A stretch of 64,000 bases of DNA, from assembly GCA_030849075.1 (NCBI GenBank), contig JASAOO010003473.1, forward strand, positions 1 through 64,000, in the 5' to 3' direction. Positions 1-64,000 of this stretch are shown in pieces (position 1 is the first letter of the stretch; the number at the start of each line of letters is the position of its first letter). The notes beneath the pieces were generated by a model that saw nothing but the letters and a program-made list of their open reading frames with translations, searched no databases and was not told the DNA's origin. The stretch comes from Zelonia costaricensis. Lineage: Eukaryota > Euglenozoa > Kinetoplastea > Trypanosomatida > Trypanosomatidae. Both the position numbers and the translations under genes were made by a program.

Positions 1-760
1 CTCGAGCGCTCTCCTCGTCCTTCTCCTCCCCCCCCCCCCCAATGTCCCTCCCTCCCTGGTCATCTCCGCGCCCCAGACCGTCCCCTCCCCTCCCCCTCCC
101 TCCACCCACCCACCCACCCACCCCACGCCGCTTCATCGATGTGGATGAGAACTCACCAGAGGGAAAAGACGGGGGGAGACCCTACCCTACAAAAACCTAC
201 TCGCCCCTACCCTCCGCAATGCGCGCGGTGCACCACGCACCACCAGCAAACCACCATGAGAAAAAAAGAAAAAGGACAACACTGTTGGCGAGGCTGATTC
301 GGCCCAGCGCGCGGTGCGCGGCGTGGCACGGGGCGCTCTCTCTTTCTTTCCTTACCTGCTATAGCCGTCATGCCACCCCACCCCACAGGTCGAGATGGGC
401 GAGCTGGCGCAGGGAGGCGACGGCTGCAAGCGGGCAACGAGAGCGCGTGAGAGCGTCGCGAGGCCACCCGCACCGCCGGGAAGCACGACGAAGTCGTTGG
501 AAACGAAAGCGGGGGAGGGGGGCGGGGGGGCACCTCTTGCGCTGCCCGATCGGGATGCGGAGACCCACCGCGGCTTGCCTAGGCGTCAGGCAACGGCAAA
601 GCCCGCTCCCCCCGCGTCCCCGCGCCAACCTTGTCCACGTCTGCGTGTCTGCGCATGTGTGTTCCCATCCCTCCCACTTCCTCTCTCCCCCCCCACCCTC
701 CATCGTGCTTTTTCTTTCGCGCTCGCGCGGCACCTGTAGCAGAGACCCGTGTGAGGCCCC

Positions 761-784
761 CGTGTGTGTCTGTGTGTGTGTGTG
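761..784. repeat. (GT)n microsatellite
   Basis: An almost pure GT run, followed immediately by a short ACACCG-type trinucleotide-like series to about 806. Confidence 0.85.
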
Positions 785-1173
785 CTGACACCGACACCGA
801 CACCGCACACGACCCCCGCCCCCCTCTCCACCAAGGGCGCACACACCATAAGGAGAGGTCGCCACACTGCAGTGGACGTGGCGCAGCGAGCACCTTTCTG
901 GCGTCCTTCTTTTTGTGTTCTCGTTGCGTACGGTGTTGCGCTGTTGTTGTTGTTATTGACTTCTCATGCGCTGCACACCCACTACACCGACCCCGACCCC
1001 ACTCACTACTTCCGATCCTCTTCCCTATAGAATCTACCCACTTCTCCGTCTCTCTCTCTCCAGCTTAAAGAACGTACAACGACTTGGGCTCGCATAGAGG
1101 GGAACCCTCACAGGCCGTGTCGTCGCTCCAGTCAAGCCCCACCCCCACCCCATCCCCCCACCACTCCCAATAC

Positions 1174-1196
1174 TCACACACACACACACACACACA
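1174..1196. repeat. (CA)n microsatellite
   Basis: A pure CA run about 180 bases before the giant gene's ATG, upstream of the pyrimidine tract proposed to direct trans-splicing. Confidence 0.85.
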
Positions 1197-1225
1197 TCCT
1201 TCCCTCTTATCAGACTCTGCGGACT

Positions 1226-1272
1226 CCCTCTCTCTCCCCCTTCCCGAACTCTTTACTGCCACTCATACACAG
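1226..1272 (+). promoter_or_regulatory. Candidate spliced-leader acceptor for the giant gene
   Basis: A tract of C and T (1226-1252) is followed by the first AG at 1271-1272, giving a 5' UTR of about 100 bases. Other AGs at about 1332 and 1361 also fit, so the exact site is uncertain. In kinetoplastids a pyrimidine tract plus AG is the normal trans-splicing signal. Confidence 0.35.
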
Positions 1273-1375
1273 CGCTGTCGCGCCGCGTTGCCCCGCCTTC
1301 TTTCCTCGAGCGCTTCACCCGTTCCTCCGCAAGAGCGCAACTCCACATCACAGACGGTGCAGCATAATCGCCGTC

Positions 1376-4300
1376 ATGGCACAGAGCGGCTTCGCAGGGT
1401 GGCGATTGCGGTGGGGTCGCCATCGCACGGCCAGCGCACCTGCCCCGTCCCCTGTCACCGCCTCGCGGTCGATGGTGCTGCCGCTGCTGCTGCTCCTGCT
1501 GTTGCTGCTCGTTGCGGCTCCCTCGGCGCACGCCGCGATGACCTTCACCACCCCAAACGTGCAGCAGGCCTCGCTCTACCAGACGGTCCAGCTGAACCTG
1601 CGGTCAAACCCGCTCCTCGCAGATCCGAGCATCACTACCGGCGACCTCGTCACCTTCGTTCCATCTGCCAGCACGGCGCTGTGCGTGCACAGCGGCACCG
1701 CCACCTCGAGCACCGCAGGGTACTACGCGGTGACCGCCATCGGCAGCGGCGGCTACGCCGGGCAGCTCGTCTTCGCCGTCACGGCCGCCTTCTTTACCGC
1801 CGGCACGACCTACTACCCGTGCTACCTTTCCGCCTCCGCGCAGTCCGCCACGATTGTGCGGCGCGAGTTCGTGGCGACAAACCAGAGCGACGCGCTCACC
1901 GTGTGGACGGCGGTGTACCAGAGCTTCAGCATGAGCCCCACGAGTGCCAGCGGCGGCGAGGGCCCCATCAGCCTCGCCATCCAGCAGACGCAGCAGAGCG
2001 GTCGGGCTCTCAACCAGGGCCTCTCGGGCAGCTACACCGTTCTCCTCGTGTCGTGCGGATCGTCGACGGTGGGTGGCACAACAGTGCAGAGCAACTGCAC
2101 CTCGCTCGACGCGCTCGTCACGGCCTGCGCGGCGGTTGGTGCTGCCAGCAGCGCCGCCTCCACGCCCTCCTCCTCCACCGTCATCGCCCTCTCCAGCCTG
2201 CAGGGGCAGGCCGCCGGCAACGTGAGCGGTGCCTTCGTCGTCCCGTACGTCCCCAACACCAGCGGCTACTACCTGTGCGTTCCCTACTGCTACAGCACGT
2301 CCGCGGGCTGCGGCGGCACGACCACGGCAATGTCGTACACCGTGGTGATGGCCGCCTCCTCGACCAACGCCACGTACACCCTCGCCTTCGGCAGCGCCGA
2401 TCCCGGCGTTTACACCCGTACCCCGTCCGCGCCGCAGGCACGCGAGGACGGCGTGGTGGTGTTCACCGGCACGGGGCTGGGCACCGCCGATGCCGTGAAG
2501 GTGATCCGCAGCACCGACAGCTGCACCTCCAGCACCGCCACCATCCTCCCCGACCTCGAGGTGGGCACCGTGCAAGTGACGTCGGGCACCGTGCAAGTGA
2601 CCTTCCTGGCGCCCAACCTCATCACCGCGCAGGTCGTGGGGCGGGTGTGCTACCGGCGCGCGACGAGCGGCCTGTGGTCCACCGCCTACCTCTCTGCTGC
2701 CAACCCCATCGCAGACTTCACCGTGGACGTGCTGCAGCCAACGGGCTTCACGATTGTCAGCCCCACCACGAGCCCCGCCGTGGGCGAGACGATAACGTTG
2801 ACCTTCCAGGGCACGGGCCTGGGGGGCTCCGTCGACGCGGCGTACCTCTCCGCAAGTACCGAGAGCAACCCGTGCAGCCGCGACAACTCCACGGCAACCT
2901 CGTCCACCTCGAGCAGCAGCAGCACGTACTTCACCTGCACCATGAGCGGGTCGAGCACCACCACGTCGACGTGCGTCGTCATGGTGGACCCGGAGACGAC
3001 GAACGTGGCCATGTCGCTCAGCGTGTGCTACCGCAAGGGCACCGCGACGGCGCAGCAGACCAACTTTGCGGCGATCAGCGGGACGGTGGCGCTGCTCTCC
3101 CGCAACCCGACCTACACCGTGACGCCGTACCCGACGTTCGCCGGCCAGTCCGTGCAGCTCGTCTTCAGCGGAGTCGGGCTGTCGGCCAACGACGCCGTGC
3201 AGCTCATCGCACCGGGCAGCACCTGCGGCAACAGCAGCGCCACGCTTACGACGGCCACCATCACGGGCGTGACGGAGCTCAGCCCGGGCACGTCGTACGC
3301 GTACACGCTCGTCGGCATAGCCGAGACGTGCATCATGATCTGCTACCGCCAGGTCGGCTCCGCCAGCTGGGTGGTCGCCCGCGGCGGAGACGGCCGGCCG
3401 GAGGTGTCGACCAGCTGCGCGGCCTCGAATATCTACATCGCGGCCTTCCCGGTGCGCTACGCCATCACGAACCTCGCCTCCACAGGCATGCAGCTCAGCG
3501 TCGGCGAGACCGGCACGCTGCGCTTCACCGCCGTGAGCGGACAGTCCTTCACCTCGCTGACGACGCCGACGGCTGTGATGCTGGTGCAGGCGCCGGACAG
3601 CTGCGTGACGGCGCCGTGCGGGACGGCGCTGCAGGCGGCGTGCGCGGGGTCGCAGGCGGCGACCGACTACACGAGCTCCGTGGTGGGCAGCGGCAGCGTC
3701 GCCTACTCGGCGTCCATCTATGCGGGCACGGCGGAGGTGCGGTACATCGTCTGTGTCGAGACCTCAAGCGGTGGCTCGAGCGCCTACGTGCCGGTGTTGC
3801 CCTTGACGGAGCTGTCCGCGACGAGCACCGCCTTCGGCTTCACGACGGCGCTGCAGAACCCGACCCTGGTGTCGCACACGCCGAGCACGTGGCGGGTCGG
3901 CATGAACACGCTGACGTCGACCTTCAGCGGCACAGGACTGGACGCGAGCACGAACGTCGTGTACGCCGTGGCCGCGAGCACGCTGCTGGCGGCCTACACA
4001 ACCAGCAGCGGCGCCCTCGTGGCGGTCTGCCCGCCCGTGTCGCAGACCCCGGCGACGGTGCTCGTGTCGTCTATGGTGACAGCGAGCAGCTCGACCACGT
4101 CGACGACGGCGAGCTACACCCGCGCCGACCAGCTCTACACGGGCGCATCCGTGTACCTCTGCTACGCCTGGTCCAGCGGGAGCGGCGATGCGCACGTGAC
4201 GATGGCTGGCCTCGTGAACGTGTCGGCGGCCATTCCGTCCTCCTTCTCCTGGAAGACCCCGACGACGACGACAGGGCTGCGCGCGGGGCAGGCGGTCGTG

Positions 4301-7300
4301 CTGAACTTTGTGAGCAACCTGACGAGTCTCTCCGCGACGGGCGACGCCGTCTACTTTTACCGCTTCATCACCTCCGCGAATCCGAACCCGAACTGCTACT
4401 GCGACCCCACGGCGTGCGCGCCGGGCACGCGCGTGTCCTACGCCGCCAACACCACGCTGACGTCGGCCACCACAGGCAGCATCACGGATGACACGACGGT
4501 CTACACGGCGCCGCTCGGCTTCGACAACTACGACTACAGCGCCGTCTACGTCATCTGCTACGCCGCCGCGGGGCAGTCAGCCGACACGTACATGGGCCGC
4601 GTGACGGTCGACCTGGCGAACCCAACGTACTACACCCTCTCTAGCGTCGCCGGATCGCTGAACCGCGTCGGCGCCCCGCTCACCATCACGGCGGTGCGCC
4701 GGTGCTTGACGACGGCGTGCGCGCTGTCCCTGGGGGACTCCCTGCGGCTTATACCCAGCGATGTGCAGTGCGCCCAGCTCGCGCTGCCCACCTCCGGCGG
4801 CAACTCGTCGGATGCCGTGGAGGACGCGTACGTGGAGGCCATCGGCGACCCCGTGCTCGGCGCCGGCGCCATTTCGCTGGCGCGCGCCTTTGTCGTGGAC
4901 GTGGTGGGGACGTACCGGGTGTGTTACCTCATCTCCGGTGGCACGGCGTACGGCGACGTCGTCTTCTCCGCCAGCTACGTCCGCTCCGTGCTCAGCGTCA
5001 CGTCCGCGAACCCGCTGCAGGCCACCCCCACCCCGAGCGCCCCGTCCGCCGGCCAGTTCGTGACCATAAATATCAGTTGCACCACGACGACGCTGTGCGC
5101 GACGTGCACGACGGTGCGCCTCGTGCCGGGCAGCCGTGCAAGCTGCTGGGCGTCGGTGACGGGCACGTACAGCAGCGACTCATGCCTGACGACGACGGTG
5201 GTGCAGTACCCCAACCAGTACTTTGCCGCCGGCGCGTACACGGTGTGCTACGGCAGCAGCTACACCACGTCGCGCCGCATCCCTGGTGTGCTCACCGTCA
5301 CCGCGGCGAACCCGTCCATTTTCGTGCCCACCACCGCGAGCGGGTACTCGGTGTACACGAACCAGGGCACCAACTACACGCTGAACATCACCGGCACGCA
5401 GCTCAGCGTCAGCGACACCGTGTTCCTCTTGCCCAACATGGGCTACACCTGCCACGACCTCCGCACCGGCGAGGTGCAGAGCGACGGCCAGCTCGCCAGC
5501 TGGCTCGCCCCGAGTGTCGCGCCGTACCCGCTGCAGCTCATCACGGAGGGCGTCTCGTGGGTGGTCTCGAACCAGGGCAAGCGCTTCGGCATTGGCGTGC
5601 TGAACGACACGGACCTCTGCCCGGGCGATGAGGCACCGTGCGCGATGAAGTTGTGCTACCTGCGCGCCGGCACCTCGTGGGCGCCGGTGACGCTGCAGAC
5701 GTCCACCACGGCGTCGTCCGCGTCGTCTGAGGTTTACCTCGTCGCCTCGAACCCCTCCGCGGTGGAGTTCGACCGCTACCCGCTCTTCGTGGACATGTAC
5801 GTGATGGCCACCGTGCAGGGCGCGGGTCTCGAGAGCACCGACGTGGTCGCCATCCACGCGGGTGACTGCAGCGGCGCCGCCGTCACGGTGGCCGTGTCCG
5901 GGGCGTCGTTCGTGAACGCTGCGGGCACGCAGTGGCAGGGCGTGCTGCGCGCGACGGCGGCGGCGAGCAGCTACGCGGTGTGCTACTGGCGGTCCGGGTC
6001 TGCCACCGAGGTGGCGACGATTAGCTTCGCCGGCGAGGCGGCCGACGTGACGACCATCGTCATCATCAGCACGCCGCTGTACTACATGCTGAGTCCGTCA
6101 AACTTCACGTCGGCGACGACGGCGCTGACGCAGTACGAGCAGCTCATCGTTGGCGGCAGCTTCAGGGCGGAGGGTACGCCGGGGACGAGCCTCAGCTACG
6201 TCCAGCTCATCACGGCGAACACGTCCGTGGCCGAGTGCAACTACGCCCCATTCACGGCCGCCGCGGCAGCGGCCTCGGCGACCGGCATCAAGACCTTCCC
6301 AATCGTGCTGACGCTCTCCGCTGTGACGAGCAGCAGCGGCAGCACGCTGCCCTTGTACCAAGGCCGCCTGAACATTGCGACGGGGGCGTACGCGCTGTGC
6401 ATGGACGCGACAGCAGGTCTCTTCCGCGTCATCTCAACACCCCCTGACGCGGACGGGGCCTCGTTGTCGCCCGGCGGCAGCGGCACCAGCGCCAGTAACG
6501 TCACATCCCTGGTCGTGTACGACGCCGTGCCCGCCACGTACGTCGTGGTGCCGGACAGCGTCATGGTGGGGCAGGTCGCCACCCTCACCTTCACCCGCGC
6601 GGTGTCCAGCACCACGAGCGACCCGTACCCCGCGCCCGAGTCCGTCGGCCTCGCGGCTGGCGACACCGTGACACTCATCGACGGCGGGCTGTACGAGTGC
6701 GGGTTCGCGAACGCGACGGTGTTGGCGACCGACATCGCGTCCGCCGTTCCCGGGAGCGGCGGCACCGGCACCGCCACCTCGACGACGGTCTCGCTGGGGC
6801 TGCCGACGACGATCGATGAGGGCGGCACCGCCGTGGCGGTGGGCGGCAAGAGCTACACGGTGTGCTACGGCAAGCAGACCGCCACCTTCGCCACCTCGCC
6901 GCACACGGGCAGCAGCACGGTGGACCGCAACTTGTACATCATGACGCAGGTGCCAACGCAGTGGACCTCGGTGCCGGCGCAGGCGCAGACGCAGGCCCCG
7001 CTCAACATCACCTTCTACGGCAACACGACGGAGGCCGCGTACCTGACGGCGGCGGACGTGGCCTTTCTCGTGTCGGTGAGCGCCGGCACGACGCCTCCCC
7101 TGCACCTCTGTGCGGACGCCGCGAGCGATGCAAGTAGCAGCAACAGCAGTGCGGACCGCATTGTTATTCGGGCGGGCACGATGACCAAGCCGGGCACGGT
7201 GAACACGCAGTGGGCCATCCCGGCCGGGCAGCTGATCGAAGGGACGTACGTGGTGTGCTACACATCGGAGAAGAACGGCATGCCGGTGTACGTCAGCTCG

Positions 7301-10300
7301 CCGGCCACCCTCGAGGTGTACGCGACGCAGTCGCCGAGCGGGGCCTACCTCGCGCGCGATGCGGCATCGCTGGTGAACAACCTGGACGTCCTGCAGGGCG
7401 AGCGCGTCTTTCTGATGTTCAACACGACCGTGGCGCTGAACCCGCAGCTGAACAACACGGGCGACAGCGCCTCCCCCTCTGTGACAAACACGGCGTACGA
7501 CGAGGTGCGCATCACCACCGACAGTGCGTGCACCGCCGCGCTGGGCGTCGGGGTCGTCGACGCCATTCCAGACAGCTTCGGCTACGCGGCGCTCGGGGTC
7601 GTGGACCCGGTGACGGGTCTGACCGTGCCCTACCTGCACCTCCGCATCCGGGCTAGCGTCGGCAGCTACTACGTGTGCATGCGTCGGAAAAATCGCGAGA
7701 GCTCGCAGGCGTACTACAACTTCGAAGTGGTGGGGGGCCTGTACGTGAACCCCGCCGTGCTGGAGGTGGCCGCCGCCGCCGTGGCAAGCTTCACGACGAC
7801 GCCGACGAAGCCACGGGTGTGGGTGCCGCACACCGTGGTGACGGCCACCTACGGCACCGGCTTCAGCGTGAGCAACATGGTGCAGTTCTTCTTCGTCGCC
7901 TTCACGGGCAGCGGCAGTGTGACGGGCAGCAACGAGATCGACGGGGACGCCTGCTACCTCCCCCTCACGTCCTCGCAGGCGTCGTCTTCGTCCGTGACGC
8001 TGGTCAATACGACCCTGCAGGTGTACCTGACGACGCCGATGTTCACGCAGTACAGCTTCGGGGTGCCGGCCACGTACCTGCTGTGCTACCAGACCAGCGG
8101 CCGCAACGTCGCCTCCGTCTACCCCACCGCCCTCACCGTGGCCAACCCCAGTCCCATCACGTACGCCGTGCCCAGCGCGCTGGCCATCCAGAACAGCTTC
8201 ACGATGAGCTTCGCCGCCATCGACGCGATCTTCGCCACAGGCAACAGCAACACGGCGCAGATTTACGTGGCGAGCGACGCGACCTCGGTGCCGAACTGCA
8301 CGGGTGCGACGCCGCCGACCAGCGGCACCACGCACTTCACAAGCTTCACGGCGACGAACACGACGTACGCGAGTGTGGAGCCGCGGCTGCTGGCGGCCGG
8401 CTACTTCTTCGTCTGTTTTCTCACCTACGACCAGGCGCAGTACTTCCCCGTGGCCAACATCGCCGGCGGCTACGTCTTCTCTGTGGGCATGACAGGGGCC
8501 CAGAGTTATACCGTGGCGCCGTCGCCCGCGTACCTGGGCCAGCTGCTGCACCTCACCATCACCGGCAGCCAGCTGACCAGCAGCGATCACGTGAAGATTG
8601 TGCGGGTGTGGAAGTCGGAGCTGAGCGGGAGCGGCAGCGAGACGAGCAGCGGGGTGAGCTACACCTCGGCGTGCACGGCCAGCGCGGCGAACGCCGACGC
8701 GAGTGAGGCGGCGGGGGCGGCGGGCAGCGCGGTGCACAGCGTCAACGGCATTGTCGCGAACTACTACCCCCGCGTGAACGAGACGGGCACGTTCGTTCTG
8801 TGCTACCAGAGCGCGGCGCTGGCCAACGCGTGGATTTGGGTCACGGACATCAACCAGTTCACCGTGGGGCCGGCGCACCCGACCCACTACGGCCTCTCCG
8901 TCACCCCGCCGTACGAGACGGAGGTGCTGCAGCTGTACGTCTACGACACGGGCGACAGCGGGGGCACCAGCGCGGGGCGGCTGCAGTCCACCGACGCCCT
9001 CAAGCTCGTCACGCGTGGCAGCGGGGCGAGCGGGTTCGACTGCACGGCGAGCGCGACGAACAGCACCGCCGTGGGGCTCGTCACGTACATGGCCGCCGTC
9101 AGCAACAGCAGCGTGCACGTGTACCAAATCTGCGGCTCCGCCGTGGCGACGGTGACGGTGTGCTACGCGCTGGCCGGCTGGGCCACCGTGGCAAATGGCG
9201 GAACGCCGAGCTGGGCCGAGGTGCCCCTGCAGTCCCCGCCGTCCACGTACGTCTACGCCGGCGTCGCCATCACGGCGAACCCCTTCACCGGACCGATCAA
9301 CAACGGGAGCAGCAGCAGCGCTACGTGGGTGGCGCCGCGGCCGTACGAGCCCTTCACCTTCTACTTCACCTCGCAGGTGTCCACTATGGCGGTGCAGCGC
9401 GTCGCCTTCGCACGGGCGCCGGTCACGGTCTGCGCCGTCGCCGTGGCGTACGTGACGCCGCTCTACTACACCCAGGAGACGGCGGTGGCGAATGGGTTCA
9501 CCGTGTCGCTGCCGTACGCCGGGGCCTACGCGTTGTACCTCGGCCCCTACTCCACCGCCGCGTCGCCGAACATCACGCACGGCACGACGCTGACCGTGGG
9601 CACGTGCGACCCGTGCACGTTCACGCCAAGCTACGCGTTGGTGGGCGGCTACGTGCTCATGGCCTTCCCCAGCAGCGTCGGCGGCACCCTCAGCACCGCC
9701 GACGAAGTGCGGCTCTTCCCCGTGTCGCAGGGCCTGACGGGTCGCCCGTGCGACGCCGTGACGGGCGCCTACGCCGGTGTCACCTTCACCGCACTCGCCG
9801 CGGAGAGCACGAGCGACCGCGCCGTGTTCAACGTCACGACCGGCACGACGGCGCAGGCGAGCACGTACCTCGGCGAGTACTACGTTTGCTACCGCAAGGT
9901 GCCATCCTCGTCTTCGGCGGCGGTGCCCAGCGAGTTCGCCGTCGTGGCGGAGAACAGCGGAACGGCGTCGATCTTCTCCATCTACCCGGCCGACCTGCTG
10001 ACGGCGACGGCGTGCCCGGCGTCGCCGGTGTACGCGCTCGAGACGGCCGTCTTCAACGTGACGGCGCGCAACACGACTCTCTATCCCAACGTGGCCTTCA
10101 GCGCCGCCGACGAGCTGCTGCTCGTGCCGTTGGGCAGTCGCGGTAGCGGGAGCAGCGGCACTAGCAGTGCCGGCGCCGACTGCGCGGCGGTGGGCAGCGC
10201 CGCGGCGTCCTTCGTCGCGGCGACGGGTGAGCGGGCGCTGCTGGCGACGCTGGACAGCTACGGCCCTGGTGCCTCGAACTGGTTCCTCACCTTCCCCTCC

Positions 10301-13300
10301 CAGGCCGCGACGGTGCAGTACAGCTGGTGCTTCAAGATGCAGTACGACACGGTGTTCCGCAACATCAGCGACGCACTGCAGACGGTGCAGATGGAGGACC
10401 CGTACGATGTGGCCACGAGCCCGCCCGTCATCCTGCCCGACTCCACCTCCGTGCAGATCCAGATCACCGGTACAGGACTGCTCGCCACAGACAACGTGTA
10501 CATCGTGGAAGCCGCCGAGTCCTGCGCCGAGACGTGCGACCGGCCGCTGACCCCGACGGAGTGGTCCGGCGCGGCGCACACGGTGCAGCACGTGAACTCG
10601 ACGACAGTGCTGGTTGTCTTCTCGCAGTCCATCAACACCATCATCTCGCTAGGGGTGTGCTACCGCCGGACGGGCCGCTACCTGACGCGGCTGACCAACA
10701 TCTACGTCGGGGAGCCGAACCCGATCTCGTACACGGTGAACTTCGTCCCCCGCGTCGGCACGCGCCCCACGCTGACCTTCACGGGTGTCAACCTGACGAG
10801 CACCGATGCGATGATGATTGTGCAGCCCACCGCGACGTGTCTCGTGCGAAACGCCATCGCCGTTGGCACCTTCTTGTCTATCAACAACGGCGCGACGACG
10901 ACCCAGTTCCTGCTCGCCCTCGTGGGCAGCGCGGTGTTGGCGCAGAACTACACGGTCTGCTACGAGGTGTCGACGGTGGGCGCCTACGTGGAGGTGGCAC
11001 CGGAGCTGCCAGTCCTGGAGGGCGGGCCCAGCAGCGTGACCTCGAGCAACACGCCGATGCGGGGACGGGCGACGGTGCTGTCCGTGGCGGACCCGCAGGC
11101 CGGGGACGAGATGTTCATCGCCTGCGTCGGCTGCAGCTGCTTCGACTTGACGGAAGCCATCGTGCCGTACGGCAGCGTGCGGGCGACCGCGAACGTGACG
11201 ATGGCCCTGCGCGTGGGCTTCAACGACACGCAGAGCTACCCCATCTGCTACCGCCGCAGCGACAGCGGGTACGCGCAGGTTGGTGGGCTGACCTACTTCG
11301 TGACGCCCGTGACGAACTCGCCGAGCACCGTGGCGCAGCTGCCAAACGGGGCGCAGTACCAGGGGCAGCGACTGCACTACAACGTTTCCAACTACAGCAC
11401 CGCCGTGCCGCTCGGGGGCAACGACCTCGTCATGCTGGTGCACGCCAGCCGCGCCTGCTGGGACAACCTCGACATCAGCACGAGCGGCATCGTCGTCAGC
11501 ACGAGCGCGCTGACGGGCACCGTGCCGACGGCGCCGGAGATCGGCGAGTGGGCGGCGCACGTGCCGTCGCTGGGGCCGGACACCCCGGCGAGCACGCTGT
11601 TCCCGCTGTCCTACCTCCTCTGCTACCGACAAGCCGCCCAGCTCGAGTACGTCAGTGTGCCGTACGTGATGGAGTCCACCACGCTGGCCGCGGCCGACCC
11701 GGCGACCTTCACGACGCAGCCGGCGTCGGTGCAGTCGGGCATGCTGCAGGTGAACATGACCTTCACGTACGTCGCGGCAGGGCAGAGCGGGGACGAGGCG
11801 TACGTGGTGCAGTTCCCGACTCTGACCGACACCGTGTGCGACGACGCCGCCTCAGCGGTGGTGGCGGCGCGGGCAAGTGCGTATCCGGTGTACACCTTCA
11901 GCCTCTCCGGCAGCGCGGTGCCGGGCACGTCGAACACGGCCGTGTGCTACGTGCGGGCCGGGGCGACCGTGGCGGAGGTGCCGCAGCTGCTCACCGTCAC
12001 GGCCGGCAACCCGAGCGGCTACGTGACGGACGTCTCGAGCGGCGCCACGGCGCTGGAGCGGCAGTACATCGCCGTCACGGTGCTCGGCACCGGCCTCAGC
12101 ACCGCGAGCGACGCGGTCGTCTTCACCGACGTCCCGTGTGCCAGCGCGCCGCAGCCCTTCACGTCGACCAGCTACCTCGCCCGCCTCAGCGACGCGACGT
12201 CAAACGGGACCGCCTACACGGTGGTGGCCCAATTCGTGGCCGCGTCGAGCCCGCTGGACATCTACGTCTGCTACCGGCACAGCAACGTCTGGCGCGAGGT
12301 GGGCGCGGCGCTGACGCTGAACGCACCGCAGCCCTCCACCGTGACCGTCATCACGTCAGGCGGCACCACCTCCACGCCGCGCGCGGGGCAGCACCTCTCT
12401 CTCGGTCTCGTCAACGCCCCCGCGAGCACGCCAACGGGCGCGGCGATCCTGAGCGGGGCAACGAACGGGTCCGGCACGTGGTGTCACAACTTCACCGCGT
12501 CCGACGTGCAGGAGCCGTCACTCGTCATCTGGTCCGCCGCGCTGCTGGACATCCCCGTCTGGGAGGTGGCCGGTGACGCGCGCGTCTGCGTGCTTGCGAA
12601 TGCGACGACGCCGTGGGCGGACGTGGCCACGACGGTGGACGCCGCCGCCATCTACATCAACCCGGCGAACCCGTCCAGCATGGACGTCTTCCCGAGTCCG
12701 CCGCGCGTCGGGCAGAGCGTGACACTGACGCTGCACCTCCTCGTCACGGCGAACGCCGCCGATGTCGTCAAGATCACGACGGTGGACTACGTGTCGTGCG
12801 AAGTGGCGGCCACAATCCCGGGCTTCGCGGCGACGATGCCCGTCACGGTGCAGGACAACGTGACGACGACGGTGACCCTGGTCGACGAAACGGACGTGTT
12901 CGCGTGGCGCAGCTTCAACGCGACCGGGGCGTACCGCGTGTGCTACCACAGCGCGGTGGAGCTGTCGTGGGGTGTCGTGGGCGGCACGCTGGCGGCGGGC
13001 ACCGTGACGGTGCAAGAGATGGTGCCGCAGACGTGGGCCATCGCCTCGGGCACCGCGCTGATTGGGGAGCCGTTCGCGCTGGCGTTCTACGACGCGCTGG
13101 GCGTCTTGCAGCCGAGTGCCGGCGAGGACCTTGTTTGGGCCGCGCCGTCGACGACGAGCTGTGGGCAGGACCCGTACACGTGCACCGGCTGCGTGCTCTT
13201 CGACTGGAACACGACGGCCTCGAACGCGACGGTTGCCGTGACGCTGGCGAACGTGTCGGTCCGGGTGGACAACATGAACCTGTGCTACCAGCTCGCCAAC

Positions 13301-16300
13301 GCGACGGCAGCGCTTGTGCCGGGCTCGCTGAACGTCACGACGGGTCCGGTGCAGTGCGTCGAGAACGCGAGCTTCATCTCTGGCCAGACGCAGCTCGTGA
13401 CGTTCCGCCTGGAGGAGGGCACCAATGTCACGGACGACGCGTGGCGGCTTTCCTTCTACGCGACGACATCGCTGAACTGCGATGAGCGCTACGTCGGCGA
13501 CTTCGTGCCCGGCTCGGCGCAGCTGCAGTCCACGACGAGCACCTCCGCGACGTACTCGGTGGTCTGGCCCGTCGGGCTTGGCGTGACGACCGACCGGTAC
13601 ACCATCTGCTTCACCCACAACGGCGTGGTCAGCACGGTGTGCACGTGCGGGCAGATCGACGCCAGGACGGGCGAGTGCTACATCACCGGCACGCCAGGCT
13701 CGCCGCAGAGCTTCACGCCGGCGCCGCAGCCGACGTACGTGGGGCAGACGATCAGCCTCACCTTCACTGTGAACGAGTCCATGACCGCGTACCCGCCCAC
13801 GGCCGTCAAGTTCGTCACGTACGTGAACCCGCTCTCCTCGTGCAACGCCGCCCCCGCCTTTACGCCGTCGAGCGCCACCCTGACCCGCGTGAGCGCCGTC
13901 GAGTACGTCTACGCCTTCAAGCACGACTACAGCCTCGGCAGCGCGACGCTGATGGTGTGCGCGCTGACCGACCTGTCCACCTCGTACGGCCGCGTCGCCT
14001 CCACCGTCGTACCGTCGTCGCCGACGACGAACAACACGCTGTGGATACGGCCCTACCTCGCCCTGTCCACCTTCCCGAGCGCCGCCGCCTACCTCAGCGC
14101 GATGCAGACGCTGAACCTGACCTTCACCATGGCCAGCCAGCAGCAGGACGACCTCGTCAGCGCGGCGGACCGCATCACCGTCGTCAGCGACCCGCGCAAC
14201 TGCGTCGAGTCCTTCATCGAAGCGCAGGACCCGGCCACTGTGATGCAGGCCTTCTACATCCCCGACACGGCCTTCCTGACGCTGCCGGCGCCGGTGCTGG
14301 CCGCCTATCCGGCGGCCTTCGACTCCACCTCGCTCGCCACCTTCGCCGACAACGCCAGCGGGCGGGGCACGCACTACTTCTGCTACCTCCTGGCTGGCGC
14401 CACGTGGGCGCCGGTGCTGCCCGCGCTGACCATCACCGCGGGTCTCATCGACAGCTGCTCCGTCACGGGCGCGGTGAGCCCGCCGAACGGCGACGCCGGC
14501 AGGTCGACGACGGCGCCGACGAACAACGGCGGCTCGCTGCGGGCGATGTACTACGCCCCGACCCGCATCCTCGGCACGGCGGCCTTCGGCTCGCTCGCGG
14601 TGGGAGGGGTGGACGCGGTGCGGGTCGTGCCGCAGAGCTCGTGGTGCACCAACGACGCGACAGCCGTCTTCACCGGTACCGTGGCGGACTACGCCGGCAG
14701 TGCCGCGGCCCCGTCGTCCAACAACAGCGTCGAGGCTGTCTTCTTCGCGCCGCTGGCGGGCACCTTCAAGCTGTGCTACCGCTTCGCGAATGCGAGCACG
14801 ACGAACTGGAGCCCGGCCTGCACCGGCCTCGCCGTGACGGCGCCGACGCCGACGGGCGCCACGGTGGGATGCTGGAACGTCGGCCAGGCGATGAGCATCA
14901 CGGCGCAGCAGGCGCTGAGCGGCTACGTCTTCACCGCGACGGACCGCCTGCGCCTCGTGCAGGGTGCGCTGCCCTGCCTCAACGCCAACGGCTCCCTGAC
15001 GGCGTCCGCGGCGACCGTGACGGTCGACGACGCGGCGCAGCCGACGTACGGCATCACGATGTCCACCGTGACGACCGGGCAGACCTCGTACGCGATGGCG
15101 CCGGCTTTCTTCCGGGCCGGCACGAGCGCCGTGCGGCTCTGCTACACCGACGCGGCGGGCAACCAGTTCGCCGTGCCGATGAACTACGCGGCGAGCCCCG
15201 CCGTGTCGAGTTTCCCGGTGCAGGCCCGCCAGCCCACCGCCTTGACCCTCCCCCAGCAGCACATCCAAGTCGGCCAGCGGCTCTTCCTCAACTTCACCGC
15301 TGCGCCGGCCACGGTGACGCCGCCGCTCGACCCCTACGCGGCGCTGCCGTCGCCGTACGTGCCCGGCCCGGCCTTCAACGGCAGCTACGACGCAGCGACG
15401 CTGCTGGCGGTGTCGAGCAGCACGGCCTACGCGGACGGTCGGTGCGCCGTGGCGCTGCGGGCCGGCACTCTGACAAGCGCCGCCTTCCGCGGCGTCTACG
15501 GCAGCGCCATCAGCGGCTACGTCCCCTACACGATTGGCAACTACGACCCGACCGCGGCGCAGTACTACATCACGTGCTACCAGCTCGCGGCGTGCGGGGT
15601 GGTGGACAGCGGCGACCCGCTGCAGGTGCGCAACGCAAACCCGGCGAACGTGTACACCGATGTCAGCCCACCGCGGCGCGGGCAGCTATTCGACGTCCTC
15701 TTCCAGCGTGACACGACGACGTCGGACGCCGCTGTCCTGACGCCCGGGAGCGACCGCGCCAGCAAGTCGGCCAACCTCGCCTCCTGCTGGACGCTGAGCG
15801 CGACCGCTGGGCAGACGGTGCTGGGAACGTCGGACCTGACGTACTTCACCACCATCTTCTACGCCCAGGCCCCGGCGCTGGCGGCGAACACGACGACGCG
15901 GAGCTGCTACTATCTCGCAGGCGGCAGCTGGTCCGAGGTGCCCAACGGCGTGGCGACGGTGCTGCCGGCGAACCCCGCAAGCTTCGACACTGTGCCGGCG
16001 GCGGCGCGGGTGAGTCAGGTGAACTACATCCGCTTCTACGGAACAGGGCTTGGCAGCGGCGACAGCGTGAAGCTTATCGCCCTGTCGTTGAACTGCAGCG
16101 CGGCCGCGGTGCCGCCGACGACGTTCCAGGCGTACACCTCGAGCTCACCGACCACGGGCGTCACGGGCACGGCGCAGGGCTGGACCGTCACGGAGGTCAG
16201 CGGCGACGGCACGACGGCGTCGCTGAACTTCACGGCGAGTGCGACGGGGACGTTCAGCGTGTGCTACCGCCTTGCGACGGACACGGTGTGGACGCTCGTG

Positions 16301-19300
16301 TACGCCGACCTCACGATCTACGAGCGCAACCCGAGCGCTGTGGTGCGCACCCCGGTAGCCACGCTGGAGGGCGAGCTCTTCACGCTGAACTTCACCGCCT
16401 CGACGCAGGCCAGCTCGGGTCTGTCCGCCAACGACCGCATCATCCTCTACTACGGCGCCAGCGTGAATTGCCTGGCCCCGACGTCGGAGCAGACCGCGCC
16501 GTCGGTGCAGGCCGACCCGTCCCGCACGGACACACTGCCGCAGTACATCGCCTACCAGCTGGCCGCCGGCACGCGCGGCAGCTACACGCTCTGCTACCTC
16601 ATGGCCGCCTCCACGGTGTCGGGCGGTTTCATCACGGTGTGGGGCTACGACGTCGTGGTGGTGGGCGCGAACCCGGAGAACATGACCCTGTACCCGGTGC
16701 GCACCTCGCAGGTGCACCGGCCGTACGAGCTGCTCACGCTTGTGTTCGAGGGCTGGGGCCTCGTGGCGACGGAGGCCAAGACGGACGCCGTAAAGCTGAT
16801 CCAGGCCGGTAACAGTGCCGCGTCGTCGGCCTCGGTGACGGACGCCATGTGCCAGCAGACCGCCGCGGTGACCTCGACCATCACGTACTACCCCCTCTAC
16901 GCAAACGGCACGGCGGCGGAGCAGGTGTGGCGGGTGACGTCCGCCGGCGTCAACGTGCCGTACGCCGTGTGCTACAAGCTGAGCGGTGGGCAGTACCACG
17001 CGATTGGCGCACCAATCACCATCACGGGGACGGCCAGCCCGAGTGGGGCGACCTCGACGAAGCTGGCGGGCACGGCGGGTGCGACGACGACCATCTCGGT
17101 AGGCGAGTCGATGACGTGGGCGCTGACGGGGGCCACAGCGGAGTCGTGCGGCAACGGCGCGGCACTCCTCTTCTTCAGCGTGCAAGGCTGCAACGACGTG
17201 CGCTACTACGAGAACGTCACAGCCATCCTCGCCTCCAGCGCGCTGACGTCGCTGACCTTCCCGGCGGGTGCGGCGACGGTGACGAACTGCAGCGGCGCGA
17301 CGCAGCTCCGCGTGCCGACATCGTTTACGTTTGCGTCGTCGAGCCCGGCGAGCGGCGCGGACGCGACGCTGTCGCTCTGCTACTGGAGCGCTGGCAACGC
17401 GGCGGTGTCGGTGCTCTCGGACAGCCGCATCACGCTGACCGAAGGCGTCCCGCCGCCCCTGACGACGACGCTCGCCGTCGACGCGCAGGCCGTCTTCTCC
17501 TTCAACCTGTCCGTGAGCCCGACCACGACGGACTGGGTCGTGCTGGTCGCGGACGCGTCGGCGTGCCTGGGCGTGAGTGCACCGGCCAACGCGGCGTACT
17601 TCACCAACCTCAGCTACAGCAGCAGCGCCGGCGTGGCAACCGTCACGGCCGCCGTGCCGGCCGCGGGCAGCTACTATGCGTGCTACTCGCACCAGGACGG
17701 CGCGTGTGCGGCCAGCACGGGCCGCGAGTGCGCTCGAGTCGTCGCGGCCATCGACGCCGCCGCCGCAAGCCCGAGCGCGTGGGCTGCGCAGCCGACGCCG
17801 CTGTACGTGTCCACCGCATCCCTCGTCGTCACGCTGACCTTTGCGAGCAGCAGCGACGCCGCGGCGCAGGGCAAGACAGCCGTGGCGTGGCTCGCCAGCG
17901 TCTCCAGCGCCACCATGCAAGACGTTTGGCTGGCGTGCGCGCAGACGCGGGCGACGCCGACGGCGGCACGAGTCAACCTGACGTACGGCGGGATGGCGTG
18001 GACGACGGCGGGGCTGCCGCTGACGCAGTCGGGCTCGTACGCGCTGTGCTACACTGCGACCAGCAACGCAGCCGACGCACTGCACCTGTTCGGCCCAGCG
18101 TCCGCAGCGGGGCCGGTGGTGCTGCCGAGCGCTGTCACGGGCGTCACACTGCCGCCCTTTGTGACTGTGGGCACCACAAACACGATCGTGCTCGCCGGCG
18201 GTGGGCTGTCGACGACCGACGCGGTGGTGGCCGTGGCCGTGCCCATCCTCAGCTCCTCCTCTGGACCGTCGTCGACGTCGAGCGGGCTGCCAGCGGACAT
18301 GTGCACGAACACGGCCTACGCGCCCCGCGTCGTCGCCACAAACCCCAGCTCCACCACCGCCGCCACGGGGCTGTCGTCGATGGCGCGCGACCTCGTCTTC
18401 AGTGCGACCGGCGCCTACGTGCTGTGCTACACCGCCACGTACGGCGGCACGCCGACGCTGATCACGGCGGCGCCCTTCACGGTGTCGCCGAGTGTCGTCA
18501 GCATGACGGTGCTGAGCCCCGTGGTGGAGGTAGGAGTGGTGCTCGAGCTCATGTTCTCTGGCAGCGGGCTGACCGCCACGGACCTCGCCGCCGTCGTGTA
18601 TACCGGCGGCCTCACGACGACGCCGACGGTGGAGAACGTGTGCCTCAGCGCGGCGGCCACGTACACGGCCGTGACGTCGGCGACCGCGGACGGCAGCACG
18701 TCCTACTACAGCACCACGCCGATGCAGCAGGGGACGCACATGGTGTGCTACCGCAAGTCGCAGACGAGCACGCCCATCCTCCTGCCCACGAAGCTGAACG
18801 TCGTGGTGCGGACCGCGGCGAGCGCCATCTTCTCGGTGCAGCCGGGCGGGTGCGCGACGCTGCTGACGTGCACCGTGCAGCCGACCGTCACGCTGGTCAA
18901 CAGCTCCGGCCAGGCGACGGCGGCGCCGTACAGCACCGTGAGCATGGCTCTGTACAACAGCGACGGCACCACGGCCGCGCCGGACGGCTACCTGTCCGGC
19001 GGCACGGCGTACACGAGTGTCGACTTCACGAACTTCACCTTCTGGGCCCTGCGCATCTCGACAGCCGGCACGTACGTCATGAAGGCGACCGTCACGCTGG
19101 GCGGCAGCGCGGCGACGCTGGTCGCCACGTCCGCGGCGATCACCGTCACGGACGGTGGCAGCACCGTCGTCAACGTGGCATCGGTCGCGTGTCTGCCAGT
19201 CGGCATCCTCGACCGCACGACCGGCTCCACGGCGGACACGGTGGACTGCCTCGTCACGACGCTCATCAGCGACGCCCCAGACAGCTTCACGGTGCAGCTC

Positions 19301-21766
19301 AACGCCGGCACGGCCACCGCCGTGACGCAGAACGGCACGACCAGTGCCGGGCTGCCGACCTACCACTTCATCGTGACGGCCCCCGCGGCCTCCTCCGCCA
19401 CGGCGGGGCTGGTGAACTACCTCGCCATCGTCGTCGCCCCCAGCCCGCCGTACGCGGCGTGGCCGGTGCAGAACTCACCGGTGACAGTGCGGCTGGCGAC
19501 CTCGCCGGGCCCGCAGACGTCGCTGACCTGCTCGGCCGGGTCGACGTCGCTGCCGCAGTCGAACATGGTGCGCGTCGGTGGGACGCTGAGCTGCGGGGTG
19601 CAGGGCATCCTGAAGGTGGGCAGCGAGGTACGCAACATTGTTGCCCCGCCGCAGGACTTGCGTGTGATAGAATACTACAACGCCAACACGGGCACGACTC
19701 AGACCATCAACCTCGGCGCCTACCCGCTTGACGTGAATGGACTCTACAGCTTCACGGTGACGCCGAGCACCGGCCTCAACATCACCGTCGCGGGCACGGT
19801 GTACGCGAGCGAGGCGGACACCGTCAGCGGCACCACGGCGGCGTCGGTGTGGTCGCCCATGGTGAACAGCCCGCAGACCTTCGTTCTCGTCGGCGTGCCC
19901 ACCGCGGCGGCATCGACGCTGGCCTGCGTGTCGCTGCGCACCGGGTCGGCGCTGTGGTACACCCCGGCCGAGCCGCTTGCGTGCACCGCCGCGCTGGCCA
20001 ACGCGCAGGGCCAGGTGATCGGTGTCCAGGGCGACTACACTGTCGTGCTGCCTAACGGCGGCAGCGTGGGGGCCGTCAACTCGTCCACGTGGGGCCCGAG
20101 CCTCGTCTGGGACATCAGCGCACCGCCGCAGTCGCCGTCGCCCACGGCGGCCGCGGCGCTGCTGTCTGCCCCCGCGGCGCCGGCCCTGTCGCCGCCACAG
20201 CCGCAGCGCGTCGCGGTGCGCGAGCTGGCCGCCGCGGCGCTGGTGAGCTTCGCGGTGCAGGTGCAGTACACGCCGTCGTCCCTCGCGCTGGCCTCCTACA
20301 CGGGTGGCCTCGTGTACGTCACGTCCGCCGTGGACCCGCTGCCGACGCTGACGATCGGGGCGACGGCGAGTTTGACGGTGGCCGGTGTGGGGCTCGTGAC
20401 GACGCACCGCTACGCGCTCGGCGCGCCCGCCAACTGCTCGCAGGTGCTGGCAGAGACAACGCCGACGGCCGGCAGTGCGGTGGGGCAGCTCGTGCTGACC
20501 TTCCAGGTGCCCAGTACCGTCTTCGTGCTGTGCTTTGCCCCAGACGACGCGCGGGCCGCGCTGCAGACCCTCCTCACGACGGAGTGGACGCCGAAGTCGG
20601 GTGGCGACTCGAACCGGTGGAGCGGGGACGACCTCGTCCTCCTCATCATCGGCGTCGTCTTCCTCTTCATCCTGCTGGTGCTGCTGCTCATTCTGCTGTG
20701 GTGCATTTTCTGCAGCCGCGCCGAGGACGAGGAGGGCGGCAGCAGCGATGTGACAGTGCGGGAGAAGCACGTGACGCGCAGCACGACGCACACGACGATG
20801 GGGGGTGGGCACGTGTACATGCCGCCGCGCGCCAACAACCGGTACATCCTGCGCCCTGGCACGAGCCCGTCGCCGGCCACGGCCGCGGCCGCCCTCCCCT
20901 CACCGCAGCCGCAGCCGCAGCCGCTACCGCAGCCGGTTCCACTGCCCATTGAACACTCCACGACTCCGCCAGCGACCCCGCCGCTCTCCCCAGCGCCGCA
21001 GCCGCAGCCACAGCCGCAGCAGCCAAGCAGCAACACGCAGATCCGCATCAACATCCACGACAACGCCGCGGCCGGAAGCAACCCGATGTCGTCACCGCGG
21101 CAGCAGCAGAGCACGTCAGCTCCAGCGCCGCCGCCGTTCTCCAGCAGCAGCGGAAGCACCAGCGTCAGCAGCGATGCCGTGGGTGGTGGCGCTGCGGGGC
21201 CGGCCACGCTGCGCAGGCGCCACAACCGGCCGCGCCGCGCCGATAAGAGCCGCGCGTACACCGACCTCGACCGCGACGCACGAGCGCCACAGCAGCAGCC
21301 GCCAGAGTCGGACTCGCTGACCGACACGAGCGGCGTTGCCAGCCGCCGGTCTGCGCCCCCGCTTCCCCCACCGCCAGCGGCGGCCGCGCGCACCTCCTCG
21401 CCCCCCGTCACACGCACGCCAGCACCACCATCGGTGCCCGCCGCAGCCGTCGCGTCCGCTCTCACGCCGCGTCCGGCGCCCGTCGCCGAGTCTGCAGCCA
21501 ACATGGCCATCAGCCTCCCGCCGCTTCCACCCGCGCCTCCGCAGCCGACAGCGACCGCCACCACCGTCGGGGCCGTCGCGATCGTGCCGCCCACCCCAGC
21601 GCCCACGTCCAGCGGGCCGTACCAGCACCTGCACCACACAACCAGCTCGCAGCGCAGTGCGAGCGAGCACGGCTCCACCGACGACGCCGCCGGTGGGCCG
21701 ATGATGGTGGCGGGCCACACGTCGAAGCCGATGGTGCGCTCCGCATCCTCGTCACGTCGCTCGTAG
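1376..21766 (+). CDS. Giant type I surface protein with about 47 VCYR-type modules
   Basis: An uninterrupted 6796-residue frame. I know no named family for it, and its function is unknown. A signal peptide is clear: Met33 followed by a poly-Leu core and a PSAHA-A cleavage-like site near residue 54. Translation may start at Met1 or at Met33 (base 1472). From about residue 55 to 5800 the chain is a series of degenerate modules of about 120 residues. A typical module reads NP-x-x-Y-x-V-x-P, then V-G-Q-x-V-x-L-x-F-x-G-T-G-L, then D-A-V-x-L-I with a Cys, then G-x-Y-x-V-C-Y-R and a closing L-x-V-x-x-x-NP. I counted about 47 VCYR-like cores. The two regular Cys per module suggest a disulfide, and the beta-rich pattern suggests Ig/E-set (IPT/TIG-like) folds; both are inference. 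N-glycosylation sequons are abundant. A transmembrane helix lies at about residues 6420-6446, followed by an Arg-Ala-acidic stop-transfer and a cytoplasmic tail of about 350 residues rich in Pro/Gln/Ser. An adhesion or cell-surface structural role is plausible but not shown. Confidence 0.93.
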   Translation: MAQSGFAGWRLRWGRHRTASAPAPSPVTASRSMVLPLLLLLLLLLVAAPSAHAAMTFTTPNVQQASLYQTVQLNLRSNPLLADPSITTGDLVTFVPSASTALCVHSGTATSSTAGYYAVTAIGSGGYAGQLVFAVTAAFFTAGTTYYPCYLSASAQSATIVRREFVATNQSDALTVWTAVYQSFSMSPTSASGGEGPISLAIQQTQQSGRALNQGLSGSYTVLLVSCGSSTVGGTTVQSNCTSLDALVTACAAVGAASSAASTPSSSTVIALSSLQGQAAGNVSGAFVVPYVPNTSGYYLCVPYCYSTSAGCGGTTTAMSYTVVMAASSTNATYTLAFGSADPGVYTRTPSAPQAREDGVVVFTGTGLGTADAVKVIRSTDSCTSSTATILPDLEVGTVQVTSGTVQVTFLAPNLITAQVVGRVCYRRATSGLWSTAYLSAANPIADFTVDVLQPTGFTIVSPTTSPAVGETITLTFQGTGLGGSVDAAYLSASTESNPCSRDNSTATSSTSSSSSTYFTCTMSGSSTTTSTCVVMVDPETTNVAMSLSVCYRKGTATAQQTNFAAISGTVALLSRNPTYTVTPYPTFAGQSVQLVFSGVGLSANDAVQLIAPGSTCGNSSATLTTATITGVTELSPGTSYAYTLVGIAETCIMICYRQVGSASWVVARGGDGRPEVSTSCAASNIYIAAFPVRYAITNLASTGMQLSVGETGTLRFTAVSGQSFTSLTTPTAVMLVQAPDSCVTAPCGTALQAACAGSQAATDYTSSVVGSGSVAYSASIYAGTAEVRYIVCVETSSGGSSAYVPVLPLTELSATSTAFGFTTALQNPTLVSHTPSTWRVGMNTLTSTFSGTGLDASTNVVYAVAASTLLAAYTTSSGALVAVCPPVSQTPATVLVSSMVTASSSTTSTTASYTRADQLYTGASVYLCYAWSSGSGDAHVTMAGLVNVSAAIPSSFSWKTPTTTTGLRAGQAVVLNFVSNLTSLSATGDAVYFYRFITSANPNPNCYCDPTACAPGTRVSYAANTTLTSATTGSITDDTTVYTAPLGFDNYDYSAVYVICYAAAGQSADTYMGRVTVDLANPTYYTLSSVAGSLNRVGAPLTITAVRRCLTTACALSLGDSLRLIPSDVQCAQLALPTSGGNSSDAVEDAYVEAIGDPVLGAGAISLARAFVVDVVGTYRVCYLISGGTAYGDVVFSASYVRSVLSVTSANPLQATPTPSAPSAGQFVTINISCTTTTLCATCTTVRLVPGSRASCWASVTGTYSSDSCLTTTVVQYPNQYFAAGAYTVCYGSSYTTSRRIPGVLTVTAANPSIFVPTTASGYSVYTNQGTNYTLNITGTQLSVSDTVFLLPNMGYTCHDLRTGEVQSDGQLASWLAPSVAPYPLQLITEGVSWVVSNQGKRFGIGVLNDTDLCPGDEAPCAMKLCYLRAGTSWAPVTLQTSTTASSASSEVYLVASNPSAVEFDRYPLFVDMYVMATVQGAGLESTDVVAIHAGDCSGAAVTVAVSGASFVNAAGTQWQGVLRATAAASSYAVCYWRSGSATEVATISFAGEAADVTTIVIISTPLYYMLSPSNFTSATTALTQYEQLIVGGSFRAEGTPGTSLSYVQLITANTSVAECNYAPFTAAAAAASATGIKTFPIVLTLSAVTSSSGSTLPLYQGRLNIATGAYALCMDATAGLFRVISTPPDADGASLSPGGSGTSASNVTSLVVYDAVPATYVVVPDSVMVGQVATLTFTRAVSSTTSDPYPAPESVGLAAGDTVTLIDGGLYECGFANATVLATDIASAVPGSGGTGTATSTTVSLGLPTTIDEGGTAVAVGGKSYTVCYGKQTATFATSPHTGSSTVDRNLYIMTQVPTQWTSVPAQAQTQAPLNITFYGNTTEAAYLTAADVAFLVSVSAGTTPPLHLCADAASDASSSNSSADRIVIRAGTMTKPGTVNTQWAIPAGQLIEGTYVVCYTSEKNGMPVYVSSPATLEVYATQSPSGAYLARDAASLVNNLDVLQGERVFLMFNTTVALNPQLNNTGDSASPSVTNTAYDEVRITTDSACTAALGVGVVDAIPDSFGYAALGVVDPVTGLTVPYLHLRIRASVGSYYVCMRRKNRESSQAYYNFEVVGGLYVNPAVLEVAAAAVASFTTTPTKPRVWVPHTVVTATYGTGFSVSNMVQFFFVAFTGSGSVTGSNEIDGDACYLPLTSSQASSSSVTLVNTTLQVYLTTPMFTQYSFGVPATYLLCYQTSGRNVASVYPTALTVANPSPITYAVPSALAIQNSFTMSFAAIDAIFATGNSNTAQIYVASDATSVPNCTGATPPTSGTTHFTSFTATNTTYASVEPRLLAAGYFFVCFLTYDQAQYFPVANIAGGYVFSVGMTGAQSYTVAPSPAYLGQLLHLTITGSQLTSSDHVKIVRVWKSELSGSGSETSSGVSYTSACTASAANADASEAAGAAGSAVHSVNGIVANYYPRVNETGTFVLCYQSAALANAWIWVTDINQFTVGPAHPTHYGLSVTPPYETEVLQLYVYDTGDSGGTSAGRLQSTDALKLVTRGSGASGFDCTASATNSTAVGLVTYMAAVSNSSVHVYQICGSAVATVTVCYALAGWATVANGGTPSWAEVPLQSPPSTYVYAGVAITANPFTGPINNGSSSSATWVAPRPYEPFTFYFTSQVSTMAVQRVAFARAPVTVCAVAVAYVTPLYYTQETAVANGFTVSLPYAGAYALYLGPYSTAASPNITHGTTLTVGTCDPCTFTPSYALVGGYVLMAFPSSVGGTLSTADEVRLFPVSQGLTGRPCDAVTGAYAGVTFTALAAESTSDRAVFNVTTGTTAQASTYLGEYYVCYRKVPSSSSAAVPSEFAVVAENSGTASIFSIYPADLLTATACPASPVYALETAVFNVTARNTTLYPNVAFSAADELLLVPLGSRGSGSSGTSSAGADCAAVGSAAASFVAATGERALLATLDSYGPGASNWFLTFPSQAATVQYSWCFKMQYDTVFRNISDALQTVQMEDPYDVATSPPVILPDSTSVQIQITGTGLLATDNVYIVEAAESCAETCDRPLTPTEWSGAAHTVQHVNSTTVLVVFSQSINTIISLGVCYRRTGRYLTRLTNIYVGEPNPISYTVNFVPRVGTRPTLTFTGVNLTSTDAMMIVQPTATCLVRNAIAVGTFLSINNGATTTQFLLALVGSAVLAQNYTVCYEVSTVGAYVEVAPELPVLEGGPSSVTSSNTPMRGRATVLSVADPQAGDEMFIACVGCSCFDLTEAIVPYGSVRATANVTMALRVGFNDTQSYPICYRRSDSGYAQVGGLTYFVTPVTNSPSTVAQLPNGAQYQGQRLHYNVSNYSTAVPLGGNDLVMLVHASRACWDNLDISTSGIVVSTSALTGTVPTAPEIGEWAAHVPSLGPDTPASTLFPLSYLLCYRQAAQLEYVSVPYVMESTTLAAADPATFTTQPASVQSGMLQVNMTFTYVAAGQSGDEAYVVQFPTLTDTVCDDAASAVVAARASAYPVYTFSLSGSAVPGTSNTAVCYVRAGATVAEVPQLLTVTAGNPSGYVTDVSSGATALERQYIAVTVLGTGLSTASDAVVFTDVPCASAPQPFTSTSYLARLSDATSNGTAYTVVAQFVAASSPLDIYVCYRHSNVWREVGAALTLNAPQPSTVTVITSGGTTSTPRAGQHLSLGLVNAPASTPTGAAILSGATNGSGTWCHNFTASDVQEPSLVIWSAALLDIPVWEVAGDARVCVLANATTPWADVATTVDAAAIYINPANPSSMDVFPSPPRVGQSVTLTLHLLVTANAADVVKITTVDYVSCEVAATIPGFAATMPVTVQDNVTTTVTLVDETDVFAWRSFNATGAYRVCYHSAVELSWGVVGGTLAAGTVTVQEMVPQTWAIASGTALIGEPFALAFYDALGVLQPSAGEDLVWAAPSTTSCGQDPYTCTGCVLFDWNTTASNATVAVTLANVSVRVDNMNLCYQLANATAALVPGSLNVTTGPVQCVENASFISGQTQLVTFRLEEGTNVTDDAWRLSFYATTSLNCDERYVGDFVPGSAQLQSTTSTSATYSVVWPVGLGVTTDRYTICFTHNGVVSTVCTCGQIDARTGECYITGTPGSPQSFTPAPQPTYVGQTISLTFTVNESMTAYPPTAVKFVTYVNPLSSCNAAPAFTPSSATLTRVSAVEYVYAFKHDYSLGSATLMVCALTDLSTSYGRVASTVVPSSPTTNNTLWIRPYLALSTFPSAAAYLSAMQTLNLTFTMASQQQDDLVSAADRITVVSDPRNCVESFIEAQDPATVMQAFYIPDTAFLTLPAPVLAAYPAAFDSTSLATFADNASGRGTHYFCYLLAGATWAPVLPALTITAGLIDSCSVTGAVSPPNGDAGRSTTAPTNNGGSLRAMYYAPTRILGTAAFGSLAVGGVDAVRVVPQSSWCTNDATAVFTGTVADYAGSAAAPSSNNSVEAVFFAPLAGTFKLCYRFANASTTNWSPACTGLAVTAPTPTGATVGCWNVGQAMSITAQQALSGYVFTATDRLRLVQGALPCLNANGSLTASAATVTVDDAAQPTYGITMSTVTTGQTSYAMAPAFFRAGTSAVRLCYTDAAGNQFAVPMNYAASPAVSSFPVQARQPTALTLPQQHIQVGQRLFLNFTAAPATVTPPLDPYAALPSPYVPGPAFNGSYDAATLLAVSSSTAYADGRCAVALRAGTLTSAAFRGVYGSAISGYVPYTIGNYDPTAAQYYITCYQLAACGVVDSGDPLQVRNANPANVYTDVSPPRRGQLFDVLFQRDTTTSDAAVLTPGSDRASKSANLASCWTLSATAGQTVLGTSDLTYFTTIFYAQAPALAANTTTRSCYYLAGGSWSEVPNGVATVLPANPASFDTVPAAARVSQVNYIRFYGTGLGSGDSVKLIALSLNCSAAAVPPTTFQAYTSSSPTTGVTGTAQGWTVTEVSGDGTTASLNFTASATGTFSVCYRLATDTVWTLVYADLTIYERNPSAVVRTPVATLEGELFTLNFTASTQASSGLSANDRIILYYGASVNCLAPTSEQTAPSVQADPSRTDTLPQYIAYQLAAGTRGSYTLCYLMAASTVSGGFITVWGYDVVVVGANPENMTLYPVRTSQVHRPYELLTLVFEGWGLVATEAKTDAVKLIQAGNSAASSASVTDAMCQQTAAVTSTITYYPLYANGTAAEQVWRVTSAGVNVPYAVCYKLSGGQYHAIGAPITITGTASPSGATSTKLAGTAGATTTISVGESMTWALTGATAESCGNGAALLFFSVQGCNDVRYYENVTAILASSALTSLTFPAGAATVTNCSGATQLRVPTSFTFASSSPASGADATLSLCYWSAGNAAVSVLSDSRITLTEGVPPPLTTTLAVDAQAVFSFNLSVSPTTTDWVVLVADASACLGVSAPANAAYFTNLSYSSSAGVATVTAAVPAAGSYYACYSHQDGACAASTGRECARVVAAIDAAAASPSAWAAQPTPLYVSTASLVVTLTFASSSDAAAQGKTAVAWLASVSSATMQDVWLACAQTRATPTAARVNLTYGGMAWTTAGLPLTQSGSYALCYTATSNAADALHLFGPASAAGPVVLPSAVTGVTLPPFVTVGTTNTIVLAGGGLSTTDAVVAVAVPILSSSSGPSSTSSGLPADMCTNTAYAPRVVATNPSSTTAATGLSSMARDLVFSATGAYVLCYTATYGGTPTLITAAPFTVSPSVVSMTVLSPVVEVGVVLELMFSGSGLTATDLAAVVYTGGLTTTPTVENVCLSAAATYTAVTSATADGSTSYYSTTPMQQGTHMVCYRKSQTSTPILLPTKLNVVVRTAASAIFSVQPGGCATLLTCTVQPTVTLVNSSGQATAAPYSTVSMALYNSDGTTAAPDGYLSGGTAYTSVDFTNFTFWALRISTAGTYVMKATVTLGGSAATLVATSAAITVTDGGSTVVNVASVACLPVGILDRTTGSTADTVDCLVTTLISDAPDSFTVQLNAGTATAVTQNGTTSAGLPTYHFIVTAPAASSATAGLVNYLAIVVAPSPPYAAWPVQNSPVTVRLATSPGPQTSLTCSAGSTSLPQSNMVRVGGTLSCGVQGILKVGSEVRNIVAPPQDLRVIEYYNANTGTTQTINLGAYPLDVNGLYSFTVTPSTGLNITVAGTVYASEADTVSGTTAASVWSPMVNSPQTFVLVGVPTAAASTLACVSLRTGSALWYTPAEPLACTAALANAQGQVIGVQGDYTVVLPNGGSVGAVNSSTWGPSLVWDISAPPQSPSPTAAAALLSAPAAPALSPPQPQRVAVRELAAAALVSFAVQVQYTPSSLALASYTGGLVYVTSAVDPLPTLTIGATASLTVAGVGLVTTHRYALGAPANCSQVLAETTPTAGSAVGQLVLTFQVPSTVFVLCFAPDDARAALQTLLTTEWTPKSGGDSNRWSGDDLVLLIIGVVFLFILLVLLLILLWCIFCSRAEDEEGGSSDVTVREKHVTRSTTHTTMGGGHVYMPPRANNRYILRPGTSPSPATAAAALPSPQPQPQPLPQPVPLPIEHSTTPPATPPLSPAPQPQPQPQQPSSNTQIRINIHDNAAAGSNPMSSPRQQQSTSAPAPPPFSSSSGSTSVSSDAVGGGAAGPATLRRRHNRPRRADKSRAYTDLDRDARAPQQQPPESDSLTDTSGVASRRSAPPLPPPPAAAARTSSPPVTRTPAPPSVPAAAVASALTPRPAPVAESAANMAISLPPLPPAPPQPTATATTVGAVAIVPPTPAPTSSGPYQHLHHTTSSQRSASEHGSTDDAAGGPMMVAGHTSKPMVRSASSSRRS
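18790..20630 (+). other. Membrane-proximal segment of the giant protein lacking VCYR modules
   Basis: After the last regular VCYR motif (near base 18740, residue about 5788) the next 600 residues lose the module signature. Cys pairs occur in contexts such as GGCATLLTC and VACLPVG, and beta-rich Thr/Val/Ala/Gly stretches continue. A single VLCF-type motif reappears at about base 20528, just before the membrane helix. It is probably a set of different beta domains forming a membrane-proximal stalk, which is inference from position and composition. Confidence 0.5.
20634..20712 (+). other. Transmembrane helix of the giant protein
   Basis: About 26 consecutive Leu/Ile/Val/Phe-rich residues (core LLIIGVVFLFILLVLLLILL) end in WCIFC and are followed by SRAEDEEGG. 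This gives a type I orientation with the module array outside. It is the only strongly hydrophobic segment besides the signal peptide. Confidence 0.9.
20713..21763 (+). other. Proline/glutamine/serine-rich cytoplasmic tail
   Basis: About 350 residues of low complexity. There are PQPQPQP series near bases 20905-20940 and 20994-21022, PPLPPPP- and PPLPPAPP-type polyproline motifs near 21355 and 21518, and a basic RRRHNRPRRADKSR patch near 21210-21255. Polyproline motifs of this kind can bind SH3 or profilin-like partners, but no partner can be named from the sequence. The protein ends in a Ser/Arg-rich segment. Confidence 0.7.
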
Positions 21767-22199
21767 AACGCAGATGCCAGGCCACTGCGAACACCACGAT
21801 ACGCGCGCACCGGGAAAGAGGGAGGCGTTGTGCGCCTTCCCCCCCCCCCTTTCCCCTCTTCTTGTTTGCAAAAGAGGTGAAGTCGCGGCCGAAAGGGGAG
21901 GGAGTGGAGACCGACCACTGCTGTTTGTGGTTCGTTTGTCCGTTGAGGGGACTTGCGTGTGCTGCGTGTTGCCCACTTGTGTGCGCTGCCTCCCCTCCCC
22001 GAGTTCTCCACATAGAAGACGCCGATCAACCTCTCCACCCACCCATGCCCGCACGTCCATGTGTGCGTGTGCGTGTTTGCAGCTGTAGATTCTGCTGGAT
22101 GGGCTTGTCGAGTGCGCGTCGGCTATTTCAACTGTGCCAATAGATTGTTGTACCTATTGTGCCTGGTTTCCTTTGCTGCTGCTGATGTTGATGCCCTCC

Positions 22200-22480
22200 G
22201 TCCTGTCCTCTGTCGTGTGTGTGTGAGTTGTGTGTCCGAGTGTCTGTGTTTGTGTGTGTGTGTGTCACTGTATTCTCTATGTCCTGTTGAATTGCCTTCA
22301 TTGCGGTTGTGGTGGTGGTGGGCCCCGAGCGTGTCTGTGTGTGTGTCTGTGCTGCACTGTCGTCGCGCATTTCCTGGCGAAGGTGTTTTATTCTTTTTTG
22401 TGTGTTTGTCTGTTTTTTGTGTGTCTGGTCTTGCCCTCGTCGTGTGTTGTGGTGGGTACGCTCGAGTCCCTCTCGCCCGC
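22200..22480 (+). repeat. Degenerate GT-rich tract
   Basis: Repeated interrupted GTGTGT blocks (for example about 22250-22266 and 22335-22350) lie in the presumed 3' UTR of the giant gene. Confidence 0.6.
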
Positions 22481-23685
22481 TGTGCTTTCCTTAGGATGAG
22501 GGTGTGCGTGTTGATGTTGACTTCATGACGTGATGCCGGGGCTTGCGTGACTTCCTCTTTTCTCTTTCCTTGGTGCGTGTCTTGGGCGATGCTCTTCGCT
22601 TCTGTTCAGTTTTTTGTGTGCTGATCGTCCTCTGTTGGAAAGGTGCTGCAGCACGCTCTGTCTTTCGTTATCCAGATCACCTGCGGCCTTGATCATAGAT
22701 TTACGTGGGCACGTCCTGCTGCCCGCTGCCCACCACCACGACCACTCACGAACTCCGCTGTCAGCGTGTGTGTACCCGTGGTGGTGGTGGTGGTGGGTGC
22801 CCACGTGGGGCGCCGCCGTGCAGTGCGGCTTCTCCACTGCCACCGCAGGTTGCGGGACACAACACCACTTCACGATAACAAAAACACAGGCAAAGTCGAC
22901 CGACAGCCGGGAAGAGAGGCGGTGCACTGTGTGTGTGTGTGGGGAGGAAGGGGGGCGGGGAAAAGTCGTCGCCGCCGACCCGCCCACGCCGCGGGCACCG
23001 TTCAGGTCCTTCCCTTCCTGAACACGGGTGCCCACCCCCCCCCACCCCTTCCTCGGGGTGCCGTCACTACCGAGGACACGGAGAAGTCAACACGCACGCG
23101 AGGTGCTCGATCGCTTTCTGCGAGTGCGTGCAGGTCGACTTGAAGTGCGCCCCTGTAGGTGTGATGTGCTCTCGGCCACTAGGGCGGGTCTGGTGCGTTG
23201 CACGCCCCTCGAAGCCGCCGGAAGCCCCACGCATGCGAGGACGACGCGGCTCCCCCTTCCCCCTGCCTCCTTTCCTTTCCCTCATCGTGACTTGCACTCG
23301 CCTGTCCTCTCTGTATCCCCACCCCCCACCCCGCCCATACACACACACACGCGCAGTTCCACTCTACCCTCTTTCTTCGCCTTCCACCACCCAAAGCCCC
23401 CCCCCATCCACTCCGTCCTGACCCCCCAATCACACCTACGCACGCACCTCCGTCGACGCCAAGTTCGCCCCACTGCCTTTCCTTCTTCGTTTCTTGTGTG
23501 TTCCCCCTCTCCTTCCTTTACTATCACTATTACTATTGAGGCCGCCCGACTCCGTGTCCGCGTCTAACAGTTCACTAAAGAAGCCCACCCACCCCCACTT
23601 CCCTATTTCACCTCCTTCCGCACCCCCCCCACGCGTGCGCGTTGCCTCTGTCCCCACGCCACTTCTGTTTATACCCACGCAGAAG

Positions 23686-23757
23686 ACCTTACCCCCCCCT
23701 CCACACCCTCCGTCCTCCTCATATTCCACCGATCTCGTGCGCCTCGCCCATCTGCAG
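23686..23757 (+). promoter_or_regulatory. Candidate spliced-leader acceptor for GPDH
   Basis: A C/T-rich run at 23690-23728 is followed by CTGCAG with its AG at 23756-23757, giving a 5' UTR of about 93 bases. The spacing and composition are typical of trypanosomatid acceptors. Confidence 0.45.
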
Positions 23758-23850
23758 CAAACCCCACCTCAAAGCGCCCTCACCCCATTTTGATTTCACG
23801 ACCTCTGTCACCACTCCGCCTCCGCCTCCTCCCCCCCCTCACTCGCAATC

Positions 23851-24957
23851 ATGACGTCCACCAACGGTCAGATCAACACGAATGAGCTGCTGTACCTGAA
23901 CAAGGCCGTCGTCTTCGGCTCCGGTGCCTTCGGCACGGCGCTGGCGATGGTGCTGTCGAAGAAGTGCCGCGAGGTGTGCGTCTGGCACATGAAGGCGGAT
24001 GAGGCAAAGCTCGTGAACGAGAAGCGCGAGAACGTCATGTTCCTCAAGGGCGTGAAGCTCGCCACGAACATCACCTTCACGTCCGACGTGGAGGAGGCGT
24101 ACAAGGGGGCTGAGATTATGCTCTTCGTGATCCCGACGCAGTTCCTGCGCGGCTTCTTCAAGAACAGCGGCGCCAACCTCATCAAGTACGTAAAGGACAA
24201 GCGTGTGCCCGTGCTGGTGTGCACCAAGGGTATTGAGCGCTCGACCCTCAAGTTCCCGGCGCAGATCGTCGGGGAGTTCTTCCCGGAATACCCGCTGTCG
24301 GTGCTCGCCGGCCCGAGCTTCGCCATCGAGGTGGCCAACGGCGTCTTCACGTGCGTCAGCGTCGCCTCGTCGGACATCAACGAGGCGCGCCGGCTGCAGC
24401 GCATCTTGACGACGGGTGACCGCTCCTTCATTTGCTGGGCCACGACCGACACGGTCGGCTGCGAGGTGGCCAGCGCCGTGAAGAACGTGCTCGCGATCGG
24501 GTCTGGCGTGGCCAACGGCCTTGGCATGGGCCTCAACGCCCGCGCCGCCCTCATCACCCGCGGCCTGCTCGAGATCCGCGACCTTACCGCCGCGCTGGGC
24601 GGCGACGGTAGCGCCGTCTTCGGCCTGGCCGGCCTTGGCGACCTGCTCCTGACGTGCTCGTCCGAGCTGTCACGCAACTTCACGGTGGGCAAGAAGCTTG
24701 GCGGTGGCATGCCGATCGACGAGATCCAGCGTACGAGCAAGGCCGTCGCCGAGGGTGTGGCCACGGCGGAGCCGCTGATGCGTCTGGCGAAGCAGCTCAA
24801 GGTGTCGATGCCGCTGTGCAAGCAGATCTACAAGATCGTGTACGAGAAGAAGGACCCGCAGTCCTCGATTGTGGATCTCCTGTCGTACAGCCTGCAGGAC
24901 GAGGGTCTCCCGTCGCTCTTCGGCAAGAACGCCGCGACGACGCCGTCGAAGCTGTAG
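23851..24957 (+). CDS. GPDH: Glycerol-3-phosphate dehydrogenase [NAD+], glycosomal
   Basis: The 368-residue enzyme interconverts dihydroxyacetone phosphate and glycerol 3-phosphate with NADH/NAD+, and in kinetoplastids it balances NAD inside the glycosome. The NAD-binding loop GSGAFG is at residues 23-28. Active-site elements include CTKGIE at 124-129, GPSFA at 154-158 and AVKNVLAIG with the conserved Lys211. The family signature GLAGLGDL with downstream CSSELSRN spans about 258-276. The C-terminus is SKL, a canonical PTS1 glycosomal import signal. Length and sequence match Leishmania GPDH closely along the whole chain as I know it, the N-terminal about 15 residues being the most divergent. 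It is the last gene of the plus-strand cluster, directly before the convergent strand switch. The start is the first Met after the splice acceptor. Confidence 0.97.
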
Positions 24958-25782
24958 TGTAGCCGCCCCCGTCCCCCGGGCCCCTCTTCGCCGTTGATCC
25001 GCCTCCGACCTCCCTTGCTCTGTTTCTTCATCGCTTCTGGTTTCAACAGTTCTCGCGCCCCGCACCAGCTGAAGGAGGAGGAGGAGAGGGGCGGGCCCCT
25101 CAACACACACGCGCAGCTGTCCTAGCGGTCGGGGTAGCATCTCACGAGCTGCGCGAGGGCTCGCGCGTACGCCGAGGTCGCCCTGAGCCCCCACCCACAT
25201 TCTGCGGGCGCGTTTCCCCGTATGTCGCTGCATGTGCGTGTGTGTCCCGGTCTGGTCAGTCGGTGTGGATGAAGGTGTGTCGTTTGTTCACCTCCCCGTG
25301 TGTGAGAGCGACGCAAGCGCGTACTGCACCCTCCACGTCGCGCATCACCCTGCCTCACCCGTCGCTCGCTCTTCGTCTCTCTCGCGCCGCCTTGACCTCC
25401 GCGCCACGCACACGCACACGTACACGTACGCACACGCCCCATCGTGTAGTGCCCTGTACCTGCGTCCGTGAAGTCGTCCCCCCACCCCCCACTTCTCTCT
25501 CACCCACCCGTGCTGCTGCGCTGTGCTCCCTTTGCGCTGTGTCTTCTCTTCCTTTCCGGCCGTCTTGCTTCTCCTTCCGATTTCTTCTCCCTTCTCCTCC
25601 TTTGTTCCTTGTGTTTCTCCGCGCCTCGCGCGTGCGCGTGCCCGTGTCTGTGACGACGCGGGTCGTGCATGCGTGCGCGTGCCTGCATGTGTGTGCGTGT
25701 GGCAGAGCATGCTCGGTAAGCGACGTGTGCGTATGATGATGTGTGGGCTGGTGGGTGCGTTGGGCACGCCATCCGCATGCGC

Positions 25783-25802
25783 GCACACACACACACACAC
25801 AC
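25783..25802. repeat. (CA)n microsatellite
   Basis: Pure CA run within the convergent strand-switch region. Confidence 0.85.
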
Positions 25803-27439
25803 AAGCGTACACGCACCGCCATGAGCGCACACGTACGCACGCACGCTTTATCCAGCTCTGCAGCCACGCACACTCACCGTCCCTTCTTCTCCCTCCCCTT
25901 CTGCCGTCTTGTCGTGCTCCTCTGTGTGTGGTGGAGATGTGGGTGTGGGTGTGCGTGACACCTGTACACGTTTTGTGTATGCGTGTGCGTGTCTGTGTCC
26001 CTTCCCCCTACCTGCCCTTTCTTCAGTTTCCACTCTCTTCACCAACTCCCACCACCCCCGGCCCTCTTTTCGCCTCTCCACCATTTCCCGTACCCCACAC
26101 TCCGCCTGCTGCTCCATTCTGTGATGCTTGGGATGGGGGGAGCGGGAGCCAGCCCTCTTCCGCACGCCTGGCCTCCCCCTGATCCTCGCGAAGACGCATG
26201 CACACACATGTACACCGCAGGCACGCCCGCGAGAATCATCGGCACGTGTGCCTGTGTGTGTCGATCTGTGTGTGGATGTGTGTGTTGCACGTCGGCGCGA
26301 GTGTGCCAGCGGCACGCCCGCTTTCTTGTCCTCACGTCGGTCGCCGACGCGTGTTCTGTTGACACGCCCCGCCCAGGCGCAGCGCGACGGTGCGGCAAGG
26401 GGACGCGTCAGTGGTCCCCCTCGACAGGCACCCGACCCACCCCCTCCCCCCTCCCTCCCCTCCGGCTCACGTAAACACACGCGCAGACGCGCGGGCCCTC
26501 GTACGATCCCGTTTCGCCCCCCCCTCTCCTCCAGTTCCCCTTTTCCTTCTTTCTCTTCCTTCCTCCTTTGCCACTCTTGTCTCTCGTTCACTGCACCGCT
26601 TTGACTTCTCGAGGCACCGCCCATACGCAGACGCAGACACGCCTCCATCCTACGCACACACACCCACACACACACGCGCGCGCGGATGCTGTGTTCTACG
26701 TGTGTTCTCACGCCCGCCTTGCCGCCTGTCCGTCTGAGCCCCACCCCCCACCCGATCCTCCTCTTTCTTCTCATTTCCCGTCACCGTATTCTGCGTGCAT
26801 GCGCCCCTCCCTCTCCCCCCTCCTCTCGGTCAGCGTCGCCCTCTTCACTCTTCACGTGCGTCCACACCTCCGCAGCACCCACCCCCAGTCCCCAGTGTCC
26901 CGCCCCTCCATCTTCCTTCAACCCATCTTCTCTCGTATACCTTTCCCGCACCCACACCCACACCCGCCCGCCCCCCACCCCCTGCCTGTCAGGCGCGCGC
27001 GCGTCGTGGAGGGGGCGGCTAGGAAGGGCGCCCGCACGTGCGTCCGCAGCACCGACACTGCCATCGGTGCCGGGGCAAAACCGGTGGCGTGTTGCCCTTT
27101 TTCTTCTCCGTGACGTCACCCTCCCCACCCCCCACTCTGTGCTGTTGACCGCCTCCGTGCCTTACTGCGTGGGCCAGCTCCGCCGTCCCCCATCCCCCCC
27201 CACCCGTCTTGGGTCCTCTCTTGCTCCATGTTTCCCTGTCACCAGGCCGATGAACCACCCCACTGCGCGCGCCCGAGTGTGTGTGTGTTTGTATGTACGG
27301 GGTGGCGTGTATGCATGTCTGTGAGTGAACGCGTCCGTGCGTGCGAGCGTGCGCGTGGTGGTGATGGGGTGCGTACGTGTGGGTGGGCGAGGAGGTGACG
27401 AGGCACGTGTAAGAGAGGCAAGGCGGTGTCGCACGCGTG

Positions 27440-27470
27440 TAGGTGTGTGTGTCTGTGTGTGTGTGTGTGC
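27440..27470. repeat. (GT)n microsatellite
   Basis: Interrupted GT run in the strand-switch region, close to the base-composition reversal. Confidence 0.8.
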
Positions 27471-29388
27471 TCCCCAAGTGAGTGGGCGATGTGAGATGTG
27501 CGGGGCGCTCTTCTCTCACACGCCACAGCGCCTTGCCTCGCGGGGGCACACCGCTGCCTCCCCCGCACTGCCGCCTTGACATCCCGCCCTGCCCCACTCT
27601 TGACGCGGCCCCCACTCGCCCCACGCCTCCCCGCCGCCCCGGTCCCGCTCCCTCCCCCTCTTTCCCTCCTTCTCTAGCGCGAATTCGAAGCTTGAGCTTT
27701 GCCCCCCCCGCCCCCTCCACCTGTTCCACCTCCAACCCTCACCCGCCACATCCACCCTCCCCCTCTCTCCTCTCCTCTCTCGTCTGCGCGGCTTCGCGTG
27801 CGTGACACGAAGCCGCGCCCCGCCCCCCACCGCTCTGCGCACGCGTGGGCCCCCTCCACCCCCGCGTCACCGCACGGCCGCGCCAAGTCGCGTGCACGTC
27901 ACGTGGCACGTGAGCCGAACGCACACGGCGATGGAAGCAGGCGCGGGGCGGGGGGGGCGGCATCCGTCGCGCAGCCGTGCACCGAAGAGCGAGGGGGGAG
28001 CCGGGCGGAGGATGGTCAAGTGCGGGAGAACACCAACGCGGGGGCCGCAAAGCTGTATGTCTGTGTGTGTAAGTGTGTCCGTGTGTGTCCGTGTGTGACT
28101 GTTGCTTTCTGTCCTCCTTCTTTCCGTGCGTTTGATTTCCCCTTGCGCGGGTGTGTGTGACCCTGGCGTGTACGCTAACACGGACGCGGCGTACAGACGA
28201 AAATAAACGAGAAGCCCAACAAGTGAAGCGAGCGCCAGCCGCACGCGCGCAGCCGGCAGGGCATGCGCAGGGCGAAGCCACCAACCCCCCCCCTTCCTTC
28301 CTTTCCCCCTTTCCCGCACGGATACACCAACGCAGCCGGCCCTGCTGCCACTGCAGCTTGCAGGCGCACCGCCGATGACGCAGCAAAGCGCACCCCAGCG
28401 GCGATGATGCACCCAAACCGCAACCCGAACCCCTGCCACCACCACCGCCCCGAACCGCCGCCACCACGCACGCGCATGGCGCCCGCACACCCCCGCCCGG
28501 CGCGCCCCCCTCTTGCCGCGGCGCCAGCCCCGGGGGGCCATGCCGCCTGCCCCAGCCCCCCAGGGCCCTCGGCGCGGCCCACCGGCCGGGGGGGGGCGGG
28601 GCGCGGCCGACGCTGGCGCAAACCGCAGCGAGCGGGCGGGGGACGAAGAGGGGCAGGTGGTGCAGCAGCATGGCGGGAGGAGCGCGCGCATCAGGGGGCA
28701 CCGGTGGCCCGGCGGCATCGCGCACGCCACGGCCCAGCAGGAGGGGGGGGCTTATTCGCTTCTTTGTTGCTTTGTTAGGCTCGCGAGTCCCTCCGCCCCG
28801 ACACCGGTGAAGAGAAGGGGGAGACGGGGTGCGTGATGCCTGTGATTTGAGGGGAGGGGGCGGGCGTGTTACCAGGGCAACACGCACACTCGCACCGCAT
28901 ATACGAGGGGAGAGAGAGAAAAGAAAATCAGATGGAGGAACGGGCGCGAGCACAACTAGGCGCCAGAAGAAAAGGTGAACCAGCACTAATGGAGGCCTCC
29001 AGCGATAACACGCCGAGGGCGAGGAGACCGAGCAGGGACCCTCTCCGTCTGCGCGCTGACACAAGCAAGAACGGGGGAAGAAGAAGGAGAAAGAGACGTC
29101 TTACACATCGCAACGAACGTGAACGGGACGAGAAAGGGAACGTCTTCGTATTGTTGTGTTGGCGGTGGTGGCGAGGCGGTGCGTGGCAGCGGGGGGGCAC
29201 AGCGGTGGCCTTCTCCACCTCCCCCCACTCACCCACCCCACCGGCAACACCAGTAAAGCGGTGCACCCCCCACCGCCACCGCCACCGCCACCACAGCGCC
29301 AACGGCTTCAGAACAAAAAGCTGAAAAAGAAAACACAGTCTTTTGGATCGTGTGCCCCTGCATGCGCATGCGTGGAGGTGTGCTTGTC

Positions 29389-29416
29389 CGCGTGTGTGTG
29401 TGTGTGTGTGCGTGTG
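29389..29416. repeat. (GT)n microsatellite
   Basis: GT run near the 3' side of the pfkB kinase gene. A second dinucleotide run, CA, is at about 29793-29812 just past that gene's stop codon. Confidence 0.85.
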
Positions 29417-29833
29417 TGCCACGTCATCCGCGACGGGAGAGGCCCGCGGTCGTCTGCGCACCACAGACGCAGGTCGAGCACACCATCGCCCACGCATGCA
29501 GGCGAGCGCGCCAGGGGAGAGGGGGGAAGGGGGGCGGGGCGTCGCGCTGGTGAGACGACTCTGGTCAAAGGAGGCGGAGAATGAAACACAGAAAAAAGAC
29601 CAGATGAAAATCAGCACGGCGGGTATGGACGCGCGCAGGTAAAGAAAGAAAAGCGTTTTGAAAAGGGAACTGGAATAGCGCCATCCAAGTCGCCGCGCCA
29701 CCCACGCACGGCGCGAGGGGAAGGAGCACGGGGACGGGGGGGCGAGGGGCGTCCGTGTGTGTGGGTGTATGCGCGTGTGTATGAGCATGCAGACACACAC
29801 ACACACACACAGAGGTGAGGGAGGCGGTCGAGC

Positions 29834-31090
29834 CTACAGCTTCGCGATGTGCATCGCGCCCTCCGCCACGAGCTGCTCCACGTACAGGTCGTGCACGCGC
29901 TTCACGTGCTGCAGCTTCTCGCCCGGCTGCTTCTCGAGGTACGTGCCGCCGACGCTGTAGCAGCAGAAGCTGCCACTGCCGTTCGCCCACGCCAGCGCGT
30001 CCGCAAGGCTCAGCTGGCCCGGCTTGCGGCCGTCCGACAGCTGCTTCACAATGGAGGCGAGCAGGCCGCCAGCGAAGTTGTCGCCGCAGCCCGTCGTGTC
30101 GCCGCGCAGCTTCGGGTTCGCCTTGAGGTGCTGCACGATCTTGCGGCAGATGTGGAAGTTCGTAAGCTCCTGCTTCGCGAAGAAGCTGCCGTCCGAGAAG
30201 GCGTAGCCGCCCTTGTCGCCGTTCGTGATTATCAGCGTGTGCGAGCCCTGCGCGACGAAGAACTCGATCGCACGCGCGATGTCCGTCTCGCCACTCATGC
30301 GCTGCGCCTCCACGAAGTCGACCGCCAGCACGTCGATCAGCTTGTACGACTCGTCCGACTCGCCAAACGGCCACCGCTTGCCCGGGTTGCGCTTCTCGTT
30401 GAGGAAGTCGAAGACGGTGCCCACCATCGTCACGGACCCGTTTGCCTTTGCGCGGCGGAGCAGTGTCGTCAGGTTCGCGTGGATCTGCGGCACCGATGCC
30501 GTCCCACTGAAGAAGAGCACGTCACCCTTGAAGAAGTCATCGCCCAGCATCGCCGGCGTGTAGGCGTCCAGGGCACCCCCGTGGTACACGAAGGAGCGCT
30601 CGCCGCTGCCGTTGTCGAAGTTCTGGTCCGACAGCACGAGCGTCGCGGCGGACGGCAAGTTGGCCATGCGGATGTACTTATCCAGGTTCACCGGGCACTG
30701 ACGCACGACCTTGAGCATGCGGTCCCCCGTCACGTCCTGGCCCATCGCGCCGTAGAAGTTGAACTCGCACATGTCGGGCTGCGACACGAGACCGCCCTTC
30801 AGCAGCTGAGCAGCGTTGATGAGCCCGACGATGCACGGGCCACCAACACTGAAGTGATCGTTCTCACGCAGCCAGCCCTGATCCTTGCGGATCTCGTCGA
30901 TCGACTTGCCGGCAAACTTCTCGAGGTCGGCGCGGAAGATGAGGTGGCCGATGCTGATGCCACCGTCGCCCGGCGTCTTGGACACGTACTTCTGGAAGGA
31001 GGCGGAGTTGAAGTCCAAGCCGGTGAACAGGTAGTCAGCGCAGGAGCAGCCCACGCCGTTCACCACGATCTTGCGGTCGTTGCTGGACAT
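29834..31090 (-). CDS. pfkB-family (ribokinase-like) kinase with C-terminal AKL
   Basis: The 418-residue protein belongs to the ribokinase/pfkB fold, which phosphorylates sugars or nucleosides with ATP. The N-terminal SVGGPCIVGLINA (81-93) corresponds to the substrate-side GG motif. The C-terminal DTTGCGDNFAGGLL (331-344) is the pfkB signature 2, with Asp337 as the expected catalytic base and the anion-hole Gly residues. The substrate cannot be read from sequence: adenosine kinase and other sugar kinases are alternatives, and the GCGDNF variant differs from the NGAGDAF/TGAGDAF usually seen in adenosine kinase. The last residues are IAKL; AKL fits the PTS1 consensus, so glycosomal import is likely. 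It is the last gene of the minus-strand cluster, tail to tail with GPDH. Confidence 0.88.
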   Translation of the reverse strand: MSSNDRKIVVNGVGCSCADYLFTGLDFNSASFQKYVSKTPGDGGISIGHLIFRADLEKFAGKSIDEIRKDQGWLRENDHFSVGGPCIVGLINAAQLLKGGLVSQPDMCEFNFYGAMGQDVTGDRMLKVVRQCPVNLDKYIRMANLPSAATLVLSDQNFDNGSGERSFVYHGGALDAYTPAMLGDDFFKGDVLFFSGTASVPQIHANLTTLLRRAKANGSVTMVGTVFDFLNEKRNPGKRWPFGESDESYKLIDVLAVDFVEAQRMSGETDIARAIEFFVAQGSHTLIITNGDKGGYAFSDGSFFAKQELTNFHICRKIVQHLKANPKLRGDTTGCGDNFAGGLLASIVKQLSDGRKPGQLSLADALAWANGSGSFCCYSVGGTYLEKQPGEKLQHVKRVHDLYVEQLVAEGAMHIAKL

Positions 31091-31133
31091 GGTTGGAGGT
31101 CGGACAGGGGAATGCGTGCTCAGCTCTGGGTAC

Positions 31134-31162
31134 TGGGGTGGTGGGTGGGAGGGGGGAACTTG
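31134..31162 (-). promoter_or_regulatory. Candidate spliced-leader acceptor for the pfkB kinase
   Basis: On the minus strand a C-rich pyrimidine tract (31141-31161) is followed by an AG at 31135-31134, about 44 bases before the ATG. A second AG lies a few bases further on. Confidence 0.35.
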
Positions 31163-31653
31163 TTGGGCGAGGAAAGAGAACTAAAGGAAGAGGCGTTTTG
31201 CGTTAGTGGGTAACTAAAGGCGAGGCGCGGGGTGGCAGCGCGGTGGGCGACGGGGTTGGACGGAAACACAAGAGAGAGGGAGAGTGAAGCGAGGAGCAGA
31301 CGACGTCGCGTGCATGGACCGACCTCAGTGCCTCCCGCCTGCGTGGCGAGAGCACACATGCGCACGTGCAGCCCCGGAGGTGGGGGCGCGGAAGAGAGGA
31401 AGGCGAAAAAGGGGGGAGGGGGGAAGGCGTGTGAAGTGAACTCCGTTGGGTGTCTTCGAATGTCAATTGTACATGAGGTGTGCGCTCGCTCGCTGGACGC
31501 CCCCAACACCCACACACACACACACCCACACACACACACACACTCACTTTCACTCTCCCACACAGACACACTGCTGCCCTTCTCGCGGCGACTCACAGGG
31601 AGCGGGGGGTGCACCGTGCGAGGACTGCTCCTTAGATGTGGGGCAGCGCGCCG
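31163..31653 (-). other. Intergenic region between the pfkB kinase and the 1039-residue gene
   Basis: About 490 bases without a gene. It holds a CA/CCCA microsatellite at about 31510-31544 and purine-rich plus-strand sequence, consistent with UTRs of minus-strand transcripts. Confidence 0.65.
31510..31544. repeat. (CA)n microsatellite, interrupted by CCC
   Basis: Two CA blocks separated by a CCCA interruption. Confidence 0.85.
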
Positions 31654-34600
31654 CTACGTCTGGTATCCAGGGGTGCGGCGCCGGCGGAACCGCAGGATCA
31701 GCGTGTCCGCCTTCGCCTGCAGCAGCACCGCGTTCGCCGAGTCGACGGTGCGGCGCCGGTGCTCGGCGGCGGCTGCAGCGGCGGCGTCGTGAGCGGCTGG
31801 CGGCGAGACACTTGAGCTGCTCCGCACCGTCCACATCGCCGTGCCGCGACGGTTCGATGGCGACGCCGGAGATGCCATGCCGCTGCGCACTGCCGAGAAC
31901 GACCGCGTCGTCGCGAGCTGCGGCGACGCGGATGCCACAGCGACAGCAGCATCCGGTGGCTGCGCACGCCTCGAGCGGCGTGTCTGCCAAAGGGACACCG
32001 CCCGAGAGCCCTCAGCCCCGTCGCCCTCCTCGTTCAGCACCAACGTGCCAGATAGCACCTCCTGCTCGGAGTGCCGTGCCAACAGTCGCACCTCGCGCAG
32101 GGCGGCGCGCAGGAGCTCCCGCTCCGACGCGGTCAGCCGCTGCTGCAGCGTGAGAAGGCGTTCACCGCGCATCCACGCGTCTTCGAGATCGGCCGCCGCC
32201 GCGGTCGTGGGCGTCACGTCGCAGTCTTCTGAAGCGGGGGACAAGAGCCGGTGCAGCTCGCCCACGAGGTGCGGCACCACCGGCTCCCACACCTCGCCGT
32301 CCGTCTCCGCCGCCGGCAGCGGCACGGGCACGGCGGTGCGTGGCCGCGTGAAGACGTACAGCGCACGCACCACCGCCCCCAGCCCACCGCGGTCGGCCTC
32401 GTCGCACTCGAAGGGCAGCGACAGAACCAGCTCGCGCAGCACGCGCGTAAAGGGGACGCTGAGGGCGCCGTCGGGCGACTGCAGCTGCAGGCAGGCGAGC
32501 ACCAGAAGACCTTGCCGCTGATGCCGCCGCGCCACGGCAAGCCCGGCGGCCGCGGCGCTCTCGTACACGGCCAGCTCCGACGCACTCGACTGACTTGCCG
32601 TGTGGGCGAGCTCCTGCAGCGTCCGCTGCGCCTCGGCGCGCACTGTCAGCAGCGGCATCGCCGCGCTCACCACATCGCACGCACGCGCCCACAGCAGGGC
32701 CAGCGCACCCTCCTCCGCCGCCCTGCGGGCCCTGGCGGCGGAACAGCTGTGCGGCGAGGCGGCCGTGGCAGGCGCCAGGGCGTCCCGCACGCGCCACATG
32801 AACCCGCACGAGCGCTGCACACACTTCAAGGCCTCGGCCAGCACCGTCTGCGTGCCGTCCGGGTGAGCGAGGCACACCTCGGCAATGCGCAGCAGACCCG
32901 CCACGTCGCCCACGTCCTGCAGACTGCGCTGCCGGTTGCGGTGGTAGATGACATCGCGCACCCACCACGCGAACGACGTTACCGCGTCCGTGGCGGCGGT
33001 GCTGGCAGCCGTGGTGCGCACCGTCTCGAAGACCTCCGCCACATCGGAGAAGGAGATGGTGCAGAGCGCCAAGGTAACGGCGAACTGGGGCAGCGGCAGC
33101 GGCGCCGCCGTGGACGTCGAGTCCGCCGTCGCCGACCGCGAGCCCGTCACCGCCGCTGTCGCGTTCGTCTCCTTCGCAGCCGCACCGCCGCTGCCGCCGC
33201 GCGCAGCCGACGAGGGCCGCGACGCGTCGATCGGCGTCAGCGTCATGTGGGTCAGCGCGTGGTGCGTCACGTAGAGGCCCAGCCGGCGCGCCACCCGCGC
33301 CCCGCTGTCCAGGCGCCGCGGTAGCCCGAAGATGCCGCTTCCGGCAGCAGCAGACGGCGTCGAAGCACCCGCTGCCCCGGCCGCGGGCACGGGCCACCAC
33401 GTCGACGGCATCCGCGGCACCCAGCGCGACGGCGCCGACGACGTGGTGGACGGGGCGGCGGACTGCGGGCGGCTCGACCTCGCCGAAGCCGCGCGCCAAC
33501 CCGAGCCCCGCGTCGCGCCCGACAACGACGGTCGCACCGCCGGAGTTCGCGTCCTGTCACTGCGCGGTGCGGCGGCGGCGCCGAGCCCTCGCGCGCTGTT
33601 CACGCGTCGTGCCCCGGCGGGCTTCTCACCCGGCTGCGAGAAGCGGGAGCCGCCCCCTGTAGGTGGCGGCTCGTGCTGGGCCTCGTACGCGTCGATCCTC
33701 CGCATGGCCTGCGAAAGCCGCACGAGGTCGTGGGGGCGGTGCCACCACGGCTCAGCCGACGACGTCGCGGGCGAAACGGCCGCGCGCGGCGCCGCCGCGT
33801 CGCTGGCGCGGGCGTCCGCCTCCACCTCCACGTCGTACAGAGACGTGGTGGCGCGGTCGCACAGGCACAGCACCCGCTCCTGCAGCAGGGCCCGGTCCGT
33901 GCGCAGGTGGCTGAGAAGGCGCAGGCCGCTCACAAAGCCGCCGCTGGTGGCAGCGCTGCCGGTCTCCTCCAACTTGTCGCCCTGGGCCTCGAGCTCGGCG
34001 GTGCGCACGGCCGTCGCGGCAGGCGAGGCGCGGCTCGTCTCCAGCAGCACCAGCGACATGAACTGCACCAGCAGTCCCGCCGTCGAGGCGCCGTGGTCGG
34101 CGAAGAGGGCCCAGTGCTTCTCCGTCACGTCGACCACCGCGCCCCAGTGCTCCAGCGTGAGGTCGATCGCGTCACCGGCGGGAGCAGGCGGGGCCGCGGA
34201 GCCTGACGCGCCTCTGTCGCCCACCGCCGTCGCCGCGCGCTCACGCTGCCGCTGCTCGTCGGCGTCTAGGCACGCTTCCATCACGCGGACCAGCGACTGG
34301 AACTGCGCCAGCTCACCTGCCGCCGCGGACGTCGCCGTGCTGCCGTCAGCGGTGTACGCCGCGCGGTTCATGCAGCGCTGCCAGAACGCGAACGTCTCCT
34401 GCGTCGCCGCGGCGGCCAGTCGGTGGCGTAGGCAGTTGCCCAGCATCAGGGACCCGTCATCGAGGGAGAAGTGCCGCTGCATGTTGTACCGCCGCACCTC
34501 GAGCACCAGCCGGTCGCTCAGCACATCGCGCAGCACCTCCCCGGTGACCGGCACCGCCGCGGAAGCTGCACGCGCGCCCTTGGGCAACGCAGGGGCAGCC

Positions 34601-34773
34601 GACCGCTCGTCCGCGCCGTCCCCGGTAAGGGCGAAGTGCGCCTCCAGGGAGCGCGCGGGGTTGGTCAGCGAGCTAGACTGCATGCGACGTAGCACATCCT
34701 CCAGCGAGACGGCCTCCAGCTGCTCGGCGACGCGGCGCTTGACGGCCAGCCGCTGCAGCGTGAGACGCAGCAT
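31654..34773 (-). CDS. Unrecognised conserved-type 1039-residue protein
   Basis: I do not recognise this family. I start it at the ATG at 34773 (MLRLTLQRLAVKRR), not at the longest frame start (35049), because the extra 92 residues are Cys-rich and unlike the rest, and a pyrimidine tract plus AG lies inside that extension at 34857-34876. The protein is mostly predicted helical, with leucine- and alanine-rich stretches in residues about 1-400 and 580-940. A Ser/Pro/Arg low-complexity linker lies near 430-520, and the C-terminal segment is Ser/Arg/Ala-rich. No transmembrane segment, signal peptide or catalytic motif is visible. A helical-repeat scaffold is possible but only a guess. The GC-rich third codon positions and long open frame support coding. 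Confidence 0.8.
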   Translation of the reverse strand: MLRLTLQRLAVKRRVAEQLEAVSLEDVLRRMQSSSLTNPARSLEAHFALTGDGADERSAAPALPKGARAASAAVPVTGEVLRDVLSDRLVLEVRRYNMQRHFSLDDGSLMLGNCLRHRLAAAATQETFAFWQRCMNRAAYTADGSTATSAAAGELAQFQSLVRVMEACLDADEQRQRERAATAVGDRGASGSAAPPAPAGDAIDLTLEHWGAVVDVTEKHWALFADHGASTAGLLVQFMSLVLLETSRASPAATAVRTAELEAQGDKLEETGSAATSGGFVSGLRLLSHLRTDRALLQERVLCLCDRATTSLYDVEVEADARASDAAAPRAAVSPATSSAEPWWHRPHDLVRLSQAMRRIDAYEAQHEPPPTGGGSRFSQPGEKPAGARRVNSARGLGAAAAPRSDRTRTPAVRPSLSGATRGSGWRAASARSSRPQSAAPSTTSSAPSRWVPRMPSTWWPVPAAGAAGASTPSAAAGSGIFGLPRRLDSGARVARRLGLYVTHHALTHMTLTPIDASRPSSAARGGSGGAAAKETNATAAVTGSRSATADSTSTAAPLPLPQFAVTLALCTISFSDVAEVFETVRTTAASTAATDAVTSFAWWVRDVIYHRNRQRSLQDVGDVAGLLRIAEVCLAHPDGTQTVLAEALKCVQRSCGFMWRVRDALAPATAASPHSCSAARARRAAEEGALALLWARACDVVSAAMPLLTVRAEAQRTLQELAHTASQSSASELAVYESAAAAGLAVARRHQRQGLLVLACLQLQSPDGALSVPFTRVLRELVLSLPFECDEADRGGLGAVVRALYVFTRPRTAVPVPLPAAETDGEVWEPVVPHLVGELHRLLSPASEDCDVTPTTAAAADLEDAWMRGERLLTLQQRLTASERELLRAALREVRLLARHSEQEVLSGTLVLNEEGDGAEGSRAVSLWQTRRSRRAQPPDAAVAVASASPQLATTRSFSAVRSGMASPASPSNRRGTAMWTVRSSSSVSPPAAHDAAAAAAAEHRRRTVDSANAVLLQAKADTLILRFRRRRTPGYQT

Positions 34774-34856
34774 GCCTACATGGGCCTCGATGACGGACAA
34801 GAGCACACGTGCTTCGCAATGCGAAGCGGTCGACCGGCACGCGGAGGAGAGGAGGA

Positions 34857-34876
34857 CTGCCACGCGAAAGAGAAGA
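34857..34876 (-). promoter_or_regulatory. Candidate spliced-leader acceptor deciding the 34773 start
   Basis: On the minus strand CTTCTCTTTCGCGTGGCAG ends in AG at 34858-34857, 84 bases before the chosen ATG. Trans-splicing here would remove the upstream in-frame ATG at 35049 from the mRNA. Confidence 0.4.
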
Positions 34877-36084
34877 CCCCCTTCCCTCGCGTCGCACGTG
34901 AAAATGCGGACAGCCCCACTGCACTGCGGGAAGACGCCAGACGCCAACGACGCGCAGGTCAAGGTAGCTGAAGAGCACGCACACGCGCACACGAAAGAGC
35001 CTGTGTGCGCGTTGACGTGGGTCAAGCAAGAGGTAGAGGAACGCGCCAATACGCAGAACTAAGAGAAACGAAGGAGGATTGATGAGGCGCAAGTCGAACA
35101 GCCTCAGGCGCCGCCACAAGTGAGACGTCGAAGACAAGAGAGGAAACCCGATGATGCGAGGTGGCGAGAGAGAAAGAGAAGATCGAGACACGACAAACTG
35201 CTTTCGCTGTCGTCCATCACAGTCGCAGTCGGAGCACGCGGCGCAGCACGCACGAGTCAGTGTGTGTTTGGGGGGGGGGGAAACGAGAGGGAGCGTGGGA
35301 CTCACGGAGGAGAAAGAAGCACCTGCCTTGCGCGCAGTGTGGTGCCGCGACAGACAACCCGTCAACGTCTACGGAAGACGCGGAGGGGTGAGAGGAGCTC
35401 GGAGAGTTCGCACCTTGCTACTGGACCGTGTGAGAGAGACGGAGGCAGGTGGGCGTAGGGAATTGAGTGTTGAGTGCAGCAGGCGGTGCAGGCAGGGAGG
35501 TTGGAGGAAAGCAAGCGTGCCATTGCGTGGCACCAGAGCTCAGAGGAGGTTGCACGCCGCGAGGCCCGAGAAGGACGCATTACATAGACTCACAAAGCTG
35601 CGGAGTGCCGTCTCGTTCTCGGGCCTCTGCTGCTTTCCATTCGCTGGAAGAGAGCTGCACGATGGCTATGACACTGCGGGGTCTGCCCAGGAGAGCTCGA
35701 CGCGTGCCTTAAACGTCCACACACACATGTCCACTAGAAGCGTAGACCAAGCGGCCTCATGAAGTTCTTTCATCCAACGGGCATTCCCCATCAACTCCAC
35801 GGCAAATGAGCAGCCTCTGTTTCGCTAGTTCGCGTTTTGGGTGCGGGTTTCTTTTCTTATCTCATATTGACACCCGGCACGACGTGGCCTCCATTCCCGT
35901 CACACAATGCACGCGCGCACTGTGGCTCAGGTGGGGACAGGCGCCACTGCCAGTGCCGCAGCGAGCAGCCGGGAGCAGCCACAGAAAGCGAGAGAGAGCG
36001 AGGCCGTCGTGGTGGGCATCACCAGCTCCGCGGAACTCAAACAGTCTCTGTGACCAGCGGGAGAACAAGGAAGGGAGAGGTGCT
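34877..36084 (-). other. Intergenic region
   Basis: About 1.2 kb with no credible gene. It contains purine-rich stretches on the plus strand, for example about 35160-35190 and 35270-35320, and a G run near 35271-35280. Small frames (60-230 codons) lack consistent codon bias and overlap on both strands. Confidence 0.6.
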
Positions 36085-39000
36085 TCAGACCGTGCCTTCC
36101 TCCTCCGCCGCAGTAGGACTCTCCTCGTCCGCCTCCGCGGTCTCCGCAGGCTCACCATCCTCAGCGTCCTCAGCCTCGGCCTCCTCAGCCCCCTCTTCCT
36201 GCAGTTCCGGCGTCGCCTCAGCGCCCTCCTCTTCCGCTTCCTCCGCCTCCGCCTCCTCCTCCTCCTCCTCCTCTGGCTGCTGCTGCTGCTGGATCTCCTC
36301 CTCGGCGGGCGCGCCCGAGTCGTCCTCCTCGTTCTCCGCGAAGACTTCCTGAGCAGCATCAGCGTCGTCGTGGACCGACGCGTCGGCCTCCCCGTCACCG
36401 CCCTCCTCCTCCTCGGCTACCGCCTCCGGCTCCGCTTCCTCGAGCGGCGCGGCGTCCTCCTCCGCGGCCTCCTCCGGCTCCTCCACGTCCTCCATGGCGT
36501 CTGCGGCGTCGTCTGCATCGGGCGTCGCGTCGCCCTCGTCGGGGTCGGGCTGCGGCGCTGCCGGCCCCTCGCGCTGCTCCTCTTCGTTCTCGCGTTCCGG
36601 TTCTGCTGAAGAGGTCGGGGCAAGCGGCGTTGGGGCGTCTTCACGCACCGTGGGCTGCACCGGTGATGGCGTTGAGGAAGCCGCGGGGGCCGGTGGAGCA
36701 TCGGAGTTGCTCGTCGCGTGCTCGTCCGCGCTCCCCGGCTGCGGTGGCACCGGCACAGCAGAGGAAGAGGAAGACGAAGGGGTAGACATCGCGGCCGAGG
36801 CCGACGCCGCCGCTGCCGCAAGAGGAAGAGGAAGAGCAAGCGCCGGCGCTGCAGCGGCGTCGTGGACAGTGGTGAGCGGTGCGGTGAGCGCGGACGGCTG
36901 CGCGGCAGGCTGCGCTGTGGAAGCAGTGGCCGTCGTCGTGCTGGACGGTGAGGCCGGCGTTGTCGGCGCGCCAATGGGCGTCGGCGCCACCTCCGCTGTC
37001 GCCGGCGTGCTCGGTGCCGACTGCGCTTGCTGTTGCTGAGCCTGTTGCTGCTGCTGTTGCAGCTGCTGAAGCTGCTGGAGCCGCTGCAGCTGCGCCTGGC
37101 GCTGGCGGGCCTGCGTGAGGAAGCTGCGGAGTGCCTGCATGGTTTCTGCCATGTGCGGCGCCGCTTCCACCATCTGCGGCGGCGCCGCACTCGACTCCCC
37201 GCCCTCCGCGGCCGTCGCCGCCGCGATGGGTGGGACAGCTTGCTCGAGTGCGTGCTGGAGGGTGGCGCTGGCGTGCTGCTGCAGGATGCTCTGCCGCCGC
37301 TCCGCCTCCAGGGCCAGCGCCTTCGTCTTCCACACGGACTCCCACCGCTGCTGGGCCGCGGCGATGCGCTCGGCGAGGCGCTGCGCCTGGGCCTGGGCCG
37401 AGGCCTCGAAGGACGTCCTCGCCGCCTGCACCCGCTCCTCCTGCCGCTGGATGGCGAGGACGAGCTGCCCAATGTACCCGGTCTGGTCCTGCGCGGCCTG
37501 GCGCGAGGTCTCGGCCACCGCCTCGGCAATGCGCAGCTCCAGCCCACGCAGTGCCGCCGTGATCTTCTCCGCCGCTGCGGAGTGCTGGGCCGCCTCCGCT
37601 GCCGACGCGCTGGTGGAGCCGGTGCCGCCGCCGCCGTCCGCCGTTCCCCACGCCGCGGCCTCGCGGCGCAGCAGGTCGCTCATGTCGCGCCGCTCCTCCT
37701 GCACGAGCTCGCGCAGCTTCTCCGCGTGTGCCTCGGACCCCTGGTAGAGCTGCAGTGTGTTCGCTAGCCCCTGCAGCGCGGTGTGCACCATGTTGACGGC
37801 GACGCCGTAGTGCTGCCGCAGCTCGTGCAGCTCCTGCCGCAGGCTCGTCGTGCGGTGGGTGAGGGCGGTGTTGGCGAGCTCACTCGCCTGGCGCGTCGTC
37901 GCCTCCGCCGCGCTGGCCGCCGCGTGCTCGCTGCGGAGGGTGCTGAGCTCCGCCTGCAGTCGGCGGCTCTCGTTGCGAGCCACGAGCAGCTCACGCTGGG
38001 AGACAAGCAGGCGCTCTTGGCTCTGCGTAAACTGCTGCTGCAGAGCCAGAAAGGAGTTGCGGTGCGGCGTGATGGAGCCCTCGGCTGCCGCGGCGGCCGA
38101 TGCGTCGCTGCCGGTCCCCACAGCAGATGAGCGGTGGGCAGCGGGCACTGCCTTCTTGACGCCGGCGCGGGCCGCTGCGACGTCCTCGCTCTGCAGGAAC
38201 ACGTCGTTGGCGCTCTGGCGAACGTGTTCCAGAAACTGCGGGAGGGAGAAGGACGGCGATGGTGCTGCTGCGTTGCCGCTGCTTCCGCCGCCGCCACCCC
38301 CACCGCGCTGCGCTGCCTGAGCGCGCGTCAGCGCCTCCTGCTCCAGCAGTGCCCGCACCCGGTCCTCGCGCAGCTCCACGAAGCGCTGGAGCTGGTCCTT
38401 CTGCCGCTGCAGCTGCGCCACCTCGCTCTTCAGCTTCTGGGCCCGCCGCAGCGCCTCCTCCATCGCCTGCGGGTCGGCCACCACCGTCGCGCTCGCCGCA
38501 GCAGCGTGCGCCGCGGCCTCGCGTATCGTCGCGCAGCACGCACGCAGCTCCGGCTCCGACAGGATCTGCGCCGTCGTGCGGGCCACCACCATCAGCAGCC
38601 GGTCCCGCTCCGCCTCCACGCCAGCGCACTGCGCCCGCAACCGCTTCTCCTCCTCGCGCCGCCGGTCCACCTCGGTGGCGAGTGTGGCGAGGTTGCCCAG
38701 CAGCGCGGTCTTGCCCCGCTCCAGCTGCGCGATGCGGCCCTGCGAGACGCGCAGGTCGGCCTCCGCCGTGTGCAGGCTCTGCACCTGTCGCTCCAGGGCC
38801 CGGATGCGGTCGCGGCCTTCGTACCAGAACTTAGTGAGCTCGCCGCGGATGGAGGACGGGTTGCTGCTCGCGTCTTGTTCGGCACGCTGCCGCTTCTGCG
38901 CCAGCGCCACCTGCTCCTCGCTGTGCTGTTGCGTGAGCTCCCGGAACGCCTCCTGCGCCGCGGCAAGCTGCTCCTCTACCACTGCCTTCTCCGCCTTGCT

Positions 39001-40026
39001 GGCTGCCTCGCGCTCCGCCGCGGCGGCCAGCGCCGTCTCGAGGTGTGCGACGCGCTCGCGCAGCATCGTCGCCTCCTCGACGTGGTACGTCGCCTCGATC
39101 TCCCGCTCCACCGCGTGTCGTCGCTCCGCCTCGTCGAGCAGCACGCGCTGCGCCGCCTGCACGGTGTGGCTCGCCCGCACCTCCTCCCGCAGCGCCTCGA
39201 TGCGGGCGATGAGCTCGGGCACCTGCCGAGCCGCTTGCAGGTCGCCCTCCACGGAGGCGCGGAAGCCCTCAACGGCGCCCACCGCGGCGTCCTGGCGCTC
39301 GCGGAGCTGTTCCCGCAGCACCGCCTCTGTGGCCCGCAGCTGCCGCACCTCTGCCACGAGAGGCGGAGCGGGGGTGCTCGACATGGACATCTCCAGCTCC
39401 GCGACGCGGGCCGCCAGCGCGTTCTTCTCCTGCTCCACGGCCTCCAGCTGCGCATGCAGGGGTGCTACCGTCTCACGCTGCATGTCAGCGAGTGCCTGCT
39501 CGGCCTTCTGCTTTGCGTCGTGCATGTGTCGCAGCACTTCAGAAACGGCGGCATGCAGGAGCGATGTGTGCGTGCTGGCCGGGGCCCAAGTGCTGGCGGA
39601 TGCGGCGTTGTGGTCCTCCTCCGCCTCCCCCTCAGCGCCTCCGTGCTGATGCTGTTGCTCGTGCGGTCCATCGGTGGCGAGTGGCGAGCTCCGCGTCGTG
39701 GACTCGTTCTCACCGGCAAGCACCTTCTGCCCGGCGCACTCGTCGGCTGCCACGCTCTCGAAGAAGCGCTGCAGCTGCTCACGCAGCACCTCTTGTGCGA
39801 CGCGCTGCTCCTCGGTGAGCTGCAGGCGTGCCCTCAAGGCGGCGTTCTCACGCAGCAGCTCCGTCGGGCTCACGGGGTGCGGCGACGTCGATGGCTGCGG
39901 CGACAGTGGTGACGCCGCCGCACCGCCTTCAGTAGCGGACGGCATGCCTGCGGAGGAGGGGAGAAAGGAAGGGGAGGTGGTCGGTGCCGGGGCTGCACAA
40001 GGCGTGGGAGCAGGTCCAAAGGACAT
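36085..40026 (-). CDS. Large coiled-coil protein with acidic C-terminal tail
   Basis: The 1313-residue protein has four parts. The N-terminal 50 residues are Ser/Pro/Ala-rich. A very long heptad-like coiled coil rich in Ala/Glu/Gln/Arg/Leu runs from about residue 55 to 960, with a Gly-Ser break near 575-590. A Gln-rich segment with poly-Gln lies near 970-1010, then a Ser/Thr/Pro/Ala linker, and finally a strongly acidic Glu/Asp/Ala tail (about 1150-1313) ending EEEGTV. The family cannot be named from such composition. Architectures with a long coil then an acidic tail occur in Tpr/Mlp-type nuclear-basket proteins (kinetoplastid NUP110/NUP92) and in centrosomal or flagellar scaffolds, so those are hypotheses only. 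The poly-Gln is encoded by CTG/CAG-rich DNA (about 37027-37085) and may vary in length between strains. Confidence 0.85.
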   Translation of the reverse strand: MSFGPAPTPCAAPAPTTSPSFLPSSAGMPSATEGGAAASPLSPQPSTSPHPVSPTELLRENAALRARLQLTEEQRVAQEVLREQLQRFFESVAADECAGQKVLAGENESTTRSSPLATDGPHEQQHQHGGAEGEAEEDHNAASASTWAPASTHTSLLHAAVSEVLRHMHDAKQKAEQALADMQRETVAPLHAQLEAVEQEKNALAARVAELEMSMSSTPAPPLVAEVRQLRATEAVLREQLRERQDAAVGAVEGFRASVEGDLQAARQVPELIARIEALREEVRASHTVQAAQRVLLDEAERRHAVEREIEATYHVEEATMLRERVAHLETALAAAAEREAASKAEKAVVEEQLAAAQEAFRELTQQHSEEQVALAQKRQRAEQDASSNPSSIRGELTKFWYEGRDRIRALERQVQSLHTAEADLRVSQGRIAQLERGKTALLGNLATLATEVDRRREEEKRLRAQCAGVEAERDRLLMVVARTTAQILSEPELRACCATIREAAAHAAAASATVVADPQAMEEALRRAQKLKSEVAQLQRQKDQLQRFVELREDRVRALLEQEALTRAQAAQRGGGGGGGSSGNAAAPSPSFSLPQFLEHVRQSANDVFLQSEDVAAARAGVKKAVPAAHRSSAVGTGSDASAAAAAEGSITPHRNSFLALQQQFTQSQERLLVSQRELLVARNESRRLQAELSTLRSEHAAASAAEATTRQASELANTALTHRTTSLRQELHELRQHYGVAVNMVHTALQGLANTLQLYQGSEAHAEKLRELVQEERRDMSDLLRREAAAWGTADGGGGTGSTSASAAEAAQHSAAAEKITAALRGLELRIAEAVAETSRQAAQDQTGYIGQLVLAIQRQEERVQAARTSFEASAQAQAQRLAERIAAAQQRWESVWKTKALALEAERRQSILQQHASATLQHALEQAVPPIAAATAAEGGESSAAPPQMVEAAPHMAETMQALRSFLTQARQRQAQLQRLQQLQQLQQQQQQAQQQQAQSAPSTPATAEVAPTPIGAPTTPASPSSTTTATASTAQPAAQPSALTAPLTTVHDAAAAPALALPLPLAAAAASASAAMSTPSSSSSSAVPVPPQPGSADEHATSNSDAPPAPAASSTPSPVQPTVREDAPTPLAPTSSAEPERENEEEQREGPAAPQPDPDEGDATPDADDAADAMEDVEEPEEAAEEDAAPLEEAEPEAVAEEEEGGDGEADASVHDDADAAQEVFAENEEDDSGAPAEEEIQQQQQPEEEEEEEAEAEEAEEEGAEATPELQEEGAEEAEAEDAEDGEPAETAEADEESPTAAEEEGTV

Positions 40027-41545
40027 GATGAGCGCCGAAGACCTGTGCGTGTGTCTCCGCGTGTGCGTGTGTGTGTCGTTCTAGTGTGCTCGTGTGCGTA
40101 ATGAATGCTGTCGATGCGGTGTGTGGTCGTCACTCTGAGGACGGCCTTGTCGTCGTTCCCACTGCGTACTCTGCGCGGTGCAACGTGCGCAACCTTGAGA
40201 GTGCTTCGCAGCAGGAGTAGCGCGCACGCACACGCACCCACGTGTGGCCGTCGTGACGGTGGAAGGAGAAGGAAAGACAAGGAAAGCGGGAGAGCGAAGC
40301 AGAGAGTAGATAAGTGGGTGACGGAGAGGAACGCGTAAAGTGCATTGGATAGCTCCCTGCACGTCTTCGACGAAGAAGATGGCAGCAGTCACGCGTAAAG
40401 GGACTGGAGAGCCGTACACGATTCATCCAGGCCTCGCCTCTCCATTTCTTCGCCCCGACGGCACTCCCTTTGATTTGGCGTTCACGCTGTGTGTGTGTGT
40501 GTGTGTGTCTTTCATTTGGTGTTGTTTTTCTCTGGATCTGTGTCTCGGCAGCGACTCTCCCCCGCCCCACCCCACCCCTACTCGCTATCCGCCACGACGG
40601 GCCCGCTCAACGCCGCAGCACCGCAAACGCACCAATGCGTCACGACGCGAGCGTTCAAGAGAGCGAGAGGGCGACAGCAAGAGGAAGACGGTGAGTCGCT
40701 GTGCGATGTAAACAAGGACAGAGGTAGACGCAAGGCGGGCAATACTGCGGCAGAAGCACGCGATGCGACGCCGCGGGCACCATCAAGCGAGAGGGTGAGG
40801 GAGGGGGGGAGAGGGAGCTACGGCATCAAACATAAAAGACGCGAGAAGGCGGGTGGGGGGGGGGCGGAAAGGCGCTATGCGAAGCCGCGCCGCACCGAAA
40901 AGGCAGAGAAGGACGCGGAGTAGGGCAGGCCGCACACAAACACACACGAGCACGCGCCTACACACGCGTTGACACCAGCGCGAGCACGCCGCGCATGGTG
41001 GAAGTGAGAAAGGGAAAGCAGAAGGCACTCGAGGTCAGCTCAAAGAAGGAGCACGAGGACTCGCCCCCGCACCGGTGTGCCTCCCGAAGGCGTACACGCA
41101 CACGCTGCTGCAGCCACATCGACGAGACGCCGCACCGAGAGGAGGGGGCGGGGCCCTGACGGGGGAGGGGGGGAGAGAAGGAAGTCGGCGGTGGTGCGTT
41201 TTGAAGAAGACACACACACACACACGAGGCGACAGGAATAGGTAAACGCGGCGATGCACGCGCTGATGGGCAGCAGCAGCAGCAGCAACACGAGGAGGAG
41301 AGGTGTTGCAGCGTAGGGTGAGCAGGGCAAAGCAGACAAGACTTCAAGAAGGCCAAAGCAGAAAAGGATGAGTTGGGGAGGGAGGGGGGGAGGGCGAAAG
41401 GAATAGGAACACACAAGGAAGTCAGTAGGACGCAACAGCACGAGGACAAACGGTGTAAACCGGAAGCGATGGCACACAAGCGACGCGTTGCGCGCCCTCC
41501 CCGAGTTTGCGTGGACGCGTGGGCCGGCCTTCCCCGTGCGAGTCA
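40027..41545 (-). other. Intergenic region
   Basis: 1.5 kb without a credible gene. It contains a GT run at about 40489-40509, a CA run at about 41212-41226 and a non-coding CAG/CAA run at about 41272-41290. G-rich purine blocks at 40800-40865 and 41370-41400 are pyrimidine tracts on the transcribed-gene strand. Confidence 0.6.
40489..40509. repeat. (GT)n microsatellite
   Basis: Pure GT run in the leader of the coiled-coil gene. Confidence 0.85.
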
Positions 41546-44500
41546 TCAGTCCGAGTCAGACGGCAGCACCTCCACCCGCCCCTGCGGGGAGTTGGACCGG
41601 CTGGGCCGCAGCTCCCCCGGTGCAGTGTGCGGCGGCGGCGCTGGCGTGTAGTCGCGCGGCTGTACGCTGGTGTGGCGCGGCGGGTACGGGCCATCGCGCG
41701 GCGACGCGTACCGCTGCGAGTGAGGCACGTTGTGTGGTGATGCGTACTGCGCAGGATGCGGCTCCTGCTGCCTCGGCGAGTGCGGTGTCGGGTACGGACC
41801 GCCGCGTGGGGACGCGTGCGGCTGCGGATACGGAGCATCACGCGGCGACGCATACGGCGTCGCGTATGGGGCGTTGTGCGGCGATGCGTACGGCGTCGAT
41901 TGCGGCTCCGCCTGCCGCGGCGAGTACGGGTGGCTGTACGAGGGGACCGCGTAGAAGGGCTGGTACACCTGAGGCGGCCCCGCCGGCACGGCCACGTACG
42001 ACGTCGGCTGGTAGCTGGGAGCGCCTGCCGCAGCAGCAGCAGCAGCAGCAGCAGCGTACGCGGCCGTGGGGTTGTAGCCGTAGCTGGCAGGGGACTGCGG
42101 GTCCCAGTAGGACGCACACGATCTGGGCGGGTCGCCGCGCAGCAGCTCCTCGCCCTGCAGAAAGAGCTCCTCCTGCAGGGCGGTGTCGGAGAGGTAGGAG
42201 CTGTCAATCGGGGCGCTGAAGGCGTGCGAGGCCATGGTTGCCGGGGTTGGCAGCGCGGCGAGGGCTGTTGGTGCGGGGGGCGCACGGGGGCGTGGCGGGG
42301 TGCGGCGGAACGGATCGTGCGCCGGCATCGCCTCAGTGGAAGGGGTGAGGTACGCGGCGGACGGCGACTGCGAGTCCGTCGTGGCCATCATCGTCAGCGT
42401 GGACTTGCGGCGGCGCGGGCGGGCACGTGGGCGTTGGTGCGGGTCCTGTGGCTGGCGATGGTGGCCGTGCGAGAGGGGGCTGCGGCTCTGCGCATCCCGT
42501 GCCTGTGCGGCTGCCGTGCCGGCGATGACGACTGCGGTGCTGGTTGGCGTGTGCCCCTGCGCCGGCTCCTGCGTCTCCTGCAGCGAGCCTGGCGAACGCT
42601 TTGCGCACGACTGACGCAGGCGTTGGCAGCCGCTCAGCAGCGCGGCCACCACCGCGCACGGCGGCTGCCCCCGCCACGGACCAACCCCGAGGCACTTGCA
42701 GATGACATCGCGCAGCAGCGCCACGGCCCACAGAAGACACGTGAGCACGATGCAGGTGATGGTCAGCGCACGCGCACCCGGCACGCTCGACTCGTTGATG
42801 TACGTGATGGGCGGATCGGCGGCGTTCGTGTCTGAGGCAGCGGCAGCGGTGAACTGACCACCAGTCGTCTCCAGCTGCGCCGCTTGGATCTGCTCCGTCG
42901 CGGTGCTGGTGCTGCTGTCTGTGTCGGGGAAGGTCTCGTTCATGCTGCGGAGGAACTGCGGCACCCTCGCTGCCCGCAGCATCGCCCGAATCTCGTCCAG
43001 CGTCAGGAACCGTGGCGGCGGGGCGACGGGGAGGGGGCGGTAGACAAGGGGGCCGTTCAGCAGCGGCGCGATGCACTTGCAAGCCTTGGCGACAGGGTCG
43101 AAGGTGGGGCGCCGGCCCAGGTACTTGACCAGGCACTCCGTGTCGCTGAGCGGCGCGCACGCGTTGGTCACGGCGGAGAAGCGGTAGTCGCCCTGGCAGA
43201 GCACGCGGCTGCCCTTCGTCGTGTTGATGGCCGGGTACGGGGACGGCAGCCGCTCCGGCGGATCGCGTGCGAGGCTCACGTTCACCGTGTCCTGCGAAGA
43301 TGCCGCCACGGCTGGCTCCACGAAGATCACGGACGGGCTGAGCAGCACGCGAAAGGGGCTCGCCAGCGGGGTCATGACCGCGTACGCCTCGATGCTGACC
43401 GGCGGGCTCGTCTCCCCTGCCGGGATGTGCAACGCCGCCGCGGAGACGTTCGCCCGCATCACGGACGGGCGGTACCCCGTATTGCCCGCTGGCGGGAACG
43501 CTGGCATCGCGCAGTGCGTCGTCGTGCACACCCGCATTGTCCAGCTGCCGCCGGTGAAGCTGGAGAAGGAGACGTACTCGACCTCGAACTGCATCGTGTC
43601 CTTGTCGTCTGGGCTGAGGAAGCGGCCCGAGATGCGCGTCGCGCGGCCCACCGGGAAAAGCGGCACCAGCGTGTCCGTCAGCGAGCCGCTGAAGTTGGCG
43701 TACGTCAGCGACCACCCCGTCGACTCCGGCACGTCACACTGGAAGCCCATGTCCGTGATGGTGGTGGGGGAGGACATCGTCACGTCGTCGATCCAGTGGC
43801 AGCCGTTGAAATACAAGGCCCAGAGTCCTGCACATCTGCTTTCGTAGTATTTGAACTGGTTCGTGTTGTTGCCATCTGCCGAGGTGTAGTAGCCGAGGGG
43901 GTAGTTGCCGCAGGTGCTCCGGTCGGTGCGGTAGTTTGCGGGGGTGTACCCGAGGCACCGCCTCGTGGAGCCAAATGCCGTGTTGAGAACAGCTATCGGA
44001 CTCGCCTCCAGCGACGCGTTCGCCAACGTGCTGCCCTCACGGCAAAGCGCGTACCCCGTTGACGGAGTATTGAACGGAGGGTCTGCTGTGATGCCGGCCA
44101 AGGCAGCCACCGAGCTCACCGAGCACAGCACGGTCTCTCCCACATTCTGGTTAGCCCTAAGCGCACACGACACGCTGTCCACCTCCTCCCGGAAGCTCAG
44201 CGTGCTGTCGACGTCGAAGCCGAAATGGCGCAGCTCGTACGGGATGGGTGCGCCGGTGCACACATACGGCGGCACCGGGCTATCGGTCAGCATGTACTTG
44301 CGGTAATGGCTCCCATTCACCGCACAGCACGCCTTCGTCGTGTAGCACTCCGCATCCGCGCCCGGCACCCCAGCAATCACCGACACGGACTCCGACTGCG
44401 ACTGGTAGCTCGCGACGCTGAGGTTGCCGACATCGTACGTATACTTGGAGTTGCGCTTCACCAGCTCGATCCTCGACGGCCGGATCGACTTCCACAGCGT

Positions 44501-44917
44501 GCCGTTGGGGTCCTGCAGGACGGGGTACGCGTCGGAGGTGAGGTTCAGCACGAAGTCCAAGCCGGGGTTGGGGACGTCGAAGAGGAGTCGCATGGAGGCG
44601 TTGGCGAAGATGGGCCTAGGTGCGATATCGGCGGCGTAGGTCACCGGCCCCGGCATGATCATCACCGGCTTGTCGAAGGCGTCCGTCACGGACACGCTGA
44701 AGTCGACCGGCAGGACGTGCACCGTTTTGCCTGTCTCGGGGTGCACCGCATCGGGGAGGGTCGTGTGAATCACCGGGGAGGTCGTGTTTGCTGCCGCCGT
44801 GGTGATCGCCGTCGTCTGGTCGGGTGACGTGGCCTCCTCCGCGGCGCCACACCTCACACCGAGCAGGAGGACGACCGTCACGCCCACCGCCAGGAGCGCC
44901 GTCGGGGGTGGCGGCAT
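41546..44917 (-). CDS. Type I membrane protein with Cys-rich ectodomain and 12-residue-repeat tail
   Basis: The 1123-residue protein starts at the ATG at 44917, where a signal peptide begins (MPPPPTALLAVGVTVVLLLG, with cleavage expected near CGA-AEE). A strong splice acceptor sits 29-30 bases upstream, inside the longer frame that opens at 45049. The ectodomain (about 28-713) is unrecognised. It has many Cys (a CYTTKACC cluster, isolated pairs such as VCTTTHC, and CKCIAP near the membrane) and several N-glycosylation sequons. One transmembrane helix (about 714-739, bases 42700-42775) is followed by Cys and a basic segment. The 380-residue tail is Pro/Ala/Ser/Thr-rich. It contains a poly-Ala run from a GCA/CAG repeat and a series of about 12-residue units of the type YASPRDAPYPQP (bases about 41690-41930). 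A surface receptor or adhesin is possible; no function can be assigned. Confidence 0.85.
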   Translation of the reverse strand: MPPPPTALLAVGVTVVLLLGVRCGAAEEATSPDQTTAITTAAANTTSPVIHTTLPDAVHPETGKTVHVLPVDFSVSVTDAFDKPVMIMPGPVTYAADIAPRPIFANASMRLLFDVPNPGLDFVLNLTSDAYPVLQDPNGTLWKSIRPSRIELVKRNSKYTYDVGNLSVASYQSQSESVSVIAGVPGADAECYTTKACCAVNGSHYRKYMLTDSPVPPYVCTGAPIPYELRHFGFDVDSTLSFREEVDSVSCALRANQNVGETVLCSVSSVAALAGITADPPFNTPSTGYALCREGSTLANASLEASPIAVLNTAFGSTRRCLGYTPANYRTDRSTCGNYPLGYYTSADGNNTNQFKYYESRCAGLWALYFNGCHWIDDVTMSSPTTITDMGFQCDVPESTGWSLTYANFSGSLTDTLVPLFPVGRATRISGRFLSPDDKDTMQFEVEYVSFSSFTGGSWTMRVCTTTHCAMPAFPPAGNTGYRPSVMRANVSAAALHIPAGETSPPVSIEAYAVMTPLASPFRVLLSPSVIFVEPAVAASSQDTVNVSLARDPPERLPSPYPAINTTKGSRVLCQGDYRFSAVTNACAPLSDTECLVKYLGRRPTFDPVAKACKCIAPLLNGPLVYRPLPVAPPPRFLTLDEIRAMLRAARVPQFLRSMNETFPDTDSSTSTATEQIQAAQLETTGGQFTAAAASDTNAADPPITYINESSVPGARALTITCIVLTCLLWAVALLRDVICKCLGVGPWRGQPPCAVVAALLSGCQRLRQSCAKRSPGSLQETQEPAQGHTPTSTAVVIAGTAAAQARDAQSRSPLSHGHHRQPQDPHQRPRARPRRRKSTLTMMATTDSQSPSAAYLTPSTEAMPAHDPFRRTPPRPRAPPAPTALAALPTPATMASHAFSAPIDSSYLSDTALQEELFLQGEELLRGDPPRSCASYWDPQSPASYGYNPTAAYAAAAAAAAAAGAPSYQPTSYVAVPAGPPQVYQPFYAVPSYSHPYSPRQAEPQSTPYASPHNAPYATPYASPRDAPYPQPHASPRGGPYPTPHSPRQQEPHPAQYASPHNVPHSQRYASPRDGPYPPRHTSVQPRDYTPAPPPHTAPGELRPSRSNSPQGRVEVLPSDSD
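41690..41930 (-). repeat. In-frame tandem repeats (36-bp units, YASPRxAPYP type)
   Basis: About six degenerate 12-residue units, each with a Ser-Pro core after Ala, then Arg/His and a Pro-Tyr pair, lie in the cytoplasmic tail. The period is visible at DNA level as recurring TACGGAG/GCGTACGG and GACGCGTA blocks about 36 bases apart. Confidence 0.75.
42020..42056 (-). repeat. CAG trinucleotide run encoding poly-Ala
   Basis: A run of GCAGCAGCA on the plus strand is read on the minus strand as GCT/GCC-type Ala codons in the cytoplasmic tail of the membrane protein. Confidence 0.8.
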
Positions 44918-44945
44918 CAGGGGTGGGAGGCGGCAGAGCAGAAAT

Positions 44946-44971
44946 CTGAAAAACAAAGAAACGAGAGAAAA
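44946..44971 (-). promoter_or_regulatory. Spliced-leader acceptor for the type I membrane protein
   Basis: The minus strand shows a T/C-rich tract (44948-44971) running directly into TTTTTCAG with AG at 44947-44946. It is the clearest acceptor in the window. It lies downstream of the ATG at 45049 and so favours the ATG at 44917. Confidence 0.6.
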
Positions 44972-45607
44972 GTGAACAGCACAAAAAGAAGGCGACGCAG
45001 AAACGCAAAGGAAGCGAAGAGCAGAGCGCAGCAGAATGAAGTAAAGCAAGCAAAGCCGAAGCGAGGGAGGGGCCTTTCAGGAAAGGAGCGGGGGGTGAAA
45101 CACAAGAGAGGCGCTTAATGTCTGACGCAGGGGCGTGTGTGTGTGTGTGTGTGTTGGTGTGTGGGTGTGCAGCAAGTGCAAGGGAAGAGAAGAACGAGGG
45201 GAGATGATGCAGCGAGGAAAAGCACGATCTGGGCTTCAAGGCTGACGGAAGAACGTCCGCAGGCCACGTCTCGTCTAGCGGGCCTCACGCAATAGCCAAT
45301 CGAACGGCATGCATGCTTCAGGAGCAGCTCCTCGGCATTGCTTTCTTGTGTGTGTTCGCATTGTTGACTTCGATGTGCAGAGGTGATGAAAGCGAAAGGG
45401 GGAGGGGGCAGATGGGAAGCCGGCAACAGCGCCGTCCCTGTTCCACTCCCACCTCCCCTACTGAAGTAAACGAAGCTCTAGATAAAAACCTGTGAGAACT
45501 ATGCCCCAACGCCAACCCATCAAAAACGCCGCCGTTAGCGCAGGCTCGCAGTGCTTTCCGCGCGGCCACATCGCCGTCCCTCACACGATACTGACCTTTT
45601 CGCCTTC
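44972..45607 (-). other. Intergenic region
   Basis: About 640 bases with no credible gene. A GT run is at about 45135-45154. The remainder is ordinary UTR-like sequence. Confidence 0.6.
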
Positions 45608-46963
45608 CTAATCGGACTTTCCCGTCGGCGCCAGCGACCCGCGGCGGTGCATCGGCGGGGCGTACCGCGGGATGGGCTGGTACACGGGCTTCTGGATCTC
45701 GTCCGCCTCCAGCTGCGCACGCAGCGGGGAGAGCTGGTCACCGTGCCGGCGCCGGCCCCCCGCAAAGAGCCGCGCATTCTTCGCGATGTCGCGGCTGTTG
45801 TAGTTGAACGCAGAGGCCTTGTGGCCGGTGCTGTTCGCGTATCCGCCACCGTTCATCGTACCGCGGGCGAAGCGGGCGGTCATGCAGACGCTGCGCATCG
45901 CAATCCCCAGCTTCCGCGGCTCCGACCACGCCACCGGGAAGGGGTTCAGGCCCGACTCGCCGAGCCGCTCCATCGAGACGGGGAAGTCCTGGTCGCACAG
46001 CACGTCGTAGACGTAGTTGGCGCCGGCGATGTGGGAGAAGAAGAAGCAGCCGGGCTCGAGCTTGACGACTTGCCAGGGTACCTTGGGCATCCGCTTCGCC
46101 GTCTGCTCGGCCGCCCGGTGCCCGTGCTCCGTGTCGCTGATGACGAGGGTGCGCTGCCCGGCAAAGGCAAGAATCTCGCTGAGCGGTGGACTTTCCGGCA
46201 GCATCTCGATCGGCTCGACCGAGAGGCCGCGTGCGAGCTGCGCCTCCTCGTCCGACGGCGCCATGGCACCCGTCATGGTCAGCATAGAGAGCTTGTTGGT
46301 GCGCGGCGTGCCGTAGCCCATAAGGATGCCATGCGTCGTGGAAACGAAGTCGCTCCCGCTTGCGCGGCCGCCCTTCACGTCCTGCAGGGCGTGGTTCACG
46401 TCGCCGGTGGAGCCCCAGCCGCGCAGATACCGGATCGTCTCGCTCACCTCCGCGGAGCGGTGCTCGCGGCCGACCTTGGGCATCGGGAAGATCACCTCGT
46501 AGTGCTGGAAGAAGAGGTCGTTGGCGAAGAGGCAGTCGTAGTACGGGCAGCCCTTCATCTCGTAGACCTGCTCGATCAGCTGGGTCTGCCGCAGCACCTC
46601 GAAGAACTCCTTGACCTGCCGCACCAGCAGCTCGCCGTCGACCTCCTCCCCGCTGGGCGAGTGGGTGGGGATGCTGTCGGTGGGGGGCAGCCGATAGAGC
46701 ACGTTGGTGTAGCGCCGCGTGGGCGTCCGCAGCGCGGAGGGCCGAGAGTGTGCACTGTGCGGCGAGGTACCGGCGCATGTCAGCACGCTCGTCAGCGCCG
46801 CTGCCGAAACGCGAACGGTCGTCGACGCAGACGCCCTCATCGCGAGAAACGACGACGAAGAAGATGCGGTGGCGTTGAAGCCGTGGCTGCTGACGCTGCG
46901 GATCATGTCGCGGCTGCTGCCGCCGCGGCCGCGAAGGGCTGCGACGAGACGGCTGCGAGGCAT
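45608..46963 (-). CDS. Pentein-fold (DDAH/amidinotransferase-like) protein, probably mitochondrial
   Basis: The 451-residue protein uses the ATG at 46963, because the N-terminus MPRSRLVAALRGRGG is basic and Ser/Ala-rich like a mitochondrial presequence, whereas the longer frame adds only low complexity. The central region has SDFVST then GILMGYGTPRTN (about 203-221), which resembles the F-x-G-x-S-x-R-T-N element of dimethylarginine dimethylaminohydrolase and arginine deiminase. It is followed by LEPGCFFFSHIAGANY, like the conserved substrate-site strand. These enzymes hydrolyse or transfer guanidino groups with a Cys-His-Glu triad. In the C-terminal region where a catalytic Cys would be expected (GGGYANSTGHKASAFN, about 370-386) I see no Cys. 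Either the assignment is only fold-level or the protein is not a classical hydrolase. Moderate confidence for the fold, low for activity. Confidence 0.7.
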   Translation of the reverse strand: MPRSRLVAALRGRGGSSRDMIRSVSSHGFNATASSSSSFLAMRASASTTVRVSAAALTSVLTCAGTSPHSAHSRPSALRTPTRRYTNVLYRLPPTDSIPTHSPSGEEVDGELLVRQVKEFFEVLRQTQLIEQVYEMKGCPYYDCLFANDLFFQHYEVIFPMPKVGREHRSAEVSETIRYLRGWGSTGDVNHALQDVKGGRASGSDFVSTTHGILMGYGTPRTNKLSMLTMTGAMAPSDEEAQLARGLSVEPIEMLPESPPLSEILAFAGQRTLVISDTEHGHRAAEQTAKRMPKVPWQVVKLEPGCFFFSHIAGANYVYDVLCDQDFPVSMERLGESGLNPFPVAWSEPRKLGIAMRSVCMTARFARGTMNGGGYANSTGHKASAFNYNSRDIAKNARLFAGGRRRHGDQLSPLRAQLEADEIQKPVYQPIPRYAPPMHRRGSLAPTGKSD

Positions 46964-47476
46964 CGATAGCGAGGACGGAAATGAGAAGAAGAGAGGGAGC
47001 AGGAGAGAAGACGGAGCAGGGGGGGGCTGGGCGGAAAGCCGTGCACGCGTTTCACACGTCGTGCTGTTTGTTTGGTGCTGGTGTTGGTGGTGAGAGGAGG
47101 AGGAGGAGGGGTGTCGAAGGACATCAACGGGTGCATCAGAGGGGGAGAGGGCAGGCAATGCGGAAGAGAGCGAGCGGCGAGCCGCACATTACCAGCGGAC
47201 CACGGCGGACCAGCGCTCCTTCGTCGCGGCACCACTGCGTCTCTCGTAGTGCCTTGTTCTTCTGCCGTTGTGGGTGGTGTGGATCGGTGCAGAGGGAATA
47301 GGAGTGCCTCGCCGTCCGCGCCGCCTGGTCGGCAACGAGCAACGCTTGACGGCGATGAGCACGATGACAGAGAGAGAGACGCAAGCGAACTAGTCGTACC
47401 CCTTCCGGGTCCACGGCCATGAGCAGCACAGGCCCATGGGGAGATGCAACCACAGCGCACGCGTGCGTACGCGTGG
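46964..47476 (-). other. Intergenic region
   Basis: About 510 bases. The plus strand is purine-rich just upstream of the pentein-like gene (46979-47030), giving pyrimidine tracts on the sense strand. No gene is seen. Confidence 0.6.
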
Positions 47477-48610
47477 TCAGGGAGAGGCAACACGCACGAC
47501 GAGCTTCTTGTGGTTCGTCTTGCCCGTGGCGGAGCGGTCAAGAGCGGTGGCGGCCTCGGCGAAGGGCAGCACCTCAACGTCCATGGCGAAGGCCCCGTTC
47601 ACGTACAGCTCCGCGACCTCGTCCCCGACGCAGCGCAGCTGTGGCCGCGTCAGCGGGTGGCCGTGCAGCCCGTTCAGGAACACGTAGTGCACGGAGAGCT
47701 GCCGGCGGAAGAGGGTGTCACTCGTCGGCACGAGCACGCCAGAGAGCAGGCACACGGCGCCGCCGAAGCGCAGGACATCCGTGAAGGCCTCGGCGTCCTG
47801 CGTGTTGGTCACGGCGAGGTAGTAGTCCACGCCGTAGTCCTCCGTCGCCGCCAGCACCTCGTCCACCATCGCCGCGCCGTGCGCGTAGTCGAGCACGACG
47901 TCTGCACCCAAGCCCCGCACGTACGCCGCGTTGCTCGCCGAGCAGGAGGCGAAGACGAAGAGACCCATGTGGTGGGCGAGGTGCACCGCGGCGCTCCCGA
48001 CGCCGCCCGAAGCACCGTCGATGAAGATGCTGCGGCCCTGCTCGATGCGCAGCTTGTCGAAGAGGGCGATGTAGGCGGTCCACACCGCACACGGAATCGC
48101 GGCCGCCTCCTCGAAGGACACCGGCTGCGGCCCGCGGCCCTCTGGGATGGGCACCACGACGGACTCCTCCAGCACGGCGTACTCGCACATCGACCCGCCG
48201 GCGGCGCTGTACAGACTCGAGTGGAACATGACGCGGTCCCCCACTTTACACGCCTTCACCTTCGGCCCAACACTCTCGATCACGCCGGCGCCGTCCACGC
48301 CGACCATGTACGGGTACGGGTACGGCACGGGTGGGTGGTGCATGTTCTTGAACCCCGGCAGCGCCGTGGCCCCAGCCACATCGGGGCCGCCGCCGGAGGT
48401 GGCCGACGGGAACATAGTGCGCTTCCAGTCCACCGGGTTCACACTCGCAGCGTGCACCTTCACGCGCACCTGCGTGGGACCTGGTGCGGGGATCTGGACA
48501 TCATCCAGCGTCATGGCGTTGGGCGTCCACTGCTTAGAGGGGGCGTCGACGCACCAGCCCTTGCACGACACCGGGGCAGCCGCGGCCTGCTTGACCGGCG
48601 GGTTCACCAT
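47477..48610 (-). CDS. Quinone oxidoreductase-like MDR-superfamily protein (copy 1)
   Basis: The 377-residue member of the medium-chain dehydrogenase/reductase superfamily is of the zinc-independent NADPH:quinone reductase type. The N-terminal GroES-like domain includes VKVHAASVNPVDWKR (about 50-64) and GVDGAGVIESVG (104-115). The nucleotide-binding loop is GASGGVGS at 199-206, the variant typical of quinone oxidoreductases. No structural-zinc four-Cys cluster is present. The predicted reaction is NADPH-dependent reduction of quinones or enones; the substrate is unknown. The longer frame from 49159 is rejected because the added 183 residues are His/Ser/Thr low complexity and MVNPPVKQ begins the recognisable protein. 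The neighbouring gene upstream is a paralogue, so the pair arose by tandem duplication. Confidence 0.88.
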   Translation of the reverse strand: MVNPPVKQAAAAPVSCKGWCVDAPSKQWTPNAMTLDDVQIPAPGPTQVRVKVHAASVNPVDWKRTMFPSATSGGGPDVAGATALPGFKNMHHPPVPYPYPYMVGVDGAGVIESVGPKVKACKVGDRVMFHSSLYSAAGGSMCEYAVLEESVVVPIPEGRGPQPVSFEEAAAIPCAVWTAYIALFDKLRIEQGRSIFIDGASGGVGSAAVHLAHHMGLFVFASCSASNAAYVRGLGADVVLDYAHGAAMVDEVLAATEDYGVDYYLAVTNTQDAEAFTDVLRFGGAVCLLSGVLVPTSDTLFRRQLSVHYVFLNGLHGHPLTRPQLRCVGDEVAELYVNGAFAMDVEVLPFAEAATALDRSATGKTNHKKLVVRVASP

Positions 48611-49966
48611 CTCCGTGAGGGCGTATGTGTCAAGGAGGGAGAGGAAAAACAGAGACCGATGGCAAGCGCTTTCACAAGCTGTGGCTTGTTCTGGTTGCGT
48701 GGCAGGGAGGGGTGCTTCTGCACGCTCAAAATGAGTCTGAATGGGAAGGTCGTCTACGTCAGTGCGCACAGCAGAGCCCGCTGATCTACGTGTAGGGATT
48801 CCGCCGACGTGTGAGGTGTGAGTGTGTGAACGAAATGAGTTGAGGTGTTGAGTTGGCAGGAGCGGACGCACGCTCTGTGATGCGCCGCATCGCTCGCCGC
48901 GGACGATACACACGCAAACACAGTACATCGAGAAAGAGGGGGGTAAGGTGTGAGGGCAAGGCAAGTGAAGGACGAGAAGCCCGCCCGAGGAGGCGAGTGC
49001 TGTGTCAGCTTTACTGTGAATGCAGTCTTCTCCTTTGTGGACACCTTGTGCGTGTAGCGAGGCACCAACGACTTTCGTCCGGTGCTGCCAGCGTACGTCT
49101 GTGTCGTCGCTGTCTCGCCTTTGAAGACGGGACCCTGTCTTGAAGCACGCGCTCGCCAAGGTGCCTCACCTTTCCTCTCTCGGTTCAGAGATCAACAGAA
49201 GCGACGTGCTCCTGTTTGGCGCCGAGGCTCCTGCCGCTGCTGTTGAGGAGCTTGCGCAAGAGTGTACGTTCACAAATGAAGGGGATGAGACTAGGGGCTG
49301 CCTTTCCTTTTTTCTACAGTCCCGATGGGGTGTTGGTCGTCGCAGTTACCGTTGTCGTCCTGGACGTTTCGTCCTTGTGAGGGAGGGAGGAGACAGAGAG
49401 CGCGGACAAAGCCCGAGCTGGGGGGGGGGGCGACGAGCTGCGGCGGAGAGAAGCAGAATGAAACGGGAGGAGGTGAGGCGGTATGGAAGGCGGGGAGGGA
49501 GGGAGGAGGGCGCAGATAGCCCAGCACTCCCTCGTGTTCCCTCCCCCCCCCCCTCTCCAACTTCTCCGCCCCCCCCCCTCCCCCCTCTTTGTCTTGGTTG
49601 TATGTTCCACCAGGTATCCTCCGTCACCGCACAGGCGGCACCATTGACAGGGGCCGCCCGTGCGAAGGAAAGGAAAAGGGGGAGGGAGAGGACGTTGAGG
49701 CGGCGGGTGCGCGCAACACGCCAGACGCCAGACGTCTCCTCACTGAGTGAGATGGCGGCATCCATGACCGCGACAGCAGCGCAAAACGACGGTTGACAGC
49801 GCCAGACGCGTCGGCCAGGCAGCCACCTGACACGCCGCAGCTGCTCCTCATGCCCCTTTCGTCTGCTTCCCGCCTCTCTCTCCGTGAGCATCTCCCGCTC
49901 CCCTACCCCCACCCCCGTTCCCTGCGCGCTCGACACAGCTCACCGCGTTCCGGAGCCGTGCTGTGG
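48611..49966 (-). other. Intergenic region between the two MDR paralogues
   Basis: 1.36 kb without a credible gene. It contains C and G homopolymer blocks (about 49422-49431 and 49543-49590) and UTR-like sequence. An AG after a mixed pyrimidine stretch near 48719 could serve as the acceptor for copy 1. Confidence 0.55.
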
Positions 49967-51406
49967 TTATGCGCCGCCGGCTGCCGCAGGACCCCCGGCG
50001 GCGTCCGCGTCAGCGGCGGCCGCCATCTCCGCTGCCTGCGCCTGACGCTGCGCCTTCTCGTAGAGCTGCACCCGGCGGCGCCGCTGCCGCTCCTCCTGGT
50101 CCTCGTTCATGTGGTAGCTTGTCAGCACAATCTTTCCACGCCCATGGGTGGACGCCACGACGTCCAGCGCCTCCGTCGCCTGCACAAACGGCACCTGCTC
50201 CGTCTTTACGCTGAAGGCGCCCTGCGCGTAGAGGGCGAGCACGAGCTGGCCCAAGGGCTGCAGCTGCTTCCGCGCGGCCCGGTCCTGGTGTTGCACGCCG
50301 AGGAAGATGTAGTGCACCGACAGCTGCCGCCGGAACAGCATCGAGCTGCAGGGTGTCAGCAGTCCCGTCAGAACACACAGCGCCCCACCAAAGCGCACCG
50401 CCTCCGCGTGCGGCTCCGCAAGTGGCGCACCGGCGCACTCCAGCAAGTAGTCGACGCCGTAGTTCTCCGTGTGCTTCAGGATTTCCTTGACGACATCGGT
50501 GCGGGTGTAGTCCACCACGAAGTCCGCGCCGAGGTCCTGCACGTAGCGCACATTAGGCGTCGAGCAGGTCGCGATGACGTACAGCCCGAAGTAGTGCGCG
50601 AGCTGCACCGCAACAGAGCCGACACCGCCCGAGGCGCCGGAGATGAAGATGGTCCGCTGCGGCTCGATGCGCAGCTTGTCAAATAGCGCCGTGTACGCCG
50701 TGGCCCCCGCCACCGGCAGCGTTGCCGCCTCCACAAAGTCGATCAGACGGCCCGGGACCGGTTGCTGCCCCGCCGGTCCCGCGGGGGTGGTCAGCTCTGG
50801 CAGCCGCCACGCAATGTCCGCGTCGACGACGACGTACTGGCAGAAGGTGCCGCCAGCGCCCTTTGTGAAGTCGGCGAGGAACGCGACCCGGTCGCCGACG
50901 CACAGGCCGGTAGGGTGCGCGGGTGCCGCGGCTGTCGTCGCGTCCCCATTGCCCTGTTCAGCATCGGACGAGGAGGCGGCCCAGCCGACGCTCTCGACGA
51001 CGCCGGCGCCCTCGAAGCCCACGATGCAGGGAAACTCGAAGAGGGGCCGCGGGTGGCGGGACGTGTGCGTGCTGCGCCCCGACACCGCCGCCACCGACGA
51101 CCCTGGCACCACCGCGGTGCGGTGTGCATCGGCGGGGTTGACGCCGGCTGCGTAGACTTTCACACGGATTTGATCAGGCCCCGGCACGGGCACGTGGATG
51201 TCGGCGGAGTACCGCATGTTCTGCCGCGTCCACCGCGGACTGCCGTGTGGCGCCACCCACCCCGCACACAGGATGGGCTTGCCCGAGGTGGCGGTGAAGT
51301 CGAGATCGGACGGCTTCAGCGACGGCACCGGGACATCGGGCAGGACGTGGAAGGGCGGCGGCGGCGCCGACGAGTCCGGCTTGCCGGCAGAGTTCTTGTT
51401 GCCCAT
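49967..51406 (-). CDS. Quinone oxidoreductase-like MDR-superfamily protein (copy 2), possible N-myristoylation
   Basis: The 479-residue protein is paralogous to the next gene downstream. It shares the GroES-like domain (VKVYAAGVNPADAHR, GFEGAGVVESVG at 130-141), the loop GASGGVGS (257-264) and the stretch MLFRRQLSVHY. It differs by an N-terminal extension starting MGNKNSAG, which fits an N-myristoylation context (Gly2, Ser6), by an Ala/Asp insertion near 143-166, and by a C-terminal extension rich in Glu/Arg/Gln then Ala. Predicted activity is NADPH-dependent quinone or enone reduction, substrate unknown. Membrane attachment through a lipid anchor is inference from the N-terminus. The start is the first Met after a good acceptor about 107 bases upstream. 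Confidence 0.88.
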   Translation of the reverse strand: MGNKNSAGKPDSSAPPPPFHVLPDVPVPSLKPSDLDFTATSGKPILCAGWVAPHGSPRWTRQNMRYSADIHVPVPGPDQIRVKVYAAGVNPADAHRTAVVPGSSVAAVSGRSTHTSRHPRPLFEFPCIVGFEGAGVVESVGWAASSSDAEQGNGDATTAAAPAHPTGLCVGDRVAFLADFTKGAGGTFCQYVVVDADIAWRLPELTTPAGPAGQQPVPGRLIDFVEAATLPVAGATAYTALFDKLRIEPQRTIFISGASGGVGSVAVQLAHYFGLYVIATCSTPNVRYVQDLGADFVVDYTRTDVVKEILKHTENYGVDYLLECAGAPLAEPHAEAVRFGGALCVLTGLLTPCSSMLFRRQLSVHYIFLGVQHQDRAARKQLQPLGQLVLALYAQGAFSVKTEQVPFVQATEALDVVASTHGRGKIVLTSYHMNEDQEERQRRRRVQLYEKAQRQAQAAEMAAAADADAAGGPAAAGGA

Positions 51407-51512
51407 GGTCGCGTCGCGCTCTCCTCAACACTCGCCTTTTAAACCAGCTTCTCTCTGCGTGCTCCAGCAACGGACGCGCAGCGAGGCGGTAGGGCGCCGC
51501 ACCGGGGGGATG

Positions 51513-51570
51513 CTGCGTCCGGAAGGGTGAGAGGAATGTAGGGGGGGGGGGGGCAAAATGAAAGAAAAAC
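51513..51570 (-). promoter_or_regulatory. Candidate spliced-leader acceptor for MDR copy 2
   Basis: On the minus strand a T/C-rich region with a C run of about 13 (51540-51553) leads to GACGCAG with AG at 51514-51513. Ahead of the C run lies a TTTTTCTTTC block. Confidence 0.4.
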
Positions 51571-53184
51571 TAAGGAGAGCGATATCAATCGCCACGACAC
51601 ACACACACACGTTCGTACAGTTGAGAAACAAGCCGTGCACAAGATCTACTGGGTCTACAGGCCACGGAAAAACGAGGTGGTAGACCGGGGGACGTGCTCG
51701 CACAGACAGGGACGAGCCCCCAAACGTACGCACCCTTATTGTCCCCCCTCGAATGGCGACGCTACGCAGCACACAGACAAACACACCAACACGCACCGAG
51801 GGGAGGAGGACCGCCGGTGTGCGTGAGGTGCGTGTGTGGGTGTGGGTGTGTGTGTGTGTGTGTGTGTGAGTGAGAGAAGGGACGAGGAAATGCAGCAGAG
51901 GATAAAAAGCTCACACGACAAGGACCGAGCGAGAAGAGAAGGGAGGAGGGGAGAAAACGACGCAATGCGTACCGTGGAAACGAACGAGAGCGATCACGCA
52001 GAGGCGCACGAAAAAGAGGCGGAGCGCGGCGGGGCGGCGGCGCTCGCACAAACCAAAAACGCAAGAGAGAGACGGTGCGACGGGAGTGGGGTGGCGCGGC
52101 ACAGCCCGTGGAGCAAAGACGCGCTTATGGGACGTGACGGAAAGGGGGAGAGGGAGGAGGGAGGCCAGAGAACTGTAGAGGAACAGGGAGGTGACAAGAA
52201 GGGTCGCGAAGGAAGAAGAGGAGGGGGGGCGTTCGAATTGTGGAGCTGTTGGTTGCCGCAGAGCGCCAAAGTCGGGGTGCAGCTTCGCGTTCGAGCGCGC
52301 GAAGATGGAGTCCCAAACGCCACGATGAATGGCGCCAGGGCACGCGGAGATGTGACGAGCAAAAAAGAGATTTGAAAAGGAGGGGGAGACGAAGAGAGAC
52401 GTGAAGAGGGGCAGCGTGAACGCGGCATGGCGCGCGCGTGTGTGTGTGGCGCACAGACGGCCCCCAGACCGCTCCCATTTCTACCCGAGCCGCCTCCCTC
52501 CTCTCCGTGCAGCTTTCCGTCACGAAGATGCGTGCCCAAGAGCGGCCCGTTTGACGGGGACTCGCTCTCAATGCGGCGCCTCACCGCTCGTCTCTGTGCG
52601 TCGAGTGCACGCAGAGCTTATCCAGCTGCACAGGACCGCCATGTGTCGGCAGCCTGCAGCTGCCCTTTCTCATTCTCTTTGTTTCTCGCTAGCCTCCACC
52701 TTACGCTCGTGTGCTGCCAAGTCATAGGGCCTGTGAGCTGCGTCGTGTCGTCGTAATTCTGAGTTTCGTTTATGTGTGTGTATGCGTATTAGTCGCACAG
52801 GATAGCGGCTTTCTCTATGACGCAGTGCGCAACGATGCCGTCGGCGAGAGAGGGAGTGGACGAGGGGCGGGGGACCTGAAATGAGAAAGGGAGATAACGG
52901 GCTCGCCGGTGGACTTGCCCGCCGTCTCTGCCTCCTCCCTCTCCGCCGAACCACTTGAACATGTGCACGAGGAAGGAAAGCGGCATTGCGTTGAAGTCAT
53001 CTATAACGGTGCCTCTGAAAGGCAGTGCAAGGTGCGTGCGCTTCCAGTCAGCACCTCACACGGTCACGCACGCCCCGGGGGGGTGGGGGCTCTCCTCATA
53101 AGGTCAAGCATCCCCACCGTTCGAGAAACACACTGCCCATCACAAGCCAAACACCAGCGCCATAGCCCCCCCCCAAATCTCTTC
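51571..53184 (-). other. Intergenic region upstream of MDR copy 2
   Basis: 1.6 kb with no credible gene. A GT run lies at about 51845-51868. A long purine-rich plus-strand zone (51868-52240) is pyrimidine-rich on the sense strand. The right part should include the 3' UTR of the CAF-1 subunit gene. Confidence 0.6.
51845..51868. repeat. (GT)n microsatellite
   Basis: Pure GT run in the intergenic region. Confidence 0.85.
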
Positions 53185-55770
53185 TCACTCGGCCGGGGAA
53201 GCGGTCACACCGCCGTCCACGTCCTCGGCCTGCTCACCCTCACGCGGCCGCTTCGGCGGCGCCGCGGCCCGGGGCGGCAGCACGTCCATGAGCGTCATTT
53301 GCTTTGCCCTGGGCACCACCACCGCAGTCGGCTCCGCCCTCGCCTCACCCGAGTGGCGCGGTGACGGCGCGGGGTGGCCCGCCTCTTCCACCGCCTCCCC
53401 TGCCAGCGGCGGCAGGGGAGCAGGCGGCGACGGCGACGACCCTCGCGCCGGCGCGTTCGCCGCCGCAGCAGCAGCAACAGCAGCCTTATCTGGGGTGGAG
53501 TTGGTCTTGGCGGTCGTGGTGGACGCTGGTGCCGCCGCGCTGACGGGTCCTCCGTTGCCATCAACTGCGGTCTCGTCCTCAGCGCCGCCGCCGTCGTCCT
53601 CGTCGCTGTCGTCCACGTCCTCCTCAGCCTCGGCGCCATCGGCAGCTGCAGCACCGCCCGTCTCCGCACCGCCGCCACCGCCACCGCCACCGAGAGCGTT
53701 CGTTCGCGCTGCCCTCTTCGCGGACGCGACGCGGACGAAGAGGCGCTCGTCTGTGGCCGACAGCGGCGTCTCGCGCCGCACCAGCAACCCGTGCTGCCGG
53801 TCGTAGTAGCGCTTGATGGTTCGCCCAATCTCCGCCCCGGCGACGCCGATGCAGAGGTCTTGGTCTTTGAAGGCGCCGAGAATCATCTTGTTGGAAATCC
53901 TGCCGTTCGCCTCGATGAGGGTGTGCATCGCGTTCACCTCCACGTCACTCATCTTGCGGCGGTTCTTCAGCGCCGCCTCCACGAGGGCCCGCTGCTGCCT
54001 CGCACTCGCCTCCTCCGCCGTCAGCTCCTCCTCGAGTACACCCGCGGCGGCCGCGCCGGCCGCCGCACCGGCGCCGCTGCTGCCGCTTGCGCCCGCGCCC
54101 GCGGGGGAGAATGTGCTCAGCTCTTGCTGCAGCAGGGCCGCAAAGTACGCCGTGTGCAGCGGCGCGTATCGTACAAGCTCGTCAAAGCCGCGCAGGGGGT
54201 GCTCGTCGACGGCGATCCCAACGAACGGCCCACTGTACGACGGCACGAGCTTGTCTTTGTTGCGTAGCCGGTGCAGTCGCCGCTGCCGCGCCTCCATGAT
54301 CTTACGCTGGATGTCGCAGTCAGAGTCGTCCTCGTCCGAGTCGTCGTTGATGAACTCCAAGTCCTCGCTGTCGAGCGAGTCGAGGTCGGCCGCCGCGTCT
54401 GAGTCGCCAGAGGAGGAGGCGGCGATGTCCTCGTCGCCTTCCATGACGTCCCAGTCATCGCCAGAGTCGTACTCGTAGTCCAGGTTCGACAAGCGCGGCA
54501 TGCCGCCCTGCAGGGGGAAGCGCGCCATCTGCAGCAACTCCTCCTCATTCAAGTGGCCCTCCTGCAGGTGGTTGTGCGTGCCGAAGTACGGCGGGCGCGA
54601 CTGGCACGGGTCGTACCCGATGGCGAAGAAGCCGGCGAAGACGACCTCGTTGTCGAAGCCCGGGTACGGGTCAGGAAGAGCTGCGTGGAAAGGACAGCCA
54701 CACTGCCGCAGCAGCCCACGCACCGGGGCCACCCCCACCGTGCTGGACGCCTCAATCATAGCGTTGAAGTCGCGCACGCACACCTCGGGCCTGGGCGGCG
54801 GTGGCGGCGACGGGGCTGGGTCGAGGCACACGGGTGGGTGCAGCAGCGACGACTCTTCCTCCATGGCTGGTCCCCAGCCGCGCTCAGCGCCGTGGCGTGT
54901 GGCGGAGCCACCGCTAGTTCCGTGGGCAGGCACGTTCATCACAGACGCCTCCTCGTCGTCATCCACTTCTGCCCCTTTCACCCCATCGCGCTTGTGGGGC
55001 GCTCGGTCCTCTGGCCGCACCCAGAACTGCAGCGCCGCCGGGGCCACACGCTTGTCTTGCACAAATGCCGAGAAGAGCCTGTTCCTGTTGCCGTCCGCCT
55101 TGACAGCGCTGCTGTGGAAGCCGAAGAGCGCCAGGCTGTTGGGAGCCTCCTTGGGTGCCTTTTGCGCCTCCTTCTCCGCCTCCCGAGCCTTCAGCCGGGC
55201 CTCCCGCTCCGCCTCCTGCTCCTCTTCCTTTGCCTTGCGACGCGCCTCTTTCTCCGCCTCCCGCTCTGCCTTGCGCGCGTCCCGCTCTGCGTCGCGCAAC
55301 AGCCGCCGCCTCTCCTTCTCGTCGTCAGCAACCGCCTTGCGTGCGTCGAGCTCCGCCTTCGCCAGTGCCGCCTCCTCCTCTTTCATGCGGCGGCGAGCCT
55401 CGCGCTCGGCCTCGCGCTCGGCCTTGCGGGTGTCGCGCGCCTGCTTCTTCTCGTCGAGTGAAAGCACGTGGCCGATGGAAGCCAAAGGCAGGTCGTCCTC
55501 ATCCTCGGCCGCGGCGTTGGCAAGCTCCACGGAAGTCTCCGCCGCAGGTGTGCGACGCTGGTCTCCGGATGTCAACTCCCCGCTGGCTGGCTGCTCCGGC
55601 TCGGGTGAGCCGTGGCTGGCGTCTGAGCCCCCGCTGCCGCTCGGGAGACTCGGTTCCGCGGCTGGTGGTGGAGGCGGCTGCCGGCCTCTGAGGCTCTGCA
55701 GCAGCGCCACAGCCTCATCGATGCGGCTCGGGTCTAACGTCTTGAGGAGCTCGGTAATATTCTCCATCAC
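53185..55770 (-). CDS. Chromatin assembly factor 1 large subunit (CAF-1 p150-like)
   Basis: The 861-residue homologue of the CAF-1 large subunit belongs to the complex that deposits H3-H4 at replication forks. Domain order matches the family. A highly charged KER-type helix of Lys/Glu/Arg/Ala covers residues 108-209. Next comes FGFHSSAVKADGNRNRLFSAF (215-235), then a conserved block with PPYFGTHN and an EGHLNEEEL stretch. The hallmark acidic ED region contains LDYEYDSGDDWDV followed by GDEDI and a run of Asp/Glu/Ser (about 427-487). The C-terminal winged-helix-like segment lies at about 597-690. Gly/Ala/Asp low complexity follows, and near the end is KQMTLMDVLPPR, which resembles a PCNA-interacting or related short motif but lacks the paired aromatics of a true PIP box. 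Nuclear localisation is expected. The Met pair at 55770/55767 leaves the start ambiguous by one residue. Confidence 0.87.
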   Translation of the reverse strand: MMENITELLKTLDPSRIDEAVALLQSLRGRQPPPPPAAEPSLPSGSGGSDASHGSPEPEQPASGELTSGDQRRTPAAETSVELANAAAEDEDDLPLASIGHVLSLDEKKQARDTRKAEREAEREARRRMKEEEAALAKAELDARKAVADDEKERRRLLRDAERDARKAEREAEKEARRKAKEEEQEAEREARLKAREAEKEAQKAPKEAPNSLALFGFHSSAVKADGNRNRLFSAFVQDKRVAPAALQFWVRPEDRAPHKRDGVKGAEVDDDEEASVMNVPAHGTSGGSATRHGAERGWGPAMEEESSLLHPPVCLDPAPSPPPPPRPEVCVRDFNAMIEASSTVGVAPVRGLLRQCGCPFHAALPDPYPGFDNEVVFAGFFAIGYDPCQSRPPYFGTHNHLQEGHLNEEELLQMARFPLQGGMPRLSNLDYEYDSGDDWDVMEGDEDIAASSSGDSDAAADLDSLDSEDLEFINDDSDEDDSDCDIQRKIMEARQRRLHRLRNKDKLVPSYSGPFVGIAVDEHPLRGFDELVRYAPLHTAYFAALLQQELSTFSPAGAGASGSSGAGAAAGAAAAGVLEEELTAEEASARQQRALVEAALKNRRKMSDVEVNAMHTLIEANGRISNKMILGAFKDQDLCIGVAGAEIGRTIKRYYDRQHGLLVRRETPLSATDERLFVRVASAKRAARTNALGGGGGGGGAETGGAAAADGAEAEEDVDDSDEDDGGGAEDETAVDGNGGPVSAAAPASTTTAKTNSTPDKAAVAAAAAANAPARGSSPSPPAPLPPLAGEAVEEAGHPAPSPRHSGEARAEPTAVVVPRAKQMTLMDVLPPRAAAPPKRPREGEQAEDVDGGVTASPAE

Positions 55771-56235
55771 GCGCGCACAGCTTCTCGCTTCTATGTAGTG
55801 CTAGGCTGCGTAGCGACAACCGCAGCGGTGATGAGGGCGACATGAGTGAGCAATGAGCGCGAAAAATGAAAGCAACGCCGGTGGAACGAAAGAGTGAGAA
55901 GCGCACGCAAGAAGCAGAGCGCATGACAGGCGCAAGCGCTGTTACTGCTGATTCATATACAGCGCTTGCAGTGAGGAGGCCGTGGGAGTTCGGCTCCTTT
56001 GCAGTGTGTGCTCGGCAGCTACCACGTCTTGGCGACGTTCCATCACGTGCTCGATTCCAATCCTTGATCATCAGTGTTGCGGGCGAATGTGCTGTGAGTA
56101 GTCAGCACGCGCAGGCGCGCAGGAGGTGGGGAACATCGCAGGGAAAAAGGCGTAGTCAGCATTCAGCTGACGACAACAAAAAGAACCAGCAGGAAATATG
56201 GTGTGCCGAGTCGATGCACAAGCGCACCACCGCCG
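55771..56235 (-). other. Intergenic region with probable CAF-1 gene acceptor
   Basis: About 465 bases. A T/C-rich minus-strand stretch (about 55860-55900) is followed by AG sites at 55807-55806 and 55802-55801, the likely acceptors for the CAF-1 subunit mRNA. No gene is seen. Confidence 0.5.
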
Positions 56236-57027
56236 CTATACATTAATGAGACAGTTTAAAAACACGTCTTCACGCACCACGCCGTTGCTGGAATCCTTCA
56301 CAAAGAAGTACAACTCCTGCAGCTCCCTCTCCGACAGTGCTTGGATAGCGGCGCCCTCTCGGCCTGCACTTGCAAGAAGCTCTTCCAGCTGCTCTACAGC
56401 AACGCACCGCGAAGTTGTGCCGTCTGCATCCACCCCCACCTTCTTGCCTGTTGCCTCCCAGATGGAGACAAAGCAAGACCGAATGTCACCCTCGTTCGCG
56501 GTGTACACTCCCGATGAAACGCGCGTGGGGAATCGGGGATGCGGGCAGACGAGAACCTGTGGGTCGTACGCGAGGACGTGGGTGTGGAGCAGTTCCACCA
56601 ACAGCGCGCGCAGCCTCGCCCGATCGGCGAAACTGCTGAGCGGCGTCGTATTCTCGGCAGCACTGGTAGGACGGCTGCCCTGAAGGGCATTGTCCTGTGC
56701 TACCATGGCCGTGATCTGCGCGATCTGGTCATCGGTCACGCATAGGCCCAGAGCGCGTATAATTTCTGGGACCTTAATGAAGGAAATCGGGCCGGTGGGC
56801 TGCTTCTCCGAGTGCAGCGACGCAGCGTCGACAGTGGCGGCCATAATCGCCCTGTCGGCGGCCCCGCCGTAGCGCTCAACTGCGTGTTGGCGTGCGCGTT
56901 GTGGCAGGTAAAGGGTGTCGTCGAGCTGCTGCTTGTATGCAGCGTCGGGGTCGGGCATAATCTTGGCGGCCTTCTTGCCGCCTTTTTTGCCCTTCCCTTT
57001 CTTGGTGACCCTGGTAGCCGCCGGCAT
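56236..57027 (-). CDS. EF-hand-like axonemal protein, DRC8/EFCAB2-like (tentative)
   Basis: The 263-residue protein begins MPAATRVTKKGKGKKGGKK at 57027. The longer frame adds 16 hydrophobic residues, but a TTTTTATTATTATT tract with AG at 57048-57047 lies between the two Mets and favours the inner start. After the basic N-terminus, the segment GPISFIKVPEIIRALGLCVTD (about 80-100) has the spacing of the first EF-hand helix pair of EFCAB2/DRC8 (IRSLG-type). A second half with VEQLEELLASAG and a closing ELYFFVKD then VFLNCLI resembles the last EF-hand. The Ca-binding loops look degenerate, so it may not bind calcium. DRC8 is a subunit of the nexin-dynein regulatory complex of the flagellum. This identification rests on pattern only. 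Confidence 0.65.
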   Translation of the reverse strand: MPAATRVTKKGKGKKGGKKAAKIMPDPDAAYKQQLDDTLYLPQRARQHAVERYGGAADRAIMAATVDAASLHSEKQPTGPISFIKVPEIIRALGLCVTDDQIAQITAMVAQDNALQGSRPTSAAENTTPLSSFADRARLRALLVELLHTHVLAYDPQVLVCPHPRFPTRVSSGVYTANEGDIRSCFVSIWEATGKKVGVDADGTTSRCVAVEQLEELLASAGREGAAIQALSERELQELYFFVKDSSNGVVREDVFLNCLINV

Positions 57028-57442
57028 AGCTTTGCTGTGCACGATGCTGCAGCCGAATAATAATAAAAAGAACACGGGCGAAGAGACAAAGAGGGCTATG
57101 CTTGAGTAAAGTCAGAGGTGACGGCACGGGCACCCTTCAACAGTCTGCGCCAAGGGGAGCGTTTCTTTCATCGCAGTGCCACTCAGTGTCAACGCCGCGA
57201 CAAAGCGCCTGTTCTTCTTCGTGTCGTTTTTTACGAAACTATCGCCTCCCTTCCGCGGGGGTCGTGATCCGAGGAGTGACTCGCTCTCAACTACCGAGAC
57301 GCCTTCTTGCGCTTCGCTTCTTGCTACCGTTTTTCATTTCTTTTGTCTACACCGTGCTTTCTCTTGCCAATAGGCAAAAGAAACTGCAGCGAGTCCACCG
57401 CAAGCACGCGGCAACAATAGGGTGACTAACGCGCGCGGCAGC
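57028..57442 (-). other. Short intergenic region
   Basis: About 415 bases between the DRC8-like gene and the ADCK2-like gene. It holds a T/A-rich pyrimidine tract and acceptor at 57047-57072. No gene is seen. Confidence 0.6.
57047..57072 (-). promoter_or_regulatory. Spliced-leader acceptor for the DRC8-like gene
   Basis: The minus strand shows GTTCTTTTTATTATTATTCG followed by GCTGCAG, with AG at 57048-57047, 20 bases before the ATG at 57027. Confidence 0.5.
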
Positions 57443-59230
57443 TTAGGCACGGGCCTCCTCCGGCGCGAACACGCGCCGCAGAACACTGGCACCCTTCCGT
57501 GCAGCCATCTCGAAATACGTCGCTGCCTTCGCCGGCCTCACCATGTCCACCGAGTCCCGCAGAAGTGCCTTGGCACCGTAAGTGCCCTGCAGCTTGTTGG
57601 CCAAAAAGTACAGCTCGCTATCTTCGAGGAAGGCCATCAGATACGGCGCCGCCTCTGCGAAGATGTTGAAATCGGGCGACAACTTGCGCCCGAGCCCCTC
57701 GCCAACAATCACAGTGAGCACCAGCGACGCAAAGTTGCCGTCTAGCGGAATGCGGTTCTCGCGAACAGTGTCCATCACCTTGCCGAGGACGCTGCCGATC
57801 TGCACCTTGCTGAGCCGGAAGCCTGCCGTCCCGGGCGCCACCATGTCAAACACCTCCTTCATCTCCTGCCTAAACCGCTCCCGGTTCACTGGGTCCTGTG
57901 CGTTGCGCATGGAAGCCGGCAGCCGGTCGATCATCAAGTCAGCGCCAAGCTCGCCGTCACCGCACGCCACCGCCGCAAAGAGCGAAATAAAGTTGTTGCG
58001 CTCGCTCTTTGAAAGCGTCGTCACAAGCCCAGCATCAAGCACAATCACCTCGCGTCGCAGCTTGCGTTTTCCGTCGGGGTAGTACTGCCGGACTCCGTCC
58101 AGCTTGTTCGTGCGCAGGAGCACGTTACCGGGGTGTAGGTCTGAGTGCACGAAGTTGTCCTCAAACAGCATCTTGAGAAACATGTGGCACCCCAGCTCTG
58201 CCACATCGTTGTTCTCCTCGCTGCATTTCACCGCTTGAAGCGGCTGCCCCTCTTCAAATGTCTCAAAAAGGACGTCTTCGGACGACAAGGAGGCCAGCGG
58301 TGTAGGAAAGATGACCCCAGTGAAATCGCGGAAGTTATACTTGAACTGCAGCAGGTTGTCACTCTCGACGAGGAGGTTCAGCTGCGACCGAATCAGTGAG
58401 GAGAACTCATTGATGCTCGACTCGAGGTTGAGGTAGCTGAGACCAGGAATAATCTTGTTGCCGATCGAAACAAACAGGCGCATGGCCGCCAGGTCAGCCG
58501 CCACCTGCTCGCGTATGTGCGGGTGAGTGACCTTCAGCGCTAGCTCTGTGCCGGCCGGGATGCCGTCAATGCTCTCCCGCAGCTTCGCACGATGTATTTG
58601 GGCGATGCTGCCGCTATTGATGGGGACCTTCTCGATTTCGGAGATGTAGCGCAGCGCGTTGTGCCCCTTGCACGGGCCGTCCTTGAACTCGGCGCGGAGC
58701 AGCTTCTCCGTGTGCGACCAATTGTGCGACTCCGTGCTGTCGTACAGCTTCTCCAGCGTCTTGCACATCTTGTCCGAGAAGAAGTCAGGACGCGTTGCCA
58801 TCCACTGCCCGAGCTTGATGTAGCTGGGACCCATCGAAGACAGAAACCGGAGGATCTTGTTAAAGAACACGCTCTCCGGGCACAGATGCAGCACGTACGT
58901 GAGCATGCCATACCACAGCACCGGAATGCACCCCACAAAGAGAAGTGCAATCCGATAGGCAACGTAAACGTAAAAGACGGGCCTCGACATCGACCGCGCC
59001 TCCGGGAGCAGCCCGTCGCCGAGAGAGGTCCCTGCAATGTAAAGCTGCGTGCGCCGCACGGGTACGAGCATTTTTCGCCGCTCCTCAGCGCGCTCGTACT
59101 CAGGCAGCAGGACTCGCTGGTAATACACGTAGCCCCCCAAACCGCAACACCCCGTGGTGACAGCGCCAAACGTCCACACCTGCCGCCGACTAAGGGACGT
59201 CACCCTTCGCCGAAACTCAGCCGTGGACAT
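57443..59230 (-). CDS. ADCK2-type UbiB/ABC1 atypical kinase, mitochondrial
   Basis: The 595-residue member of the ABC1/UbiB/COQ8 family supports coenzyme Q or lipid metabolism in mitochondria. A hydrophobic segment (about 85-115) may be a membrane helix. The family KxGQ motif is KLGQ (139-142) in PSYIKLGQWMATRPDFFS, closely like the ADCK2 subfamily. The position of the Ala-rich loop (AAAS in COQ8) reads NSGS (205-208), again ADCK2-like. The putative ATP-site Lys is K233 (LALKVTHPHI). The E-x-D pair is E289/D291, the catalytic HSDLHPGN is at 362-369, and DAG (399-401) stands in place of DFG. The start at 59230 is chosen because an acceptor (AG at 59260-59259) lies inside the longer frame from 59395; that alternative would add 55 residues. 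It is the first gene of the minus-strand cluster in this window. Confidence 0.9.
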   Translation of the reverse strand: MSTAEFRRRVTSLSRRQVWTFGAVTTGCCGLGGYVYYQRVLLPEYERAEERRKMLVPVRRTQLYIAGTSLGDGLLPEARSMSRPVFYVYVAYRIALLFVGCIPVLWYGMLTYVLHLCPESVFFNKILRFLSSMGPSYIKLGQWMATRPDFFSDKMCKTLEKLYDSTESHNWSHTEKLLRAEFKDGPCKGHNALRYISEIEKVPINSGSIAQIHRAKLRESIDGIPAGTELALKVTHPHIREQVAADLAAMRLFVSIGNKIIPGLSYLNLESSINEFSSLIRSQLNLLVESDNLLQFKYNFRDFTGVIFPTPLASLSSEDVLFETFEEGQPLQAVKCSEENNDVAELGCHMFLKMLFEDNFVHSDLHPGNVLLRTNKLDGVRQYYPDGKRKLRREVIVLDAGLVTTLSKSERNNFISLFAAVACGDGELGADLMIDRLPASMRNAQDPVNRERFRQEMKEVFDMVAPGTAGFRLSKVQIGSVLGKVMDTVRENRIPLDGNFASLVLTVIVGEGLGRKLSPDFNIFAEAAPYLMAFLEDSELYFLANKLQGTYGAKALLRDSVDMVRPAKAATYFEMAARKGASVLRRVFAPEEARA

Positions 59231-59258
59231 TGGCGGTGCGGCGCGTATGACCTGTGCT

Positions 59259-59320
59259 CTGCATTGTAGCCGACGTGATGTAGGTAGATGACGAACAGAG
59301 AAGGAGCGGAAAGTAGAAAC
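59259..59320 (-). promoter_or_regulatory. Candidate spliced-leader acceptor deciding the ADCK2-like start
   Basis: A pyrimidine-rich minus-strand stretch (about 59290-59320) is followed by AG at 59260-59259 and another AG at 59253-59252. The mRNA would begin 22-30 bases before the ATG at 59230 and exclude the ATG at 59395. Confidence 0.45.
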
Positions 59321-62300
59321 TTGCAGAGTAACATATCCTGGTGCTCGCGACGAGCCGAGTGCTCCTCTGCGGCCACACAGAGAGTCTGACGGCATCAGCG
59401 GATGCCGTTGCCTCTGCGAGGGTGACGGGCTGAAGAGGACGGACGAGTCGCGCCTGCAGCTTTATTCTGTTGCTTTTCAGAGCCCCCAGCTGGTGCTTAC
59501 CTGGGGTTGACAGTTTCTGCCGCACGGAGGGAGAACGCCTTCACGGCCAGCACCGTTGAAAGTACGATACAGGGACAGTCGTGTGAACGGTGCACCGAAT
59601 GCCTCCCTCTAGCCCGGACCGCAAGAGTCCCCTCCCATGCGAACCAGCGGCCTCCCAGCGGTAGCGAGTTCAACGCTGTCTTGGAAGATAAAAGCAACGG
59701 AGAGCCCAATGAGACTCTCGAACAGCAGTGCAAGAAAAGAAACAACAGTCCACGGCGCATTCAATCCCAACCACAAGCAGATCTCACGGGGAGAGAAGTA
59801 ATGCGGGACGCTCAGCACGATTGGATGTGGCCGGAACGGAAGCGGGTAGTATCACTTGTCGCCTGCCACTCGAATACGCAGCAGTTCACGAGCTCTGCAA
59901 CGTCACCGAGCACAAAAAAAAAGATTCTGCTTTCTACAAAGTCAGAGTTTGCCGAATGCGCCGCAAACAAGCCTCCGTGTCGTACGCTCGAGCAAAGCTG
60001 CACACCGACCAGACGAGGTAAAAAAAAGGGGGCCGGGGGAGACACCGCAGCGAAGTCTCACAAACTCGGCTTCGATACTCCGACGACGTTCACTCCTGCC
60101 TTCTTCCACGTCGAAGACAATGTTACCGTGGGCCACGACGTGCTCCCCGGACGAGCTCGCTAGGCTTGAGACCTCAATGCTGAAGATAGGAGGTTCGAAG
60201 AGCCGCAGTGCTCTCAAGTATCTGAATCTCTCGTGAGGGGGGGTGCCGGCGAAGAAAAGGGGGATAGCTCACTTGGCTTCTTGGGGCTAAGAAAAGTGGA
60301 GCCACGGAGCAGAATCCACACAGCCCTTGTGCACCATTGCGAGCGCTTTATTCCACAAACGCCACCCTGATGTCCTCACTTTCGCTCCCACTGGATTCTC
60401 CAATGCGCCGCGCGCACCTCGAGCTCTGCCAAGCTTGAGTGCCTTTTGGCCATGTAGGGGATTCAAGGGAGGAAACGGGCATCTTCCCCGGCCTTTCCGA
60501 TTTATGAGGCGCCGTGGGGGTGAAGGGGGCTCCCGCGATCGCCGGCGCCGCTCCCCCCCCCCGCAGGGTAGCCACACCACCGCGCCAGACTATACCTCAG
60601 CCGCCCCCCCCCTCACAAAGCCGGGGAATTGGGCTGTGGGGGACCGGTCTGCGCGTGCTGCGTTACGAACGCGTGCGTTTACGCGCGCAAGCGATCTCCT
60701 GGCCACAGTGCGCGGTGTGCTGCAGCTTGCTTCCCTGGCTTGCAGCCGCGCCCCCCTTCCTGCCAGCCTTGAAGGCTTGCCCACTCGCTGTTCTCAGCGA
60801 CACCGCGGCGCCGCGCGTGGGGACACGACTTGTTGTGGTGGTCGGGCCTCTTTTGTCCAATCACAACGGCTGCCGCGTTTACGCAGAGACGCACGCATCT
60901 GCTGCCCGCTTCGCAGGCTTACGCGTGCGCTTGCGCGAGCGCAGGGCATGCGCTGCTCCCCCTGCTTCTCCCCCCCCCCCCTGCCGGGGCACCGAATCCA
61001 CTGAAAACCCCGCATCCACCACCCTGCGCTGATTCTTCAGTCACCGCTTTTCGACAAGAACGAACGAGCTGTGCTGCTTCTATGGTCTCCCCCCTCCTTG
61101 CGTGTCGTCGGCGCTGCAGGGCTGGCGCTGGCTTGCGCAAGCTTCCCGCAAATGATCCTCCTCTGGTCGTCTTCGTAGCCCTTCCGGGCACCGCCGCGCT
61201 TTTGCATTTGGGTTCCACTGCTCAGGCTGGATTCCCCTTGCCGCGAGCTGCCGCAGCCCCCTTTTCGATCTCTCCATCCTGCTGCTTCTTCTGTGCGTCT
61301 TTTCTGCAGCTCCCGACGCACTTTCAGGTGGCTTGTTTGAGGACACGTGTATTCTCTCCTCTTGCAAGCATTGGCCAGATGCCACGAAGCCTTCTATAGA
61401 GCTGGTTGTGCCTGCGGCGCTCTCTGTCTGGTGTGCTGTTTCCTGACTCCTTTTTGTGAGTCAGTACGGTGGGGCCCACGCTTATGTTCCCGCATAACAT
61501 CTGCGGCATTCTCTGTTCAAAAGGCGTGCTTCTTGTGGCGCTGGGGGCCCCTGTTCTCTGCCGTGCTCTTGCGGGTTGTGTGGTGGGCCACGGGGTGCGG
61601 AGACGAAGTGCAAGGCCCGTCCTCTGTCGAGTCCGGTTTTTGAAAAAGAGCATGAGGATCAATTTGCTGGCGGCCCAGCCTCAGGCGGTCATCTGGGTTT
61701 CTTATGCCTGCGCAGAGGAAGCGCTGGTGTTCTTTAACGGGCGGATGCAAGAGATAGAGGAATGGTCGATGCCACACCCCGGTTTTCTCTTTCTTTGCAT
61801 TCTCGGTCTTTTGCCTCTTTGCAACACATTTGTGATAGATCGCGTGCGACGTTGCATGAAAGGAACTTTTACTCTGCTGCCGGAAGATGCGGCTGTGGCA
61901 CCGCACGTTGCCAGTGCGTGGAGGTGGCGGGTTTGAAAGCGCCCTTTTTTTTTGCGCGCTGTTTTTGGAACATGAACCGGCGCTCTTGGGATGAGAATCC
62001 CCCCCTTCGCGCAGTTCTGCTTGCCTGCGGCTGATCGCAAAAGTGAGCGCACACTTCTGGCCTGCGCCTTTGATGTTCGACTTCTCCGCTTCACTTTTTT
62101 CTCTTTGCCTTCTGGTGCATCGGGTGTGCGTGGGGTTGTGTTTTGACGGTCGCCGCGATCCTGTTGAGGAATGCAAGTGTGCTGGTGTGTGTGGGCGCGC
62201 AGAAGTGCCTCTCGAAAAGAGCGAATGCACGCTGCGGTGGCTCTCGACTTTTTCTTACAAACGCGACGAAGGGCCTAACGTGCAGTGGGGTCGATCTCTC

Positions 62301-64000
62301 CTTCATTTCACGTGATTCAATTTGTTGCATCTGTAACAGGTACCTCCGGCTGGGCTTCCATCGTTCTCGCTTTTTGTGCGCGCAGCGCTCCGCCTGTCGT
62401 TTTTCATAACTACTTCGCACGTGCCATCCTCTTTTTTTATTCGTCAGGCGTGTTCTGTGTTACCGAGAGTGGCAAGGAGGTTGCTTGTTTTTGGCTGCTT
62501 CTACCGGCGCTGCGCGCGGTTGTTTTCCGCTTAGCGTTTGTGTTAGCTCCTAGTTTTTCATTTCTAGAGCATCCCCCTGTGTGGGGCAAGCGGCGAGTGC
62601 GGTGGCTTGCTGCTGCTTGGCGCCCAAAGATTGTGTGTGGCTTTTTAAGTTTGGGTGCAGCGCGCCGCACGCCACTTCGCAGCGCCGCCGCCCCTAGAGT
62701 TCTAAGTGTGCGCGTCGTCTGTTGGTCCTCGCGTTGGGCAAGCATAGCAATGCCTGGTGCGGCGCCTACGCTCTCTCGGCGCCTGGTGGTGCTGCGGCGC
62801 GGGGAGAGTGCGGCTCTCCTTTCTGATTGCCGCAGGTGCTGACCAATGCCGCCGCTGCTTTTCTGCCGTCCCGAGTGTGGGGGCGCCCCCTCTGGAGCCG
62901 TTCCGGGCACAGCCAAGCCGCCTGCTTTCCTTTCCACCCGACGTGTGTACGGTGCGTGGCGAGTTTAGCGTCGTACGCACTTCGCGACAAGATGATTTCT
63001 GCGCTGGTTTCCACCTTCTGTTCCTCGTCGCCGCGCCGCTTCGACTGTTGTTCGGATGGTTACCCTTCTTTGCTCCCCATTTCATCTTTTGGGTTTACAG
63101 TTTGTTTGCTACGTTTCGGCTTCCGCACGGCCCGCCCTTGGCTGCTGCTTCCCCACAAACTGTCTGAGTGGTTGATTTTGGAAGGGGTCGCGACTGGGGT
63201 CAGGGGTTGGAAAAACAGGCCCGCGCACTGTTACACACGGGGGCGTATGGTGCAAGCGGCGGTGGGGGGCTGGGTGCCGTGTCCTCACCCCTGGGGCGTT
63301 TTCATCAAGCCGCTGTGCCAGTATCGTGGTGTTGGCGCGCCGCAGTCGGGGCGGAGACGAGGGGGAAAGCGTGTGGCGTCAACGGAATTGGGGCTGCATC
63401 GCAAGCTGCCGCCCCCCCGTCCCTTTGGCGCCCCCGGTGTGTGTGTGTGTGAATCAAGTGAGGCGGGCGGGGGGGGCTGTCGAGTTCGCGGGCTTCTTTC
63501 TGAGTTGCTTGAACGAAAAGGTGCACGGACTCATACGGACTCCGGAACGGGGTGCGGATGGCACCAGCTCTTCTGCATTTTGTCGCGGGGGCGGGGGTAA
63601 ATTAGGGCGCCTTCGGGGGGCATTGTGGTGGGGTGGTGGTGGTGGTTGCCGTGAAAATGTCCAGGGGTTGTTGGGGCCGGCGCCCTCCGCAGTGGGACCC
63701 CTCGTGTGTCACACCGCCCCGCGGTCTAGCTCTGGCGTTTCGACGAACCTGCGTCGCAATTGCCAATTGCAGCTGCGTGAAACAGGGGGTGGCGGCCAAA
63801 ATTGAACCGCTGGTGCGCCGGGGCCGGTGGGTTCGGCGCAGCGGGGGCCCCCGCCTACGCCCCACGAAACACCGCCACCCTGGGATCGTGTTCCAATTTG
63901 GTGGCGGAATCCGAAGGGCCCCACAGACCGTGTGAAGCGACACGCTTGTCAGCCTGCGTCGACTTGGTCTGCGTGTTTCTTCTGTTACGTGGTCCTCAAT
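59321..64000. other. Gene-poor terminal region upstream of the minus-strand cluster
   Basis: 4.7 kb with no credible gene on either strand. Open frames up to about 257 codons give Ser/Arg/Cys/Leu-rich peptides with no domain and no steady codon bias. From about 60900 to 63200 the plus strand is visibly T-rich (TTTT runs, for example about 61945-61955) and less C-rich than the rest of the window; from 63400 it becomes G-rich with G runs. It lies upstream of the first minus-strand gene, so it may hold the transcription start, a divergent strand switch or subtelomeric DNA. No telomeric TTAGGG array, tRNA or rRNA is seen. Confidence 0.6.

What the first reader, a model, noticed from the sequence alone, without database searches (positions are those of the whole stretch)
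1376..21766. A 6796-residue surface protein built from about 47 degenerate VCYR modules
Seen directly: signal peptide, an array of about 120-residue modules each closing with a (Y/V)xVCYR-like core followed by NP at the module border, one transmembrane helix and a cytoplasmic tail, all in one uninterrupted 20.4-kb frame. The usual two Cys per module and the V-G-Q...L-x-F-x-G-T-G-L...D-A-V-x-L-I pattern suggest a chain of Ig/E-set-like domains. Extended, such a chain could project far beyond a normal surface coat, suggesting adhesion or cell-cell/flagellar contact. I know no described family with this module, so it is the best candidate for an undescribed system here.
Basis: partly seen in the sequence, partly recalled or inferred. 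Interest (0 to 1): 0.82.

Follow-up and report, generated by a model that had tools for sequence, protein, structure and literature searches.

The report
Giant fixed-length trypanosomatid surface cable protein
A single-celled relative of Leishmania carries a gene for an enormous, apparently membrane-anchored chain of about fifty small folded domains, and Leishmania, Phytomonas and Trypanosoma keep the same chain, unit for unit, which suggests that its layout matters, although I found no study of it.

Summary
ORF 1376-21766 encodes 6796 aa: signal-peptide-like segment, about 47 degenerate modules spaced about 122 residues, each closing on a Cys-Tyr core, a further beta-rich region, one hydrophobic membrane segment and a proline-rich tail. 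Self-similarity is real: profiles from half of 26 chosen units find 19 of 26 held-out units, with no control hit at that cut-off; 168 of 1275 non-adjacent block pairs match against 0 of 1275 reversed. A three-module model is confidently all-beta (pLDDT 89). Structural neighbours are plexin, cyclodextrin-glucanotransferase, filamin and other Ig-like chains at middling scores; Pfam TIG reaches its cut-off on one module only with its neighbours counted. I call it a very divergent IPT/TIG-like chain, membership open.

In 22 full-length sequences 137 of 146 cysteines are invariant, no ectodomain indel relative to this protein reaches 60 residues, and 40 of 40 tested modules match their own position in T. 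congolense. I read it as a fixed-length extracellular tether, perhaps at a flagellar or pocket contact (inferred, untested). Gene-ID searches of held papers found none about it.

The parts
1376..21766 (+). single 6796-aa open frame, the giant surface protein
   Evidence: 18 homologs with E<=0.001
1469..1537 (+). signal-peptide-like hydrophobic segment, residues about 32-54
   Evidence: hydropathy cluster residues 27-57, max 2.62
1538..2278 (+). two degenerate N-terminal modules (membrane-distal end), residues 55-301
   Evidence: module HMM i-E 1.5e-5 and 1.0; among the six least conserved of 54 segments versus Trypanosoma
2384..18817 (+). array of VCYR modules, residues 337-5814
   Evidence: HMM matches, block comparison with reversed control, alignment A4 of 40 modules, one of them the first N-terminal one
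2756..2992 (+). stretch matching Pfam TIG (PF01833) at its cut-off
   Evidence: 20.8 bits, 21.2 with neighbours, cut-off 20.9
15965..17047 (+). three consecutive modules predicted as beta sandwiches (residues 4864-5224)
   Evidence: AlphaFold2 model pLDDT 89.0, pTM 0.81
18818..20575 (+). juxtamembrane beta-rich region, residues 5815-6400, mostly without VCYR cores
   Evidence: blocks 5832-6203 have no non-adjacent partner; model pLDDT 75.8, pTM 0.45; VIA neighbours velvet, FdeC, invasin, S-layer domains
20618..20725 (+). transmembrane segment, residues 6415-6450
   Evidence: hydropathy cluster, max 3.71
20726..21763 (+). proline-rich tail, residues 6451-6796, cytoplasmic by topology
   Evidence: translation; motif counts
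20816..20845 (+). conserved tail motif YMPPRANNRY
   Evidence: loose pattern in 22 of 24 sequences
21713..21736 (+). conserved C-terminal motif GHTSKPMV
   Evidence: loose pattern in 20 of 24 sequences
23851..24957 (+). downstream neighbour, NAD-dependent glycerol-3-phosphate dehydrogenase (synteny anchor)
   Evidence: PF07479 and PF01210

Best explanation
The gene encodes a type I membrane protein whose outer part is a chain of about 47 two-cysteine beta-sandwich modules of divergent IPT/TIG-like type, followed next to the membrane by several beta domains of another kind. It works as a fixed-length extracellular tether: the outer end or some mid-chain modules bind a partner on a facing membrane or surface, the helix anchors it, and the short motifs of the proline-rich tail dock it to the cytoskeleton or a sorting adaptor. 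Shown: repeat nature; predicted fold of three modules; signal and TM segments by hydropathy; module number, order and cysteines frozen from Trypanosoma to Leishmania. Inferred: that the cysteines pair, that the chain is extended, that length is the selected property, that it binds a partner, and that the site is flagellum- or flagellar-pocket-associated.
Confidence: 0.55

Rival explanations
1. A very large endocytic or scavenger receptor of the flagellar pocket, each domain group binding a different ligand, the tail carrying sorting motifs.
For: Type I topology, long chain of distinct conserved modules, conserved short motifs in the tail; conservation spread over the whole chain.
Against: No receptor or lectin family above cut-off in the scans; the tail motifs match no sorting signal that I could test.
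Confidence: 0.2
2. A host- or vector-facing adhesin or antigen ('hemagglutinin'), as the automatic names suggest.
For: Surface topology; database name 'Hemagluttinin family protein' in several species; the C-terminal region resembles FdeC and invasin in fold; the first N-terminal modules are among the less conserved segments.
Against: The same chain occurs in lineages with plant, insect and mammal hosts (hosts recalled), with no module gain or loss; single copy by two protein searches.
Confidence: 0.15
3. A surface filament subunit lying along or shed from the flagellum, in the manner of mastigonemes.
Against: Has its own TM segment and conserved tail motifs; that match is one of many Ig-like ones of similar score.
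Confidence: 0.07
4. Gene-model artefact or low-complexity frame without a folded protein.
For: Long antisense frames lie opposite; Ala/Thr/Ser-rich composition.
Against: Orthologs with invariant cysteines and a confident fold prediction.
Confidence: 0.01

Closest known systems
IPT/TIG domain (Pfam PF01833; that plexins and CGTases carry such domains is recalled)
   Same: Beta sandwich with plexin and CGTase chains among the top structural neighbours; Pfam TIG at its cut-off on one module, weak on 2 of 40 window modules and on 1 of 8 orthologs of that module.
   Different: 38 of 40 modules gave no TIG match at E<=1; an extra Cys pair with the VCYR core; about 120 residues against 84 profile positions.
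Filamin and Ig-superfamily cell-adhesion chains (filamin rod, ICAM-5)
   Same: Tandem beta sandwiches; best Foldseek rows.
   Different: About 10-13% identity in those rows, low TM-scores over the whole chain; about 50 domains in a protist.
KIAP1, Leishmania haptomonad adhesion protein (PMC11322530, passages)
   Same: Type I membrane protein of trypanosomatids with a signal peptide.
   Different: KIAP1 is LmxM.01.0010, with a C-type-lectin-like ectodomain, reported not present in Trypanosoma; this gene lies on chromosome 10 in Leishmania to judge by the tag LdCL_100012200 and occurs in Trypanosoma.
Other TIG-bearing long frames of the same genome (L002-L006, L008)
   Same: Very long frames with TIG matches.
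   Different: No VCYR-module HMM hit in the stretches held.

Membership tests
IPT/TIG (PF01833) | significant match to the family profile | tested here: inconclusive
   one module 20.8 bits (21.2 with neighbours; cut-off 20.9) in the own-genome search; 2 of 40 modules at E<=1, best 1.8e-4; 1 of 8 orthologs of the module, below cut-off; no TIG listed when the protein was scanned in thirds at E<=10
IPT/TIG (PF01833) | E-set type of beta sandwich | tested here: inconclusive
IPT/TIG (PF01833) | profile-profile relation to TIG domains of the same genome | tested here: inconclusive
   0 of 52 blocks at probability >=10, but the six-sequence TIG profile also failed to find its own left-out members, 6 of 6 under 20
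Immunoglobulin superfamily (V/C/I sets) | sequence profile match | tested here: inconclusive
   no Ig family listed; weak profile hit to an antibody heavy chain, E 0.022
KIAP1 | C-type-lectin-like ectodomain | tested here: inconclusive
   no lectin family in Pfam scans; only two stretches of the chain were folded
Flagellum attachment zone proteins | localisation to the flagellum attachment zone | not testable with these tools
   no localisation data seen
Type I membrane protein | N-terminal signal segment and one C-terminal TM helix | tested here: met
   two hydropathy clusters only; no dedicated predictor was available

The most novel reading that the evidence does not exclude
A dedicated molecular ruler: an extracellular cable of about 50 domains (up to roughly 0.2 micrometre if extended, at a recalled 4 nm per domain), general in trypanosomatids, that defines a new two-cysteine E-set-like module family and sets the distance between flagellar and facing membranes; its domain count has not changed since Trypanosoma and Leishmania parted.
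Probability: 0.25. Interest if true: 0.85.

Novelty: new variant of a known kind. Interest (0 to 1): 0.62.

Why it matters
Repeat surface proteins often gain and lose units quickly (general knowledge); one whose 40 tested modules and nearly all 146 cysteines stay in register from Phytomonas and Leishmania to African trypanosomes points to a conserved structural job. It is an apparently unstudied, surface-predicted gene shared by parasites of people, animals and plants, and it makes a direct question testable: does the length of the chain matter, and at which contact.

Tried and rejected
Artefact or low-complexity frame: rejected. Fast-evolving repeat antigen: not favoured, since 40 of 40 modules match their own position in each of three species (the modules of the other species were cut by the same alignment). 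KIAP adhesion proteins: passages read and one outline; KIAP1-4 have IDs on other chromosomes. Adjacent-block similarity was partly an artefact of 14-residue overlaps; one search leaves adjacent pairs out. Relation to TIG by hhalign: uninformative, because the left-one-out positive control failed in 6 of 6. PDB sequence searches gave nothing significant (one search used only the C-terminal third). In-genome paralogs: only the gene itself with two protein queries covering residues 376-1008 and 4861-5814, which would miss very divergent copies. Tail motifs: a stricter pattern missed the GHT motif in 4 of 21 homologs and the first motif in more; I loosened the patterns for the counts after seeing this.

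Literature: general and ID searches. LmjF.10.0500, LmxM.10.0500, Tb927.8.3540, TCIL3000_8_3470, LdCL_100012200 and LinJ/LdBPK 100550 had no occurrence. Tb927.8.3540, LmjF.10.0500 and the 0550 numbers are my interpolation. One search also listed four papers for other guessed numbers (LbrM.10.0510, LdBPK_100520), not opened. Only main texts of an open-licence library were searched, no supplements. Papers opened, passages only except as said: PMC10715028, PMC11322530, PMC13416946 (also outline), PMC3605285, PMC5879877, PMC2813431. The remaining listed papers were seen as listings.

Full report
What is there. The frame 1376-21766 on the + strand is open for 6796 codons. Hydropathy gives two segments only, residues 27-57 and 6415-6450, so the likely topology is signal peptide, ectodomain of about 6360 residues, one helix, tail of about 346 residues. 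Downstream lies glycerol-3-phosphate dehydrogenase at 23851-24957. The window begins at base 1 of its contig, so the upstream gene is not seen.

The repeat is real. Split-half profiles of 26 units, chosen for 100-130 residue spacing, recover 8 of 13 and 11 of 13 held-out units at i-E <= 1e-3; no control reaches that level, though at i-E <= 0.1 each profile also gave 29 hits over 31 control proteins, so weak single-sequence hits mean little. With ortholog alignments for 52 blocks cut at Cys anchors that I chose, 168 of 1275 non-adjacent pairs score probability >= 50 and 51 score >= 90, against none with reversed blocks; 36 of 52 blocks have a partner at >= 50 over 50 columns or more. The 16 without are the four C-terminal blocks 5832-6203, the block at 301 and eleven blocks scattered in the array; several of the eleven do have partners over shorter stretches.

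The module. In 40 aligned modules, those that the profile had picked, the VCYR cysteine is invariant and the earlier cysteine and the tyrosine are at 90% or more. The 'NP' border is literal in 12 of 40 by my reading. The AlphaFold2 model of residues 4864-5224 with 15 orthologs is all-beta at pLDDT 89.0, pTM 0.81. Foldseek ranks the Dictyostelium filamin rod, human filamin A and ICAM-5 first; VIA-align ranks plexin C1, a reovirus shell protein, plexin A4 and CD109 first, with filamin, CGTase and bacterial invasin behind. All Z are 8.5 or less, so I take from this the fold class, not a close relative; that plexins and CGTases carry IPT/TIG domains is recalled. Pfam gives nothing usable on the protein in thirds, yet TIG is the one Pfam family that recurs: at its cut-off on window 2756-2992 (20.8 bits, 21.2 with neighbours, cut-off 20.9), in 2 of 40 modules, in 1 of 8 orthologs of that module. 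I call the module a very divergent IPT/TIG-like domain and leave membership open.

Orthologs. One search found 18 proteins (E <= 0.001) of 4909-7420 aa: Novymonas, Leishmania species, Leptomonas, Porcisia, Phytomonas and unnamed assemblies; only the candidates sharing most words were scored, so the list is not complete. A second search from a divergent member brought Phytomonas Hart1 and Trypanosoma congolense TCIL3000_8_3470, 6290 aa; a third brought T. equiperdum (4972 aa, shorter model) and T. conorhini. With the two short models (P0013, P0023) left out, 22 full-length sequences align with 137 of 146 cysteines invariant, 99.2% of Cys cells kept, and no insertion or deletion of 60 residues or more against this protein between residues 55 and 6400; P0015 alone has long insertions, at its N-terminus. 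Several of the 22 are close relatives, so they are not 22 independent cases; T. congolense alone keeps 143 of 146 at 34% identity over 6106 aligned residues. Each of 40 modules has its best match at the same position in T. congolense, Phytomonas EM1 and L. major, while the best-scoring cross-module pairs inside the protein are 27-32% identical. The duplications are therefore older than the split of Trypanosoma from the other lineages, and I see no unit added or lost since.

Gene order. P0015 carries a protein kinase (HRDLKP motif near residue 158) in front of the giant and is most likely a fused gene model. A table in PMC2813431 (passage) equates LmxMPK3 with Tb927.8.3550 and LmjF10.0490; PMC5879877 (passage) gives Tb927.8.3530 as glycerol-3-phosphate dehydrogenase. 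If the kinase is MPK3, the giant should be Tb927.8.3540 and LmjF.10.0500 (interpolated; the Leishmania dehydrogenase ID LmjF.10.0510 is recalled). Searches with these and related IDs found no paper on the gene.

The tail. YxPPRxNxRY-type and GHT(S/A)xPMV-type motifs stand in 22 and 20 of 24 sequences by loose patterns that I widened after a stricter try; SGPYxHL stands in 8 of 24, including T. conorhini. The tail as a whole is the least conserved of 54 segments versus Trypanosoma, 25%, so these motifs stand out as possible docking sites.

How it may work. The frozen unit count, the fairly even conservation and the absence of unit turnover fit a part whose geometry matters: a tether of set length. 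A length of up to about 0.2 micrometre follows from a recalled 4 nm per domain if the chain is extended; nothing here shows that it is. The flagellum and its pocket are known contact sites in these cells (general knowledge), but the placement is inference. Rivals are an endocytic receptor, a host or vector adhesin, and a mastigoneme-like filament.

Own genome. Two protein queries found only the gene itself. Three other long frames carry TIG matches (C502, C476, C417) and show no VCYR module in the stretches held.

Noticed in passing
L002, L004, L008 (G000:C502): A 5398-aa open frame with three TIG matches; its later part recalls fibrocystin/PKHD1-like proteins (label from memory).
   Followed up: partly
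L003, L006 (G000:C476) and L005 (G000:C417): Two more long frames (2059 and 2712 aa) with TIG matches; the L003 translation also shows hydrophobic segments by eye.
   Followed up: no
window 6434-10591 (-) and other antisense frames: Long antisense ORFs lie opposite the giant gene (up to 1385 aa), probably a by-product of codon composition.
   Followed up: no
P0015, residues about 158 and 760-7213: Gene model that joins an upstream kinase to the giant, most likely a fused annotation.
   Followed up: yes
database names of P0005, P0007, P0013, P0024: The automatic name 'Hemagluttinin family protein' is attached to these orthologs; my Pfam and NCBIfam scans of this protein give it no support.
   Followed up: partly
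alignment A4 profile versus PDB: The module profile weakly matches antibody VH domains (best E 0.022); the Cys pair seems placed differently from the Ig one.
   Followed up: no
window 20726-21763: An SGPYxHL tail motif is shared by the window species, Novymonas, some Leishmania, Porcisia and T. conorhini but missing in 16 of 24 sequences.
   Followed up: partly
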